Assembly: GCA_944474755.1 (NCBI GenBank)
Contig: OX104113.1
Coordinates: forward strand, 50,111,644 to 50,175,643
Source of the DNA: Limnoperna fortunei
Taxonomy: Eukaryota; Mollusca; Bivalvia; Mytilida; Modiolidae
Direction: 5' to 3'
DNA length: 64,000 nucleotides
Position 1 is the first letter of the stretch, and each line of letters starts with the position of its first letter. The notes beneath the pieces are model-generated. The model was not told the origin of the DNA. It saw only the letters and a list, made by a program, of their open reading frames with translations, and did no database searches. The position numbers and the translations under genes are program-made. This document shows, one piece after another, positions 1 to 64,000 of the stretch.

Positions 1-21
1 TTTGGTCAACGATAAAGTATG

Positions 22-125
22 TAAAAGTTGAACACATCCTGCCTGCAGTGAGACCGGAACCTGCAAACTCAGTGTTGACGTGCACGTGATTAATAGTAGA
101 TAACTAATCACTCGGCCACTGTTAA
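22..125 (-). repeat. SINE head fragment at window edge
   Basis: Degenerate copy of the tRNA-headed SINE seen in full at 24197-24463. The order on this strand is the tRNA-like A-box region (CACTCGGCCACTG read in reverse), then the B-box region, then 'CTGCCTGCAGTGAGA'. Only the tRNA-like head is recognisable. It is diverged and no target duplication is visible. Confidence 0.75.
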
Positions 126-1300
126 ACTTACAAACAAAACTTTTTTTTTCAAAAGGGAATAACAATAATTAAACAAATTAAAAATAAATAAACATGTTGT
201 ATACTACTCGATCAAAACAAACATATCAGTATCATTAATTATTTAAATTATCTGTTAACTAATACACATGGAGCTGTAATTACATTTGTTTTTATACAAA
301 CAAAAACAAAACGTTAAATAACCGGAATTTCATCGGATCCTCTTCGGTCATTTTTTATAATTGAACGCTACTAATGAATATTCATTACTCATTGTAACCG
401 GTGAGATTTAGCCTTTACCTTTCCTTTCATTTGTTTCTTATAAACTATAATCAATTTGTAACTTTGAATTAAAATTATTGAACCATTTCCTGTAAAGGTA
501 TGCAGTTGACTGAATAATAGGGAATAAACTTGATACACATAAAGAATTTCTTCTTTACCGAATGTTGTAGAAAATTTAAGTTCTTATTTTCTTCCAAGCG
601 ACTGCTCTTATTTTCTCATGTTTTCAATTGTTTAAACAGGGAAGAAGATGATCATCACTGGCTTTTCTGTTCTGGTCCAAAGTGCTACATGTACTACACA
701 CAAATACTCACAAAAGAGTTAAAACAGATGAAAGAAAAAAAATTAACAGTATATTAAGATATCAGTGTCATGACATGTACACTGTGGATGGATAACAGTA
801 CCTTAAAGAATGCTATTTTTCAAAATCTATCATCTATTGCACTTCAAAGGGATATACATGTTTTATACATGTACAATGGACAGGAAGAAATTGGAATTCT
901 TCAGTTGCTTTTATTTTATATTATCATTATCATTATTAAAATTATCATCTGCATCAACTGACTTTGAAATTAAAAAATATTCTGAAAACAAAAACTGTTG
1001 TATGATAGTTTTTTGACAAACAATTTTATAAATGCAATGTACATCTGAACTAAAGACCTTGGAATAAAATATAAAGTGGAATGCCTGCTAAATGCAGTTG
1101 CAAATAATGCAACATATATTTCAACTCATTCTAATGTCGGCATGGAGTCTGATGATGATAAACAAGAGTACAACTAGTCTGGCTATAAAGATGAAGAAAA
1201 CAAATCTTCAGTATTACTTGATGATCAAATAAATTTAATTGTATGTACCTTTATGATTAATTACCATACCAAATTTTCTTGTAGAAATGTGTATTTGAAT
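126..1300. other. AT-rich stretch, nothing recognised
   Basis: Low-complexity AT-rich sequence. Short open frames of 60-75 codons occur on both strands, but none shows a domain, splice context or compositional shift. I see no gene or named repeat. Confidence 0.6.
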
Positions 1301-1755
1301 GGTATTTAATGCCACTTTCAGTAATTTGTCAGTTATATAGTCACATCCAGTTTAATTGGTGGAGCAATCTGAAGTACCATGATGAAAACCATGACCTTTT
1401 GTAAATTGAGATTAGATTGTTTGTTTTGTTTGATGGTGTTTAACGCCACTTTCAGCAATTTTTCAGCAATATCATGGCCTCCAGTTTTTATTGGGGGAGG
1501 AAGCTGGAGTACCAGGAGAAAACCCCCGATCTGCGGTAGGAAAACTGGCAATCCTTGTCAACTAAGATTCGAGTCGAATACACTCTGTCTGCAGTGAGAA
1601 TCGAACCCGCAATCTCAGTGTTGACAGACCACGTGATCAATAGTAGACGAACTACCTTGACCACTCGGCCACCGAGGCTCAATTAAGATTAGATTTGAGC
1701 GCACCCATAATAAGACTCGAACCTGCAACCCCAGTGTTAACAGTCATGTAACCAA
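1301..1755 (-). repeat. Old SINE copy split by a younger SINE
   Basis: The 3' part (1301-1418, with 'TTTAATGCCACTTTCAG' and a degraded 'CCAGTTTAATTGG') and the head part (1681-1755, with 'GACTCGAACCTGCAACC') are collinear with the SINE consensus. They are separated exactly by the younger SINE at 1419-1680. Removing the insertion restores the normal SINE order, which shows nesting. Confidence 0.8.
1419..1680 (-). repeat. Full-length tRNA-derived SINE with target duplication
   Basis: On the minus strand it reads: a tRNA-like head with A box (TGGCCGAGTGGTC) and B box (GGTTCGATTC), a conserved middle ('TTGCCAGTTTTCCTACCG', 'CCAATAAAAACTGG'), and a tail ending in CAAACAAAC-type repeats. It is flanked by an imperfect 15 bp duplication, AATTGAGATTAGATT at 1404-1418 and AATTAAGATTAGATT at 1681-1695 (one mismatch). 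The A and B boxes would act as an internal RNA polymerase III promoter. I believe it belongs with bivalve RUDI-type SINEs; the family name is from memory. Confidence 0.9.
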
Positions 1756-1757
1756 CT

Positions 1758-2134
1758 GGGATTTAACGTCAGTTTCAACAAATTTTCAATAATATCGTTT
1801 TCCTGTTTTTATTGTCTTGCCTGTGGGGACTGGAGTCAAAACATAGGAATCTGGCGACTACATAAACACTATATATTTTATATCTGTGTAAGCTTAAGTC
1901 CTAGGTAAATCAAATTTTGTCTAGTGGAAGCTTATGATGAGTACTACTTTAAAGTTATTGGATTAGGTCAGTTCCTTAACCATGACAATAATTGGTATAA
2001 AAACAAGAAAACTAGAAATCCTTGTCAGTTAAGATTGGAGTTGAGCACACCCTTCCGCAGTGAAACTCAAACTCAGAACCTCAGTGGTGACAGGCACTTG
2101 ATCAAAAGTAAAATGTTAATCACTCAGCCACAAT
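1758..2134 (-). repeat. Degenerate SINE with internal insertion
   Basis: The SINE 3' part is recognisable at 1758-1850 and the head at about 2010-2134 (AATCCTTGTCAGTTAAGATT, then the degraded tRNA-like part). About 150 bp of unrelated sequence lies between. It is strongly diverged, so it is old. Confidence 0.65.
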
Positions 2135-4030
2135 AAAGGGCTCTGTAATCAAGAGAAGACCAAGACCCCTAAAGATAAGAAATGCACATATCAAAGATAC
2201 TCTAGACCAGTAGGAAGAATTGCACTTGTTCATACTACTTTACCAATTGAAAGTAATGCTTCTGTCAAGTCTGATTCTAATTACATACACCTGAATACAA
2301 TTTGAAAATGAGAAAATGTGTATTGATGACATTTAAGTCTGGATTAACACATATTGGTTAACACACTCATTTTTCTTCTCTTAGTTCACTCTAGCTAGAA
2401 AATATTTGGCAAAACACTATAAAAGTTTGCCGGTGAAGAGATATCATTATGTTGTAACTGTGTGCTAAGTATCATAAAGATGTGACGTCATCTTCCTAAA
2501 CAATGCTTCAGTGCAAAGGTAAACCTGAGGTTGGGTGGATGAAAAAACGAGCCAAAAATCTGTACATGTATGTCCCCAATAGGTGTACATGATAAAATGC
2601 AAATAATGTAGACTAATACTGGATGCACTGAAGCCAGAGACTGGGGCATTTGACTACTATTGTGGAAACTAAACTTGTATATGCATATATTTAACATATT
2701 GCACATTTTCGTAATGTACATGTTGTACATGAATATTACATCTTTAGTTTACCTTAAACACTGTTAAAGGAGAATTAAGAATCCTTCCACCTGTGCCTGC
2801 TTTTTAAGGTAGTCATTCTGGATTGGTCTTTTGGGCCTATAATTCAATTTGTGTACATTTGTAACAAGAATATAAAAACTTGACTCAATCAAATTATAAT
2901 TAAATGTTTCCTCCTTTTAGCAAAGTCAAACAGTGGTTGACTATTGAATCTACAATTGATTACGTGGTTGACGACTACCTTACTTCACAAGTCAGCAGAA
3001 GGTTTGAGGTTTTCTGTTGGGTACTTTGGTTCCTAATAAAAACTGAAGGTCATGAATTTGATGAAAGTAGAAAAAACATAAATTCAAATTGGAAAACATA
3101 CCATACCCTACCATGAATTTGAAATAATCACATCTGGAACACTAATTTTTTCAAATGGGAAAATTAAAAAGGATATGCCGAAAGTTTTACTATAGGAAGT
3201 GTGTAAGCTACATGGTTCAGTGGAAGAAATTTCAGTAACTGAAGCAATTTCGAATATGAACACAAAGTTTAGGCAAGGTGTTATGTTTATTCTGTCATAA
3301 TTGTAAATAAACAATTAAAAATGAATAATGTCTATAGAGTGATCTCTAAGTCAATAAATGGGTTCCTTTAGTTTATGATGGTGTAACATTACACAAAGTA
3401 ACAAGTCATATATAGGCACTGCCAAACAGATTTGGCTCGAGCAATCATAGCATTTTAATGACCGTCTTGGTTTTCTTGTCACTAAATCCTTTCCACTTTT
3501 TAGCCATGTCCTTCGTATTTTTTAAAGAAATCTTCATGTCTGCGTGAAATTTGCTGTTCCTGGTTAAAATAATACGTATTTATCCAAGTTTAAACTATAA
3601 TGAAGGCCGATATAAACCGCATGATCCAAAAGCCTTTTTTCCATCAATATCTTCGTTGGTGACAGTTTAAATTTAAATTGGAGGCTGTCAATTAGTTTTG
3701 TAACTGGAGGGGATCTCCTGTACTTGACGATCACAATACATGTATACATGTATTGTGAACAATACTTGTATTTAAATTTTGTACAAGTATTTCTCTATGT
3801 ATTGTCCATGTGTTGTTACCTGTATATATCTAATTAGTAGTAAATAGTTTTTTATTGTATTGTCACAATGTATTGTCACTATATACATGAATTGTTTATT
3901 TTATGTTTATGGCTTCGTTAATTAAAGAAGAAAAAAAAACAGAGAAAAAATGGCTTTGTCTGGAGATAATTAGAGTTGGTGCTATTTTTTTAATTGACAT
4001 AATTTGTGCATTTCAGGATGGTATATATAA
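2135..4030. other. Intergenic, no gene recognised
   Basis: AT-rich sequence with scattered short open frames (up to 80 codons) lacking recognisable domains. The only structured element I see is the short palindrome at 3732-3757. Confidence 0.55.
3732..3757. repeat. Perfect 26 bp palindrome
   Basis: Two 13 bp arms (CACAATACATGTA and its reverse complement) meet without a spacer. The core is the ATACATGTAT word common across this window. Confidence 0.9.
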
Positions 4031-4034
4031 TCTA

Positions 4035-5915
4035 CTATTCTAGATCTGATCTTTATAAATAACCCAACATTAGCAAGGTAACAACACTACCACCTATTGG
4101 GTCAAGCGACCATGATATTGTCTATGTCGAGGCAGACATCTGGCTTAAGAGAATAAGAGAAACACCACGTAAAATTTACAAATACAACAAAGCAAACTGG
4201 GGCTCAATCAAAAATGATCTGACCAACATCCACGCAGACATTCAGGACATGTATCATTCATCAGACATAAACCAGCTGTCGGACACATTCAAATCTACAC
4301 TTATCAGCTCTGTAGAGAAAAACATTCCATCTAAAATGCTGCGTAATAAACACCGCTTACCATGGGTCAATGATGAATTAAGACGACTCATCAACAAGAA
4401 AAACAAACTTCGACACAGGAATAACACCAAATGACTGGAAACACGCTAACGTCACACCAGCGTTCAAAAAGGGTGATAAATACAAACCAATTAATTATAG
4501 ACCAATTTCATTAACTTGTATCTCACATTATGAACCATCTAGAATCACACAACATCCTATACGACCTCCAACATGGCTTTCGACGCTCTCGCTCATGCGA
4601 AACACAACTTTTATCGCTTGTTCAAGAACTACACTCTTCAAATAACTCAAACACACAAACTGATCTCATCATTATGGACTTTGACTAGGGTCCCACACCG
4701 CCATCTACTTTACAAATTAAACTTCTTTGGCATCACTGGAAACACTTTAAACTGGATCTCAGCTTTTCTTGAAAACCGCACACAAACAGTTGTCCTGGAA
4801 GGAAAAACATCAAACACAGTCCCAGTCACATCTGGCGTTCCACAAGGTACTGTCCTAGGACCTGTCTTATTTCTTGTTTATATTAATGACCTCCCAGACT
4901 ACCTTTCAAACAGCAAATTACGCTTATTTGCTGATGACAGTATAAGTTACATGCCAGTTAAAACACAGAGTGACTGTTTAAAACTACAAGCTGATCTTGA
5001 TGCAGCTGCCAAATGGGAATCTGATTGGTTGTTGATGGCTTTTCACCCGGATAAATGTACTGTTTTGTCTGTATCAACTAAACGCCAACCACTCCGCCAT
5101 AACTATGTCCTCCATAATCACACTCTATAATCTGTTACTTCCACAAAGTACCTTGGTATCACTCTTCAATCCAATCTTAAATGGGACCAACCCATTTCTG
5201 ACATCACTTACAAGGCAAATAAAACTTTAGTATTTCTCAAAAGAAACCTCAAAACAAATGATCAAAACATCAAAAGTCAAGCATACCAAGCTTTAGTCCG
5301 TCCCAAACTTGAGTACTCCTGCTCAGTATGGGACCCACACACTACAGAATCTATCTCTAAGATAGAAATGGTGCAAAGGAGGGCAGCAAGGTATGCTTGT
5401 AATCGATACCACAATACCAGCAGTGTATCTTCCATGATAAATTCATTAAACTGGCCACAACTACTTGAACGTAGGCTACGAACACGATTAGTTATGATGT
5501 ATAAAATCACACATCAACTTGTTGCAATACCAACTAGCACAGTTCTCATTCCATCAGATTCACGATCTAAACGGCACCACTCACTACATTTCAGACACAT
5601 ACATACATCCAAAGACTCGTACAGATATTCCTTCTTCCCTCATACAATTACTCAATGGAACCTCCTACCAGTTACAATCATTCAATCCTCTTCTGTCGAT
5701 ATCTTCAGAGAACAGCTAACGCCAGCTGTCCTCTCCACCCTCCACTAAGTTATATTCATCTCGTGTACATATTTTTAATCACCTACGCTTGTTCATTGCA
5801 CTTCCTTATCTTTAATTAACAAATTTTCAGTTATCATTTTTTGTTGTAAATAAGCCACGTATGCGCCAGTAATTAATCATCTCCAAGATGGAATACTGAA
5901 AACCGTAAAGAAGAA
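4035..5915 (+). pseudogene. 5'-truncated non-LTR retrotransposon (LINE), RT decayed
   Basis: Remnant of a LINE polyprotein, which normally nicks DNA with an AP-like endonuclease and reverse-transcribes its own RNA at the nick. The end of the endonuclease is seen near 4110 (motif SDHDIV). An internal deletion near 4431 joins to the RT finger region (residues like WKHANVTPAFKKGD near 4440), then RT motifs GVPQGTVLGP (about 4837) and the catalytic FADD (about 4930). A stop at 5128 interrupts before the C-terminal thumb-like region (open 5368-5745, with VRPKLEYSCSVWDP just upstream). The 3' end is a short non-coding tail ending in GAAGAAGAAG. The protein is cut by at least one deletion, a frameshift and a stop, so it is inactive. 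The layout suggests a Jockey/CR1-like clade; clade placement is uncertain. Confidence 0.88.
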
Positions 5916-6499
5916 GAAGCAAAAAACGTCTCTGAACGTAAACATTGTGTCATTGAATAAAATGAGTAGGCAACATTTTGTCTAGATGAACTCAAGATCT
6001 GATTGGCTGAAATCCATAGTCATACATGAAATCAATGTAAATAGACTGTTAGTTAAGTTTGAGCTAACGTCGTCTGTATTATTTTGACATGCTTAAAAGA
6101 TAAAGTTAAACCTTCTTTAATTCAATAATGTATTAAGGGTTGTCCATGACGATTGGTATATATAATGTCTATGTAGTATTGTCTATACAATGTCAAACTA
6201 CATAATGGCTATGAATAAGCCAATATTGTTAAAGTTATCAGGGACTTATTTAGTGTTGAGACGTAAGTAAGTTCTACATTTTGACGTATATAACTGCCTA
6301 AAATTTTAAAAGACATCACTATTACATACAAAAAGACTCTATCAGGGCCACAACAATCTTAGTATATCACGATGCGTAAGAGGGAGTAAATTTTAATGAA
6401 AATTTTAAGCATTACAGGATAACGTGCAATTTGTGTCGAAAATGAAAAAAGGATTCTCGTAATCTTACTCATGCAATTATTGACACTTAGCCATATTAT

Positions 6500-6830
6500 G
6501 TATAATATAAGGTAGGTATTGAGTGGACCTCAACTCAGACCTACAATCTAGCCAAATGCGATTGTCCTCATTAGGACTTCTAAACTTCGATTTAAGAATG
6601 TAATGTTTACGGTCCCCGGTTCACACCCCAAGTCCTTTTCCATGGCAAAGGAATCATTGATCCAAAGAGATAATATACCGTTGTCATCTTTTCATGTGCA
6701 AGCTTAATCATTTGGATTTTTACATATTGTTTGGGTTTGAGCGCCTGTGATGAGTCTTGATTAGACGAAACGCGCGTCTGGCGTTTGGAAAAAATTGTGT
6801 TAACCTTGGTATCTTTGACGACATTTTACT
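6500..6830 (+). repeat. Dispersed molluscan repeat, left copy
   Basis: Contains the motif GATGAGTCTTGATTAGACG followed by AAACGCGCGTCTGGCG near 6750-6785, which I recognise as recurrent in Mytilus genomes. The adjacent 'GGTCCCCGGTTCACACC' stretch belongs to the same conserved block. It is shared with the right arm, so it predates the duplication. The element class is unknown to me. Confidence 0.6.
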
Positions 6831-7031
6831 TAACCATATATTAAATATAGTCCTGATATTACTTCTTTCTTGTTCTGAAATCCGTATACTTTGTGGACAA
6901 TATAATATACGGAGTTAAAGTCCTTACTTAAAAATGCTCTAACAACTGGTGATTTTTACCTTAAATAGTTCCTTATCCATAATGCATTTTACCATATAAA
7001 TAAATACTTCATGAACAACAAAGAATTAAAG

Positions 7032-7263
7032 GGCATTGGTGACCGATTGGATAAATAAGTCATCTTCTATTCTATCAAGTGTTCTGACAACACTAAGATT
7101 GTGTTCGAGCCTTTCTGTTGTGTGTTTTCCAGTTCAATCCTTATTGACAACGTTTGACTTTTGCGTGGTTTCCAGCGTGGTTCATCAGGTACTGCTCGTT
7201 TACCCAATAAAAACTGGACGCCATAATTTAATTGAAAAATTGCGTAAAACCACAAACAAACAT
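7032..7263 (+). repeat. Old SINE copy, left arm
   Basis: The degraded tRNA-like head (TTGGTGACCGATTGG near 7036; GTGTTCGAGCC near 7100) is followed by the conserved 'CCCAATAAAAACTGGACGCC' and a CAAACAAACA tail. The orthologous copy lies in the right arm at 33000-33232, so insertion predates the inverted duplication. Confidence 0.85.
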
Positions 7264-7604
7264 AAAGTAATAACTGAACGTTTTTGTCAAGTAGAACTGA
7301 TATAGTCGGAACTGTTTGTGATTACTATACAAAACAAAACAAAATAGAAAACGTGAGCAGAATTACCAAGCAATCGAAAAATAATACTTAGTTGATTCTA
7401 TGTTCTTTACATTTGCGAACAACTAATAAAGCTTTGTTAAAAATACACAAAATTAAAATGCATTAAACATTGCGTGTTATGGCTTTGAAAGAAAAAAGTG
7501 AGACTGTAATGATCAAAATTTCTCGTACAAATGGTTTGAACACACTACAGGCTTGTCATCAAACAATATAATTGCATTGAAACTAACAAGATGTTTGAAT
7601 GTAA

Positions 7605-7610
7605 TTTATT
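7605..7610 (-). promoter_or_regulatory. Polyadenylation signal of left lectin-like gene
   Basis: AATAAA on the minus strand, about 108 bp after the stop codon of the beta-trefoil gene. The matching position in the right arm is also AATAAA (32641-32646). Confidence 0.6.
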
Positions 7611-7717
7611 ATAGAATATAACATAACAGACAGTAAAGCGGATTGTTAAAATAATAAAGCGAAAGCGCTGAATTGTAAAGCGACAAATTAAGTTCGTGTT
7701 TACATCTGTTGAGTGCC

Positions 7718-8104
7718 TCAAGCGTTGTTAATTAGTTCAAATGTCCATAGTTGTGGATTATTTCCTACTGTTACGTTGAGGGTATTGTCAGCTGTAATGT
7801 TGCCATTCGTACGAGCGTTATTAATTGATGTCCTGTTCGGAAATCCACGGAGACTCCAAGATGTCTCTTGACCAGTTTGTAATGTTTGATTAGCCATTAT
7901 TGCCCTCTCTCCTCCGAAGTGTGCCAAAAAAAGTTGGGAACGAACATTTTGGATATAGTAGAATACATTATCTGCTTCATTTTCATCAATGTTCAGTACC
8001 CAATGGCATTCTGGTGCTTCATGTCCTCTGCATTGTAACTGTCCATTTTCTACGCTCAAGAATTTTGCTACTCCATTATCATTATTTCTGATATAATACG
8101 TCAT
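7718..8104 (-). CDS. Beta-trefoil (lectin-like) protein, left-arm copy
   Basis: Complete 128-residue protein in one exon. Three internal repeats are visible: YYIRNN (3-8) with FL (15-16) and W35; YYIQNV (49-54) with LFL (58-60) and W83; SINNAR (93-98) with W120. The spacing of about 45 residues and the conserved Trp fit the pseudo-threefold beta-trefoil fold of R-type and mussel lectins, which bind glycans. There is no signal peptide or membrane segment and only two Cys (25, 33), so it is probably cytosolic or released by a non-classical route, as for other mussel trefoil lectins. The start is the first Met and immediately begins repeat 1. Upstream are a possible 5' UTR intron and a TATA box. 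The right-arm copy differs only at residue 28 (His here, Asn there). The exact lectin subfamily and its sugar are unknown, and a non-lectin trefoil role is possible. Confidence 0.85.
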   Translation of the reverse strand: MTYYIRNNDNGVAKFLSVENGQLQCRGHEAPECHWVLNIDENEADNVFYYIQNVRSQLFLAHFGGERAIMANQTLQTGQETSWSLRGFPNRTSINNARTNGNITADNTLNVTVGNNPQLWTFELINNA

Positions 8105-8760
8105 CTCGAACAGTTTTCTACAATTTATAACATTATTAATTATGTATGTGTGTTACCTGAACAGAAAAGAGTCTCGCAAATAGCAATTGCCCTGAAACAC
8201 TCAATCACAATAATATACATATACATTTAATCATTAAAGTTTTAAATAGGATATCAACTTGTAACTATAAAAATAACACCGAAAATGGTGTAGAACCGTT
8301 ATCAATAACAAAAACAATATTAATTTGTATATCCAAACGCAAATAACATATATTTTAATTATATACTATGATAATTTCGTTAGCTATCTTAGGTCAAACA
8401 AACATGACACATATGGTTATCTTTACAACTGTCTTAGCAAACAAATTTTTTTACTGGTTCAAGTTGCATACCTTTCTGAGAAAAACATTTATATTAAATA
8501 TTTTCTTCAGTATAGATTTGTTACTAAATAACAAATCTATATTTTTTTTAGTATTATAAATATATTATTTATTAGAGTTGTATTGTTCACAAGTTTTGTA
8601 TAATATTCCCACTACATAAAAAATAAAAAGTTTTTAAAGAAACATATCACACATCAATAGTTTCAATAAGAATGCTAAAATCAAATATGATGAACAGCTT
8701 TACTCACCTTCAAAAGCTTTGATTTCCGTCTTGTTGAAAAATGATTCTTCAAAAGAATGA
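8105..8760 (-). other. Probable 5' UTR exon and intron of left lectin-like gene
   Basis: On the minus strand a donor AAG|GTGAGTA lies at 8701-8707, after a putative non-coding first exon (about 8708-8760). Plausible acceptors (GTTTCAG and TTCTGTTCAG) lie just upstream of the ATG. The arrangement is conserved in the right arm (donor at 31293). The acceptor choice is ambiguous from sequence alone. Confidence 0.5.
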
Positions 8761-8782
8761 CCAAAAGAGACTAGTGTAAAGC

Positions 8783-8790
8783 CTTTTATA
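8783..8790 (-). promoter_or_regulatory. TATA box of left lectin-like gene
   Basis: TATAAAAG on the minus strand, about 25-30 bp upstream of the putative first exon and its GTGAGTA donor. It is identical at the equivalent right-arm position (31210-31217). Confidence 0.55.
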
Positions 8791-9059
8791 ATGATATGTA
8801 TTACACAATCTGCCAGGTAAACATCCACATTTCCACGGAATGCTATTTTGGACAACAATAGAATAACAATTTTATTTCAATGGTTTGCTGAATAAAGGCG
8901 TAAATGTATCGTTTTCTCGGTAAGTCGATAGCGTGTCTAAACGTGCTCTGAAATGGTTTTTTTTAAAAACCTATGTACTTTTACTATTCTTAATAATGTC
9001 TATTAATCATTACAAAAAAATAATTCTCAGAAAATATTTCCATATATATTTTTATATTT

Positions 9060-10560
9060 TAAAAAGAATTCTTAGAAATCCATTCAAACAGCGTTTCATA
9101 GCAGGATCGTCTAAGTGTACTACCAAAACACAATCGCAACTCCTGACCACTATTTTAACAACATTAAAAACGGGACTTCAAAAATACAATCACATTTTCT
9201 ACTCCAGAAAGTGGAATAAATGAAATGTGGATATTAAAAAATTCAAAAGACCTGATAGACATCTTGAGGTCTGGATCTTTTTCTCATTGTAACAGCATTA
9301 AAACATTTGATTTTTCGACACTCTATACGGCCATCCCTCATACGCAGCTTAAAACCAGGCTAAAAGATCTTATAAAACGCTGCTTTTTCAAGAAAAACGG
9401 AAAAAGACGATATAAAACCTGGTAATTGTTCATGACAGATCTTACTTCGTCATTAATGACTCCAAAGCTAACACTAAATATACTGAAGACCAAATGTCAC
9501 ATGTTAGATTTTCTAATTGACAACATATTCCTCATGTTTGGAGGACATGTTTTTCAACAGACTGTTGGTATTTCAATGGGTACTAATTGTGCTCCTCTCC
9601 TCGCCAACCAGTTTTTGTACTCCTATGAGGCTGAGTTCCTAGAAGGCCTACTGAAGAAGAAAGAAAAGACTCTGGCCCAGACCTTTAATTTCACATTTCG
9701 CTTTATTGATGATGTTTTGTCCTAAACAATGCTAAATTTGGTGACTATTTACATTCAATTTACCCTAGCGAGCTTGAAATTAAAGACACCACCAATACAC
9801 TAAGATCAGCCTCTTTCTTAGACCTACTTCTAGAAATAGACTCAGGAAAACTACAAACTAGTCTCTACGACAAGCGTGATGACCAACTTTCCAATTGTCA
9901 ACTTCCCGTTCATCGACAGCAACATTCCAGCAGCTTCAGCGTATGGTGTGTACATTTCACAACTTATACGTTATTCTAGATCCTGCGACCGTTATTCAGA
10001 TTTTCTAGACCGATCACTGCTGTTGACTGCTAAACTACTCAAACAAGGATTTGTTGTACCTAGGTTGATGTTATCTTTCCAGAAGTTCTATGGTCGGCAC
10101 CACGACTTAATTGATCGTTACGGGAAATCAGTGTCTCAAATACGATCTGACATTTTCGCTGAGTCATAGGTAGTGTTTCCTATTCCTGGATTTGACTTTT
10201 CCCTAGACAAGACAATGAGTAACTCGACGGGTGTCTAATTAGAGGCAGGCTCTGCTGACCCGTCCGGAGGACCTGAGTGCACCCATGGTTTTTATTGGGT
10301 TCGGGTTACTCTCTTTCTGTGTTTTATGTTTTTGATTTTTGTGTTGTGTTTGTCTATATCCGGAGTTGTAACTGTCCCTTGGTTTTTGGCTCTTTTTGTT
10401 CGGTCGGGTTTCTTTGCCAGTTTCTTAAAACACTTAAACATATACCTTTACAATTCAAACTTTGGCCACCTAAAATAACATTTAAACAGATAAATAGATC
10501 CCATACGAGAGTGAAAATTAAGTCACCTATATTAATGTATAGAACCAGTTAAAAAATTCC
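9060..10560 (+). pseudogene. Penelope-like reverse transcriptase, left-arm copy, broken
   Basis: Decayed single-ORF retroelement RT. Recognisable blocks are NPFKQRFIAGSSK (about 9080), motif A with catalytic Asp intact in TFDFSTLYTAIPH (about 9303), GISMGTNCAPLLAN (about 9567) and FIDDVLS (about 9702). The C-terminal block runs from AYGVYISQLIRYSR through RYGKSVSQIRSDIFAES, ending at 10169. Frameshifts near 9220, 9425, 9722 and 9870 break the frame, and about 0.2 kb of the N-terminal region present in the right arm is missing. It is followed by the characteristic 3' tail ('TCTAATTAGAGGCAGGC', 'TTTTTATTGGGTTCGGGTT') that recurs elsewhere in the window. I assign it to Penelope-like elements from the motif style; no GIY-YIG endonuclease is visible. 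Confidence 0.8.
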
Positions 10561-13379
10561 ATGAACTCTTACGATGGTAAAAGAAAAAGAATTGTTTAGT
10601 ATTATTTATTATTTCATTTTATTATATAAAACTTATTTAAAACATATTATATCTAACTGATACCCAGACTGAAAATAAATAAAAATAAAAATTTACTCGA
10701 GCTTACAAAAAGATTCTTTTATGTCTGTACACACCTGTAGATAGTTTGTTAACATCAAAACGCTAATGTCAATACATAAACAATACTATGGTTATGTTGT
10801 ACTTTTTTGCACACATATATAGAAACTTCGTACAAGTGTAGTTTTTCCGACAAAGATATATTTGGAATTATATTTTGTTGCTGTCAAATATTTCTTTTAC
10901 CTCAGCTGGATTCAAAAAACTTGTATAACGGATATATTAATCCTACTTAATTGACTGAAAGCATACAATTAATACTTGTTAAGGTCATTCCCAATTCCAA
11001 AGGGAAGACCTTATTGTATCTCTTTTGATTATTGTTATTATTCTTTTTTGCTACAGGTTCAAAGCTGTGCATGAAAAGAGTGTGTGACTTATCATTTTGA
11101 TATTTTATACCAAGTATCGTCTCCTTAAGACCTGATCGGGATTCACCTTGGACACCTTTACAGAGTTATCTTACCAAACACCGAAAACCTTGTTGTTGGA
11201 ACAACCCGGAAACAATTACTAAAAAGAGAGAAATGTTAAGGAAAATTCTGTCAAGCGGAGGCGACCGGTATTCCTTAAATGTTTCACGTACTCCGTCACC
11301 ACAACTCGCACACGTTAGGTCTTCATCATTGGTCAATTTGTGACATGACCTTCAAAAACGTTTCAAGGTCAAAGTTCAATATAAATTTCGACCTTAGGCC
11401 TACAAATTTAGTTATCATTATAACTCAAAATCTGTAAAAGATAGAAGCGGGCAATACATAGGAAAAGTACACATCGCATCAAGACTTACATTTGGTCTTT
11501 AGAGTCTAAAGCTGTGCGATGAATCATTTTCGAGTTAAAGCTCTTAACATGTTTCCGTATACACCTGGTAAACGATTCATCTGGACATCTATCGCTATCT
11601 AGAGAAGAATAAATTATTCATACATTGTGGTATTAAAATGGTGTTTTGAATATGTTCAAATGTAAATTTAATAGCAAGGTCACTTGTTGTTCCAATTTTG
11701 AAGGTATGATGTTGTAATTTTCCAAATTTGTGTTACGACATGTAATACTAACCTTTTTAATGTATTTATGCCACTAAATGTGTAAATAGGATAATTTTTC
11801 CTGAAATATTTTTTAACCCAAATCACATCCATACGATATGAGGATAACGATGAAGTCATGTGTTCTCAAACAGTCATGGTTTTAAAAGGTTAAAATCAGA
11901 TTCGTATTGATAATTAAAACCTTTATAGTGTTCACAAAATTAAATGTTTATCATGTTTTGTGAGTATGATTCAATTAGAGGTAAATCAAAGATCTTCGAG
12001 TTATTCTTTTAAATATAAAAAAATTAAAAACACATTTTCAGCATACATTTCATTTTCTGCTGATTCAATTACATCCGTGTGTTCAATATACACTATCAAA
12101 ATTTAGTTTTTTTGCATTACAGTTTAAAAATCTATATTGAAGTTGATATATATAAAGAGTTTATACCGCTAGCTCTTTTCCGATAATTAAAAGGCTTTAA
12201 TGGACTTTATAAAGGGTTCGCCTTTAAGAATGACTATGTTTTCAGTTTGTTTGACGAGATGAAAAGATAAAAGTACGAGAAAATTGTATTAAGTTGATCG
12301 TCACCAAGGGTTTCAAAATTGAGCGAAAGGCTATTCTTATTACATTTTCACCTCTGTATATGTGTCTGCATTTTACTGTTCTTTGCATCTAAATTTTCAA
12401 ATAAGAAGTACATCTCAGCCTAATTTGAGGATGTAAACTTTTTGTGCTCAACACTGTTGTTATGTGCAAGCAGACGACCGATAACAGGATGTAAAATATG
12501 ATTGGCTGATTGCAAAAGTCACACAATTTTGTGAATTTTGTGCTCTATTTTTAGTAACCCTTCAATGCGAAAAACATAGGTAAATTTACCAAAATAAAAA
12601 ATATCAAGAGGTAGACTTGGAAATATTAATATACTGTCAAATTATTAGTTAATAATATTCTATATTATCCATATCAATATATTTATGCATGTGTGTGTAA
12701 ATAGACTTCCTTAATCTTAGATTTATGTATGGATTTAAACTTGGAATCTATTTTCACATTATGTGTATTGTCGCTAAACTTCGATGGGTAATTTTAATCG
12801 AATAGCACGGTTTCAGGTTCAAATTTAGTACAAGGAAGAGAATACATGTACACAAGGCAATAACTATTTAGAAATTTAATATATGTTTAAAAGGTTTTCT
12901 GCCTTTTTCCGATGAAATGGCCAGGGGCATAACTTGAAGAATTTAAACCTCGACCAACATAGAAGGCCCAAATATTCCTAAATTTTTATTAATTTAAATT
13001 TTCTATTACGTGATGAAGTGAAAAATTATTAAAAATTATTGTAACATGTCTAATTGTTATAACATATAAACGTCCCACAAGGAAAAGTCATTTTAATATC
13101 TTAATAATTAACAAAATTCCAAAATAAGGACATGACATCTGTTTTGGTCGTGAGGGAATTCAAACATTTCAAACATTACAAGCTGACAGGTTATAACTTT
13201 GCAATATTGCAATAAATATTTTTCAAATTATTTTTGTATTATTTACTTAAGATTGGTATTCTAAGAGAGATATCATTTTGATCAAATTTCTCACGATATG
13301 TTTTACTTCACTCGTAATTATTAGTAGAACATCTTAGGAAGAAAAATCATTATATATGAAAATAGCAAAGGTAAAAAAC
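10561..13379. repeat. Arm-shared dispersed repeat body, no gene
   Basis: Collinear with right arm 26720-29490. From 10981 an imperfect palindrome (AAGGTCATTCCC ... GGGAAGACCTT) opens a long AT-rich segment with scattered AGGTCA-type words and no open frame of note. I read it as the front part of a long non-coding molluscan repeat that continues into the arrays at 13380-14620. Confidence 0.5.
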
Positions 13380-14110
13380 TAGTACGTAACTTGACCTTTT
13401 GCACATTTTAATGGTCGACTGTTGTTATGGTTTATGGGGAAGTCCGCATTATTCTACTATCAATAGTTTATGAGTTATATATGTAAAACTAACAATATCT
13501 TGATTAAATGGGGGATAACTCGTGTTACATTAAATCATACCCTTTTTCTCTAAATTTCACAAACTTACCTCTTTGCAATGCCAACATTTTCATTGAAATA
13601 AGTTTCTATTTATTTTCGCTTATGGTTCGAAAGAACAAACAATAACAAGCAAATTTCTACATCTAGATCGTGACCTTGACCTTTGACCTTGTGTCCATTT
13701 TCAAAGTCAAATTTTAGAAAGATCTATAGTGAAGACACAATGCCTCTACTATCAATAATTAATTACTTATGTTTAAAATACTAATAATCAAATGTCTTAA
13801 TGGGAGATAACTCGTATAAAAGTCAAATTACTAGCTTTCAAATTGGGTAAAGTTGTGTTTTAAGGCGAATATTATCCCCTTAAGAAGTGTTTATCTATCT
13901 TTTACGATTTCGGAGGAGTAGCGATAACAAGCAAATGTGAAAAATCGAGAATGTGACTTTGACCTTTCACCTAGGGTCAAAGGTCATGTACGTTTATGGT
14001 GAAGTCCCGAGGTCTCTATCTTATCAGATTCTTGAGATTTATTGCATGTCACTTATAATTTGTCTTCCATAAGATGTTGTTAAATCCTTCAATATAGACA
14101 TAAAAAAGTT
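13380..14110 (+). repeat. Degenerate ~285 bp tandem modules with nuclear-receptor-like half sites
   Basis: Three related modules begin near 13440, 13730 and 14003. Each has 'GAAGTCC/GAAGACAC', then 'CTATCAATA' or similar, then 'GGGAGATAACTCGT' (first two modules). Runs such as TGACCTTGACCTTTGACCTTG (split over 13674-13692) and GGGTCAAAGGTCATG (about 13975) sit between modules. These contain AGGTCAAAGGTCA-like direct repeats with 1 bp spacing (DR1). Confidence 0.7.
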
Positions 14111-14239
14111 GGGCAAGGATATATAGCACTTGTTTATAAAAATTTCCTGTCAATATCTTTCCTGGTTTGGGAGGAGTAGCGATTACAAGTTTTTGTTTAG
14201 TTATGGCGGAGATAACTCCACAAGGGTGCGGTTAGTCAG

Positions 14240-14620
14240 GTTGAACTGCAAAACAATAACTATTGTTCCTTCCACTAAAAGGCGGAAAGACCTAATAATC
14301 AAAACAATAACTATAGATTTTTCCATTGAAAAGTGGAAAGACCTATTAATAATCAAAAAACTAACTATAGGTCTTTTTACTGAAAGGCGAAACAATCTAC
14401 TAATGAAAATAAAAACAATAACTATTGGTCCTTCCATTGAAAGGTGGAAAGAACAATAACTATAGGTCTTGCCGCTGAAAGGCGAAAAGACATAATAATA
14501 AAAATCAAAACAATAACTATCGGTCCACTGAAAGGTGGAAAGACCTAATAATCAGACAATAACAATAGGTCTTATAATTGAAAGGTGGAAAGACCTAATA
14601 ATAATCATAAGAGGAAAAGA
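14240..14620. repeat. Hairpin minisatellite, left copy
   Basis: About eight imperfect units of 45-55 bp. Each holds 'AATAACTATAGGTC' and a short foldback of the type GGTCTTTCCACTG / GAAAGGTGGAAAGACC, followed by AATAATCAAAA. The units diverge from one another. The right-arm counterpart is 25430-25850. Confidence 0.85.
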
Positions 14621-16469
14621 CATTAAAAAATTCTCTGAAATTATATATATATATATACGAAGTGCGTTTGTGTTCTCGCTAAGCAAGTTCATGATTGTTT
14701 GCGTTTCTATATATCACTGTTGTTTTGTTTGAGGTTTCAGTTATATGTTTCTATGAACATGCGTGAAAATGTGTGAAAATAGTCGGAACAGTTTAATTTA
14801 TGTCGACAATTCAGATTTATTTTGTTTATAAGGCTTGCCAGTGTCAAGTGCACTTTTGGTGAACAATTATAAACATACAACAAAAATATAAGCAGATCGA
14901 GCTTCTTTTAACAATGTGGAATATAAGGTGTTTTTTTAATGGTTAGCAAATCCTCCTCATATGAGTGGCGTCATTCATAAAGGGACCTTAGTCTAAAATT
15001 TTTCGAAATTGAGAATTTTGCAGATTATGATCCTGATATATTGAAATAATCATATCTACATTTTCATTGTATTCTCTCAAAGTTAAAAGCCGTAGATATA
15101 TGAAATCGGAACTCACTACTGCCAGAAGTTAATTAATTTTCCGGCGTTTTATCATAAACGACAAAGACTGTCATTTGCAATTTATTACCGTGCATTCCAG
15201 TTAATCAGTTCTTGCAGTAATCATAGGACTTCAATTACTTAAATTTGCATTTGTTATCTTTTATTTTACCAAAAACTTATTTAAGTTTTACTCAAGATTA
15301 TCTGTATTACTCAATTCGGCAATTTTCGTTTGCAACTCATTGTACAATGTTATATCGATCATCAACAAATTCGTCTAATTGTCCTATCTCGTAATTTACT
15401 CATGCTTGGAAAGTGTAGTGTTCAAATACTTTGTAAATAATTTACAATCATTAAAGAAAACCAAATTGTTTCTATTAATATGAGGATGAATTTTCCCGAA
15501 CATCTTAATTGTATAATACATTAACTGAAATATACAACTATATTTAAAACATATATTAATTTGTTTCCGTTTACGACTTTTCGAAAGCTTTACGACACAT
15601 TTTGAATTTTTGTCAGTTTTTTTAATGAGGGTTAAGGTCAGTTTAAGTAATTTTTCAGCTAGATCACGACCAAATAAAAAATATTAAAATCTACGAATGA
15701 CTTTGTCATTAAGATTTGCAAAAAAGTATCATATTGAAGATTTCTCGAAATTTGAATAATCAAACTTCAACGAAATTCAAATGTGTACAACTTTAATTTC
15801 AAACATAAAATGTGTATATGACATAAACTTCTAGTGGTGGAAAAACACCAATCCTTGTAGTTCTTTGTAAATTCAAACAGGATACTATCAATAAATATCA
15901 CTATCTGTAAAAAAAATATTCAGGTATTAATATTTCACAGTTCATAATATTTGTTTACATATGCAAAAGTATATTGCATAAGATGAAAGTTTTTGACGTT
16001 TGAGCGACTATTTTAAGTAGATCATAAACATTTTATAGAAAATTTAAAATTTTTGTTTTCTTTTTCCTGTCCAAAGACTTTTAAAGGCTAATCTAGACCG
16101 TATTCGTAAACATCATTAGCTGTGAAAATATGCAGCAATTTATTCACAGTTTATAATTTATGTTTACGTTTGCAAATGTACTGCATCAGGTGAAGGCTTA
16201 CTACGATTAAGTGACTTTTTAAAACTAGATCATACATATTTTATTTATTTAATAATTACTCAACGAAAGACAAGAAATCAACAAAAATTTACACAAAAAG
16301 AAACAGGCAACACTTTCTTTCTTATTACATGTACACGGATTTAAAAAGGTCACAAATAATGTATCAATATGGTTTGAAATTTAGTATTGGCAAGCCTGAT
16401 TGATAAAATATGAATGATTATTTTTCAAAAGTAAACTGTCGTATTCTTTTTAACTTCCATGAAAATCTA

Positions 16470-16715
16470 GCTAACTCAGCCCCCTGCATTGGCCACAACG
16501 AACCACTCCTACTGGAAATCTGCAAAAGGGGTCACCATCGTGCAAGGAGCGTGACACTCCCCAAACACGTCACCCACTACGTTCCGCGGCATGGCCCTCC
16601 CCGTCATGACCTGACAACACTCCAGCGAGAAGGCCTCTCCCATTCGCCACCCGAAGACGCCCCCGGACGCTACACGGGTTAAGTACTGGGACCCAATGTA
16701 TGATCCGAGTCTTTT
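16470..16715 (-). repeat. Fragment of (CAAT)n-tailed retroposon
   Basis: GC-rich island in AT-rich surroundings. It matches the element at 51092-51505: 'ATCTGCAAAAGGGGTC', 'GTGCAAGGAGCGTG', 'CGTCACCCACTACG', 'TACTGGGACCCA'. Both ends are missing and no target duplication is seen. Confidence 0.7.
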
Positions 16716-17765
16716 GGATTACCCATTTGTTAAAAATACGTGTGTTTAAATATCTGACAACTAATGAATAAAATTAAGTTAAATATCAACGAAATTTATA
16801 TTAAAATTTCTATAGGAATAAAGGAATCACTTTTGACAGCGGTTTTGCATGTTTATATAATTTGCATATAAAGTTGAATTTCCACTATATGTCACATTCC
16901 AACGAACCACATTTAAGGTTAACAACGATCGCGCTTTTTAAATAGAATTAAGTTATAAATTTATGAATTTGTTATAAAATTTTCAATTAGAATATTTTAG
17001 CCGCCTTTCATCAGGTGATACAAATTGAACACAATTTAGAATCAAATTTAAAAAACGAATTTAGTCAAGAAAAACCCTTCCGTTTGAATTACATTGATAT
17101 GTTGATTCGTTCAAAACTTATAGACAAACACTTATGCTGCAAAAATGTAGGAAGAAACTATTCCTGTTTTTCTCATTTACGTAGATTAGGATCTCCCGTC
17201 TCTCTGAAAGTAATTTAACTGGTTCTGAAAATTCCGAAAAACTCATTGATTAAAATATCCCCCTGTACCCATTAGGAAAACTTGCGATGGTCATTTTCCG
17301 CCAAACAACATTCTACCACTTTACCACGATTGATTATTGTATTTATATAAACGGTAAAATGGTCTGCAATTATAAAATTATAAAAAAACATCTTGTCTTG
17401 AGTAGATATATATCGTTATCAATTCGGCGTGGAGTGCTAGAATCTATATATACTCCCCGAAAAAAGAAACGCAAACAAATTATTAATTTTAAAAATGATT
17501 TTTTAATTATAAATTGGCTAACAGAGAAAATAATTATTGGTGGTTACATTTAAACTGTTTATGACATTTTACCGATGACTGCAGTTAATTCAATCAAGCG
17601 TGTGAAAGCCTGGTACTCATGTAGAAACATTCTAGAGGCTTGACAAAAATCAGTTTTATTGCACGTGCAATTCATCGGTAATTTGTTAGCGGGTACTGCT
17701 GGTATACAAACTCGGTTACTTCTTTTCTAACGCAGTAGTCTAATTAACATCTGACGAGGAAAACT

Positions 17766-18077
17766 ATGCCGAGGTTAGACGCTGCTAGCCGGAACATCAC
17801 TATCGGTCGACTCCAGGCCAATGAATCACAGACTAAGGTTGCAAGACACTTCAATGTTACCGCAGATGGATTAATCGCCTGTGGGAGCGGTGCCAGCATG
17901 CTTTTCCATTTACGCCACAAGACCAATTTCTGCTAATAACATTTATGGCCTGCGGATAATTTCTGCCCAGATCATTCATAATCGATTCCAAAACAACGGA
18001 TTGCGTGCAAGACGACCAAACATTGGAACCACCTTGAGGCGCCAACATTGCCAAGCAAGAATACGATGGTGTAATAT
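17766..18077 (+). pseudogene. Tc1/mariner transposase N-terminal fragment
   Basis: Remnant of the DNA-binding part of a Tc1-like transposase, the enzyme that cuts and pastes TIR elements at TA sites. An ATG at 17766 opens MPRLDAASRNITIGRLQANE, then SQTKVARHFNV. This is the first helix-turn-helix, like the family's 'IGRLEAGESQ..VAR.FNV'. A frameshift near 17860 leads to RWINRLWERCQ. After a small deletion the second HTH region follows (LRIISAQIIHNRFQNNGLRARRP, in two frames, to QARIRWCN at about 18075). The GRP(R/K)xTT-type linker and the whole DD34E catalytic domain are missing, so it is a dead fragment. It lies inside the left-arm-only segment. Confidence 0.8.
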
Positions 18078-19674
18078 GTTTCTTTTTTATATAAATGATA
18101 ATATAATTTGACAAGTCTAATATTAGACAACGACTCCTTCAAGGCGATATGTTACATGTTCATCTCATTCGTCTCCTTATTGAGTAAAACTTAACGCCCG
18201 TTATGTTGAGTTATGTGTGTGATGCCTATGCGTATTTGAATAATTTATCTATTTTATTCAAATTAGTACAATTAAAAGGTCTACGAAATTATGTAATTTC
18301 GATGAAAATACATTTCAAATGAAATGTACTCAACTTTAAATTATGCAACATATAAAATATTTTATTTATTTTGCGTTCGATAATTATTTTTAACGTGTTG
18401 TTTTACGTCGGTTTTGACGTAACGTTTTATATATCGCTAACGTCCCTTTATGTATGACGAGCTCATATAGAGATACTTTTGGTCAAAATTGCATGTATTA
18501 TGAACATGTTATGTTAACTGCTTGAAACCAACTATACCTGTATATTATTATATTAAGATTTTATTCTTTACAATTACTTAGTAAAGGCAAGTGTAATGTT
18601 ACAATGCAATCGAATGTTCTTACTATTTTGGTATCTGGTTTTATATCCATGATCAATAAGAAATAAGTAAGTTGCCAAAAGAAGTCAACATAGCGAGCGG
18701 CAAGAAGGGGAAAAGAATATTTTACAGATTAAGGTAAACTACTCGTTTATATTTCAATATACAAAAAATTACTTTAATTTAGGTCGATATCAGGATTTAT
18801 CAGCCAGACAATATGTTGTATTCACAGAATACGCAAAATCCTATACATGTAAAAATAAAAGTTCCTGCTAATAGTAATCTCAGAACGCTTTGGAGAGGAA
18901 AACTGAACAGCTATTATAGCAATTATTAGAAAATGGTTTTGTCTTTAAGGAATAAAATCAGTTACATCTTTTGCTTATATTTGAACCATAACAGAAAAGT
19001 GCAAACACTTGAAGAACAATAAAACGTACAAACACAAAACATATCAGCAACAGTATTTAATCAGAGATATGGTAACTTAATGGTGTCGAAGCGGTTAGAT
19101 GCTCATTCTTGATATGAACTTGACATAAAGAAATAGAAAGTCATGTATAATATATGTGTACAACAATTCACAAATAATCAAAGATAACGCAAAAAAATCG
19201 GTTACATGAAACCCTATTAACAAGAGAATAACATCAGTTCTGAGCAAAGGGTTAACATATCCTGCTTCACCAGTGACATCCCTCTTATAATGTAAGGTCA
19301 AAATCGATGTGAGATCACACGAGAGCGTATATTTATCCACTCCATTCGTAATTTAAAATAACGACTAATAACTGTTTGATTATTTATTATTATCCAAGTG
19401 AATGTTTAAAGAAAATCTTTTATAATGATTTATTTGAAGAACAAATTACTAAAATCATTTTAAATTCTATATTCTGATAGTCGTCTGCTATTTGAGGTAA
19501 CTTAAATTACAAAAAAACTTTTAATGCGGAAATGACTATGTATAAAGCGTGTTAGGTCGCCCGAAATATATATATAAAAAAAACGGAATAATGTTGCAAA
19601 CTTGTCTCTCTAGAGGCACAATACATATCCAATTTGTGAAGCTGGCTATGGTTATTTTGTTTACTTTTTACAAC

Positions 19675-21061
19675 CACAACACGCAAAATGTTAATTGAAG
19701 AACGAGCAAATACAGTTTTCTTTAATTGCAAAAAATATGAATGCAGGTGAAAAAGTAATTTAAATAACATGTGCTAAGCGTATGTATATCGATATGTTTC
19801 TGAGTGATATGTTAATCAAAATCATTTTCAAGCATTAAATACATGTATAGAAAAGAATGATGGCCAATTGATCAATATATAGTGATATTCTGATGCTTCA
19901 AAAAAGAAAAGCAAATCCCACATAATACACATACAAAAGTGCAATGTTATGTTTTCTCGTAACTCGTTAAAAAGAACCTCTAAATACAGCATTATGAACA
20001 ATATTAGACACGCCTTATATTCTTGGTACTGATTACCTGTGATTCATATATTTTCTTGGTATACTTCCGTTCAATGGTGTGTTCTTAATAATATGGATTT
20101 GTAATTACCTCTTTCCTTTCGGCTCTTGTTATACGGTCGGTTACCTTTCTAATTTTCTTTTACTCTGTCATGTTTTAATCGAATATTTTCTCCGATTTGT
20201 GTTTTGTTAACGTTTCCTATAGTTTATATATTTTACTGTAATACCTACCCAATATTCTATACGTTTACAGTGAAAATCAAAAATGTGCTCTTGGTGATAT
20301 CTATTCCCGCTGATTTTTTAAAATTGTTCTCGTAGTGAATTCAGCTGAAATATTGCTTGCTTGGAATTAAGCAAACATTCAATAAATAAAACTAAACAAG
20401 CATAACATAAAAAAAAAGAGAAACATTAACTAAAACTTATAAACTTGTGACTAGGTTCAACTATGTAAACTACTATGTCATAACATATCAGAAAGAAAAT
20501 ATTTGAATTAAAAATTATTTATAGCTATTTGATCACTACTGAATATAATTTTATGATAATGTTCTTTCCAGTATGTTTTAGTTGCTATAAAATGTTTGCT
20601 ATAAATTGTTTGGATACAACTGCATTCAGTGCTATAAAAATTAACCTAAATCAAAGAGCGTGAAACTTTCCACACACTCATAGATAAAATTCTATTGAAA
20701 ACAAAATAAGAACAAATGTACGACAACTTAAATACAAATATTGAGAAATACGTTGAGACTGTTATCCAGGGAAGCGGTTTTGCAATTATATAATAAGTTG
20801 TTTGTGCTTTTTTGTTTTCAAAACGGAACGCTAAAACTATTTATATGCTATGTTCAGTTTCTGATGTATATCAAAACTTATTATTTGATCACATTACCCC
20901 AGATAAAATATGAAGCAAATGTGTTTGTTATATATTAGTTAAGAATAACAATAATGTCTTTTTTGACGAGTCTTAGAGTTGCTTTTTGTCGTGTTTTTGT
21001 GAAAAGTAAATTTTATATTATCACAAAACAGTTCTCCCATTTCGTCAAATTTGTTTTTACG
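19675..21061. other. Inner part of left arm, no gene
   Basis: Collinear with right arm 23152-24829, apart from the SINE missing here. The empty SINE target ATATTCTTGGTACTG lies at 20017-20031. A 65-codon open frame at 20741-20938 is identical at protein level in the right arm (23275-23472), but it has no recognisable features and I do not call it a gene. Confidence 0.7.
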
Positions 21062-23151
21062 AATCCGAATACCCGAAACGACATGTTAATCAAAAACTAT
21101 GTTATGCTATCATGACAACGTTTCTGTTTCAGAATTTGTGATTGAATGACGAAACGAGTACACATAGGTGCGTATGAGCGTATTTGCACTGGATCATTTC
21201 ATCGTTTGTTTCAGAATTTGTGATTGAATGACGAAACGAGTACACATAGGTGCGTATGAGCTTATTTGCACTGGATCATTTGTACCAGAAAGCGACCATT
21301 TAAGGAATAATATCTTCATTGAAAGCGATGTATCTAGTGAAGCAAATCATTTTTCATTTTTCAGATTAAAAGAAAATTAAAAGGCATTTTAAACATCTTA
21401 TAAATAAAAAGAAGTCGGCACAGACAAACATAGGTAAAATCCAATTGAAATCAAAATAAGAATATACGATAACTTAAATACAAATATTTTTGAAATAAGT
21501 TGATTCTGTTGTTAATGTTAATGCTTTTGCAATAATATATTTTTTTTCTAAAACGGAACGCTATTAATCTGAAAAGAAAATTTGCATTAAGCACTACACC
21601 CATTGTGTAGAACTATCTGTAGGATAAAGCATTGTACAAATGATCCAGTTCAAATACGCTCATACGCACCTATGTGTACTCGTTTCGTCATTCAATCACA
21701 AATTCTGAAACAGAAACGTTGTCATGATAGCATAACATAGTTTTTGATTAACATGCCGTTTCGGGTATTCGGAACGGATGCTGGATAATAAACAATGGAG
21801 TGTCTTAAGCATGTCATTATTTTAAAGTTGTTGGTTTATGGGAGAAATATGTACTAACATATGTTTTGGAGGAAAGCCTTGTGATCTTCCACTCGTGATA
21901 GAAGTTTGTTTATGTCTTTTCTTGAAAAGACATACAATTTCTAACACGCGTGATAGTTCGAACACAACTTTAATTGGAAAAATAAATACTACGCATATCG
22001 CAACACAACGCTTACATCCATGCTAAACCATATTGTTTCAACCCAGTGACCCGATTTATTATAGAATGTTTTTAAAAAAACGTAACTGCAGTCACTAAAT
22101 GTTTTCGTGAAACAAAAACAAACATAGACGTACTCTTTACATTAACATTTTTGTGGAAAGGCCAAATATAAAATTATTGTATTAGCTTGATTAGAATCAA
22201 AATTAACAGACTGTATACCAAGTAGCCTTTCATTTAAACAAAGAAAACGTTTCATAATAGTACATGAACACATGTTCGCTGTCAATATTCAAATAACTTG
22301 TTACAAAAAGGTTAATATTACCAATATGTTTGAATCACTGATAAAGTATTCAGAAGCTAAAACGCAAAATACACGCCGATTACATTTCCTTAGACATCTG
22401 TAAACTCTCACAATATAAAAATATGTTGTTACTGTCGAAGGGTATTTTAAACCATAGGACCAACATAAACAATCAGTTTTTAACTGCTAATATATATGAA
22501 GGTGCTATAACGCAACCCTCAGTGTTACGTCGTAAATGCTGAGTGAAGCTGTCGGGTGAAAATACAGGTAAGTTAATTATTAGAAAATCATGCTGGCGGG
22601 ACAAGTGTTAAGTGTCTATACGTTGTCGTCAGTCAAAACCGTCAAGAACATGATTATAATTATGAATATGAAATGAATATGGTGACGATTTTGTTAAACA
22701 TTTTAAGTAAACATTTAAAGTAAACACTTTATTCCCGGTGACATTAGCAAAAATCTCACATAACAATATTGTGTCAAAAAAATGTGTTGAAATAAAAGGT
22801 TTAAAACATCAAATATACTTTTTATATCTTTTATTAAACAAATGCTATCATTTTTAACGTCACACATAAAGTAAATATATAAATAATTGTATGTGTTTGC
22901 TTTATGAAAATTTAAAATTACTGAGATACAAACAAAATAAATAAAAGGCTGTTGGGTAATGAATAATTATATAAGATAAGGTAAACTCGCGGTTACCTTG
23001 AATTAAGATTTAAATATCCATAACAAAAAGTTCTAAATGACACATATCTATTTTTGGCTAGGTTCGTGGAAATCTTTAGTGATCAAACACCTTTGCCTTC
23101 ACCCTTGAATGACATTTTAAAATCTCGGCCAAATCCTTGTGTAAGCATTAT
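21062..23151. other. Spacer of the giant palindrome
   Basis: Unique centre between the two long arms. It contains the smaller palindrome (21064-21772), an 82 bp tandem pair (21126-21282) and a diverged direct copy (about 21425-21570) of arm sequence at about 20690-20850. From 21780 to 23151 the sequence is AT-rich with short open frames and no recognised gene. Confidence 0.75.
21064..21772. repeat. Nested palindrome with 82 bp tandem duplication
   Basis: The left arm 21064-21287 contains two direct copies of an 82 bp unit ('TTTCAGAATTTGTGATTG' to 'GCACTGGATCATTT', at 21126 and 21208). The right arm 21634-21772 is the reverse complement of one unit plus the outer part, ending in 'GTTTCGGGTATTCGGA'. 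The loop of about 345 bp includes a diverged copy of the adjoining long-arm sequence. Confidence 0.9.
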
Positions 23152-24196
23152 CGTAAAAACAAATTCGACGAAATGGGAGAACGGTTTTGTGATAATATAA
23201 CATTTACTTTTCACAAAAACACGACAAAAAGCAACTCTAAGACTCGTCAAAAAAGACATTATTGTTATTCTTGACTAATATATAACAAACACATTTGCTT
23301 CATATTTTATCTGGGGTAATGTGATCAAATAATAAGTTTTGATATACATCAGAAACTGAACATAGCATATAAATAGTTTTAGCGTTCCGTTTTGAAAACA
23401 AAAAAGCACAAACAACTTATTATATAATTGCAAAACCGCTTCCCTGGATAACAGTCTCAACGTATTTCTCAATATTTGTATTTAAGTTGTCGTACATTTG
23501 TTCTTATTTTGTTTTCAATAGAATTTTATCTATGAGTGTGTGGAAAGTTTCACGCTCTTTGATTTAGGTTTATTTTTATAGCACTGAATGCAGTTGTATC
23601 CAAACATTTTATAGCAAACATTTTATAGCAACTAAAACATACTGGAAAGAACATTATCATAAAATTATATTCAGTAGTGATCAAATAGCTATTAATTAAT
23701 TTTTAATTCAAATATTTTCTTTCTGATATGTTTTGACATAGTAGTTTACATAGTTGAACCTAGTCACAAGTTTATAAGTTTTAGTTAATGTTTCTCTTTT
23801 TTTTGATGTTATGCTTGTTTAGTTTTATTTATTGAATGTTTGCTTAATTCCAAGCAAGCAATATTTCAGCTGAATTCACTACGAGAACAATTAAAATAAA
23901 TCAGCGGGAATAGATATCACCAAGAGCACATTTTTGATTTTCACTGTAAACGTATAGAATATTGGGTAGGTATTACAGTAAAATATATAAACTATAGGAA
24001 ACGTTAACAAAACACAAATGGGAGAAAATATTCGATTAAAACATGACAGAGTAAAAGAAAATTAGAAAGGTAACCGACCGTATAACAAGAGCCGAAATAA
24101 AGAGGTAATTACAAATCCATATTATTAAGAACACACCATTGAACGGAAGTATACCAAGAAAATATATGAATCACAGGTAATCAGTACCAAGAATAT

Positions 24197-24463
24197 GTTT
24201 GTTTTTGTTTGTTTAATAGTGTTTAACGCCACTTTCAGCAATTTTTCAGCTATATCATGGCGTCCAGTTTTTATTGGGGGAGGAAGCCGGAGTACCCGGA
24301 GAAAACCCCCGACCAGCGGTAGGAAAACTGGCAATCCTTGTCAATTAAGATTGGAGTCGAGTACACTCTACCTGCAGTGAGAATCGAACCCGCAATCTCA
24401 GTGTTGACAGACCACGTGATCAATAGTAGACAAACTACCTTGACCACACGGCCACCGAGGCCC
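24197..24463 (-). repeat. Young full-length SINE, right arm only
   Basis: Best-preserved copy of the family. On the minus strand it has GGCCTCGGTGGCCG (A-box region), GGTTCGATTC (B box), the conserved 'GGATTGCCAGTTTTCCTACC', 'CCCCCAATAAAAACTGGACG', 'GCTGAAAGTGGCGTTAAAC' and a CAAACAAA tail. It is flanked by a perfect 15 bp target duplication, CAGTACCAAGAATAT (24182-24196 and 24464-24478). The left arm carries the empty site (20017-20031), so it inserted after the arms separated. Confidence 0.95.
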
Positions 24464-24874
24464 CAGTACCAAGAATATAAGGCGTGTCTAATATTGTTCA
24501 TAATGCTGTATTTAGAGGTTCTTTTTAACGAGTTACGAGAAAACATAACATTGCACTTTTGTATGTGTATTATGTGGGATTTGCTTTTCTTTTTTGAAGC
24601 ATCAGAATATCACTATATATTGATCAATTGGCCATCATTCTTTTCTATACATGTATTTAATGCTTGAAAATGATTTTGATTAACATATCACTCAGAAACA
24701 TATCGATATACATACGCTTAGCACATGTTATTTAAATTACTTTTTCACCTGCATTCATATTTTTTGCAATTAAAGAAAACTGTATTTGCTCGTTCTTCAA
24801 TTAACATTTTGCGTGTTGTGATATATAAAAACGCAAACAATCATGAACTTGCTTAGCGAGAACACAAACGCACT

Positions 24875-25385
24875 TCGTGCTTTCTTTAATTTATATTTGC
24901 ATATCCATTATAGATTACATTGGTAAAAACGTGACAATTAGTTTTGCCTTAAGCGTTTTCTCAAAATCCAGTATAGTTATTTAACAGGAAAATAAAACTA
25001 AAATATCGCAAATGCGTTTTTATGAGATGAAATATCGCACATAAAATGTATTCCAGGCTTAAGGTGTGCTATGTTAGGAACTAATTAGTATGGCCTATTT
25101 TAATGAAGACTTAACACACCATATATTTTAATATGAATCTAAGAATAGAAGGGATCTGTAGACGACAGATTTTCGGATAAAAGTGACCTGACCTTTATTT
25201 GCACTATGATCACATATATACTTATCATTTGTTACGTGAATTCATGAAATAGAAATAAACTGTAGATGGAATGTGACCCAATCGAATATAAATTAAACAA
25301 TTAAGTTCGAAGAATTTATTTCCAACTTTACAGTTTTTAACGACCCGACTGATTTTTGCACGATTAAAGCATATATATTTACACT
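24875..25385. other. ~0.5 kb segment present only in right arm
   Basis: In the left arm 'TTCTCTGAAATT' is joined to 'ACGAAGTGCG' by a short TA run (14632-14665). Here about 510 bp of AT-rich sequence lies between the matching positions. It may be a right-arm insertion or a left-arm deletion at a TA microsatellite. No gene is recognised. Confidence 0.7.
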
Positions 25386-25429
25386 TAATTTCAGAGAATT
25401 TTTTAATGTCTCTTCCTCTAATGATTATT

Positions 25430-25850
25430 ATTAGGTCTTTCCACCATTCAATTAAAATACCTATAGTTATTGTTCTGATTATTATAATTATTGATAAGTC
25501 TTTCCCCCTTTCAATGGAAAAACCTATAGTTATTGTCTGATTATTAGGTCTTTCCACCTTTCAGTGGACCGATAGTTATTGTTTTGATTTTTATTATTAT
25601 GTCTTTTCGCCTTTCAGCGGCAAGACCGATAGTTATTGTTCTTTCCACCTTTCAATGGAAGGACCAATAGTCATTGTTTTTATTTTCATTATTAGATTGT
25701 TTCGCCTTTCAGTGGAAAGACCTATAGTTATTTTTTTTATTATTAATAGGTCTTTCTACTTTTCAATGGAAAAAGCTATAGTTATTGTTTTGATTATTAG
25801 GTCTTTCCACCTTTCAGTGGAAGGAACAATAGTTATTGTTTTGCAGTTCA
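25430..25850. repeat. Hairpin minisatellite, right copy
   Basis: Reverse-complement counterpart of 14240-14620, with the same 45-55 bp units (GGTCTTTCCACCTTTCA, TATAGTTATTGTTTTGATT). Unit content differs slightly from the left arm, which shows independent drift. Confidence 0.85.
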
Positions 25851-25989
25851 ACCTGACTAACCGCACCCTTGTGGAGTTATCTACCCCATAACTAAACAAA
25901 AACTTGTAATCGCTACTCCTCCCAAACCAGGAAAGATATTGACAGGAAATCTTTATAAACAAGTGCTTAATATCCTTGCCCAACTTTTT

Positions 25990-26720
25990 GATATCTATAT
26001 TGAAGGGATTTAACATCTTATGGAAGAAACATTATAAGTGACATGCAATAAATCTCAAGAATCTGATGAGATAGAGACCTGGGGACTTCACCATAAACGT
26101 ACATGACCTTTGACCCTAGAAATGGACACAAGGTCAAAGGTCAAGGGCACATTCTCGATTTTTCACATTTGCTTGTTATCGCTACTCCTCCGAAATCGTA
26201 AAAGATAGATAAACACTTCTTAAGGGGATAATATTCGCCTTAAGACACAACTTTACCCAATTTGAAAGCTAGCAATTTGACTTTTATACGAGTTATCTCC
26301 CATTAAGACATTTGATTATTAGTATTTTAAACATAAGTTATTAATTATTGATAGTAGAGGCATTGTGTCTTCACTATAGATCTTTCTAAAACTTGACTTT
26401 GAATATGGACACAAGGTCAAAGGTCAAGGTCACGATCTACATGTAGATGTAGAAATTTGCTTGTTATTGTTTGTTCTTTCGAACCATAAGCGAAAATAAA
26501 TAGAAACTTATTTCAATGAAAATGTTGGCATTGCAAAGAGGTAAGTTTGTGAAATTTAGAGAAAAAGTGTATGATTTAATGTAACACGAGTTATCCCCCA
26601 TTTAATCAAGTTATTGTTAGTTTTACATATATAACTCATAAAATATTGATAGTAGAATAATGCGGACTTCCCCATAAACCATAACAACAGTTTACCATTA
26701 AAATGTGCAAAAGGTCAAGT
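25990..26720 (-). repeat. Half-site tandem modules, right copy
   Basis: Counterpart of 13380-14110. It carries ACAAGGTCAAAGGTCAAGG runs near 26127 and 26412 and the 'GAGTTATCTCCCATTAAG' box near 26290. Confidence 0.7.
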
Positions 26721-29489
26721 TACGTACTAGTTTTTTACCTTTGCTATTTTCATATATAATGATCTTTCTTCCTAAGATGTTCTACTAATAATCACGAGTG
26801 AAGTAAAACATATCGTGAGAAATTTTATCAAAATGATATCTCTCTTAGAATACCAATCTCAAGTATATAATACAAAAATAATTTGAAAAATATTTATTGC
26901 AAAGTTATAACCTGTCAGCTTGTAATGTTTGAAATGTTTGAATTCCCTCACGACCAAAACAGATGTCATGTCCTTATTTTGGAATTTTGTTAATTATTAA
27001 GATATTAAAATGACTTTTCCTTGTGGGACGTTTATATGTAATAACAATTAGACATGTTACAATAATTTTTATTAAATTCATCACGTAATAGAAAATGTAA
27101 ATAAATAAAAATTTAGGAATATTTGGGTCATCTATATTGGTCGAGGTTTAAATCCTTCCAGTTAGGCCCCTGGCCATTTCATCGGAAAAAGGCCGAAAAC
27201 CTTTTAAACATATATTAAATTTCTAAATAGTTATTGCCTTGTGTACATGTATTCTCTAAATTTGAACCTGAAACCGTGCTATTCGATTAAAATTACCCAT
27301 CGAAGTTTAGCGACAATACACATATTGTAAAAATAGATTCCAAGTTTAAATCCGTACATAAATCTAAGATTAAGGAAGTCTATGTACACACACTTGCATA
27401 AATATATATGCATATCTCTGATATGGATAATATAGAATATTATTAACTAATAATTTGACAGTATATTAATATTTCCAAGTCTACCTCTTGATATTTTGTA
27501 TTTTGGTAAATTTACCTATGTTTTTCGCATTGCAGGGTTACTAAAAATAAGCACTAAATTCACAAAATTGTGTGACTTTTGCAATCAGTCAATCATATAT
27601 TACATCCTGTTATCGGTCGTCTGCTGGCACATAACAACAGTGTTGAGCACAAAAAGTTTACATCCTCAAATTAGGCTGAGATGTACTTCTTATGTGAAAA
27701 TTTAGATGCAAAGAACAGTAAAATGCAGACACATATACAGAGGTGAAAATGTACTAAGAAGAGCCTTCCGCTCAATTTTGAAACCCTTGGTGACGATCAA
27801 CTTGATAAAATTTTCTCGTACTTTTATCTTTTTATCTCGTCAAACAAACTGAAAACATAGTCATTCTTAAAGGCGAACCCTTTATAAAGTCCAATAAAGC
27901 CTTTAAATTATCAGAAAAGAGCTAGCGGTATAAACTCTTTATATATATCAACTTCAATATAGATTTTTAAACTGTAATGCAAAAAACCTAAATTTTGATA
28001 GTGTATATTGAACACACGGATGCAATTGAATCAGCAGAAAATGAAATGTATGCTGAAAATGTGTTTTTAATTTTTTAATATTTAAAAGAATAACTCGAAG
28101 ATCTTTGATTTACCTCTAATTGAATCAGACTCACAAAACATGATAATAATTTAATTTTGTGAACACTATAAAGGTTTTAATTATCAATACGAATCTGATT
28201 TTAACCTTTTAAAACCATGACTGTTTGTGAACATATGACTTCATCGTTATCCTCATATCGTATGGATGTGATTTGCGTTAAAAAATATTTCAGGAAAAAT
28301 TATCCTATTTACACATTTAGTGGCATAAATACATTAAAAAGGTTAGTATTACATGTCGTAACACAAATTTGGAAAATTACAATATCATACCTTCAAAATT
28401 GGAACAACAAGTGACCTTGCAATTAAATTTACATTTGAACATATTCAAAACACCATTTTAATACCACAATGTATGAATAATTTATTCTTCTCTAGATAGC
28501 GATAGATGTCCAGATGAATCGTTTACCAGGTGTATACGGAAACATGTCAAGAGCTTTAACTCGAAAATGATTCATCGCACAGCTTTAGACTCTAAAGACC
28601 AAATATAAGTCTTGATGCGATGTGTACTTTTCCTATGTATTGCCCGCTTCTATCTTTTACAGATTTTGAGTTATAATGATAACTAAATTTGGAGGCCTAA
28701 GGTCGAAGTTTATATTGAACTTTGACCTTGAAACGTTTTTGAAGGTCATGTCACAAATTGACCAATGATTAAGACCTAACGTGTGCGAGTTGTGGTGACG
28801 GAGTGCGTGAAACATTTAAGGTATACCGGTCGCCTCCGCTTGACAGAATTTTCCTTAACAGTTCTCTCTTTTTAGTCATTCTCTATATATTATAGTTTCC
28901 GGGTTGTTCCAATAACGATTTATTGATAATATTGATAAGTCACACACTCTTTTCATGCACAGCTTTGAGCCTGTAGCAAAAAAGAAGAATAATAATAATC
29001 AAAAGAGATACAGTAAGGTCTTCCCTTTGGAATTGGGAATGACCTTAACAATTATTAATTGTATGCTTTCAGTCAATTAAGTAGGATTAATATATCCGTT
29101 ATACAAGTTTTTTCAATCCAGCTGAGGTAAAAGAAATATTTGACAGCAACAAAATATAATTCCAAATATATATTGGTATTAAAAACTACACTTGTACAAA
29201 GTTTCTATATATGTGTGCAAAAAAGTACAACATAACCATAGTATTGTTTATGTATTAACATTAGCGTTTTGATGTTAACAAACTATCTACAGGTGTGTAC
29301 AGACATAAAAGAATCTTTTTGTATGCTCGAGTAAATTTTTTCTTTTTATTTATTTTCAGTCTGGGTATCAGTTAGGTATAATATGTTTTAAATAAGTTTT
29401 ATATAATAAAATGAAATAATAAATAATACTAAACAATTCTTTTTCTTTTACCATCGTAAGAGTTCATGGAACTTTTTAACTGGTTCTAT
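26721..29489. repeat. Arm-shared dispersed repeat body, right copy
   Basis: Collinear reverse complement of 10561-13379, ending in the palindromic AAGGTCTTCCC/GGGAATGACCTT box near 29015. No convincing gene is seen; open frames up to 69 codons have no recognisable content. Confidence 0.55.
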
Positions 29490-29726
29490 ATATATATATA
29501 ACAAAAGCCAAAGACCAAGGGACAGTTACAATTCCTTATATAGACAAACACAACACAAAAATCAAAAACATAAAACACAGAAAGAGAGTAACCCAAACCC
29601 AATAAAAGCCATTGGTGCACTCAGGTGCTCCGGACGGGTAAGCAGTGCCTGCCTCTAATTAGACACCCGTCGAGTTACTCATTGTCTTGTCTAGGGAAAG
29701 TCAAATCCAGGAATAGGAAACACTAC
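29490..29726 (-). repeat. Penelope-like 3' tail, right arm
   Basis: Non-coding tail immediately after the RT stop codon. On the minus strand it carries 'GACAAGACAATGAGTAACTC', 'TCTAATTAGAGGCAGGCACT' and 'TTTTATTGGGTTTGGGTTAC'. The same tail is found at 10170-10430, 35460-35710, 44320-44580, 47940-48190 and 56430-56700. Confidence 0.85.
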
Positions 29727-30818
29727 CTATGACTCAGCGAAAATGTCAGATCGTATTTGAGACACTGATTTCCCGTAACGATCAATTGAGTCGTGGTGCC
29801 GACAATAGAATTTCTGGAAAGATAACATCAACCTAGAATAACGTATAAGTTGTGAAATGTACACACCATACGCTGGAGCTGCTGGAATGTTGCTGTAGAT
29901 GAACGGGAAGTTGACAATTGGAAAGTTGAAGTCATCACGCTTGTCGTAGAGCCTAGTTTGTAGTTTTCCTGAGTCTACTTCTAGAAGTAGATCTAAGAAA
30001 GAGGCTGATCTTAGTGTATTGGTGGTGTCTTTAATTTCAAGCTCGCTAGGGTAAATTGAATGTAAATAGGCACCAAATTTAGCATTGTTTAGGGACAAAA
30101 TATCATCAATATAGCGAAATGTGAAATTAAAGGTCTGGGCCAGAGTCTTTTCTTTCTTCTTCAGTAGGCCTTCTAGGAACTCAGCCTCATAGGAGTACAA
30201 AAACAGGTTGGCGAGGAGAGGAGCACAATTAGTACCCATTGGAATACCAACAGTCTGTTGAAAAAATTGTCCTCCAAACATGACGAATTTGTTGTCAATT
30301 AGAAAATCTAACATGTGACAGATTTGGTCTTCAGTATATTTAGTGTTAGCTTTGGAGTCATTAATGACGAAGTAAGATCTGTCATGAATAATTACCAGGT
30401 ATTTATATCGTCTCTTTCCGTTTGTCTTGAAAAAGCAGCGTTTTATAAGATCTTTTAGCCTGGTTTTAAGCTGCGTATGAGGGATGGCCGTATAGAGTGT
30501 CGAAAAATTAAATGTTTTAATGCTGTTACAATGAGAAAAAGATCCAGACCTCAAGATGTCTATCAGGTTTTTTGAATTTTTTAATATCCACATTTCATTT
30601 ATTCCACTTCTGGAATAGAAAATGTCATTGTATTTTTGAAGTCCCGTTTTTAATGTTCTTAAAATAGTGGTCAGGAGTTGCGATAGTGTTTTGGTAGTAC
30701 ACTTAGACGATCCTGCTATGAAACGCTGTTTGTATGGATTTTTGTGAAGTTTAGGAATCCAATACAATAAAGGGAGATCACAATCTTCGACTCTGATTTT
30801 GAGATCAAAGGAAGCCAA
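29727..30818 (-). CDS. Penelope-like reverse transcriptase, right-arm copy (uninterrupted, probably inactive)
   Basis: A 363-codon open frame, the longest in the window. Blocks in order are WIPKLHKNPYKQRFIAGSSK (20-39), motif A FNFSTLYTAIPH (103-114), FFQQTVGIPMGTNCAPLLAN (185-204), the catalytic FRYIDDIL (234-241), SASFLDLLLEVDSGKLQTRLYD, then AYGVYISQLIRYSR and the C-terminal SQIRSDIFAES. Motif A reads FNFSTLYT where the left-arm copy has FDFSTLYT, so the expected catalytic Asp is Asn (residue 104). Compared with the left copy, 28 residues after IRYSR are missing through an in-frame 84 bp deletion. No N-terminal extension or GIY-YIG nuclease is seen, so the element is 5'-truncated. It would copy element RNA if active. 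I class it as Penelope-like from motif style, and as probably dead despite the open frame. Confidence 0.8.
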   Translation of the reverse strand: MASFDLKIRVEDCDLPLLYWIPKLHKNPYKQRFIAGSSKCTTKTLSQLLTTILRTLKTGLQKYNDIFYSRSGINEMWILKNSKNLIDILRSGSFSHCNSIKTFNFSTLYTAIPHTQLKTRLKDLIKRCFFKTNGKRRYKYLVIIHDRSYFVINDSKANTKYTEDQICHMLDFLIDNKFVMFGGQFFQQTVGIPMGTNCAPLLANLFLYSYEAEFLEGLLKKKEKTLAQTFNFTFRYIDDILSLNNAKFGAYLHSIYPSELEIKDTTNTLRSASFLDLLLEVDSGKLQTRLYDKRDDFNFPIVNFPFIYSNIPAAPAYGVYISQLIRYSRLMLSFQKFYCRHHDSIDRYGKSVSQIRSDIFAES

Positions 30819-31209
30819 TACCGATTTGTGATTTTCAATAATCTCCTCTTTTGAAAGCGCAGTGAATGTGTAAGTATCTTTTTAATTTAGAAGTATATGG
30901 ACAAATTTACTGAGAATTATTTTCAAATTGTACTGTAAGTGGAAATAATTTTCTAAGAATTCTTTTTAAAACATAAAAATATATATGTAAGGATTAATAG
31001 ACATTATTAAGAATAGTAAAAGTACATAGGTTTTAAAAGAAAACATTTCAGAGCACGTTTAGAGACGCTATCGACTTACCGAGAAAACGATACATTTACG
31101 CCTTTATTCAGCAAACCATGTGAAATAAAATTTTTATTCTATTGTTGTCCAAAATAGCATTCCGTGGAAATGTGGGTGTTTACCTGGCAGATTGTGTAAT
31201 AAATATCAT

Positions 31210-31217
31210 TATAAAAG
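31210..31217 (+). promoter_or_regulatory. TATA box of right lectin-like gene
   Basis: TATAAAAG, followed by the putative non-coding first exon (about 31240-31292) that ends at the donor AAG|GTGAGTA (31293). It is conserved at 8783-8790 in the left arm. Confidence 0.55.
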
Positions 31218-31239
31218 CCTTTACACTAGTCCCTTTTGG

Positions 31240-32146
31240 TCATTCTTTTGAAGAATCATTTTTCAACAAGACGGAAATCAAAGCTTCTGAAGGTGAGTAA
31301 AGTTGTTCATCATATTTGATTTTAGCATTCTTATTGAAACTATTGATGTGTGATAGGTTTCTTTAAAAACTTTTTATTTTTTTATGTAGTGGGTATATTA
31401 TACAAAACTTGTGAATAATACAACTCTAATAAATAATATATTTATAATACTAAAAAAGAAGATATTTAATATAAATGTTTTTCTCAGAAAGGTATACAAC
31501 TTGAACCAGTAAAAAAAATGTGTCTGCTAAGACAGTTGTAAAGATAACCACATGTGTCATGTTTGTTTTACCTAGTTTATAATTAAAATATATGTTATTT
31601 GCGTTTGGATATACAAATTAAAATATTGTTTTTGTTATTGATAACGGTTCTACACCATTTTCGGTGTTATTTTTATAGTTACAAGTTGATATCCTATTTA
31701 AAACTTTAATGATTTAATGTATATGTGGTTGTCCCGATAGTTTTTGAAAATGTTATCGCTTTTAAAAAGTTATCGTTATTTAAAAAAAAAATCAAAATTT
31801 TATAAAGTTTTCGGTCTCCTTTTGATTAATACATTATATGCAATTCAATAAACCTAATGTTTTGTAGATTCAATGAAAACATTTCAAACAAACGTTTTCA
31901 TTTATGCATTTTATTGTTGGTATATCTGTTAACTGTTGCTTATGACAGAAACAACTTTTTTATCCACTAAAATACACTGATAGCACCTGTTTATCAATAA
32001 CATGTACGATCACGTCTTCACCAGTTTGAATAAAATATTATTGTTATTGAGTGTTTCAGGGCAATTGCTATTTGAGAGACTCTTTTCTGTTCAGGTAAAA
32101 CACATACATAATTAATAATGTTATAAATTGTAGAAAACTGTTCGAG
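31240..32146 (+). other. 5' UTR exon, intron and leader of right lectin-like gene
   Basis: Putative exon 1 is about 31240-31292, with donor GTGAGTAAAG. Possible acceptors are GAGTGTTTCAG (ending 32059) and TTTTCTGTTCAG (ending 32094), followed by a short leader to the ATG at 32147. The intron carries about 0.3 kb (31728-32030) that is absent from the left-arm intron. Confidence 0.5.
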
Positions 32147-32533
32147 ATGACGTATTATATCAGAAATAATGATAATGGAGTAGCAAAATTCTTGAGCGTA
32201 GAAAATGGACAGTTACAATGCAGAGGAAATGAAGCACCAGAATGCCATTGGGTACTGAACATTGATGAAAATGAAGCAGATAATGTATTCTACTATATCC
32301 AAAATGTTCGTTCCCAACTTTTTTTGGCACACTTCGGAGGAGAGAGGGCAATAATGGCTAATCAAACATTACAAACTGGTCAAGAGACATCTTGGAGTCT
32401 CCGTGGATTTCCGAACAGGACATCAATTAATAACGCTCGTACGAATGGCAACATTACAGCTGACAATACCCTCAACGTAACAGTAGGAAATAATCCACAA
32501 CTATGGACATTTGAACTAATTAACAACGCTTGA
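32147..32533 (+). CDS. Beta-trefoil (lectin-like) protein, right-arm copy
   Basis: A 128-residue protein differing from the left-arm copy by one base and one residue (Asn28 instead of His28). It has the same three trefoil repeats with Trp at 35, 83 and 120, and no secretion signal. The predicted role is glycan binding, as in small mussel trefoil lectins; this follows from fold resemblance only. The CDS is a single exon preceded by a conserved TATA box and 5' UTR intron, and followed by AATAAA at 32641. The two copies diverge from each other about 24 kb apart (left on minus, right on plus), with their promoters facing the palindrome centre. The intact frame, and the near-identity in CDS and 3' flank compared with drifting surroundings, suggest that both are functional or are homogenised by conversion. 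Confidence 0.85.
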   Translation: MTYYIRNNDNGVAKFLSVENGQLQCRGNEAPECHWVLNIDENEADNVFYYIQNVRSQLFLAHFGGERAIMANQTLQTGQETSWSLRGFPNRTSINNARTNGNITADNTLNVTVGNNPQLWTFELINNA

Positions 32534-32640
32534 GGCACTCAACAGATGTAAACACGAACTTAATTTGTCGCTTTACAATTCAGCGCTTTCGCTTTATTAT
32601 TTTAACAATCCGCTTTACTGTCTGTTATGTTATATTCTAT

Positions 32641-32646
32641 AATAAA
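32641..32646 (+). promoter_or_regulatory. Polyadenylation signal of right lectin-like gene
   Basis: AATAAA about 108 bp after the stop codon, at the same offset as in the left arm. Confidence 0.6.
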
Positions 32647-32999
32647 TTACATTCAAACATCTTGTTAGTTTCAATGCAATTATATTGTTTGATGACAAGC
32701 CTGTAGTGTGTTCAAACCATTTGTACGAGTAATTTTATTTTGAAATTTTGATCATTACAGTCTCACTTTTTTCTTTCAAAGCCATAACACGCAATGTTTA
32801 ATGCATTTTAATTTTGTGTATTTTTAACAAAGCTTTATTAGTTGTTCGCAAATGTAAAGAACATAGAATCAACTAAGTATTATTTTTCGATTGCTTGGTA
32901 ATTCTGCTCACGTTTTCTATTTTGTTTTGTTTTGTATAGTAATCACAAACAGTTCCGACTATATCAGTTCTACTTGACAAAAACGTTCAGTTATTACTT

Positions 33000-33232
33000 T
33001 ATGTTTGTTTGTGGTTTTACGCAATTTTTCAATTAAATTATGGCGTCCAGTTTTTATTGGGTAAACGAGCAGTACCTGATGAACCACGCTGGAAACCACG
33101 CAAAAGTCAAACGTTGTCAATAAGGATTGAACTGGAAAACACACAGCAGAAAGGCTCGAACACAATCTTAGTGTTGTCAGAACACTTGATAGAATAGAAG
33201 ATGACTTATTTATCCGATCGGTCACCTATGCC
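33000..33232 (-). repeat. Old SINE copy, right arm
   Basis: Reverse complement of the left-arm SINE at 7032-7263, with 'GGCGTCCAGTTTTTATTGGG' and a degraded head. It is shared by both arms and so predates the duplication. Confidence 0.85.
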
Positions 33233-33419
33233 CTTTAATTCTTTATTGTTCATGAAGTATTTATTTATATGGTAAAATGCGTTGTGGATAAGGAACTATT
33301 TAAGGTAAAAATCACCAGTTGTTAGAGCATTTTTAAATAAGGACTTTAACTCCGTATATTATATTGTCCACAAAGTATACGGATTTCAGAACAAGAAAGA
33401 AGTAATATCAGGACTATAT

Positions 33420-33760
33420 TAAATATATGGTTAAGTAAAATGTCGTCAAAGATACCAAGGTTAACACAATTTTTTCCCAACGCCAGACTCGCGTTTCGTC
33501 TAATCAAGACTCATCACTGGCGCTCAAACCCAAACAATATGTAAAAATCCAAATGATTAAGCTTGCACATGCAAAGATGACAACGGTATATTATCTCTTT
33601 GGATCAATGATTCCTTTGCCATGGAAAAGGACTTGGGGTGTGAACCGGGGACCGTAAACATTACATTCTTAAATCGAAGTTTAGAAGTCCTAATGAGGAC
33701 AATCGCATTTGGCTAGATTGTAGGTCTGAGTTGAGGTCCACTCAATACCTACCTTATATT
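33420..33760 (-). repeat. Dispersed molluscan repeat, right copy
   Basis: Counterpart of 6500-6830, with CGCCAGACTCGCGTTTCGTC and AAGACTCATCA near 33481-33516. Confidence 0.6.
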
Positions 33761-34339
33761 ATACATAATATGGCTAAGTGTCAATAATTGCATGAGTAAG
33801 ATTACGAGAATCCTTTTTTCATTTTCGAAACAAATTGCACGTTATCCTGTCGTGCTTAAAATTTTCATTAAAATTTACTCCCTCTTACGCATCGTGATAT
33901 ACTAAGATTGTTGGGGCCCTGGTAGAGGCTTTTTGTATGTAATAGTGATGTCTTGTAAAATTTTAGGCTGTTATATACGTCAAAATGTAGAACTTACTTA
34001 CGTATCAACACTAAATAAGTCCCTGATAACTTTAGCAATATTGGCTAATTCATATGCATTATTGTATAGACAATACTACATAGACATTATATATTCTAAT
34101 CGTCATGGACAACCCTTAATACATTATTGAATTAAAGAAGGTTTAACTTTGTCTTTTAAGCATGTCAAAATAATAAAGACGACTTTAGCTCAAACTTAAC
34201 TGACAGTCTATTTACATTGATTTCATGCATGGCTATGGATTTCAACCAATCAGATCTTGAGTTCATTTAGACAAAATGTGGACTACTCATTTTAGTCAAT
34301 GACACAATGTTTACGTTACGAGACGTTTTTTGCTTAGAG

Positions 34340-34840
34340 AAATGAACTGTATCTCAGTAACGGTGTACTTCAAATAATTACGTTGTGCAAAAAATCGCTA
34401 AATGTTAACCACGTATAAATTATATCCCACGTAAACTCATAAGAATTAATTTAATATAATGAAAACAAAGATTATTTTTGCAATCTAAAAAAATTAATAA
34501 TACAAACGACGTAAGCTGACATGAACTTCAGATCCGACAAATTAGCTGACGGCGCATTTAAGATACACTCATTTTATTAAACAAAATCAAGTTTACGTTT
34601 CACTGATGTCATTTTTTCCATTTAATTAACAGTTATGAAATAACCATGTATTGTATTTAAATGTTAAAAATGACCAAAGGACCTTAATGGTGTATTAGTT
34701 AAAGTAGTTTGCCATTTCTTATTTAGCAACGGCGTTTTATCACGTTTCGACACAGACCCGCGGAATTGTGGTCAGCATAAAAGAATCGGAACGTTTAATT
34801 TGATAAATTCATAGATCACAAAAATGTTTATCTTCAGGCC
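34340..34840. other. Right flank of palindrome, nothing recognised
   Basis: Unique AT-rich sequence just outside the right arm. It does not match the LINE or other sequence flanking the left arm, which marks the palindrome boundary. Confidence 0.65.
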
Positions 34841-35451
34841 TTAAGGGGATGCAGGACACCATCCGCCATTTTTTTGTGAAAATTTCAAAATAGATAGAAC
34901 ATTTATGGTAAATTTAATAATAATTTCTTTCATTATTTACTCCTAATTTCAATAAAATTTAAAATAATAATAATAGTCTTGTACCTATATCATTAATATA
35001 ATTTATAAATGGTTGAAATAAACAGTTTTTGTTTAAATGTGTACGGTATTGGCAAAAATAATGAAAATGAAATTTTAACAAGGGAGGTAATTTTGACCAA
35101 AAAATACCATTTTTTAGCACTTTTTGACTAGTTTTTCCCAAATGACAAAAATTTAATTCAGAGACCCCTATTTTTCTTTCCATCACTAAAATGTATACCA
35201 ATTGCTTGACATTATATCAGAAAATTGCATTGGACAGAATTTTTGTAATCTTTTATTTTAGTGCTTTTGTTTCTCTTCTCTCTATAATCTATATAAAATT
35301 TTAAAATTTCAGTGCTTAACTCGTCTGAAATAAGCTCTGAAACCCCTATTTTTTTATTTTGATAACCTGTATAAAAAACTAATTATGTGTCAAATTTAAA
35401 GAAAATTCATTGACAAATTATTTTCAGTGAAAGTGTCCTGCATCCCCTTAA
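34841..35451. mobile_element. 611 bp MITE with TTAA ends
   Basis: Perfect 19 bp terminal inverted repeats: TTAAGGGGATGCAGGACAC (34841-34859) and GTGTCCTGCATCCCCTTAA (35433-35451). Each outermost TTAA can be read as a 4 bp target duplication around TIRs that begin GGGGATGCAGG. TTAA targeting is characteristic of piggyBac-type transposases. No transposase is encoded and the interior is AT-rich, so it is non-autonomous. The piggyBac link is an inference from the TTAA alone. Confidence 0.88.
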
Positions 35452-35454
35452 CAT

Positions 35455-36030
35455 AAAACAAGAAAATAGCAATGAAAACCGACCAAACAGCAAGAGCCAA
35501 AAGGCAAGGAACAGTTACAAATCCGGATATAGACAAACACAATACACAAACCAAAACAAACAAAAATTAAAAGAACACAGAAAGAGAATAACCCGAACCC
35601 AATAAAAACCATAGGATGCACTCAGGTGCTCCTGTCGAGTAAGCAGTGCCTGCCTCTAATTAGACAACCGTCAAGTTACCCATTGTCTTGTCTAGGGAAA
35701 AGTCAAATCCAGGAATAGGAAACACTACCTATGACTCAGCGAAAATGTCAGATCATATTTGAAACACTGATTTCCCATAACGATCAATATGTCATGGTGC
35801 GGACCATAGAACTTCTGGAGAGATAACATCAACCTAGGTACAACAGACCCTGTAATAACGTATAGGTCGTGAAATGTACACACCATACGCTGGAGCTCCA
35901 GGGATGTTGCTGTCCATGAACGGGCATTTGACAATTAGAAAGTTGCGGTCATCACGCTTGGCGTAGAGTCTAGTAAGTGTCAAAGTGCTACTAAATAAGA
36001 CTGTAGTACAATCGCCACTTCTTGTATTAA
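35455..36030 (-). pseudogene. Penelope-like element fragment, 3' end
   Basis: The 3' tail (35480-35710) and C-terminal coding remnant are on the minus strand: AYGVYIS (about 35875-35895), RLMLSLQKFYGPHHD (about 35800-35840) and a frameshifted end near 35735. The left boundary touches the TTAA MITE and the right side fades near 36030. It is 5'-truncated and dead. Confidence 0.8.
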
Positions 36031-36070
36031 TAAAGTCAAGATATATAGGATCTAACACCGGGGGAGGGAA

Positions 36071-36183
36071 AGACGGGAAAATCTCAGACACCCAAGTGAA
36101 AAGATTTCTGGTCTCCAACCAGGCTCTGCCAAGTTGGAGACCAAAAGAACTCTTTCACGCGGGTGTCTAAGATTTTCCCGTCT
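36071..36183. repeat. 113 bp foldback with ~48 bp arms
   Basis: Arms run from AGACGGGAAAATCT (36071) to GGTCTCCAAC (ending 36119), and back from GTTGGAGACC (36133) to AGATTTTCCCGTCT (36183), with a 13 bp loop. A few mismatches occur mid-arm. No protein or target duplication is evident. Confidence 0.9.
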
Positions 36184-36509
36184 TACCCAACCACCGCTGT
36201 TTGACTCTTTTTCTCACTAATTCGTTAAAAAAATCAGGTTATGTTCTATTGAAATATGGCCACAAATAGAGTTATCTACCATGAACGTAATCTCCAGTGT
36301 ACACATGTTACGTCACCGTGTTTGCTTTTTGATGTTTACCGCTATCATATTTTGGCATAAATTGGGTCATGGAAGCTGATATATGTTGTTTTCATGTTAC
36401 TATTTAAAAAGGCATAGTAAACCAACACAACTAAAGCAAATATTTTATAATTTTTATTGCTGAACCGACAGTTGACGTCACAATACATTTTTACAGGAAA
36501 ACTAGCGTG

Positions 36510-36860
36510 AAATACTTATAAGGATAAGGATATCTCAATCGGCTAAAAATAGGTACCACGCTGTCTCATTAGTGAGAAATAATGCCCATAAACGTTTTCC
36601 CTAAGTTTCCTGAAGATTGGACAACAGCTATTTGCGTTAGCGGAAAAGGCGACTTTGGCCATTTTGTTAATAAAGAGACACAACTCTAATTTTCATGAAG
36701 ATCGGACAACAACTGTTTGAATTAGATAAGGCTAATTTGCCATTTTTTTGTTTAAATAAAAGACCATGACTCCGAATTGGTATAAGTGATTTGGCTGGTT
36801 TTCAAACTTGGTCGAGATATTATGCCCATAAACATTTTCTTTACAGTACTTGAGATTGAA
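36510..36860 (+). repeat. Degenerate tandem modules, molluscan type
   Basis: Related phrases recur: 'ATAATGCCCATAAACGTTTTC' (two parts, about 36589) and 'ATTATGCCCATAAACATTTTC' (about 36818), and 'GAAGATTGGACAACAGCT' (36613) and 'GAAGATCGGACAACAACTG' (36698). Part of the module recurs at 41073-41100. I recall such modules in other bivalves. No gene is seen. Confidence 0.65.
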
Positions 36861-36894
36861 AACGCAACACTTTTAGCAATCCAAAATCCGTCAA

Positions 36895-37460
36895 AAAATC
36901 AGTTATCAATCAGTCAGATCAGTCAAATCGTTCCCAATCCGTCATATCGTTCCCAATCCATCCATCCGTCTATTGATAGTCTCGATCACCCAGACGCATA
37001 TATAATAGCGTCTGGGATCACCTTATTTTAATTTCGCTACCAATAGGTGGAGACAAACAATGATTCTATTTTTAGAGCCCTATTTTTAAACCAGGAAAAC
37101 CATGCAAACATATCTATACTTATAATATGACGTCACAGTAAGATTCACTCTTGATTATGCATAACAATAATATTTGTTTAATTAATTGATAAAGTAATAT
37201 TTTATAAAAATATTCAAATTTAAACTTTGGTACAATTTGTTGTACACTTCTTGATATGAACGGAAATAATTTTTTAGACTATAAAAATATCATCCAATCA
37301 AAAATTACGCCCAGTTTTGGGCGTAATGGTAACGAGTTTAATATAGAGCTGAATCCAGACGCACAAATGTAATTAAGAGTCTGGATGATCGAGACTATCT
37401 ATTGACGGATTTGGAACGATTTGACTGATATGACGGATTAATTTGGACTGATCACTCCAA
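36895..37460. mobile_element. Foldback/MITE-like element with imperfect inverted ends
   Basis: The left end carries GTCAAATCGTTCC (36922), CAATCCGTCA and AGTCTCGATCA (36979). The right end carries TGATCGAGACT (37385), TGACGGATTTGG and GGAACGATTTGAC (37412). Both inner ends carry CCAGACGC words. About 350 bp of AT-rich sequence lies between. The same ATCCGTCA/ATCAGTCA words recur at 39910-40060 and 40910-41040. Confidence 0.7.
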
Positions 37461-37864
37461 TCCGTCCATTCAACTTCCGGTTAATAAAATTAAATATTTC
37501 GAAATGTGAAAATTCGTTTCACTCGTAAACATTAGTATAAAAAGTATAAAATTATAAACTGTTATGTCAACCTAATAATAAGGCGTAAAATGGTCTGAAG
37601 TTATAAATGATATAAATGGAATTTTTGACATCTATAACGAAGGCATCTACGACGAAATATAAACATCATATAGTGTCATTTTATTAACAAAGTAATTAAA
37701 ACTAAGTAAATTAAAAAAAAACACACACAACGACTTAAAAAAAATACTTCGAGTGCTAAGGCGCAAGACTCGTATTTGTCTTCGAATTTTTTTAACGGCG
37801 GAAAGTCTTAAGTTATAAATGATTAAAGGAAATCCCCCCCCCCCCCCCCACAATCTATAACTCA

Positions 37865-37993
37865 TACCTTCGACAGGAAAACTGGTGCTCTTTGCAAATT
37901 TACGGATGAGTCGAGCACACCCTCTCGCTGTAAGGGTCGAACAGACAACTCGGTGATCAATAATAGATTACTGATACCTTAACCTATGATGTC
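37865..37993 (-). repeat. SINE fragment, degraded
   Basis: 'GGAAAACTGG', 'GTCGAGCACACCCTCTCGCTG' (in two parts) and 'GATCAATAATAGATTA' match the SINE head and middle on the minus strand. The A box is degraded. A run of C residues (about 37837-37849) lies just upstream. Confidence 0.65.
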
Positions 37994-38066
37994 GATGTTT
38001 TTTTTTATTAGAAACGTTTAAAAAGATCATTTGTCGTGGTTTGATCAGTTCTCTTTCTGTGCCACA

Positions 38067-38350
38067 CTTCCTAAGAATTCCGGTGTATAATACTGAATAA
38101 GATTTACGACAAAAGCAAAAAGATCTATTTATATATTTTATTCGCTATCCCATTGTGTCACATGAATTTGCACAGAATTAAATCTCAAATAAAGAACAAG
38201 CTATTGTGCAACAATTCCTAAGAATTCCGCTGTATAATACTGAATAAGATTGAGGAGAAAAAGTGAAAACATCTATTTTTTTATTTTATTCACTATCGCG
38301 TTGTGTCACATGAATTTACACAGAATTCAATCTCAAATAAAGAATAAACT
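38067..38350. repeat. Tandem duplication, ~146 bp unit
   Basis: 'TTCCTAAGAATTCCGGTGTA' to 'TCAAATAAAGAACAAGCTA' (38067-38206) is repeated with differences at 38212-38350 ('AATTCCGCTGTATAATACTG', 'TCAAATAAAGAATAAACTA'). It is non-coding. Confidence 0.8.
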
Positions 38351-38559
38351 AGTAAACGTGTTTGTATATAGAAGCTTATGAGTTGTAGATGCGAACATGT
38401 AAGCGCAATATAACAATCAATTCTGCTTTCCCATTTTAGCCGTCACAATTTGTTTATTTTACGATGTATGTTATAGTTATTCAAAAACTTATTGATACAT
38501 AAGCATAAATGGTTTCTTTTGAATTCGGAAGTATTTGAAATTAGTTACTAGGTTTCACA

Positions 38560-39175
38560 GAGCTGCCCAGCGCGTCCTCAGCTGGCGGACATGGAATGTG
38601 CTCTAGTTTTTTTTTTTTTTTTAGGGGGGGGGGGGGTGGTTCAGGTCATATTAGAACTGCCGCGATAATGACGTGTTTAGAGGGTGTCACTCTCCTTGCA
38701 CGATAAGGACCTCGTTTATAGATTTCGAAAAGAAGTAGGCCTAAAAAAGGAAATTTCCGCCCCTACCGATACCCTATATTTTTCCAGTGGAATTCAAAAG
38801 GTTTGCTCTTTGGTCCATCTTTCTCTAATCGATTGAAGGGGCTTTGGTGTCCGAGTGGTTATGTTAGTTCGTCTACTATTGATTACGTGGTCTGTCAACA
38901 CTGAGGTTGCGGGTTCGAGTCTCACTGCGGGCAGGGTGCACTCGACTTAATTGAAAAGGAGCCAGTTTTCCTACCAAATGTTGAGGGTTTTCTCCGGGTA
39001 CTCCGTCTTCCTCATCCGATAAAACTGGACGCCATGATATAGCTGAAAAATGCTGGAAGTGGCGTTAAACAATATTTAAACAAACAAACAAACACATCTA
39101 ATTGGTTGATATTTAACTTATTCTCGTCATGAATAAGGCTGAAATACTAGTACTCTCGCTGAAAGAAAAGCAAAC

Positions 39176-39217
<42 letters not shown>
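38560..39217 (+). repeat. (AATC)n-tailed retroposon interrupted by a SINE
   Basis: It is collinear, in opposite orientation, with the element at 51092-51505: 'GCCCAGCGCGTCC', 'CTCCTTGCACGATAAGGACC', 'TAGGGGCGGAAATTTCC' (reverse), 'CTCGCTGAAAGAAAAGCAAA', then the (AATC)n tail at 39178-39217. A homopolymer T/G run sits at 38610-38637. The SINE at 38837-39096 splits it. Confidence 0.75.
38837..39096 (+). repeat. SINE nested in the retroposon
   Basis: The head reads TTGGTGTCCGAGTGGTTATG (A box region) and GGTTCGAGTC (B box). The middle has 'CCAGTTTTCCTACC' and the tail 'GGCGTTAAACAATATTTAAA' plus CAAACAAACAAAC. Imperfect 13 bp target duplications flank it, TCTAATCGATTGA (38824-38836) and TCTAATTGGTTGA (39097-39109), with two mismatches. 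Confidence 0.9.
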
Positions 39218-39218
<1 letters not shown>

Positions 39219-41071
39219 TAAGTTGTTTTTCCAATTGAATGGCACTCTTTTAAAGGGCAAATTTTGAAAAGTTACTGTTTTATCAATATCACTGTAATGA
39301 CAATGTTAAACCCGATCTTAATGGACCTAAAGAATTAATGACTTTTTGTTCAAAAAATTACTATGTCGTACTTTAACACGAGTCTCTCTGTACCCATTTT
39401 ACGCTTAAATACAGGATTTGCAGACTATTTTCCCCGGCGTTATTGGGGCCTCCGTGGCTGATTGGTTAGTTGTCTACCTGTCACGTGGGGGAGTAGGGTC
39501 GGCTTAATATACGACAAACAATATACATGTAACAGGTCGCAGAAAATAAAATAGGCTGAAATGACGAATCGCGAAAATTAAAAACGAGAATCAATAATGG
39601 ATTACGAAAAGAAAATATTTACCTCGTCGCTACTGATGTGCCTTAAATCGAAATTTTTTTAAGGTATACAGGGTTCGACCCGCAGATATGTCCTGCCTTA
39701 AAGAAATTTGCTTAATTATATATACTATAAAGAAAATAGTTTTTCTTTCAATATGTTTACTTATTTCCTTTTTAGAACGAGACATTGTATTAACTATTAT
39801 TTTGAAAACTTCCGTTTATTATTTATTACTCTGAATTCGTTTTATCTTTAAATTATTAATGTATACGTATCCGTCAATAAACTGACAGATTTATGCATAT
39901 TATTAAATGACGTATTCTGGATCGCACTGATTGGACTGACCGCAATGATCGCTGACGGTTACCAAGGACGGATGTATTCATCATGTATTCACCATCAATC
40001 AGTCAGCGATCCGTCAGCGTTCCAAAATCCGTCAGCAATCAGTTATCAATCAGTCAAAGTGTTGCGTTTACGGGTGCAAGTACTGTAAGCACCCACGAAC
40101 ATGTAAAATTTCACCAAACCACGAAAATTAATACCCACGAATTTAAATACTTTCACAGTACTCTCGCTGAAAGAAAAGCAAACATCCAATCAATCAATCA
40201 ATCAATCAATCAAATAAGTTGTTTTTCCAATTGAATGGCACTCTTTTAAAGGGCAAATTTTGAAAAGGTACTGTTTTATCAATATCACTGTAATGACAAT
40301 GTTAAAACCGATCTTAATGGACCTAAAGAATTAATGACTTTTTGTTCAAAAAATTACTATGTCGTACTTTAACACGAGTCTATCTGTACCCAATTTTACG
40401 CTTAAATACAGGATTTGCAGACTATTTTCCCCGGCGTTATTGGGGCCTCGGTGGCTGATTGGTTAGTTGTCTACCTGTCAAGTGGGGGAGTAGGGTCGGC
40501 TTAATATACGACAAACAATATACATGTAACAGGTCGCAGAAAATAAAATAGGCTGAAATGACGAGTCGCGAAAATTAAAAACGAGAATCAATAATGGATT
40601 ACGAAAAGAAAATATTTACCTCGTCGCTACTGATGTGCCTTAAATCGAAATTTTTTAAGGTATACAGGGTTCGACCCGCAGATATGTCCTGCCTTAAAGA
40701 AATTTGCTTAATTATATATAATATAAAGAAAATAGTTTTTCTTTCAATGTTTACTTATTTTCTTTTTAGAACGAGACATTGTATTAACTATTATTTTGAA
40801 AACTTGCGTTTATTATTTATTACTCTGAATTCGTTTTATCTTTAATTTATTAATGTATACGTATCCGTCAATAAACTGACAGATTTATGCATATTATTAA
40901 ATGACGTATTCTGGATCGCACTGATTAGACTGACCGCACTGATCGCTGACGGTTACCAAGGACGGATGTATTCATCAATCAGTCAGCGATCCGTCAGCGT
41001 TCCAAAATCCGTCAGCAATCAGTTATCAATCAGTCAAAGTGTTGCGTTTACGGGTGCAAGTACTGTAAGCA
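39149..41071. repeat. Tandem duplication of ~0.93 kb unit
   Basis: Copy 1 (39149-40091) and copy 2 (40157-41071) both run from 'AGTACTCTCGCTGAAAG' through the (AATC)n tail, 'GGGGCCTCNGTGGCTGATTGG' (a SINE-head-like fragment, about 39446 and 40444) and the ATCCGTCAGC words, to 'GTGCAAGTACTGTAAGCA'. They are separated by 65 bp. The (AATC) tract is shorter in copy 2. No gene is seen. Confidence 0.92.
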
Positions 41072-41229
41072 TCATGAAGATCGGACAACAACTGTTTGAG
41101 TGTTAGAGCGGAAATCGATGAGGACGCCATTCGCCTGCCCGATGCCCCATTGGTTGTTCCCATAATACGGTGGTAAAAAAGGAAAAAAAACCACTGTAGA
41201 CATTATAAGCAAAATGGCAAGGAAACCGA

Positions 41230-42400
41230 CATAACAACCAGAACCAACAGTCAAGGTAAGAATACAAGTCAACATAGCTGCCTCTAATATGACATCTGTC
41301 GAGGTTCTCCCTATAATGTTAAGGAGAAAGTTAAATCAAGGAACTAAGCAAAAACAGCCGATCGCATCCGTGAGTCAGGTGTCCTATAAATAGCAATCAA
41401 TAATTGAGACGGCCACCGAACCTTATCAAATCAGGTACAACACACTCTTGTATGAGTAGTTAGTGTCCAAAATCGATCGCAAGATTCTGCATGACTTATA
41501 AGTTGTGAAATGTACACACCATACACACCGGAGCTGCAGGAATGTTGCTATCGATGAACTGGAAGTTTCCAAAAAGAAAGCGGAATCTATCACGTCTGGA
41601 TCCAGCCTGAAGTTTTCCGGGTTTATTTCTATAAGATGACCAAAATGAGAAACCGACTTAAGCGTTTTGTTGGTCTCTCTAATTTCAAATCAGTAAGGAA
41701 GATCAAATAACAATGTCACAAAAGACCTACAATAGAGCGGAATTCAAAACCAAAGATATAGGCCAGCATCTCTCCCTTTTTCTTCAACTGGCATTCTAGG
41801 AACTTAGCCCTTGAAGTACACAAAACTTCGTCGTCGAGGAAAGTGTGACAATTAGTACCTAAAGAATACCAAACGTTAAATGAAAACGCGTCGCCCCAAA
41901 AAGACAAATATGTTGTCAATAAAAAATTCTAACCTTTGAAAAAATTAATCATCCTTGTATTTATTATCTGAATTTGAATCATTAATGATTGAGTGAAGTC
42001 AGATTAGCATATTTTAATATTGTCACTGTTCGTTTTTCTTGAAAAAGCAGCATGCAATGAGTTCTTAAAAGTTTTAAGCTGCATATACGGATGGCGGTCT
42101 ACAGTCTAAAACTAAAAAGGTTTTAATTATATTTTAAGTGTCTACCAGGTCTTCAGATTTTTTTATACTCTCATTTCATTTATGCCACTACTGGAATTTA
42201 CAGTGTCGCTGTATTGTGGGGGGCCGTTTAAAAGTGGTCAGGAGTTTCGATAGTTTGGTGGTACACATAGACAATTCTGCTACTAAACGTTGTTTCTATG
42301 GATTTTAAGTAGTTTCGGTATCCAACGCAACCAGGAGAGATAAAATTCGTCGTCTTTAATATGGAGACTAAAAGACACCAGACCGATTTTTTATTTTCTT
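41230..42400 (-). pseudogene. Diverged Penelope-like RT remnant (copy A)
   Basis: On the minus strand the order of the intact right-arm RT is kept in heavily mutated form: FFL.KKR near 42045, TNCHTFLDDEVLCTS (a degraded form of TNCAPLLAN) near 41835-41880, AKFLECQLKKKGE near 41785-41820, then the C-terminal and 3' tail remnants ('GCCTCTAATATGACATCTG') at 41280-41300. There are many stops and frameshifts. It is a more diverged subfamily than the palindrome copies. Confidence 0.65.
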
Positions 42401-43475
42401 AACTCGTTTTTCTTAAATGGATGTGTAAGAAGGATTGACGATTAAAATATCCATGGGTGAATTGTTAATTAAACGTCGTAATGATTAACACCATTGAAAT
42501 ATTTTCTGGGGCTAACATGCAAAATAAGCTACTACAAATTCGGCCATTAGCTATACTTTGCATAATAACCACCTTAAATGGCTTGACGGTTCACATAATA
42601 CCATTGATGATTATCTTTCCAGAAGCCATTATAAAACAGAAATCAATACGGGGACTAAAGGTATCGCCGTGTTTGGAGAAAATATTGCTCCTTGCATTTT
42701 AAGACGACTTACGTCAACAAAAGTAAATTCTACAGAAGGCTAAATTATCTGTATGAAGAAATACTCCAAATTTTCTCCAATCCACTCATTTTGTTCTAGT
42801 CCTTTATATAGCTAAAATGATGATAGCAATGCAACAATTCAAGCTATGAAATCATCAATCAAGGTAACAAAATATTTCACTTTGTATATTTCACTTTGTA
42901 TGTTACTTGATGCGCATGTTAAATATTTTGTATTAATTGTTTACCCTTTTATTGTAATTGATATCCGTCTATATAACAAATATTATATTTTGTTGTGATA
43001 ATCGCAACAACATTCAAGGTCATTTCTATGTCAATCTGTCATTCAAATAAGTGTACCTGACTTCGTCTATAATCTTCGTTTTAATAGTCTTGATGTTTTT
43101 AGTAATCTACTATAACATGTAATTAATTTGCCGTATTAACTGTTGGCTTAGCCGTGATGGTACAATTAGTTTTATATCTGCATTTTACAATATCCTTTTA
43201 TAAGAACAAACATCACATAAAGTAGTAGACCTTGAATGGCTTGTTAGATGACGCAGAAAACAAAAATCCGTGAGGAAACGTGATACAGGAAACTGACAAA
43301 CTATGCGTTTGATATGCGAATAAATTTCTTATAGCTACATGTATGATATTATTTTCATTTACTAAATCTTGATATAAATATTATATTATATACTGCATTA
43401 CACCAGCGGTGGTATGTTAAACATATTGATTTTTTTTCTGACATGTTATGTTATTAGAAATACATGTAAAGCGTT

Positions 43476-44013
43476 ACTATAGGATTAAACACTGGGTTTT
43501 AGGAAATTATCAATGTGAAAACTCCGGCGACTCACTCACTAAATAAAGTCCGAAGGACTTTATGTCAAGTTTGTGAGGGAGCCGCCGGAGATTACACATT
43601 GATAATTTCCTAAAACACAGTGTTTAATCCTGATAATTCTGTTTAATAATCGTTGCGATTTTTAAAACAGCAAAAACAGTTACAGAAACACATATAGACC
43701 TCAAAACGTACCTAGGCCGAAAAGCGAAGGGATATGCAAAACATAGTACCAAGGGAATCACTAAATTGTATTTATTTATATTTTATTTGAAATCTCAATC
43801 GATTTAAGTGGAAATCATTGGGGCAGAGGAAACATTGTCCCCCCTCCTCTCCTGACGATACGCTAGGAGGACGTCACCTTGTTTACACTGGATACTGAAA
43901 GTAGTCCGCTCAGAGGAAATATCGATATATAAATTATCTGAGAAGATGCCATTTAAGTGTTTTTATCCAATTAAAGCACTTAATATAAATAAATTACAGC
44001 ATGAATAGAATTA
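43476..44013. mobile_element. 538 bp insertion with strong terminal hairpin, copy A only
   Basis: Copy B is uninterrupted between GTTACT and GTCTTATG (about 47614); here 538 bp intervenes. It starts with a foldback (43482-43630) whose arms of about 48 bp run GGATTAAACACTG ... ACTCCGGCG and CGCCGGAG ... CAGTGTTTAATCC. A loop carries the palindrome AAAGTCCGAAGGACTTT. The remaining 380 bp is not inverted. No clear target duplication is seen. Confidence 0.75.
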
Positions 44014-44204
44014 TTGTCTTATGTACACAATGTGTAATATTAACATATAACAGGTTAGCTGGGATACTGACTATTTACATTCAAACTTAGTTTTACAAAA
44101 CCAATAACGTTGTAATACAAAAGTAACACATGTTTTAATCCCCTGCGATCGGTATTCCGATTTTATATAAGGCTCAGTATTAAACTGTTCTAACGAGGGA
44201 TTAC

Positions 44205-44580
44205 TGTATCCAAGTTGGTGTTGACTCCCTGGAAGTTCTTTGGTCGTCACAAGAACTTAATTGATCGTTATTGGAAATCAATCTCTCAAATACGATCGGA
44301 CAATTTCGCTTAGTGATATGTAGCGTTTCTGGATTTGACTTTTTCCTGGACATGACAATGAGTAACTCACTGTTGTCTACTTAGAGGCACGCACTGCTAC
44401 TCGTCCGGACCACCTACGTGCACAAATGTTTTTTTATTGGGTTCGGGTTATTTTACTTGTGTTTTGTGTTTTTGGTTTTTGTGTTGCGCTTAATATGATT
44501 GTTTACATTCCGATTTGTATTTGTCCTTTTACTTTTGGCTCTTGTTGTTCGGTGGTTATTAATTTTTTTTTAAATTTATT
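44205..44580 (+). pseudogene. Penelope-like 3' end (copy A)
   Basis: C-terminal coding remnant (AAGTTCTTTGGTCGTCAC, then TTATTGGAAATCAATCTCTC, about 44230-44290), then the standard 3' tail with 'CTACTTAGAGGCACGCACTG' and 'TTTTTATTGGGTTCGGGTTA'. It is 5'-truncated. Confidence 0.8.
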
Positions 44581-44763
44581 TTATAGACATTATTCCAGCA
44601 AATTTACAAATCATTAAGTTTTGAAATCATATCTTTTGTAATGTGTTCCCATCACTCACGATCTTGACATGGTTCCCAGTGAATAATATAGGTGTCAAAA
44701 ATGACCATTGGTTTGTTCAGTTGTCGTAATGTTAGTATGACTAACTGTCAGATGTTAAGAGTC

Positions 44764-45229
44764 GAGCAGGAGTTGCTTACCCTTCTGAAGCATTTTGAGT
44801 AACCGCCGGGTTTTAATGAAATTCGTGTTTCTCCATTTTCGTCTTGTGCTGTGTGTGTATGTTGTATTGTTCCCCACCCCATTTTGTTTAACTATAGTTT
44901 TGTCTGTCCTTCACTTATATTTTCATGAATATTCCTTTCTATATTCGATTCTTTTTCTTAACATAATTTTTAACATTTAAAATTATATTCTGCAAAGTAA
45001 ATTATGAAACGATAATTTATTCTCATCATTTTTTACTCATTTAAAATTTTATTCTGAAACAAAATGATTAGACTATAATTAATTTTCAAACAGCATTTTG
45101 AAATATCGATATTTACTTTCACTGCCTCATCTATATAGTGATTACGTATCATATTTCACATTACCAATATTGGTATTGGTAATAAGGCTTGAACAAAAAG
45201 GTAAGTTTTATAGATGAGGAAGTGAAAGT
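44764..45229 (+). repeat. Diverged Penelope-type 3' tail and spacer between duplications
   Basis: 'GCAGGAGTTGCTTACCCTTC' and 'GGGTTTTAATGAAATTCGTG' resemble the tail of another Mytilus retroelement subfamily (a recollection, low certainty). The rest to 45229 is AT-rich with nothing recognised. Confidence 0.4.
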
Positions 45230-45339
45230 CGCCTGCCCGCTGTCCCCATGGGTGTTCCCATAATACGACACGTCTTCGACGGTGGTATAAAAAGGAAAAA
45301 AAACACCGTAGACGTTATAAGTAAAATGGCAAGGAAACC

Positions 45340-46530
45340 GACATAACAACCAGAACCAACAGTCAAGGTAAGAATACAAGTCAACATAGCTGCCTCTAAT
45401 ATGACATCTGTCGAGGTTCTCCCTATCATGTTACGGAGAAAGTTAAATCAAGGAACTAAGCAAAAACAGCCGATCGCATCCGTGAGCCAGGTTTCCTATA
45501 ATTAGCAATCAATAATTGAGACGGCCACCGAACCTTATCAAATCAGGTCCAACACACTCTTGTATGAGTAGTTAGTGTCCAAAATAGATCGCAAGATTCT
45601 GCATGACTTATAAGTTGTGAAATGTACACACCATACACACCGGAGCTGCAGGAATGTTGCTATCGATGAACTGGAAGTTTCCAAAAAGAAAGCGGAATCT
45701 ATCACGTCTGGATCCAGCCTGAAGTTTTCCGGGTTTATTTCTATAAGATGACAAAAAGAAGAAACCGACTAAGCATTTTGTTGGTGTCTCTAATTTCAAA
45801 TCACTAATGAAGATCGAATAACAATATCACAAACTTTAGCATTCTGGGACAAAAGACCTACAATAGACCGGAATTCAAAACCAAAGATATAGGCAAGCAT
45901 CTCTCCCTTTTTCTTCAACCGGCATTCTAGGAACTTAGCCCTTTAAGTACACAAAACTGCGTCGTCGAGAAAAGTGTGACAATTAGTACCTAAAGAATAC
46001 CAAAACGTCAAATGAAAACGCGTCGCCCCAAAAAGACAAATATGTCGCCAATAACAAAATCTAACCTTTGACAAATTTAATCATCCTTGTATTTATTATC
46101 TGAATTTGAATCATTAATGATTGAGTGAAATCAGATTACCATATCTTAATATTGTGTTCGTTTTTCTTGAAAAAGCAGGATTTAATGAGATATTTAAAGT
46201 TTTAAGCTACATATACGGATGGTGGTCTAGAGTCGAAAACTAAAAAGGTTTTAATTCTATTTTAAGTGTCTACCAGGTCTTTTGATTTATTTTATACTTT
46301 CATTTCATTTATGCCACTACTGGAATTTACAGTGTCGCTGTATTGTTGGGGGCCCGTTTAATAGTGGTCAGGAGTTTCGATAGTTTGGCGGTACACATAG
46401 ACGATTCTGCTACGAAACGTTGTTTCTATGGATTTTAAGTAGTTTCGGTATCCAACGCAACCAGGAGAGATCAAATTCGTCGTCTTTGATATGGAGACTA
46501 AAAGCCACCAAACCGATTTGTTATTTTCTT
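45340..46530 (-). pseudogene. Diverged Penelope-like RT remnant (copy B)
   Basis: Same decayed RT as in copy A: degraded 'GATTCTGCTACGAAACGTTG' (46400), GGATGGTGGTC (46220), AGTACCTAA and GCCCTTTAAG near 45930-45990. It retains some sequence around 45830-45850 that copy A has lost. Not functional. Confidence 0.65.
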
Positions 46531-47799
46531 AAATCGTTTTTCTTAAATGGATGTGTAAGAAGAATTGACGATTAAAATATGCATGGCTGAATTGTTAATT
46601 AAACGTCATAATGATTAACACCATTGAAATATTTTCTGGGGCTAACATGCAAAATAAACTACTACAAATTCCGGCATTAGGTATACTTTGCATAATTACT
46701 AGCTTAATTGGCTTGACGGTTCACATAATACCATTGATGATTATCTTTCCAGAAGCCATTATAAAACAGGAATCAATACGGGGACTATAGTTATCGCCGT
46801 GTTTGGAGAATACAATGCTCCTTGCATTTTAAGACGACTTACGTCAACAAAAGTAAATTCTACAGAAGGCTAAATTATCTGTATGAAGAAATACTCCTTG
46901 CGTTTCAATTGCAAACACCCAATTTTCTCCAATCCACTCATTTTGTTCTTGTCCTTTATATAACTAAAATACTTATAGCAATGCAACCATTCCAGCAATG
47001 AAATTATCAATCAAGCAAAGAAAATATTTCACTTTGTATATTTCATTTTGTATGTTACTTAATGCGCATGTTAAATATTATGTATAAATTTTTTACCCTT
47101 TTATTGTAATTGGTATCCGTCTATATAACAAATATTATATTTTGTTGTGATAATCGCAACAACATTCAAGGTCATTTCTATGTCAATCTGTCATACAAAT
47201 AAGTGTACCTGACTTCGTCTATAATCTTCGTTTTAATAGTCTTGATGTTTAAATAGTAATCTAATATAACATGTAATTTGCTGTATTAACTGTGGGCTTA
47301 GCCGTGATGTAACAATCAGTTTTATATCAGCATTTTACAAGGTTAACAAACAGGGTAGTGTAATATCCTTTTATTAGAACAAACATCACCTAAAGTAGTA
47401 GACGTTGAATGGCTTGGCAGATGACGCAGAAAACAGAAATCCGTGAGGAAACATGATAAACTATGCGTTTGATATGAGAATGCATTTCTTATAGCTATGT
47501 TATTATATTCACTTACTTAATCTTGATATAAATATTATATTATATACTTCATTACCCCAGCCGTGGTATGTTAAACAAATTGATTTTTTCTGACATAATA
47601 CATGTAAAGGGTTACTGTCTTATGTACAACAATGTGTAATATTTACATATAACAGGTTAGCTGGGATACTGACTATTTACATTCAAACTTAGTTTTACAA
47701 AACCAATAACGTTGTAATACAAAAGTAACACATGTTTTAATACCCTGCGATCGGTATTCCGATTTTATATACGGCTCAGTATTAAACCGTTCTAACGAG

Positions 47800-48190
47800 G
47801 AATTACTTATCCAAGTTGGTGTTAACTCTCCGGAAGTTCTATAGTCGTCACCATGACTTAATTGATCGTTATTGGAAATCAATCTCTCAAATGCGATCGG
47901 ATAATTTCGCTGAGTCATATGTAGCGTTTCTGGATTTGACTTTTTCCTGGACATGACAATGAGTTACTCACGGTTGTCTAATTAGAGGCAAGCACTGCTA
48001 CTCGTCTGGACCACCTACGTGTACGAATGGTTTTTATTGGGTTCGGGTTACTTTATTTGTGTTTTTGTGTTTTTGGTTTTTGTGTTGCGCTTAATATGAT
48101 TGTTTACATTCCGATTTGTAATTGTCCCTTGACTTTTGGCTCTTGTTGTTTGGTGGTTATTTATTTAAAAAAAATATTTTTCTTATAGAC
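47800..48190 (+). pseudogene. Penelope-like 3' end (copy B)
   Basis: 'GAAGTTCTATAGTCGTCACC', 'CGGATAATTTCGCTGAGTC' (end of the RT frame, degraded) and the 3' tail 'TCTAATTAGAGGCAAGCACT' / 'TTTTTATTGGGTTCGGGTTA'. Confidence 0.8.
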
Positions 48191-48339
48191 ATATTATTCC
48201 AGCAAAATTTACAAATCATTAAGTTTTGAAATCATATCTTTTGTAATGTGTTCCCATCACTCAAGATCTTGATATGGTACCCAATGAATAATATAGGTGT
48301 CAAAAATGACCATTGCTTTGTTCAGTTGTCGTACATGTC

Positions 48340-48575
48340 ATGTTGTTAACATGTTTATCTCAAAAGCGCGGGAATGGTCTCGCGGTTTGACCGAATACCA
48401 ACTGAATACATCATCGTTCAATGATCTAATACATTCTCATTTTTATACAATTTATCCAGATAAATAAGCTGTTTCCTGTTGATTTTTTGTGAACTTTTCA
48501 CGCACCTGTATTGTTGTTTACATATTTGCGTCAAAAGAGCGGGTAAAGTCTCGCGGTTTGTCCGAATACCGTCGA
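48340..48575. repeat. Short direct repeat, ~170 bp period
   Basis: 'AAAAGCGCGGGAATGGTCTC' followed by GCGGTTTGACCGAATACC (48362) recurs as 'AAAAGAGCGGGTAAAGTCTC' plus GCGGTTTGTCCGAATACC (48532). Related lead-in words (TTGTTAACATGTTTA and TTGTTTACATATTTG) precede both copies. Confidence 0.8.
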
Positions 48576-50480
48576 ACGGTCACGAAAGTAGACGAACTTA
48601 CGTATACAATGTTTGACCCCCTTAGAAACAAATATGGCTGATTTAGAATGGAAAATCGATCCGGCGAAATGAAAAAACGGCCGCATTTCAAAAAGCCGAT
48701 TAACTGTGGAAAATAATTGTTACTTTTAAATAGTGTAATATGAGATATACACAAGGACCATAAACTCGACCAAACGCGGCAGCAGTTTTCAAATTTTGTC
48801 AAGCAAAAACCCGTCGTATGGACACGGTAAAGTTGACTATAAACATTTCACTTATCTTGAAATTATACTAAATCTTGTTATACATATTATGTATTTTTGA
48901 CATTTAAAATTTACTAATTTTAGAATAAATAAACTTAATTTAATCAAAGATAATAGCCGTTTTGATTGCAAAATATTTGTTTTTGAAAATTGATAGGTTT
49001 TTTCAATTTCACGCTTATCATTCCTTATTACGCTCTTCAACATATTGTTTTGATGCAGAAACCGGCGGTACAGCATCTTTGACTGAGAAAACTTCAAAAA
49101 GGCAATTTTATAGAAGTAAGGGCTTTCTTTTGTTACAAATTCTTGAAGGCCAGGCAGAATGACTGTAATTAGGTTAAAATTTACAGACTTGGCGGTCACA
49201 ATGCATTGAATGCAGATTTACTCTGAAATTATCTGAGTCTGTATCTTCACTGCACTAGCCCTCACAATCAGCATGCTCGTCCTGAATATTCTGTATATTA
49301 CTGTATACTTACATATTCCCATAAATTTCTTGATTTCCGTTCTTATTCCTCATTTTTAATGGTATTATGATGTTCTTTTGAGATTTTTATTGAGCTGACA
49401 GTGTTCCAGGTAGAAAATTTGAGGACAGAGGGGAGTAAGTTCCGGAAAATGAGCAATTTATACTTATTATCAGGCGTGGATACAAGGTATGGCGTACTAT
49501 GTGTTTGCCTCCCCTTAAACTGACAATAATTATGTTTTCTTGCACAAAATTCAAGTAAGACCTCGTAAAAAACACTAAAAAATTTCAAGCCTCGCTTCCT
49601 TTGGCGAAAAACAATTTTACACACCCTTAAACTAAAATAATGGATCCGGCCTTGGTTATACATGTAGTGTTATATGCACCAAAAAGGGCACACCAAAATC
49701 ATTCGAACCTCTTATTATTAAATTAAGTATATATATATATTTGGTGTCTTTCTGGCATTACTTAAAAAAGCGGCTAAGTTAAGCCTGCAATCATCTGCTT
49801 TAATTCAAACATCAAATTATAAATTTCCTTATCCTGTGCAATGAGAAGGGCCAAGAGGAGCTGCACCCTCTATTTAGGGGTAGCTGGGACACTGGACTAT
49901 GTTTGAATCTTTGATTTTAATATAAATGGATAGGACATGTGCCCATTTCGTGCAATATCTCCAAAATGGTGATGTGTTGTAAATAATGAATATCAACTTT
50001 AAACCCTTTTTACTAAAACAACTATGAATGAAATGTCACATTTTTCAATAATTTGGCATTATAAAATATTTTTATGCTATTTTAAACAAAATTGAACTAC
50101 ATAAAGTAAAATATAGATATTTTTGTTTCCATGGTTCATATACATCAGTCAAGTCATCTATGACTGATAAGATGTAAAATTGCATTATCCTTATATCCAA
50201 ATTTCAGGTAACTAAATAATGCTGCACTTTGTCCTGCGTAATACTTCCCTGATCGAGTTGAAAAGTTTGTGGATCAACCGAAAAACAATCCGAGTTTTTT
50301 TTGATTTTATAACAAAGAGACAATATGGTGCAATCAACATGATTAATGGTTCAGCAGATAGATTTAAAATTTAAAAAATCACCTAATAAGATTTGACTCG
50401 TTGAATTTCAACCCTCGATCGTACTCCACGTACGACATGATATGACACCTTTTTAAGGTAATAAAGTGCTGCACAACTTA
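48576..50480. other. No gene recognised
   Basis: Somewhat less AT-rich in its first 0.6 kb. Open frames of 94-115 codons on the minus strand (48518-48802, 48852-49199, 49343-49663) have no domain, repeat or codon signal I can recognise. A (TA)n tract lies near 49728. Confidence 0.5.
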
Positions 50481-50484
50481 TAAA

Positions 50485-51079
50485 TTTGCAATAATTTTGA
50501 ATTTTTTAGAAGACTTTATTTATGACTACTTCTTCTATGGTGCTAATAAATATATTGACACTACTGTTGTGTTTAGAGAGATGTACTTTGTTTTTCTAAA
50601 AAAAGAATATTTGGGGAAACAGCCAGGTGTAGACATAGATAGAGCAGCTCAACTGATGTTAAATGCATTAATAGAATGGTTCGTTGGCGTGTTTGATTAA
50701 ATCTAAAAAATGTCACAAATCACAACACTTGAACAACTTCTTCCATTAAAAGAAACTGAAAATCTTGAAGAAATTCAAATTATTTTAACCAATAAGCTTG
50801 TTTTAGATTTAAAAAGATTCCAAATGAGCGTACATGTAACTGGATTAGGACTCTATCTAAAAAAAGTCCAAAGCCTTAGTTTCTAAGATACATAGAGTAA
50901 AATTAGCTGTAAGCAAAAAAAGGGGAATACAAAAAGAACAGATGTTAAATGGTACTTCTTGTTAAGACATTATTTCAAAACAAAAACCTGTTGAAGTTTT
51001 TAGCAAATAACAGATTTAGAAAGACACGGCAGAAAACTTGGCACATGACTTAGCATCTTCTGAAAACACATTCCACAAC
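50485..51079 (+). pseudogene. 5' part of decayed DDE-like locus A
   Basis: After an acceptor-like GAATTTTTTAG (ending about 50509), an open frame to 50700 encodes residues such as YGANKYIDTTVVFREMYFVF. It is followed by a second small frame (50710-50886, MSQITTLEQLLPLKETENLE) and by broken frames up to the retroposon at 51092. I link it to the 51718-55790 remnant only by strand and proximity. Function is not recognisable in this part. Confidence 0.4.
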
Positions 51080-51091
51080 GGAAATCGAAGG

Positions 51092-51505
51092 TTGATTGAT
51101 TGATTGGATGTCTGCTTTAAGTTCAGCGAGCAGTATTTCAGCTATATTCAGGACGGGAACAAGTTAACAAACAATAAATCAACGGAAAATGGGGGTGGGA
51201 TGGGTCACAGGGAATACAATTTTGACTGCCGCTGGAAAAGTATGGAGTTTTGGGTAGGGGCGGAAGATTTAGCCTTTTGTAGCGACTACAATTAGCCTAC
51301 TCTTGATCGAAATCTACAAAAGGGGTCTTTAATCGTGCAAGGAGCGTGGCACTATCCAAACACGTTACCCACTACGGTCCGCGGTCACGCTTTCCGTATT
51401 ATGACCTGACAACCCCAAAGAGAGGGTCTCCCCTATCCGCCACCCGGGGACGCGCTGGGCTGCTCTGTGGGTCGAGCACTGGGAACCCACCAAGTATGGT
51501 CCCAG
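51092..51505 (-). repeat. (CAAT)n-tailed retroposon with 12 bp target duplication
   Basis: A GC-rich 414 bp element flanked by GGAAATCGAAGG (51080-51091) and GGAAATCGCAGG (51506-51517), one mismatch. On the minus strand it starts CTGGGACCATACTTGG and ends in CCAATCAATCAATCAA, a tail of the kind left by target-primed reverse transcription. Related pieces are at 16470-16715, 38560-39217 and 62212-62286. It has no protein and I see no convincing tRNA-type A/B box, so the head origin is unknown. Confidence 0.85.
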
Positions 51506-51717
51506 GGAAATCGCAGGAACGTGAGCTATCAAAAAAACTTGTGGAAGCACAAACCATAAGCATAGAGAAAACTAAAAACAATAAATCAGTTAAATAGTAC
51601 AATGTCATTGATGAATGACAAATGTAATAAAATTAAAGGATAGGCTCAAAACAGTTCTTCAGAGGTTTTAATACTGAAATCAGACTTAAATGAATCTATA
51701 AATTCAATTGATTACTG

Positions 51718-52518
51718 TCAGCTACTTTTGCAGGATAATGAAAGCATATCCAAATTTGATGACCAGAAAAGGGGATTCACACCAGAGTTTGAAAAAAATA
51801 GTAATGAATATATCCAATTTTAATGTTGCTACAGAAAATATTTCCAAAAGTAATAAATGAGTCTCTTAAATTGGCTGGGAAAAAATTTCAACAAACGCCT
51901 TCAAGAAAAACAATCGATTATATAGTATAAGAAAACGCTGTCATCAGCAGCATCCAAGTTGGCAAAACCCTTCACGATAAAAAAATGACAACTTTATATT
52001 CTGATGAATCTAAGAAATTCGGAAAAACCTAAAATAGCTATTTCATCACTGATAAAGATAAACATATTTACATGTTAGGTTTTCGTGAAATGAGTAACAA
52101 ATATGCTTCAACAACTTTAGACACGTTTAAGGAAATTTTGAATGATATATCAGATTTATGCGATAAAAACCTTGAAAGCAATTCTAAATCACATGGCTAC
52201 CATATTCTCTGTAACATACAAGACTTTATGAGTGATAGGGCAAAATCTAATATTGCATTTACCAATTTATTGATTGATTATAGGAAAGAGATTATGCCGC
52301 AGGTTGTAAATAGTTGGGAAGATTTTTCTGAGGAACAGAAAAATGCTTGTTCTTTTGTAAATAACTTTTTTTTGTGGATTGCATTTACTAGTAAATTTTG
52401 CAGAATGTTCAACACCTGCATTGAAAGATTTTGAAAATTTGCAAAGAGATATTTTTGATAATGACATTATTTGTGAACTTGAAGAAGAGTTCCATGAAGA
52501 TGAGAGGGATGAACGGTG
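51718..52518 (+). pseudogene. Decayed DDE-like locus A, central part
   Basis: Frameshifted but readable. SISKFDDQKRGFTPEFEKN (about 51750) is followed by NVATENISK and INESLKLAGKKFQQ (about 51820-51890), then TTLYSDESKKFGK (about 51990), IYMLGFREMSNKYASTTLDT (from 52066), IQDFMSDRAKSNIAFTNLL (about 52220) and, after a frameshift near 52370, LHLLVNFAECSTPALKDF. This layout matches a multi-copy invertebrate protein family I know only as 'uncharacterized', with D-containing blocks (YSD, MSDR) suggestive of a DDE transposase fold. The coding sequence is then interrupted by the TIR element at 52519. Transposase identity is inferred, not shown. Confidence 0.6.
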
Positions 52519-54157
52519 TAGGGGCTCCAATGGTCAAAACTGGCCCCATCTCAGATGTTTTTAATTTTATGTTTAAAATATGCTTGTCTAGATTTTTTAT
52601 CCTCCACTGATTTTCGCATTGTTGTTCGGTTGATTTGCTTAATATTTTTTTATTCATATTTATTTAATTTTGCTGTTAATATGCTTATAACATGACTAAA
52701 TATAATGAAATGTTATAAAAAAATATCATTTGGTTACCACAAAAATCATGATTATTCAAAGATTCGATCTGAGGACGTTTGCTTGATGAGCAGCGCGCTA
52801 GTGATCACGGCTATTGGAGTCATTTTCAATATACGGTAAAAAGTGGTATATAAACTTTATTTAAATAGTATTACTGAGTCATAAAATAATATTAATTAAT
52901 ATTAAGTGTCTATTTTTGTTTAATTTATTTTCTTTTATAAATGTATTTAGTTGTACGCTTTTAATTTTCTAAAACTAGAAAGAATATCGGAAGCGTAACG
53001 AAATCGTCTGCTGGTTTTAATATTACGGTTTGTCAGATTTGACGATCAGATTATGTATATTTTTATAAAAAAAAGAATTGTATAATTTTTTTTAGAAATA
53101 CATAAATTATATTATTGAAAGATAGATCTATCACGTAATCAACATGTTAATTTCAGGATGGAGAACTTGACGTTGAAAAGTAGCCACTATCCGTCAGGCT
53201 AGATCATTGTCATATCAGTCTATATTATGTTTTAGTTAAGAGCTTTTTGCCTTGAACATATTTTAGTTGTTTATAAACGTTTACCATTCGCCGAACGTAT
53301 ATAAAAGAATATAACATACCTGTATTAATATGAAACTTCATGAGATATTCATCTGGAATGAATGATCGTCTGCATTTATACTGTTCTAAATGGCCGTGTG
53401 CAAAAAAGTATATAACGCGACAACAGTTCAAGAGCCCAAGTGTACTAAATATTCAAACCATTTCTGTTTTACTAGATATTACATTGAATTTTTTAGGTTC
53501 CGCTAAGGTATGGTACGGGTGCTTATTCATTACAAAAATATACGGTTTCTGTAAAAACGTATACAGTTATTATGGAAATCTACACCCCATGTACAAATAT
53601 AGACATCCTGGGACTAGTATAATTTATTATTTATAGGTTCCTGACTTATCATAGGACGTCCTCGTGTATTAATTCCCATAAAAATACTTTAAATTTACGA
53701 ATAATTGTCCAATGAAAGCGATACAACACTGTATTCATTGTTAAAAAAATTAATAATGTGTAAAGTAGAGTTTGAATTTGACATCTTGTTTCGTTACTTT
53801 GTCACTGGATTTGAATACCTCTACACGCGTTAACCACAAAAATATTTTAATTGAACATGTATCATAGAGTAATGCATAACATATCAAAAGATTGTTTTGG
53901 TTTATGCATGTGGAGCTGGTTAATTTTCATAAAAACCTCTGCCCTAAACAGTATTTTTGTCATTTTCTTATGAATTAACCCATGTTGTAACGTCATTATG
54001 ACGTCATAATACCATAACAAGACTATATTTTAATGAAAATAATACGACCAAATTATTTCATATCGTTCAAGTCACAAAATACAAAGAATGATTGCTGACT
54101 AATTTTTGGTTTTATTTCCTGACATTTTGGGGCCAATTTTGGCCCTTGGAGCCCCTA
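52519..54157. mobile_element. 1.64 kb TIR element inserted in locus A
   Basis: The left end TAGGGGCTCCAATGGTCAAA (52519) and right end GGGCCTTGGAGCCCCTA in opposite sense (54141-54157) form imperfect inverted repeats of about 35 bp that include TGGCCCCA. Each is bordered by TA, compatible with Tc1/mariner-style TA duplication. Flanking coding sequence of locus A resumes directly after it. The interior (open frames up to 98 codons) shows no transposase, so it is non-autonomous or decayed. The TA target could instead be part of the TIR. Confidence 0.75.
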
Positions 54158-55088
54158 CACATTTTCATCTCTAAATTTGATGGGCAATTAATGACCTTTT
54201 TGAGATTTTGTGCCAAAGCGTTTGCTAGAGAAGTTGATAAAAAGTGTGGCTGTCATAGTAATTTTAACTTATTGTCAGGGTAAGGGTGAAAAGAATAAAA
54301 TAATATTATTTAGAGGCAATCGCTTTAACATTATATTTTTAATGGGAGAAATAGCCTATTATCATAGACTCCATATTATTGATTCCTTAAAAAATGTACA
54401 CTGAGCAAACAATTTTCTCCAAAAAGCAACACTGACACTTTGTTCTTCAAATGTAGTTATAGCAGAATATAAAGTGCTTGGCCTTATTTAAAACATAACA
54501 GGCCCTTTATGGAGACTTATTGAGGAGAATAATCATGTGTTAAACATGAATATTCATTATGAAAAACTATTAGAATTTCTAGAAGAAAATAGTAAAGATG
54601 CAAGCGCAATTATAAGTTGTGAAAAATTCCCTTTCGATGAGAACCTTGTACATAAAGACAAGTTTTTTGAAAACCTTAAAATGCCGAACGAGAAAATTGA
54701 CTTAATATGTGTACAGGTTGCTCAAACATTGTTCATTTCTTTTCACAAATTGTTAAAAGTAGCAATGCAAGATCAACTACCAGGAGGAAAGTTTTATATA
54801 CCTAACCCAGATTTATTAGAGGAAACAATCTCTGTCATTCCCCATAACAAGCTGCCCGAGAGGGCTTTTGGAATGCTTGATTTCATGGTTCGTCATAAAC
54901 CAAATGCCAGTACACTGACAAATGAAGCATTTATTACATTTTCATTTAACAAAACAGCTGGCTGGCTGGACACATTACCGACTGAGGAACGTAATGATTT
55001 GTTAAGTAATGCAATGAAACAAGGACGAGAATGGAAAGCTCAGTTTAGACAAAGGCGCAAAGAGATAGAGAAAAGTAGGCTCAAATCC
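54158..55088 (+). pseudogene. Decayed DDE-like locus A, C-terminal half
   Basis: Reads on from the central part: FLRFCAKAFAREVDKKCG (about 54197), then, after a frameshift, ILFRGNRFNIIFLMGEIAYY (about 54304), LGLI...NITGPLWRLIEENN (about 54480-54530), and a clean 184-codon frame (54537-55088). That frame includes HKLLKVAMQDQLPGGKFY (about 54748), RAFGMLDFMVRHKPNAST (about 54860) and a basic end, KQGREWKAQFRQRRKEIEKS. The blocks and order match the same uncharacterised invertebrate family. Stops at 54400-54500 and frameshifts make the locus a pseudogene, although the 184-codon stretch is well preserved. Confidence 0.6.
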
Positions 55089-55790
55089 TAAAAAAGAAAA
55101 CCAAGAAGTTTTAAGAAAACAAAAAGAAAACATTTACAAAAGAAAAGAACAGCAGACTTCTGATATTATTTTCTATGGCTTATGGCAAAGTGCAAGTGTT
55201 GCAGATCTTGGAAACCAAAGACAAATTAATTTGTTGAGCCGCAACTATAGGTCCAAGAGAAAAAAGATGGTCTGCTTGGGCAGACATATACTTAAGGTGA
55301 AAAGAGGTGAAAGAATTTTGACACCTCCAAAAACCTGCTGATAAAATTCTAAAACCAATACCAAAAGAATCTGTTGAAAACGTAAAGCACTAGTTACACA
55401 ATTAAGATTCAGGAAAAATGTTCTCGAGCAATTTAATAAAGATAAATAAATTTTCAATGCCGCATCAAAAGGGAAACCACACAGTTTGGATGTGCTAATT
55501 TGAAATGTTAAAAAACCTATAGAATGATTGCAGTAAGGAAAATCAAACATCACAAAAAGTTTCATCAAAAGCTCAAATTTTGGATGGAAAAAAGTTAGAC
55601 ATACATTTAATGATGGACCTTATGATGAAAAAGTAATATCAACAGTTCCAGGATTTCCAGATTTCTATAACATTATATATGATTCAGGAAGGAAACATAA
55701 CAGAAAAACATCTATTTACACATACAGACTAATGGATGATTTTAGGGCTAAGAAATTAGAGTTTATTCCTGAAGTGGTATTCTTTGTGTA
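55089..55790 (+). pseudogene. Decayed DDE-like locus A, 3' remnants
   Basis: Broken continuation. A frame with TQLRFRKNVLEQFNKD (about 55396-55443) is followed by AQILDGKK and, after a +1 shift, VRHTFNDGPYDEKVISTVPG (from about 55594) and FPDFYNIIYDSGRK. The last block resembles the small Tudor/chromo-like 'F.G.V.....FYNI.YD' C-terminal module of related invertebrate proteins. It is intact for about 55 codons to 55780 and then runs into the tandem duplication. Not functional as it stands. Confidence 0.5.
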
Positions 55791-55848
55791 TACAAGTCTT
55801 CTGCTGCACAATCAATTACATACATTGTACTATCATAACATCAACTTT

Positions 55849-56333
55849 CATTTTAATATTCATTCCAATTTCCAAATTGTCCTCCTCAAGCAATACAAAC
55901 TTGCCCATGCATCAATTGATCAATGAAGAAAAATACTACTTTTTACTACTCATCAAAATTTTCATAAATTTAATCTTACATATATTTTATGAACCATGGA
56001 GTATAGATGTTAAAACACTTACCAGTTTCACAATTTATTTTCTTTATTTTAAAATTATATATGCATTTATCTATGTAAGGTTTCTAGTTGCATTTTAATA
56101 TTCATTCCAATTTCCAAATTGTCCTCCTCAAGCAATACAAACTTGCCCATGCATCAATTGATCAATGAAGAAAAATACTACTTTTTACTACTCATCAAAA
56201 TTTTCATAAATTTAATCTTACATATATTTTATGAACCATGGAGTATAGATGTTAAAACACTTACCAGTTTCACAATTTATTTTCTTTATTTTAAAATTAT
56301 ATATGAATTTATCTATGTAAGGTTTCTAGTTGC
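55849..56333. repeat. Tandem duplication, 242 bp unit
   Basis: 55849-56090 and 56091-56332 are the same AT-rich unit, starting CATTTTAATATTCATTCC. I find one difference (ATATATGCATTT versus ATATATGAATTT near 56060/56302). The near-identity implies a very recent event or an assembly artefact. Confidence 0.95.
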
Positions 56334-56429
56334 TTGTGTATAGTTTTGTTTGTGGTGAACATATCTATTTATGACAAAAACATGTATTATGACCTTTTAT
56401 ATAGTTACATTTGTAACATTGTATAGGAG

Positions 56430-56842
56430 ATGCAAACCAAGCCAACTAAGTAGAAAAATAGCAAATAAAACAGACCGAACAACAAGAGCCAAAAGTTAAG
56501 GGACAGTACAAATCCGGATATAGACAAAACACAACACAAAAACCAAAAACACAAAAAAACCAGAGAGTCACCCGAACCCAATAAAAACAATGGGTGCACT
56601 CAGGTGCTCCGGACGAGTTAGCAGTGCCTGCCTCTAATTAGACACCCGACGAGTTACTCATTGTCATGTCTAGGGAAAAGTCAAATCCAGGAATAGGAAT
56701 CACTACATATGACTCAGTAAAAATGTCAGATCGTATTTGAGACACTGATTTCCCATAACGATCAATTAAGTCATGGTGATGACAATAGAACTTCTAGGAG
56801 AGATAACATCAACCTAGGTGAAACAAACCCTTGTTTGAGAAA
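56430..56842 (-). pseudogene. Penelope-like element fragment, 3' end
   Basis: The tail runs 56430-56700 ('CAATAAAAACAATGGGTGCA', 'GCCTGCCTCTAATTAGACAC'). It is followed upstream on the minus strand by the C-terminal frame remnant ('TCAGATCGTATTTGAGACAC', 'GATCAATTAAGTCATGGTG', 'CATCAACCTAGGTGAAACAA'). It is 5'-truncated near 56842, before the IRYSR block. Confidence 0.85.
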
Positions 56843-57011
56843 ATTAAATGAAGTGTTTCCACTATTTTTGAATTTCAACATCTTTTATTTAAGTACCATT
56901 ATGAATATTGGTCAAGTCATGTTCTTGATACTAGGAAAGACCTTTCCAAGAATTTTTAATTTGAAATACATTTATTTGTAATTTAATAGTAGATTTCTTT
57001 CTTTTTTTCAG

Positions 57012-57061
57012 TGTTCAGTTGCCAGTAGGTTGGAGAGTTCAGGGAATTAACAGTGGGATGA
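57012..57061 (+). other. Candidate 50 bp exon
   Basis: A strong acceptor (pyrimidine-rich CTTTTTTTCAG ending 57011) and a consensus donor GTAAGTATT (57062) bracket 50 bp. It is open in one frame, with residues like LPVGWRVQGINSGM. No partner exons are identified, so it could be chance. It lies just upstream of the SANT-like gene remnant. Confidence 0.35.
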
Positions 57062-57541
57062 GTAAGTATTATATTTTGTAAAAATATATATTGTATCTGG
57101 ACAAGATTTATAGCTGAAATTTCTTTTCTTTTTTAATCAGAGCAATGAGACTATTATTAGTTGAAATTAAAAGCTACTTTTAAGTGTTAAATGCAAATTT
57201 TGACGCATCATGTGCAAGATAAGGCTGAAATGACATTTTTCGAAACAGAATAATGAGAATCAGTTTTATAGAAAACGACTCCATTTGAATAGTTCGTAAA
57301 ATGACTGTCATTTTTTTATTTCTTAAGATAAATTTAAAATTTAAACGGTTTCTATCTTGCTTATTAATGGATTCAACATTACATAGTTTTTTCACACAAG
57401 GAGTGGTTTTGAAAAATTCATGTTCCATGCCTATATATTATATGCATAAACCCCCGGGTGTGAATCACTCCCGGCTTGCTCCATTGCGAGTACTGGGACC
57501 TCTTTGTAACTCCGTCCATAAAAAAGGAGATACCTTATTAT

Positions 57542-58083
57542 AGATACTGATAGAGCTACATAAAAATACGATAATTTATTTGAGAATCCATCTGTAAATA
57601 AAAAAGACGTATGGCAAAAAATCAGTAATGAAATGGTAAAGCAAGATTTTATATTCTCTTCTGCGCATACAGGGAGACAGTGGACCAAAACCGTAAAACA
57701 GGAAGTGATCGGAAGGAGTGCACATTTTTTAAGGAACATGAAAAAATGCTATGGTATAGGCCAAATGTAACACATTTCTTCACATTAGAATCAATCAATC
57801 ATTGAGTCAGTCATCTAGAGAAACGACAAATGAAGCTAAAAGAGCAGACAGTAATGCCTCAGGAAAAGACGATTTCAGCTGTGAATCCATCCCCCAGTCA
57901 AAAAGAAAAAAAAATTCATCTCCAAATACTGAAATCATAAATTGTCTTGCAGAAATAAGAGAGGAACACCATGAACTTATAAAAACTATAAAAGATGTAC
58001 GTTCTGATAAAATAAAACAAGAGGACAAAAAATTAATCATATGTAAAAAAATAATTGATGTGCTTAGTGCTAATAAGCAGTGA
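57542..58083 (+). pseudogene. Myb/SANT-like (trihelix) DNA-binding gene, probably decayed
   Basis: The first block (57542-57769) has one in-frame stop at 57560 and reads YDNLFENPSVNKKDVWQKIS, then FIFSSAHTGRQWTKTVKQEV and HFLRNMKKCYGIGQM. This is the trihelix pattern of Trp-centred helices (W..I, then QW..K). The second block, a 93-codon frame (57802-58083), is hydrophilic: a Ser/Lys-rich linker with a basic patch SKRKKNS, then a helical tail with coiled-coil character (EIREEHHELIKTIKDVRSDK). Trihelix genes of this type often accompany Harbinger-like and other transposons, or act as transcription regulators. The stop and the frame break between blocks suggest decay, unless an intron joins them. 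Moderate certainty on the domain. Confidence 0.6.
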
Positions 58084-58315
58084 CAATCATAGGTCATTAT
58101 TGAACTAAACAGGCTGCATGGAACTCATACATGTTAGTTTGAGACTTATCAGTGTTGGGACAGTTTATTATTTTATATTTGTACTGAGTTTGAAGTTATT
58201 TGAGTTGTTGGTTTGACAACATTGGTGTCAGTTAGAATGTTTTACTTTTTAAGTATTATCGAAGACATACATGTAATTTGTCTACTTATATACACTTTTT
58301 TATAGATAAAATGTA

Positions 58316-58435
58316 ATCGTCAGTCAGTGCTTCAGTTAACTCCAGAGCAGGTGATATCCAATCATCAGTCAGTGCTTCAGATAACCCCTGAGCAGGTAAT
58401 ATTCAATCGTCAGTCAGTGCTCCAAGTACATTTAT
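58316..58435 (+). repeat. 45 bp tandem repeat, ~2.5 units
   Basis: Units start at 58320, 58365 and 58410 with TCAGTCAGTGCT. The period of exactly 45 bp keeps frame and encodes a recurring peptide (QSVLQxTPEQVIxN) in the 75-codon frame 58327-58551. Confidence 0.85.
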
Positions 58436-58859
58436 TCGTAATAGAATTGAATATATATAGTCGTATGTGGCAGATACGCCCCAAAACCCCCTTCCATATT
58501 ATATTTGGCAGCAAAAATGATTTTGATTGGATATCTGTTGCAAATGGTAATTAAACAATTCCAGAACCACTTAACTGAAACTTATGTTTTTAATTGATAT
58601 AAATGGTCTTAGCTGTCAGATAGGACCTTTTATATCTATAGTTATAGTGAAGATTTTCTAATTAAGACATATATCTGCCACTTAAAACCCTACATACAAC
58701 AGAAGCATTGATGAAGACAAAAATGACATCTTAAATGGAAATAAGTAAGTATAATTTTATGTTTAACCATTTCATAAGAGTCTACTAGAAGATATTAAAA
58801 GATACATCTTATTAGTTTCAACAAGTTTGATTGAAGCTTGCACTACAATCTAAGAAGAG
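58436..58859. other. Intergenic, short inverted motif pair
   Basis: ATGTGGCAGATACGCCCC (58465) and ATATATCTGCCACTT (58669) form a weak inverted pair. A related GAATGTGGCAGATATGACC occurs at 61213. It may be part of a small dispersed element. No gene is seen. Confidence 0.4.
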
Positions 58860-58959
58860 TTATTTAGAGACGACGTTCCTGCACATATGAATGCACAAAA
58901 TCAATGGGCCTCCCTTGTGTTGTATACAAATGATCAGTTAATATCTTTAACGGACAAAG

Positions 58960-60150
58960 AAACTTATAGGAATAAAAAAAATCAAAGAACACTCTAGCAA
59001 ACAACGAGCAGAACTTAGGCGTGATAACAAGATTAGTAGAAAAAAGGGAACACATCCCAGAAACAAATATAAAAAGGATCCACAAAAGTTCTGGCAGTAC
59101 GACCACATATTCGCGAATGAGTTGAACTTGAGATTTCATAAGCCTACGAAAGACATTTGTACATTCTGCGACTCAAAACTTCCACAGGAGGAAAGGTATC
59201 AAAGAAAACTGAATATGAAAATCATTTTGCAAGAAAGAATGAAGCAAGACAGCATAAACCAGATGACAAAAATCGTGCATCTGAGAATGAAGAAATAGTT
59301 GCTCTTAACTTTGATCTCCAGAAAGTTCTCGCTACTCCAGTGCTATTTGTTTCTGATGCATATTATAATAGGAAATTAACAACTTACAACTTTACATTCT
59401 ACGATACGAGAACAAATTCTGTCCGCTGCAACGTATGGTAGGAGTCAAAAGCAAAGCGTAGAAGTTGCGAAATTAGTACATGTCTATCTATACAATAAAG
59501 ATTTAGGAACCAAAGAAGAAGGTATTATTATTCTGACAACTGCACCGGTCAACAGCGTAATCTTCAGTTTGTGTAATGTGTATATACTCAGTAGTAAATT
59601 TGCCAATTAAAATAATTACAATTAACTATTTTGAAAGGGAGCGTTCCCAAGTGGAAGGAGATTCTGTACATGCTACATTTAATGTGCTACTTAGAAGAAA
59701 GAGATATATATTCCAACTGATTGGATTTCTGAAATAAAAAATGCCAAAAAAAAAGAACCAAGGTATGGTGTGGAAGAGTTGGTGAATGCTGATATTTTAG
59801 ATTTTAGGAATGTGCAGACCGATTGGTTTCCAATAGAGGGAAGGATGACTCGGACGATCCAATCGAGTGGACAAAATTCACAGCTTTCAATACAGAAAAG
59901 AAGAATATGATAAGGGACTTCATATATGAACTAAAAGATAACTACAAGTGCTTCTACATATCTTGTACGGAGAAAAGAGGAGCTACAGGTTGCATTCAAG
60001 AATATAAAATAAAGTTGTACAAAAAGAAAATACCAATTACAGAAGCAAAGTATAAGAACTTAAATTCACTCTGTGGCAAAAATCGTATTCCTAGGATACA
60101 CCATGTTTTTATGACTCTCTACCACATGAGAAATTACAGGACTTTTACCT
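58960..60150 (+). pseudogene. DDE-like gene (DUF7869-type), decayed
   Basis: Fragments across frames, in family order: a Lys-rich lead (about 58985-59085), ANELNLRFHKPTKDICTFCD (about 59113-59172), NFDLQKVLATPVLFVSDAYY (about 59310-59366), then LTTYNFTFYDTRTNSVRCNV. After a stop come YYSDNCTGQQRNLQ (about 59527) and SQVEGDSVHATFN (about 59650). Then come DWISEIKNAKKKEPRYGVEE (about 59714) and, in the 109-codon frame 59823-60149, PITEAKYKNLNSLCGKNRIP. Related proteins have YSD.C.GQNRN and GHSQNEGDSIHA motifs, plausible metal-binding Asp/Glu of a DDE nuclease. I believe this is the family named DUF7869; the name is from memory and the nuclease role is an inference. Several frameshifts and a stop, plus Arg for the expected His before SQVEGD, indicate a dead copy. 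Confidence 0.65.
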
Positions 60151-61310
60151 GAACCAAGTTCATCAGATAAGTCGGATGATTAAAACTAATTAAGATAATT
60201 GTTTATCCAAACTGTGGCTTTAATTGTATGGAGAAGTAAGGTCAATAAAAATGTTTAGATTTTCATTTACTGAATTATCTTTGCTAACAGTTGCATTTTT
60301 CAAAATGAACAAACGTCTTGTTTTGTTACATTTTCCAGTTTTTAATGTTATAACTGTAAGTTTGTTCAACATTTAATTTCATTGTTGTTTACTCTCAATT
60401 AATAGATGTGCAGATACCTTTGTATCCAACAATTTTTCAAGGAGTTATGCCCTTTGTCCAATTCTTGTAAACGCAATTTCTCTGAAACTACTGGACTTAA
60501 TTGTATGAACCTTTGCACAGTAGCAAAGACAAACTGTGCATTTTTCAGGAATTTCTTACTGCAATTTTTAGGGCGTGATGCCCTTATGTACCGATCACTC
60601 ATTTAAATAGTTCCATGTAACAATTTTAATTGATTACAATGATTGTTATTATTATTATAATTATTATTAATATTAATTGAAGACTTTCTGCATGACTAGC
60701 TGTTTATTGATTTGAACAAAAAAAAACATTTCATTTATCGAAAGGAATGGCAAATAATAATTGTGATTGGATTCATATTCTGTTTATTTTATTTGAAGAA
60801 TTTAAATATTAAACTTGAACTATTATAAGCGTTAAGAAATTTGTTACCATTATTTTGTTTTGTTGTACTACAAGAATTAAGTATTTTTATCCAAATGATT
60901 AATTAAATCTTATGATAGATTAATCAGGACAGTTAGACATAACAATGAAATGATATTAAAAGCAATTTTACTTTTACACAGTTAAGTTATAGATTGTTAA
61001 AGATCTGTTTAATTTGATTTAGCAACAATAAATTCCTCGGTCCAAAAAAAAAGAAAACACCGAAAGATCTTTAACAAGTATATTACACATTTTTAAGGGG
61101 CCAGCTTAAGGATATAAGGACATTGTTTATTAGTGTTCCACATTTTCATAGTAATTGTAAACAACTATTATGCTACTATCTTTGCAGAGACAGTCATATT
61201 AGAGTAAGGTCGAATGTGGCAGATATGACCGTTATAATTCATTAGTATTTTAAACTGAAAACAAACGTTTTTAATTTTCGTCTATATTTATCCTAATTAA
61301 AACATACATC
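60151..61310. other. Intergenic, one dispersed repeat block
   Basis: About 60420-60600 carries 'AAGGAGTTATGCCCTTTGTCC' (in two parts) and 'GCAATTTCTCTGAAACTACT', a block I recognise as common in bivalves and echoed near 62670. The rest is AT-rich with an (ATT)n tract near 60645. No gene is seen. Confidence 0.5.
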
Positions 61311-61323
61311 ACACATTTTTACA

Positions 61324-61566
61324 GTGGTCGAGTGGTTAAGGTAGTTCGTCTACTATTGATCGCGTGGTCTGTCAACACTGAGATTGCGGGTTTGAGTCTC
61401 ACTGCGGGCAGGGTGTACTCGACTTAAATCTTAATTGACAAGGATTGCCAGTTTTCCTGCGGCAGGTCGGGGGTTCTCTCCGCTTCCTCCCCCAATAAAA
61501 ACTGGACGCCATGAAGTAGCTGAAAAATTGCTGAAAGTGGCGTTAAACATCAAACAAAGAAACAAG
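61324..61566 (+). repeat. SINE with target duplication, slightly 5'-truncated
   Basis: Starts at GTGGTCGAGTGGTTAAGG (A box partly lost at the very 5' end), with B-box region GGTTTGAGTC, the middle 'AAGGATTGCCAGTTTTCCTG' and 'CCCCCAATAAAAACTGGACG', and the tail 'GGCGTTAAACATCAAAC'. A 12 bp duplication CACATTTTTACA flanks it (61312-61323 and 61567-61578). Confidence 0.9.
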
Positions 61567-62211
61567 CACATTTTTACATCTTGTAAAATGTAATTTACCA
61601 CCATTTTCTCTCAAAGAGAAACAAAAAACGCCAACAAAACAGGTAGGTAATAATTTTTTCCTGTTTTACTTGAAAGCTAGAAAATGTCAAAGGATGAATA
61701 TACGACCATTCAATTCTATGACGACGTTTTAACAATTAAACAATTTTAGATGATTTTATATGTTTTATTTCTGTTATTCATTTGCAGGATAATACTAAAC
61801 AATGGCTGTTACTATTAGGATGTGCAATTCTGTTTCCATGCATAGTGCAAAAAATACAGTGTGCCAAAAATATATCGTAAAAATTTAAAAGTCCCAACCA
61901 AAAGCAGAGGTCACCCTGGTCAGCATGGCTTTTTCTTCAGTACAAGTCAACCTGCTAGTTTTTGAATGACAAATTTGTGCCTGTATTATAAGAATCGTCT
62001 TTCGAAACTCTTTTGTCTTTGGTAAGTGGACAGATGATGTCAAGAGGTTGGGTTGCATACCATGACTGATTACCTTTAACCTTGAACTTTGAGCTCAAGG
62101 TCAAATTAATAAAACAAGGTCCACAGAAATAATTTACAATTTACTTTTAGTTCAGTTGGCCCAAAGGTCAGTGTGAGCTTTTGCCATCACTCTGCACGTG
62201 TCATCTATCTA

Positions 62212-62286
62212 TCCTTACCCACTACGGTCCGCGGCCAGACTTTCCGTATTATGACCTGGGAACCCTCCCAGTAGGGTCCCAGTTTT
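62212..62286 (-). repeat. Fragment of (CAAT)n-tailed retroposon
   Basis: 'TTACCCACTACGGTCCGCGG', 'ACTTTCCGTATTATGACCTG' and 'AGTAGGGTCCCAG' match the head half of the 51092-51505 element. Confidence 0.75.
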
Positions 62287-62289
62287 TAA

Positions 62290-63720
62290 GAATAAAGAGA
62301 ATGACCTACGTGTAAAATTATTTACCAATCCAAAAACCGATGTTGGAGTTATTACCCTGTTTCAACTAAACATCTCGCTAGGAATTACTAATGTATGGAT
62401 CTCAAAAGTTAATATATTATGGTTTTCAGATAGCACACAATGTTTTGGATACTAGTTTACAAGTTATAACAAGTAAAAAAGTATAAAATTATAACACGCA
62501 TACAACCTAGACATTGTCTATAAATGTAAGTCGTTGTGCAAATTATGATTTTGTTCATTAAAAATCATTCTTTTGGACAGTCTGTAGTTTCATGTATCAG
62601 GTGAGCATTAGGGTTATGGAAATTTAAACTTAGAGATTTTTAAAAAAATTACTACCAAACCAGCGTTTAAGTGCAATTCCTCTAAAACTATTGAATAAAA
62701 GTTTTGACACGTACTATGCAGTAAGTACTGAAAACACAGTTGTAAATATCACCTGGCATAAATATTAGATTTAATTTATTTTTCAGGCTTATCTTAATTG
62801 TTTGGTTGGCATATTACTTCTGAAGTGTTTGGATAATGTGTTAATTTGGGAGAATGAGTAGAGACAACCATTTTTGAATGAAAAAAACAATTTTAATTAT
62901 TACATGTAATTTTGAAAAAGTTTTTTTTATTTGATGACAAGATGTAAATTGAAAAAAATGCAAAATTCTCCAACAGTTTTCAACTTTATTGGAACAGAAA
63001 TGTGAAACACATGGTCATAGCCTAATTGGACAGTATGTCAGCAATAATTTGTGGCTTCAGTGTTGCTGCTTCTGTTAGATTTCTCATTTCTAAAAATTAT
63101 TCACTTCTTCTTGATCTTGAAGACCTTCTTAATATATTCATCCAAACATAGTTCATGTAGTACACACCAACATTATGCTTCTTTTGCAGTCTTGGCAATG
63201 TCCATAATATCTAAATATTTCATACGTCTAAAACAGCCTTTTACAATACCAAACGTTTTATTTATGGTCACTTTGTGCTACTATGCACATTGTTGAATCT
63301 GCGAGGTTTCCGAGTTAGATTCCCGAAGTTTTTAACCCATTTTCACCTTATGTATCCTTTAGGCACCCTCGTATATATATCGACTGTATCCTTTAGGCAC
63401 CACGGCGATCAGACCGAAAGTATCATTAAGGATACCCAAGTATTCATGTTCGGCGCATTAAACTTCCAACATTTTCTTTTGCAACACTCAACAATGGCAA
63501 TACATTTTGATATCAATTTGAGCAAAGATTATTTATCATTTTTTGTTTTTAATTGTTCGAGAGTCGAATTTTAGCAAACAACACGAATAAATGATGAACA
63601 ATCACGTGGATGTTACTGCATACTTTTATTTATGCATTTACTAGAAAGAGGTCGTCAAATGTATAATATTTGAGTAAAAATAATTGTTTTGTACAGATCT
63701 TCATTATAATCAGGTTGATA
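62290..63720. other. No gene recognised
   Basis: AT-rich. Open frames at 63051-63293 (hydrophobic start) and 63275-63571 have no recognisable domain. A short direct repeat 'GTATCCTTTAGGCACC' occurs at 63353 and 63388. Confidence 0.5.
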
Positions 63721-64000
63721 CATTCTACTGTTTTTCTTGCATTCTTTAAAAATACATTAGAAATAAGGAAAAAAACTGAACATAGATATAATTATGATAA
63801 TATTTCTATCGCAAGTTGGAATGTACATGGATTAGGACAGAAACACAGAGATCCAATTTTCTTAGAATATCTCAAACATGACATAAATATCATTTTAGAT
63901 GCTCTTAACATTTCTATTCCAAATTTTGACAACTTTACTGTTTTTAGAAATAAAGCAAAGAAAGCAAAGCGAAATTGTGGTGGTATAATTATTTATGTAA
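63721..64000 (+). pseudogene. LINE endonuclease domain, runs off window
   Basis: One open frame reads to the window edge. ISIASWNVHGLGQKHRDPIF (from about 63802) is the N-terminal strand of the AP-endonuclease domain of non-LTR retrotransposons (like 'WNVxGL'), followed by EYLKHDINIIL and, at the end, FRNKAKKAKRNCGGIIIYV (the 'GG(I/V)xxYV' motif). The ETW-type catalytic Glu block expected between them is missing (INIIL is followed directly by DALNISIPNF), so this copy has an internal deletion and is probably inactive. The frame may begin further upstream. Confidence 0.75.

Follow-up and report, generated by a model that had tools for sequence, protein, structure and literature searches.

Results

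Architecture of the locus

The window analysed here, 64 kb of the Limnoperna fortunei genome, contains an imperfect mirror image of about 28 kb, each half of which carries a predicted lectin gene. Self-BLAST yielded a mirrored collinear chain that runs from 5917/34335 to 21062/23151, with 5917-21062 and 23151-34335 paired in mirror order; identity over the main pieces, gaps included, ranges from 86 to 98.7%, with E = 0 for the long ones. Pairing extends further inwards, where 21064-21285 matches 21773-21634. Together with an anchored realignment, this confirms the giant imperfect palindrome of the original prediction and delimits a left arm of 15.4 kb (5917-21285, forward strand) and a right arm of 12.7 kb (21634-34335, reverse strand). 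The true central loop is 348 bp long (21286-21633) and thus shorter than the arms, and homology stops at ...GTAC on both sides of it. The spacer of 2.1 kb proposed earlier has to be revised accordingly, as most of it (21774-23150) is an indel of the right arm.

Each arm carries a lectin-like open reading frame. The left copy (7718-8104, reverse strand) encodes 128 aa and differs from the right copy (32147-32533, forward strand) by one residue (H28N). The name is based on a weak ricin-type match to RicinB_lectin_2 (PF14200) just below the Pfam cut-off (24.5 versus 25.6 bits). A protein search with the lectin-like sequence returned no homologue, and the single-sequence fold prediction had a mean pLDDT of 45.6, too low for use. 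In the right arm, an open reading frame and profile match identify a reverse transcriptase of 384 aa from a widespread retroelement (29727-30881, reverse strand); in its mirror position in the left arm (about 9076-10396), the frame is broken into shorter ones. Scans of the 64-kb window for tRNA genes and Rfam families gave no match. Among the markers previously listed as mirrored, the lectin-like gene, the reverse-transcriptase element and a 51-bp array do recur in both arms, whereas the SINE occurs in the right arm only.

Segments present in one arm only

The difference in arm length is mainly due to a composite segment of 4.96 kb in the left arm (14718-19677). Against it stand right-arm-only segments (1.38, about 0.5, 0.31 and 0.27 kb); smaller ones occur in both arms. 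The right arm joins the two sides of 14718-19677 at a 3-bp microhomology (CAC), which suggests that the counterpart was deleted from the right arm. The 1,377-bp segment at 21774-23150, delimited like the former by arm comparison, includes a dispersed repeat in degraded form (22433-22746). The segment of about 0.5 kb (24878-25385) corresponds in position to an (AT)n run of the left arm. The 308 bp at 31727-32034 are in large part common to an old paralogue on chromosome 10 (C10, see below), and their counterpart was therefore probably lost from the left arm. The SINE (24196-24464, reverse strand) is flanked by 13-bp direct repeats, TATTCTTGGTACT in reverse-strand letters, at 24183-24195 and 24465-24477. 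The empty site, with a single copy of the 13 bp, is found in the left arm at 20018-20030. A SINE with its target duplication in one arm only indicates that the arms evolved independently and do not represent a single molecule that was read twice.

Divergence between the arms

The arms were aligned as anchored pieces, as global MAFFT misaligned them over the 5-kb indel. In this realignment 9,574 of 9,817 columns are identical (97.5%), leaving 243 mismatches; the count leaves aside 9017-9075, 11095-11191 and 14658-19649 of the left arm and 21774-23150, 24182-24463, 24848-25371, 28917-28932, 30742-30983 and 31727-32034 of the right arm. Divergence is 2.5% overall, about 2.7% outside the tract described below, and lower in the inner 1,552 columns (1.3%) than in the middle 5,977 columns (3.0%; Fisher p = 8e-5). 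The substitutions and arm-specific segments reported from first inspection are thus borne out. They also bear on the idea that a foldback read, missed-adapter or chimeric, was built into the assembly. Such a read would produce a mirror structure with a short loop, but its halves derive from one molecule and would be identical except for read errors, whereas here the arms are set apart by 243 substitutions, kilobase indels and a SINE that has a target-site duplication, and the outer flanks differ as well. As the original prediction held, a simple foldback read is hardly conceivable.

The longest run without mismatch spans 904 columns (7119-8022, corresponding to 32229-33145 in the right arm), interrupted only by one 13-bp indel. 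This tract takes in the greater part of the lectin frame together with 599 bp downstream. Permuted mismatches gave longest runs with a mean of 241 and a maximum of 669, and 0 of 20,000 permutations reached 904, so the identical stretch exceeds what the mean divergence allows. At each of three block sizes, mismatch dispersion exceeded that of every one of 2,000 permutations; once the tract was removed, it was matched by 8 of 2,000. Compared with C10, the tract is 72.5-72.7% identical in two blocks and neighbouring left-arm blocks are 71-73% identical; by this comparison the tract shows no special constraint.

At a background of 2.7%, 904 columns free of substitutions would require recent copying between paralogues, and the tract probably reflects arm-to-arm conversion. 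The lectin copies are probably kept alike by copying between the palindrome halves. The tract alone is no proof of conversion in cis, since alleles of varying ancestry also give mosaic divergence. If the inverted duplication is real, the tract could still have arisen otherwise than from conversion between arms of the same chromosome, for example by exchange with another allele. That the evidence consists of one clear tract plus a mild gradient, and that the excess of dispersion is weaker without the tract, would fit such an origin, but the need for recent paralogue-to-paralogue copying speaks against it and we regard it as unlikely.

Outer edges and flanks

The mirror stops at both outer edges. 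Between the left flank of 105.9 kb and the right flank of 129.7 kb there is no mirrored match of at least 700 columns, and the best 25 listed flank-versus-flank mirror matches stem from scattered repeats, none longer than 424 columns. The surrounding sequence is without gaps between -77.6 kb and at least +164 kb. The sole N run in 264 kb (200 N) lies at -77.8 kb, and none is located at a palindrome junction.

These observations are relevant to the earlier suspicion that the assembler joined two haplotypes of one locus head-to-head, and to the related idea that it inserted a haplotig in inverted orientation. The divergence of 2.5% falls within the heterozygosity figures of 1.73% (PMC7653742) and 3.27% (PMC11183127) given for Mytilus galloprovincialis; together with the large indels it resembles two mussel alleles, and locally varying divergence fits alleles as well. 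A head-to-head join, however, would extend the mirror outwards, and no such continuation is seen in the flanks, each longer than 100 kb. Hemizygous regions, for which PMC7653742 gives lengths of up to 30 kb in mussel, are too short to mask a mirror in the flanks. An inverted haplotig presupposes two joins within gapless sequence, its inner end exactly meeting the end of the left arm at the loop, and no junction has an N gap. A misjoin is therefore disfavoured and quite unlikely, even though the divergence is in the range of alleles.

The left edge coincides with the end of a dispersed non-LTR retrotransposon (LINE; 4063-5919, forward strand, where 4063 is not a mapped 5' end) that was identified by its open reading frame and profile and by genome matches. 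Its 3' tail, AAGAAGAAGAAG, reaches the palindrome, and its final AAG (5917-5919) is common to LINE and left arm. A search of 1-4200 for a LINE target-site duplication of at least 9 bp gave none except a match to the A/G-rich tail (TAAAGAAGAA at 3923). A foldback-type transposon whose ends form the arms as very long terminal inverted repeats would likewise present long inverted arms around unique inner sequence. Yet among the 40 of 1,419 candidates that were scored in the 1.335-Gb assembly, only the two arms themselves matched the outer 2.3 kb over its full length. The bases just outside 5917 and 34335 form no direct repeat, and the left edge is the tail of another element, making this origin very improbable. 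The spacer used as query had one full-length match in the assembly (40 of 906 candidates scored), and no third arm copy of at least 700 columns occurs within 264 kb.

The chromosome-10 paralogue

The C10 paralogue matches short stretches past the right edge and not past the left. Within 34388-34668, two matches of 85 and 102 bp (34388-34471 and 34567-34668) share 75-76% identity with the C10 block; within 350 kb of sequence, the next best match to these stretches had E = 4e-4. We rejected 34388-34471 as a plain continuation of the block: it is out of order, its counterpart lying within the C10 block. Only 34567-34668 is in order, and it overlaps the C10 match of the arm's end by 33 bp. Left of the palindrome, C10 blocks match only SINE-type repeats at 1.3-2.1 kb. 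Further matches to C10 stretches in the right flank, at 35.6, 38.7-39.2, 40.2 and 48.5-48.8 kb, are probably repeats.

Because C10 matches lie past the right edge and not the left, the left arm probably represents the copy, and the right arm would stand beside the older source context. Within 5917-9016, four of five indels of at least 10 bp were compared with C10; all four look like losses, two per arm. Five blocks compared with C10 hold 35 differing columns, 11 of them derived in the left arm, 19 in the right arm and 5 in neither.

Discussion

We consider it likely that the palindrome is a real, old inverted duplication next to its source and not a pair of haplotypes joined head-to-head. This reading, one of two offered by the original prediction, is supported by the non-mirrored flanks of more than 100 kb, the gap-free junctions, the one-arm SINE with target-site duplication and the C10 matches past one edge. 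A segment of roughly 15-17 kb would have been copied in inverted orientation next to its source, probably by a fold-back or template-switch event in replication or repair, leaving the 348-bp loop. The new, probably left, copy would terminate at the (GAA)n tail of the LINE. The arms would then have decayed independently: a SINE inserted into the right arm, deletions ranging from tens of bases up to 5 kb occurred in either arm, and substitutions accumulated to about 2.7% outside the identical tract. Conversion probably overwrote at least one stretch of about 0.9 kb that includes the larger part of the lectin frame along with its 3' flank; sequence near the loop may have been overwritten too. Such copying between arms would explain why both lectin frames are still open and nearly identical.

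Palindromes in highly heterozygous bivalves are readily mistaken for assembly errors. None of the literature matches listed describes an earlier bivalve palindrome, which does not prove that there is none in print. If real, the gene-bearing palindrome with its one-arm SINE and apparent conversion tract offers a test case for the duplication and homogenisation of lectin genes in such genomes.

The structure itself fits the class of interrupted palindromes or inverted segmental duplications. According to PMC10766186, palindromes are unstable and seldom found in natural genomes. Inverted duplications arise by fold-back priming at breaks, as in yeast (PMC10622511), or by template switching at inverted repeats, ODIRA or MMBIR (PMC10766186). 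As in the systems described there, the inverted copy lies beside its source with a short loop between them, a spacer that later rearrangements can widen (PMC10622511, PMC10766186). In contrast to them, the present duplication is interstitial, showed no third copy in the 264-kb search above, and has a founding junction too old for reading. Presence-absence variation and hemizygosity in Mytilus (PMC7653742, PMC11183127) share the kilobase segments present or absent and a similar divergence; here, however, both versions sit in cis within a single gapless stretch, in inverted orientation. The lectin-like protein is similar in size to the mussel R-type lectins MytiLec and SeviL (128 aa here, 15 kDa for SeviL) and has the weak ricin-type profile match just below the cut-off, but unlike them it matched no solved structure in the PDB at E ≤ 1.

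A parallel in architecture is found in the human Y palindromes with arm conversion, such as P8 with arms of 38.0 and 37.4 kb and a spacer of 3.4 kb (PMC6790999). They too have gene-bearing inverted arms, a short spacer and an identical stretch over the gene. The mussel palindrome differs in lying on a 112-Mb chromosome not known as a sex chromosome, and its arms are 2.5% divergent with many indels and one clear identical tract instead of overall near-identity. Tentatively, an autosomal bivalve palindrome might nevertheless act like those of mammalian sex chromosomes, with conversion keeping a divergently transcribed pair of putative immune lectins alike while the arms decay elsewhere. If this were true, hemizygous genomes with fast turnover would stabilise gene pairs by folding back on themselves.

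Results and Discussion

The palindrome is probably a real inverted duplication. In a self-BLAST, the window matches itself in mirror order along a collinear chain that runs from 5917/34335 to 21062/23151, and anchored realignment of the left (5917-21285) and right arm (21634-34335) gives 97.5% identity (9,574 of 9,817 aligned columns, excluding those in which either arm has no sequence). Both outer edges and both inner ends had been placed accurately to a few bases in the original prediction. The spacer of 2.1 kb claimed there is mostly 21774-23150, a segment found in the right arm only; since 21064-21285, directly inside the left arm, pairs with 21773-21634, the mirror axis lies within a true loop of 348 bp (21286-21633). 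The mirrored SINE must likewise be revised: this element (24196-24464) is present in the right arm only, flanked on either side by a 13-bp target sequence, of which the left arm keeps a single intact copy as the empty site (20018-20030). Within 21774-23150 lies a degenerate copy (22433-22746) of a dispersed, LTR-like repeat, which occurs on several chromosomes and elsewhere is often paired approximately 7.5-7.8 kb apart. A composite sequence, 14718-19677, is found in the left arm only; its two sides meet in the right arm via 3-bp microhomology, which suggests that it was deleted there. Adjoining the loop, an 82-bp unit is doubled in the left arm only (21109-21281).

A search of the assembly with query 5717-8216 recovered full-length arm sequence at the two arms only (40 of 1,419 first-look candidates scored). 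Of the 48 rows listed, 36 are matches of the first ~200 bases of this query to other places, and because all 36 stop at query position 198-215, corresponding to ~5919, the left edge is, judged from these endpoints, the 3' tail of a non-LTR retrotransposon, a dispersed element with frames at 4063-5748. A target-site duplication of this element was looked for and not found. The final three bases of its tail, AAG (5917-5919), are also the right arm's final three bases, and the flanks differ beyond them.

An old paralogue of the arms' outer part is carried by another contig, C10, in two blocks of the same orientation (C10:52836241-52846626 and C10:52254001-52264000) that lie 582 kb apart and are 97.6% alike over the stretches read. 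They resemble each arm over much of its outer 3 kb, at ~71-75% and in one 67-bp piece at 84%; their lectin frame has 48% amino-acid identity to that of the palindrome. The blocks also match two stretches beyond the right edge (34388-34471 and 34567-34668); for these stretches the C10 matches (E 1e-9 to 1e-17) were far ahead of the next best (E = 4e-4) in 350 kb of sequence compared. Beyond the left edge, SINE-type repeats at 1.3-2.1 kb are all that the blocks match. This is moderate evidence that the right arm is in its original place and the left arm a copy. Local rearrangement must be assumed, because 34388-34471 is out of order relative to C10, the match at 34567-34668 overlaps that of the right arm's own end by 33 bp, and the right flank has more C10 matches farther out, which are probably repeat.

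The paralogue also allowed changes to be assigned to arms. Five indels of at least 10 bp occur in 5917-9016; the four compared with C10 all read as losses, of 308 bp and 13 bp in the left arm and 23 bp and 38 bp in the right, with only partial likeness to C10 for the 38-bp and 13-bp losses. Among 35 differing columns, 11 changes fell to the left arm, 19 to the right and five to neither. Using other copies of the mirrored retroelement as outgroups, the counts were five left, nine right and one unresolved. Among the 120 relatives of the retroelement protein listed, the only three that carry an organism name are all from the pearl oyster Pinctada imbricata.

Divergence is uneven along the arms, with a dispersion of 3.11 in 400-column blocks that exceeds all 2,000 permutations. 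The longest mismatch-free run spans 904 columns (L7119-8022 vs R33145-32229), compared with at most 669 in 20,000 permutations, and contains one 13-bp loss. Of the 387-base lectin frame it covers 305 bases, and it extends over 599 bases downstream. The two lectin frames differ by a single base (H28N). C10 likeness inside the tract is no higher than in neighbouring blocks, so constraint does not account for the identity. With the tract taken out, 200-column blocks give a dispersion of 1.67, a value attained by 8 of 2,000 permutations. Divergence is 1.3% in the inner 1,552 columns vs 3.0% in the middle (p = 8e-5); in the outermost 1,191 columns it is 3.4%. Copying between the arms would explain both the identical tract and the gradient.

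If the arms were alleles, varying ancestry would also explain their uneven divergence, as in a misjoin of two haplotypes head-to-head. We consider such a join improbable, since it would extend the mirror outwards. With 100 kb added beyond each side of the window (C3:50111644-50175643; assembly of 1,335,373,924 bases in 285 contigs), no mirrored match of at least 700 columns was found between the left (105.9 kb) and right flank (129.7 kb); the best 25 listed are all scattered repeats, none of them exceeding 424 columns. The hemizygous regions mentioned for M. galloprovincialis (PMC7653742) reach 30 kb, too short to hide an outward mirror. A single N run interrupts the 264 kb (200 N, from -77833 to -77634), which leaves the palindrome in a gap-free stretch of at least 241 kb.

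The surroundings hold further repeats: a 0.94 kb tandem duplication (39149-41071, 95.6% identical), a direct duplication (41131-44732 / 45229-48338) with two matching pieces of 89-92% identity and reverse-transcriptase fragments inside, a tandem pair of a 242-bp unit (55849-56333, 99% alike) and, at 125165-138564 relative to the window, a tandem array of ~1.3 kb period, up to 99% alike. From -48162 to -27285, counted from window base 1, two short-tandem-repeat arrays recur mirrored ~13 kb apart; they may mark another, older inverted duplication.

The probable inverted duplication at 5917-34335 is too old for its specific mode of origin, fold-back priming or template switching, to be read from the junctions. 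Both correspond to origins described elsewhere: the palindrome fits fold-back priming as reported in PMC10622511, and it fits template switching with secondary rearrangement as reported in PMC10766186.
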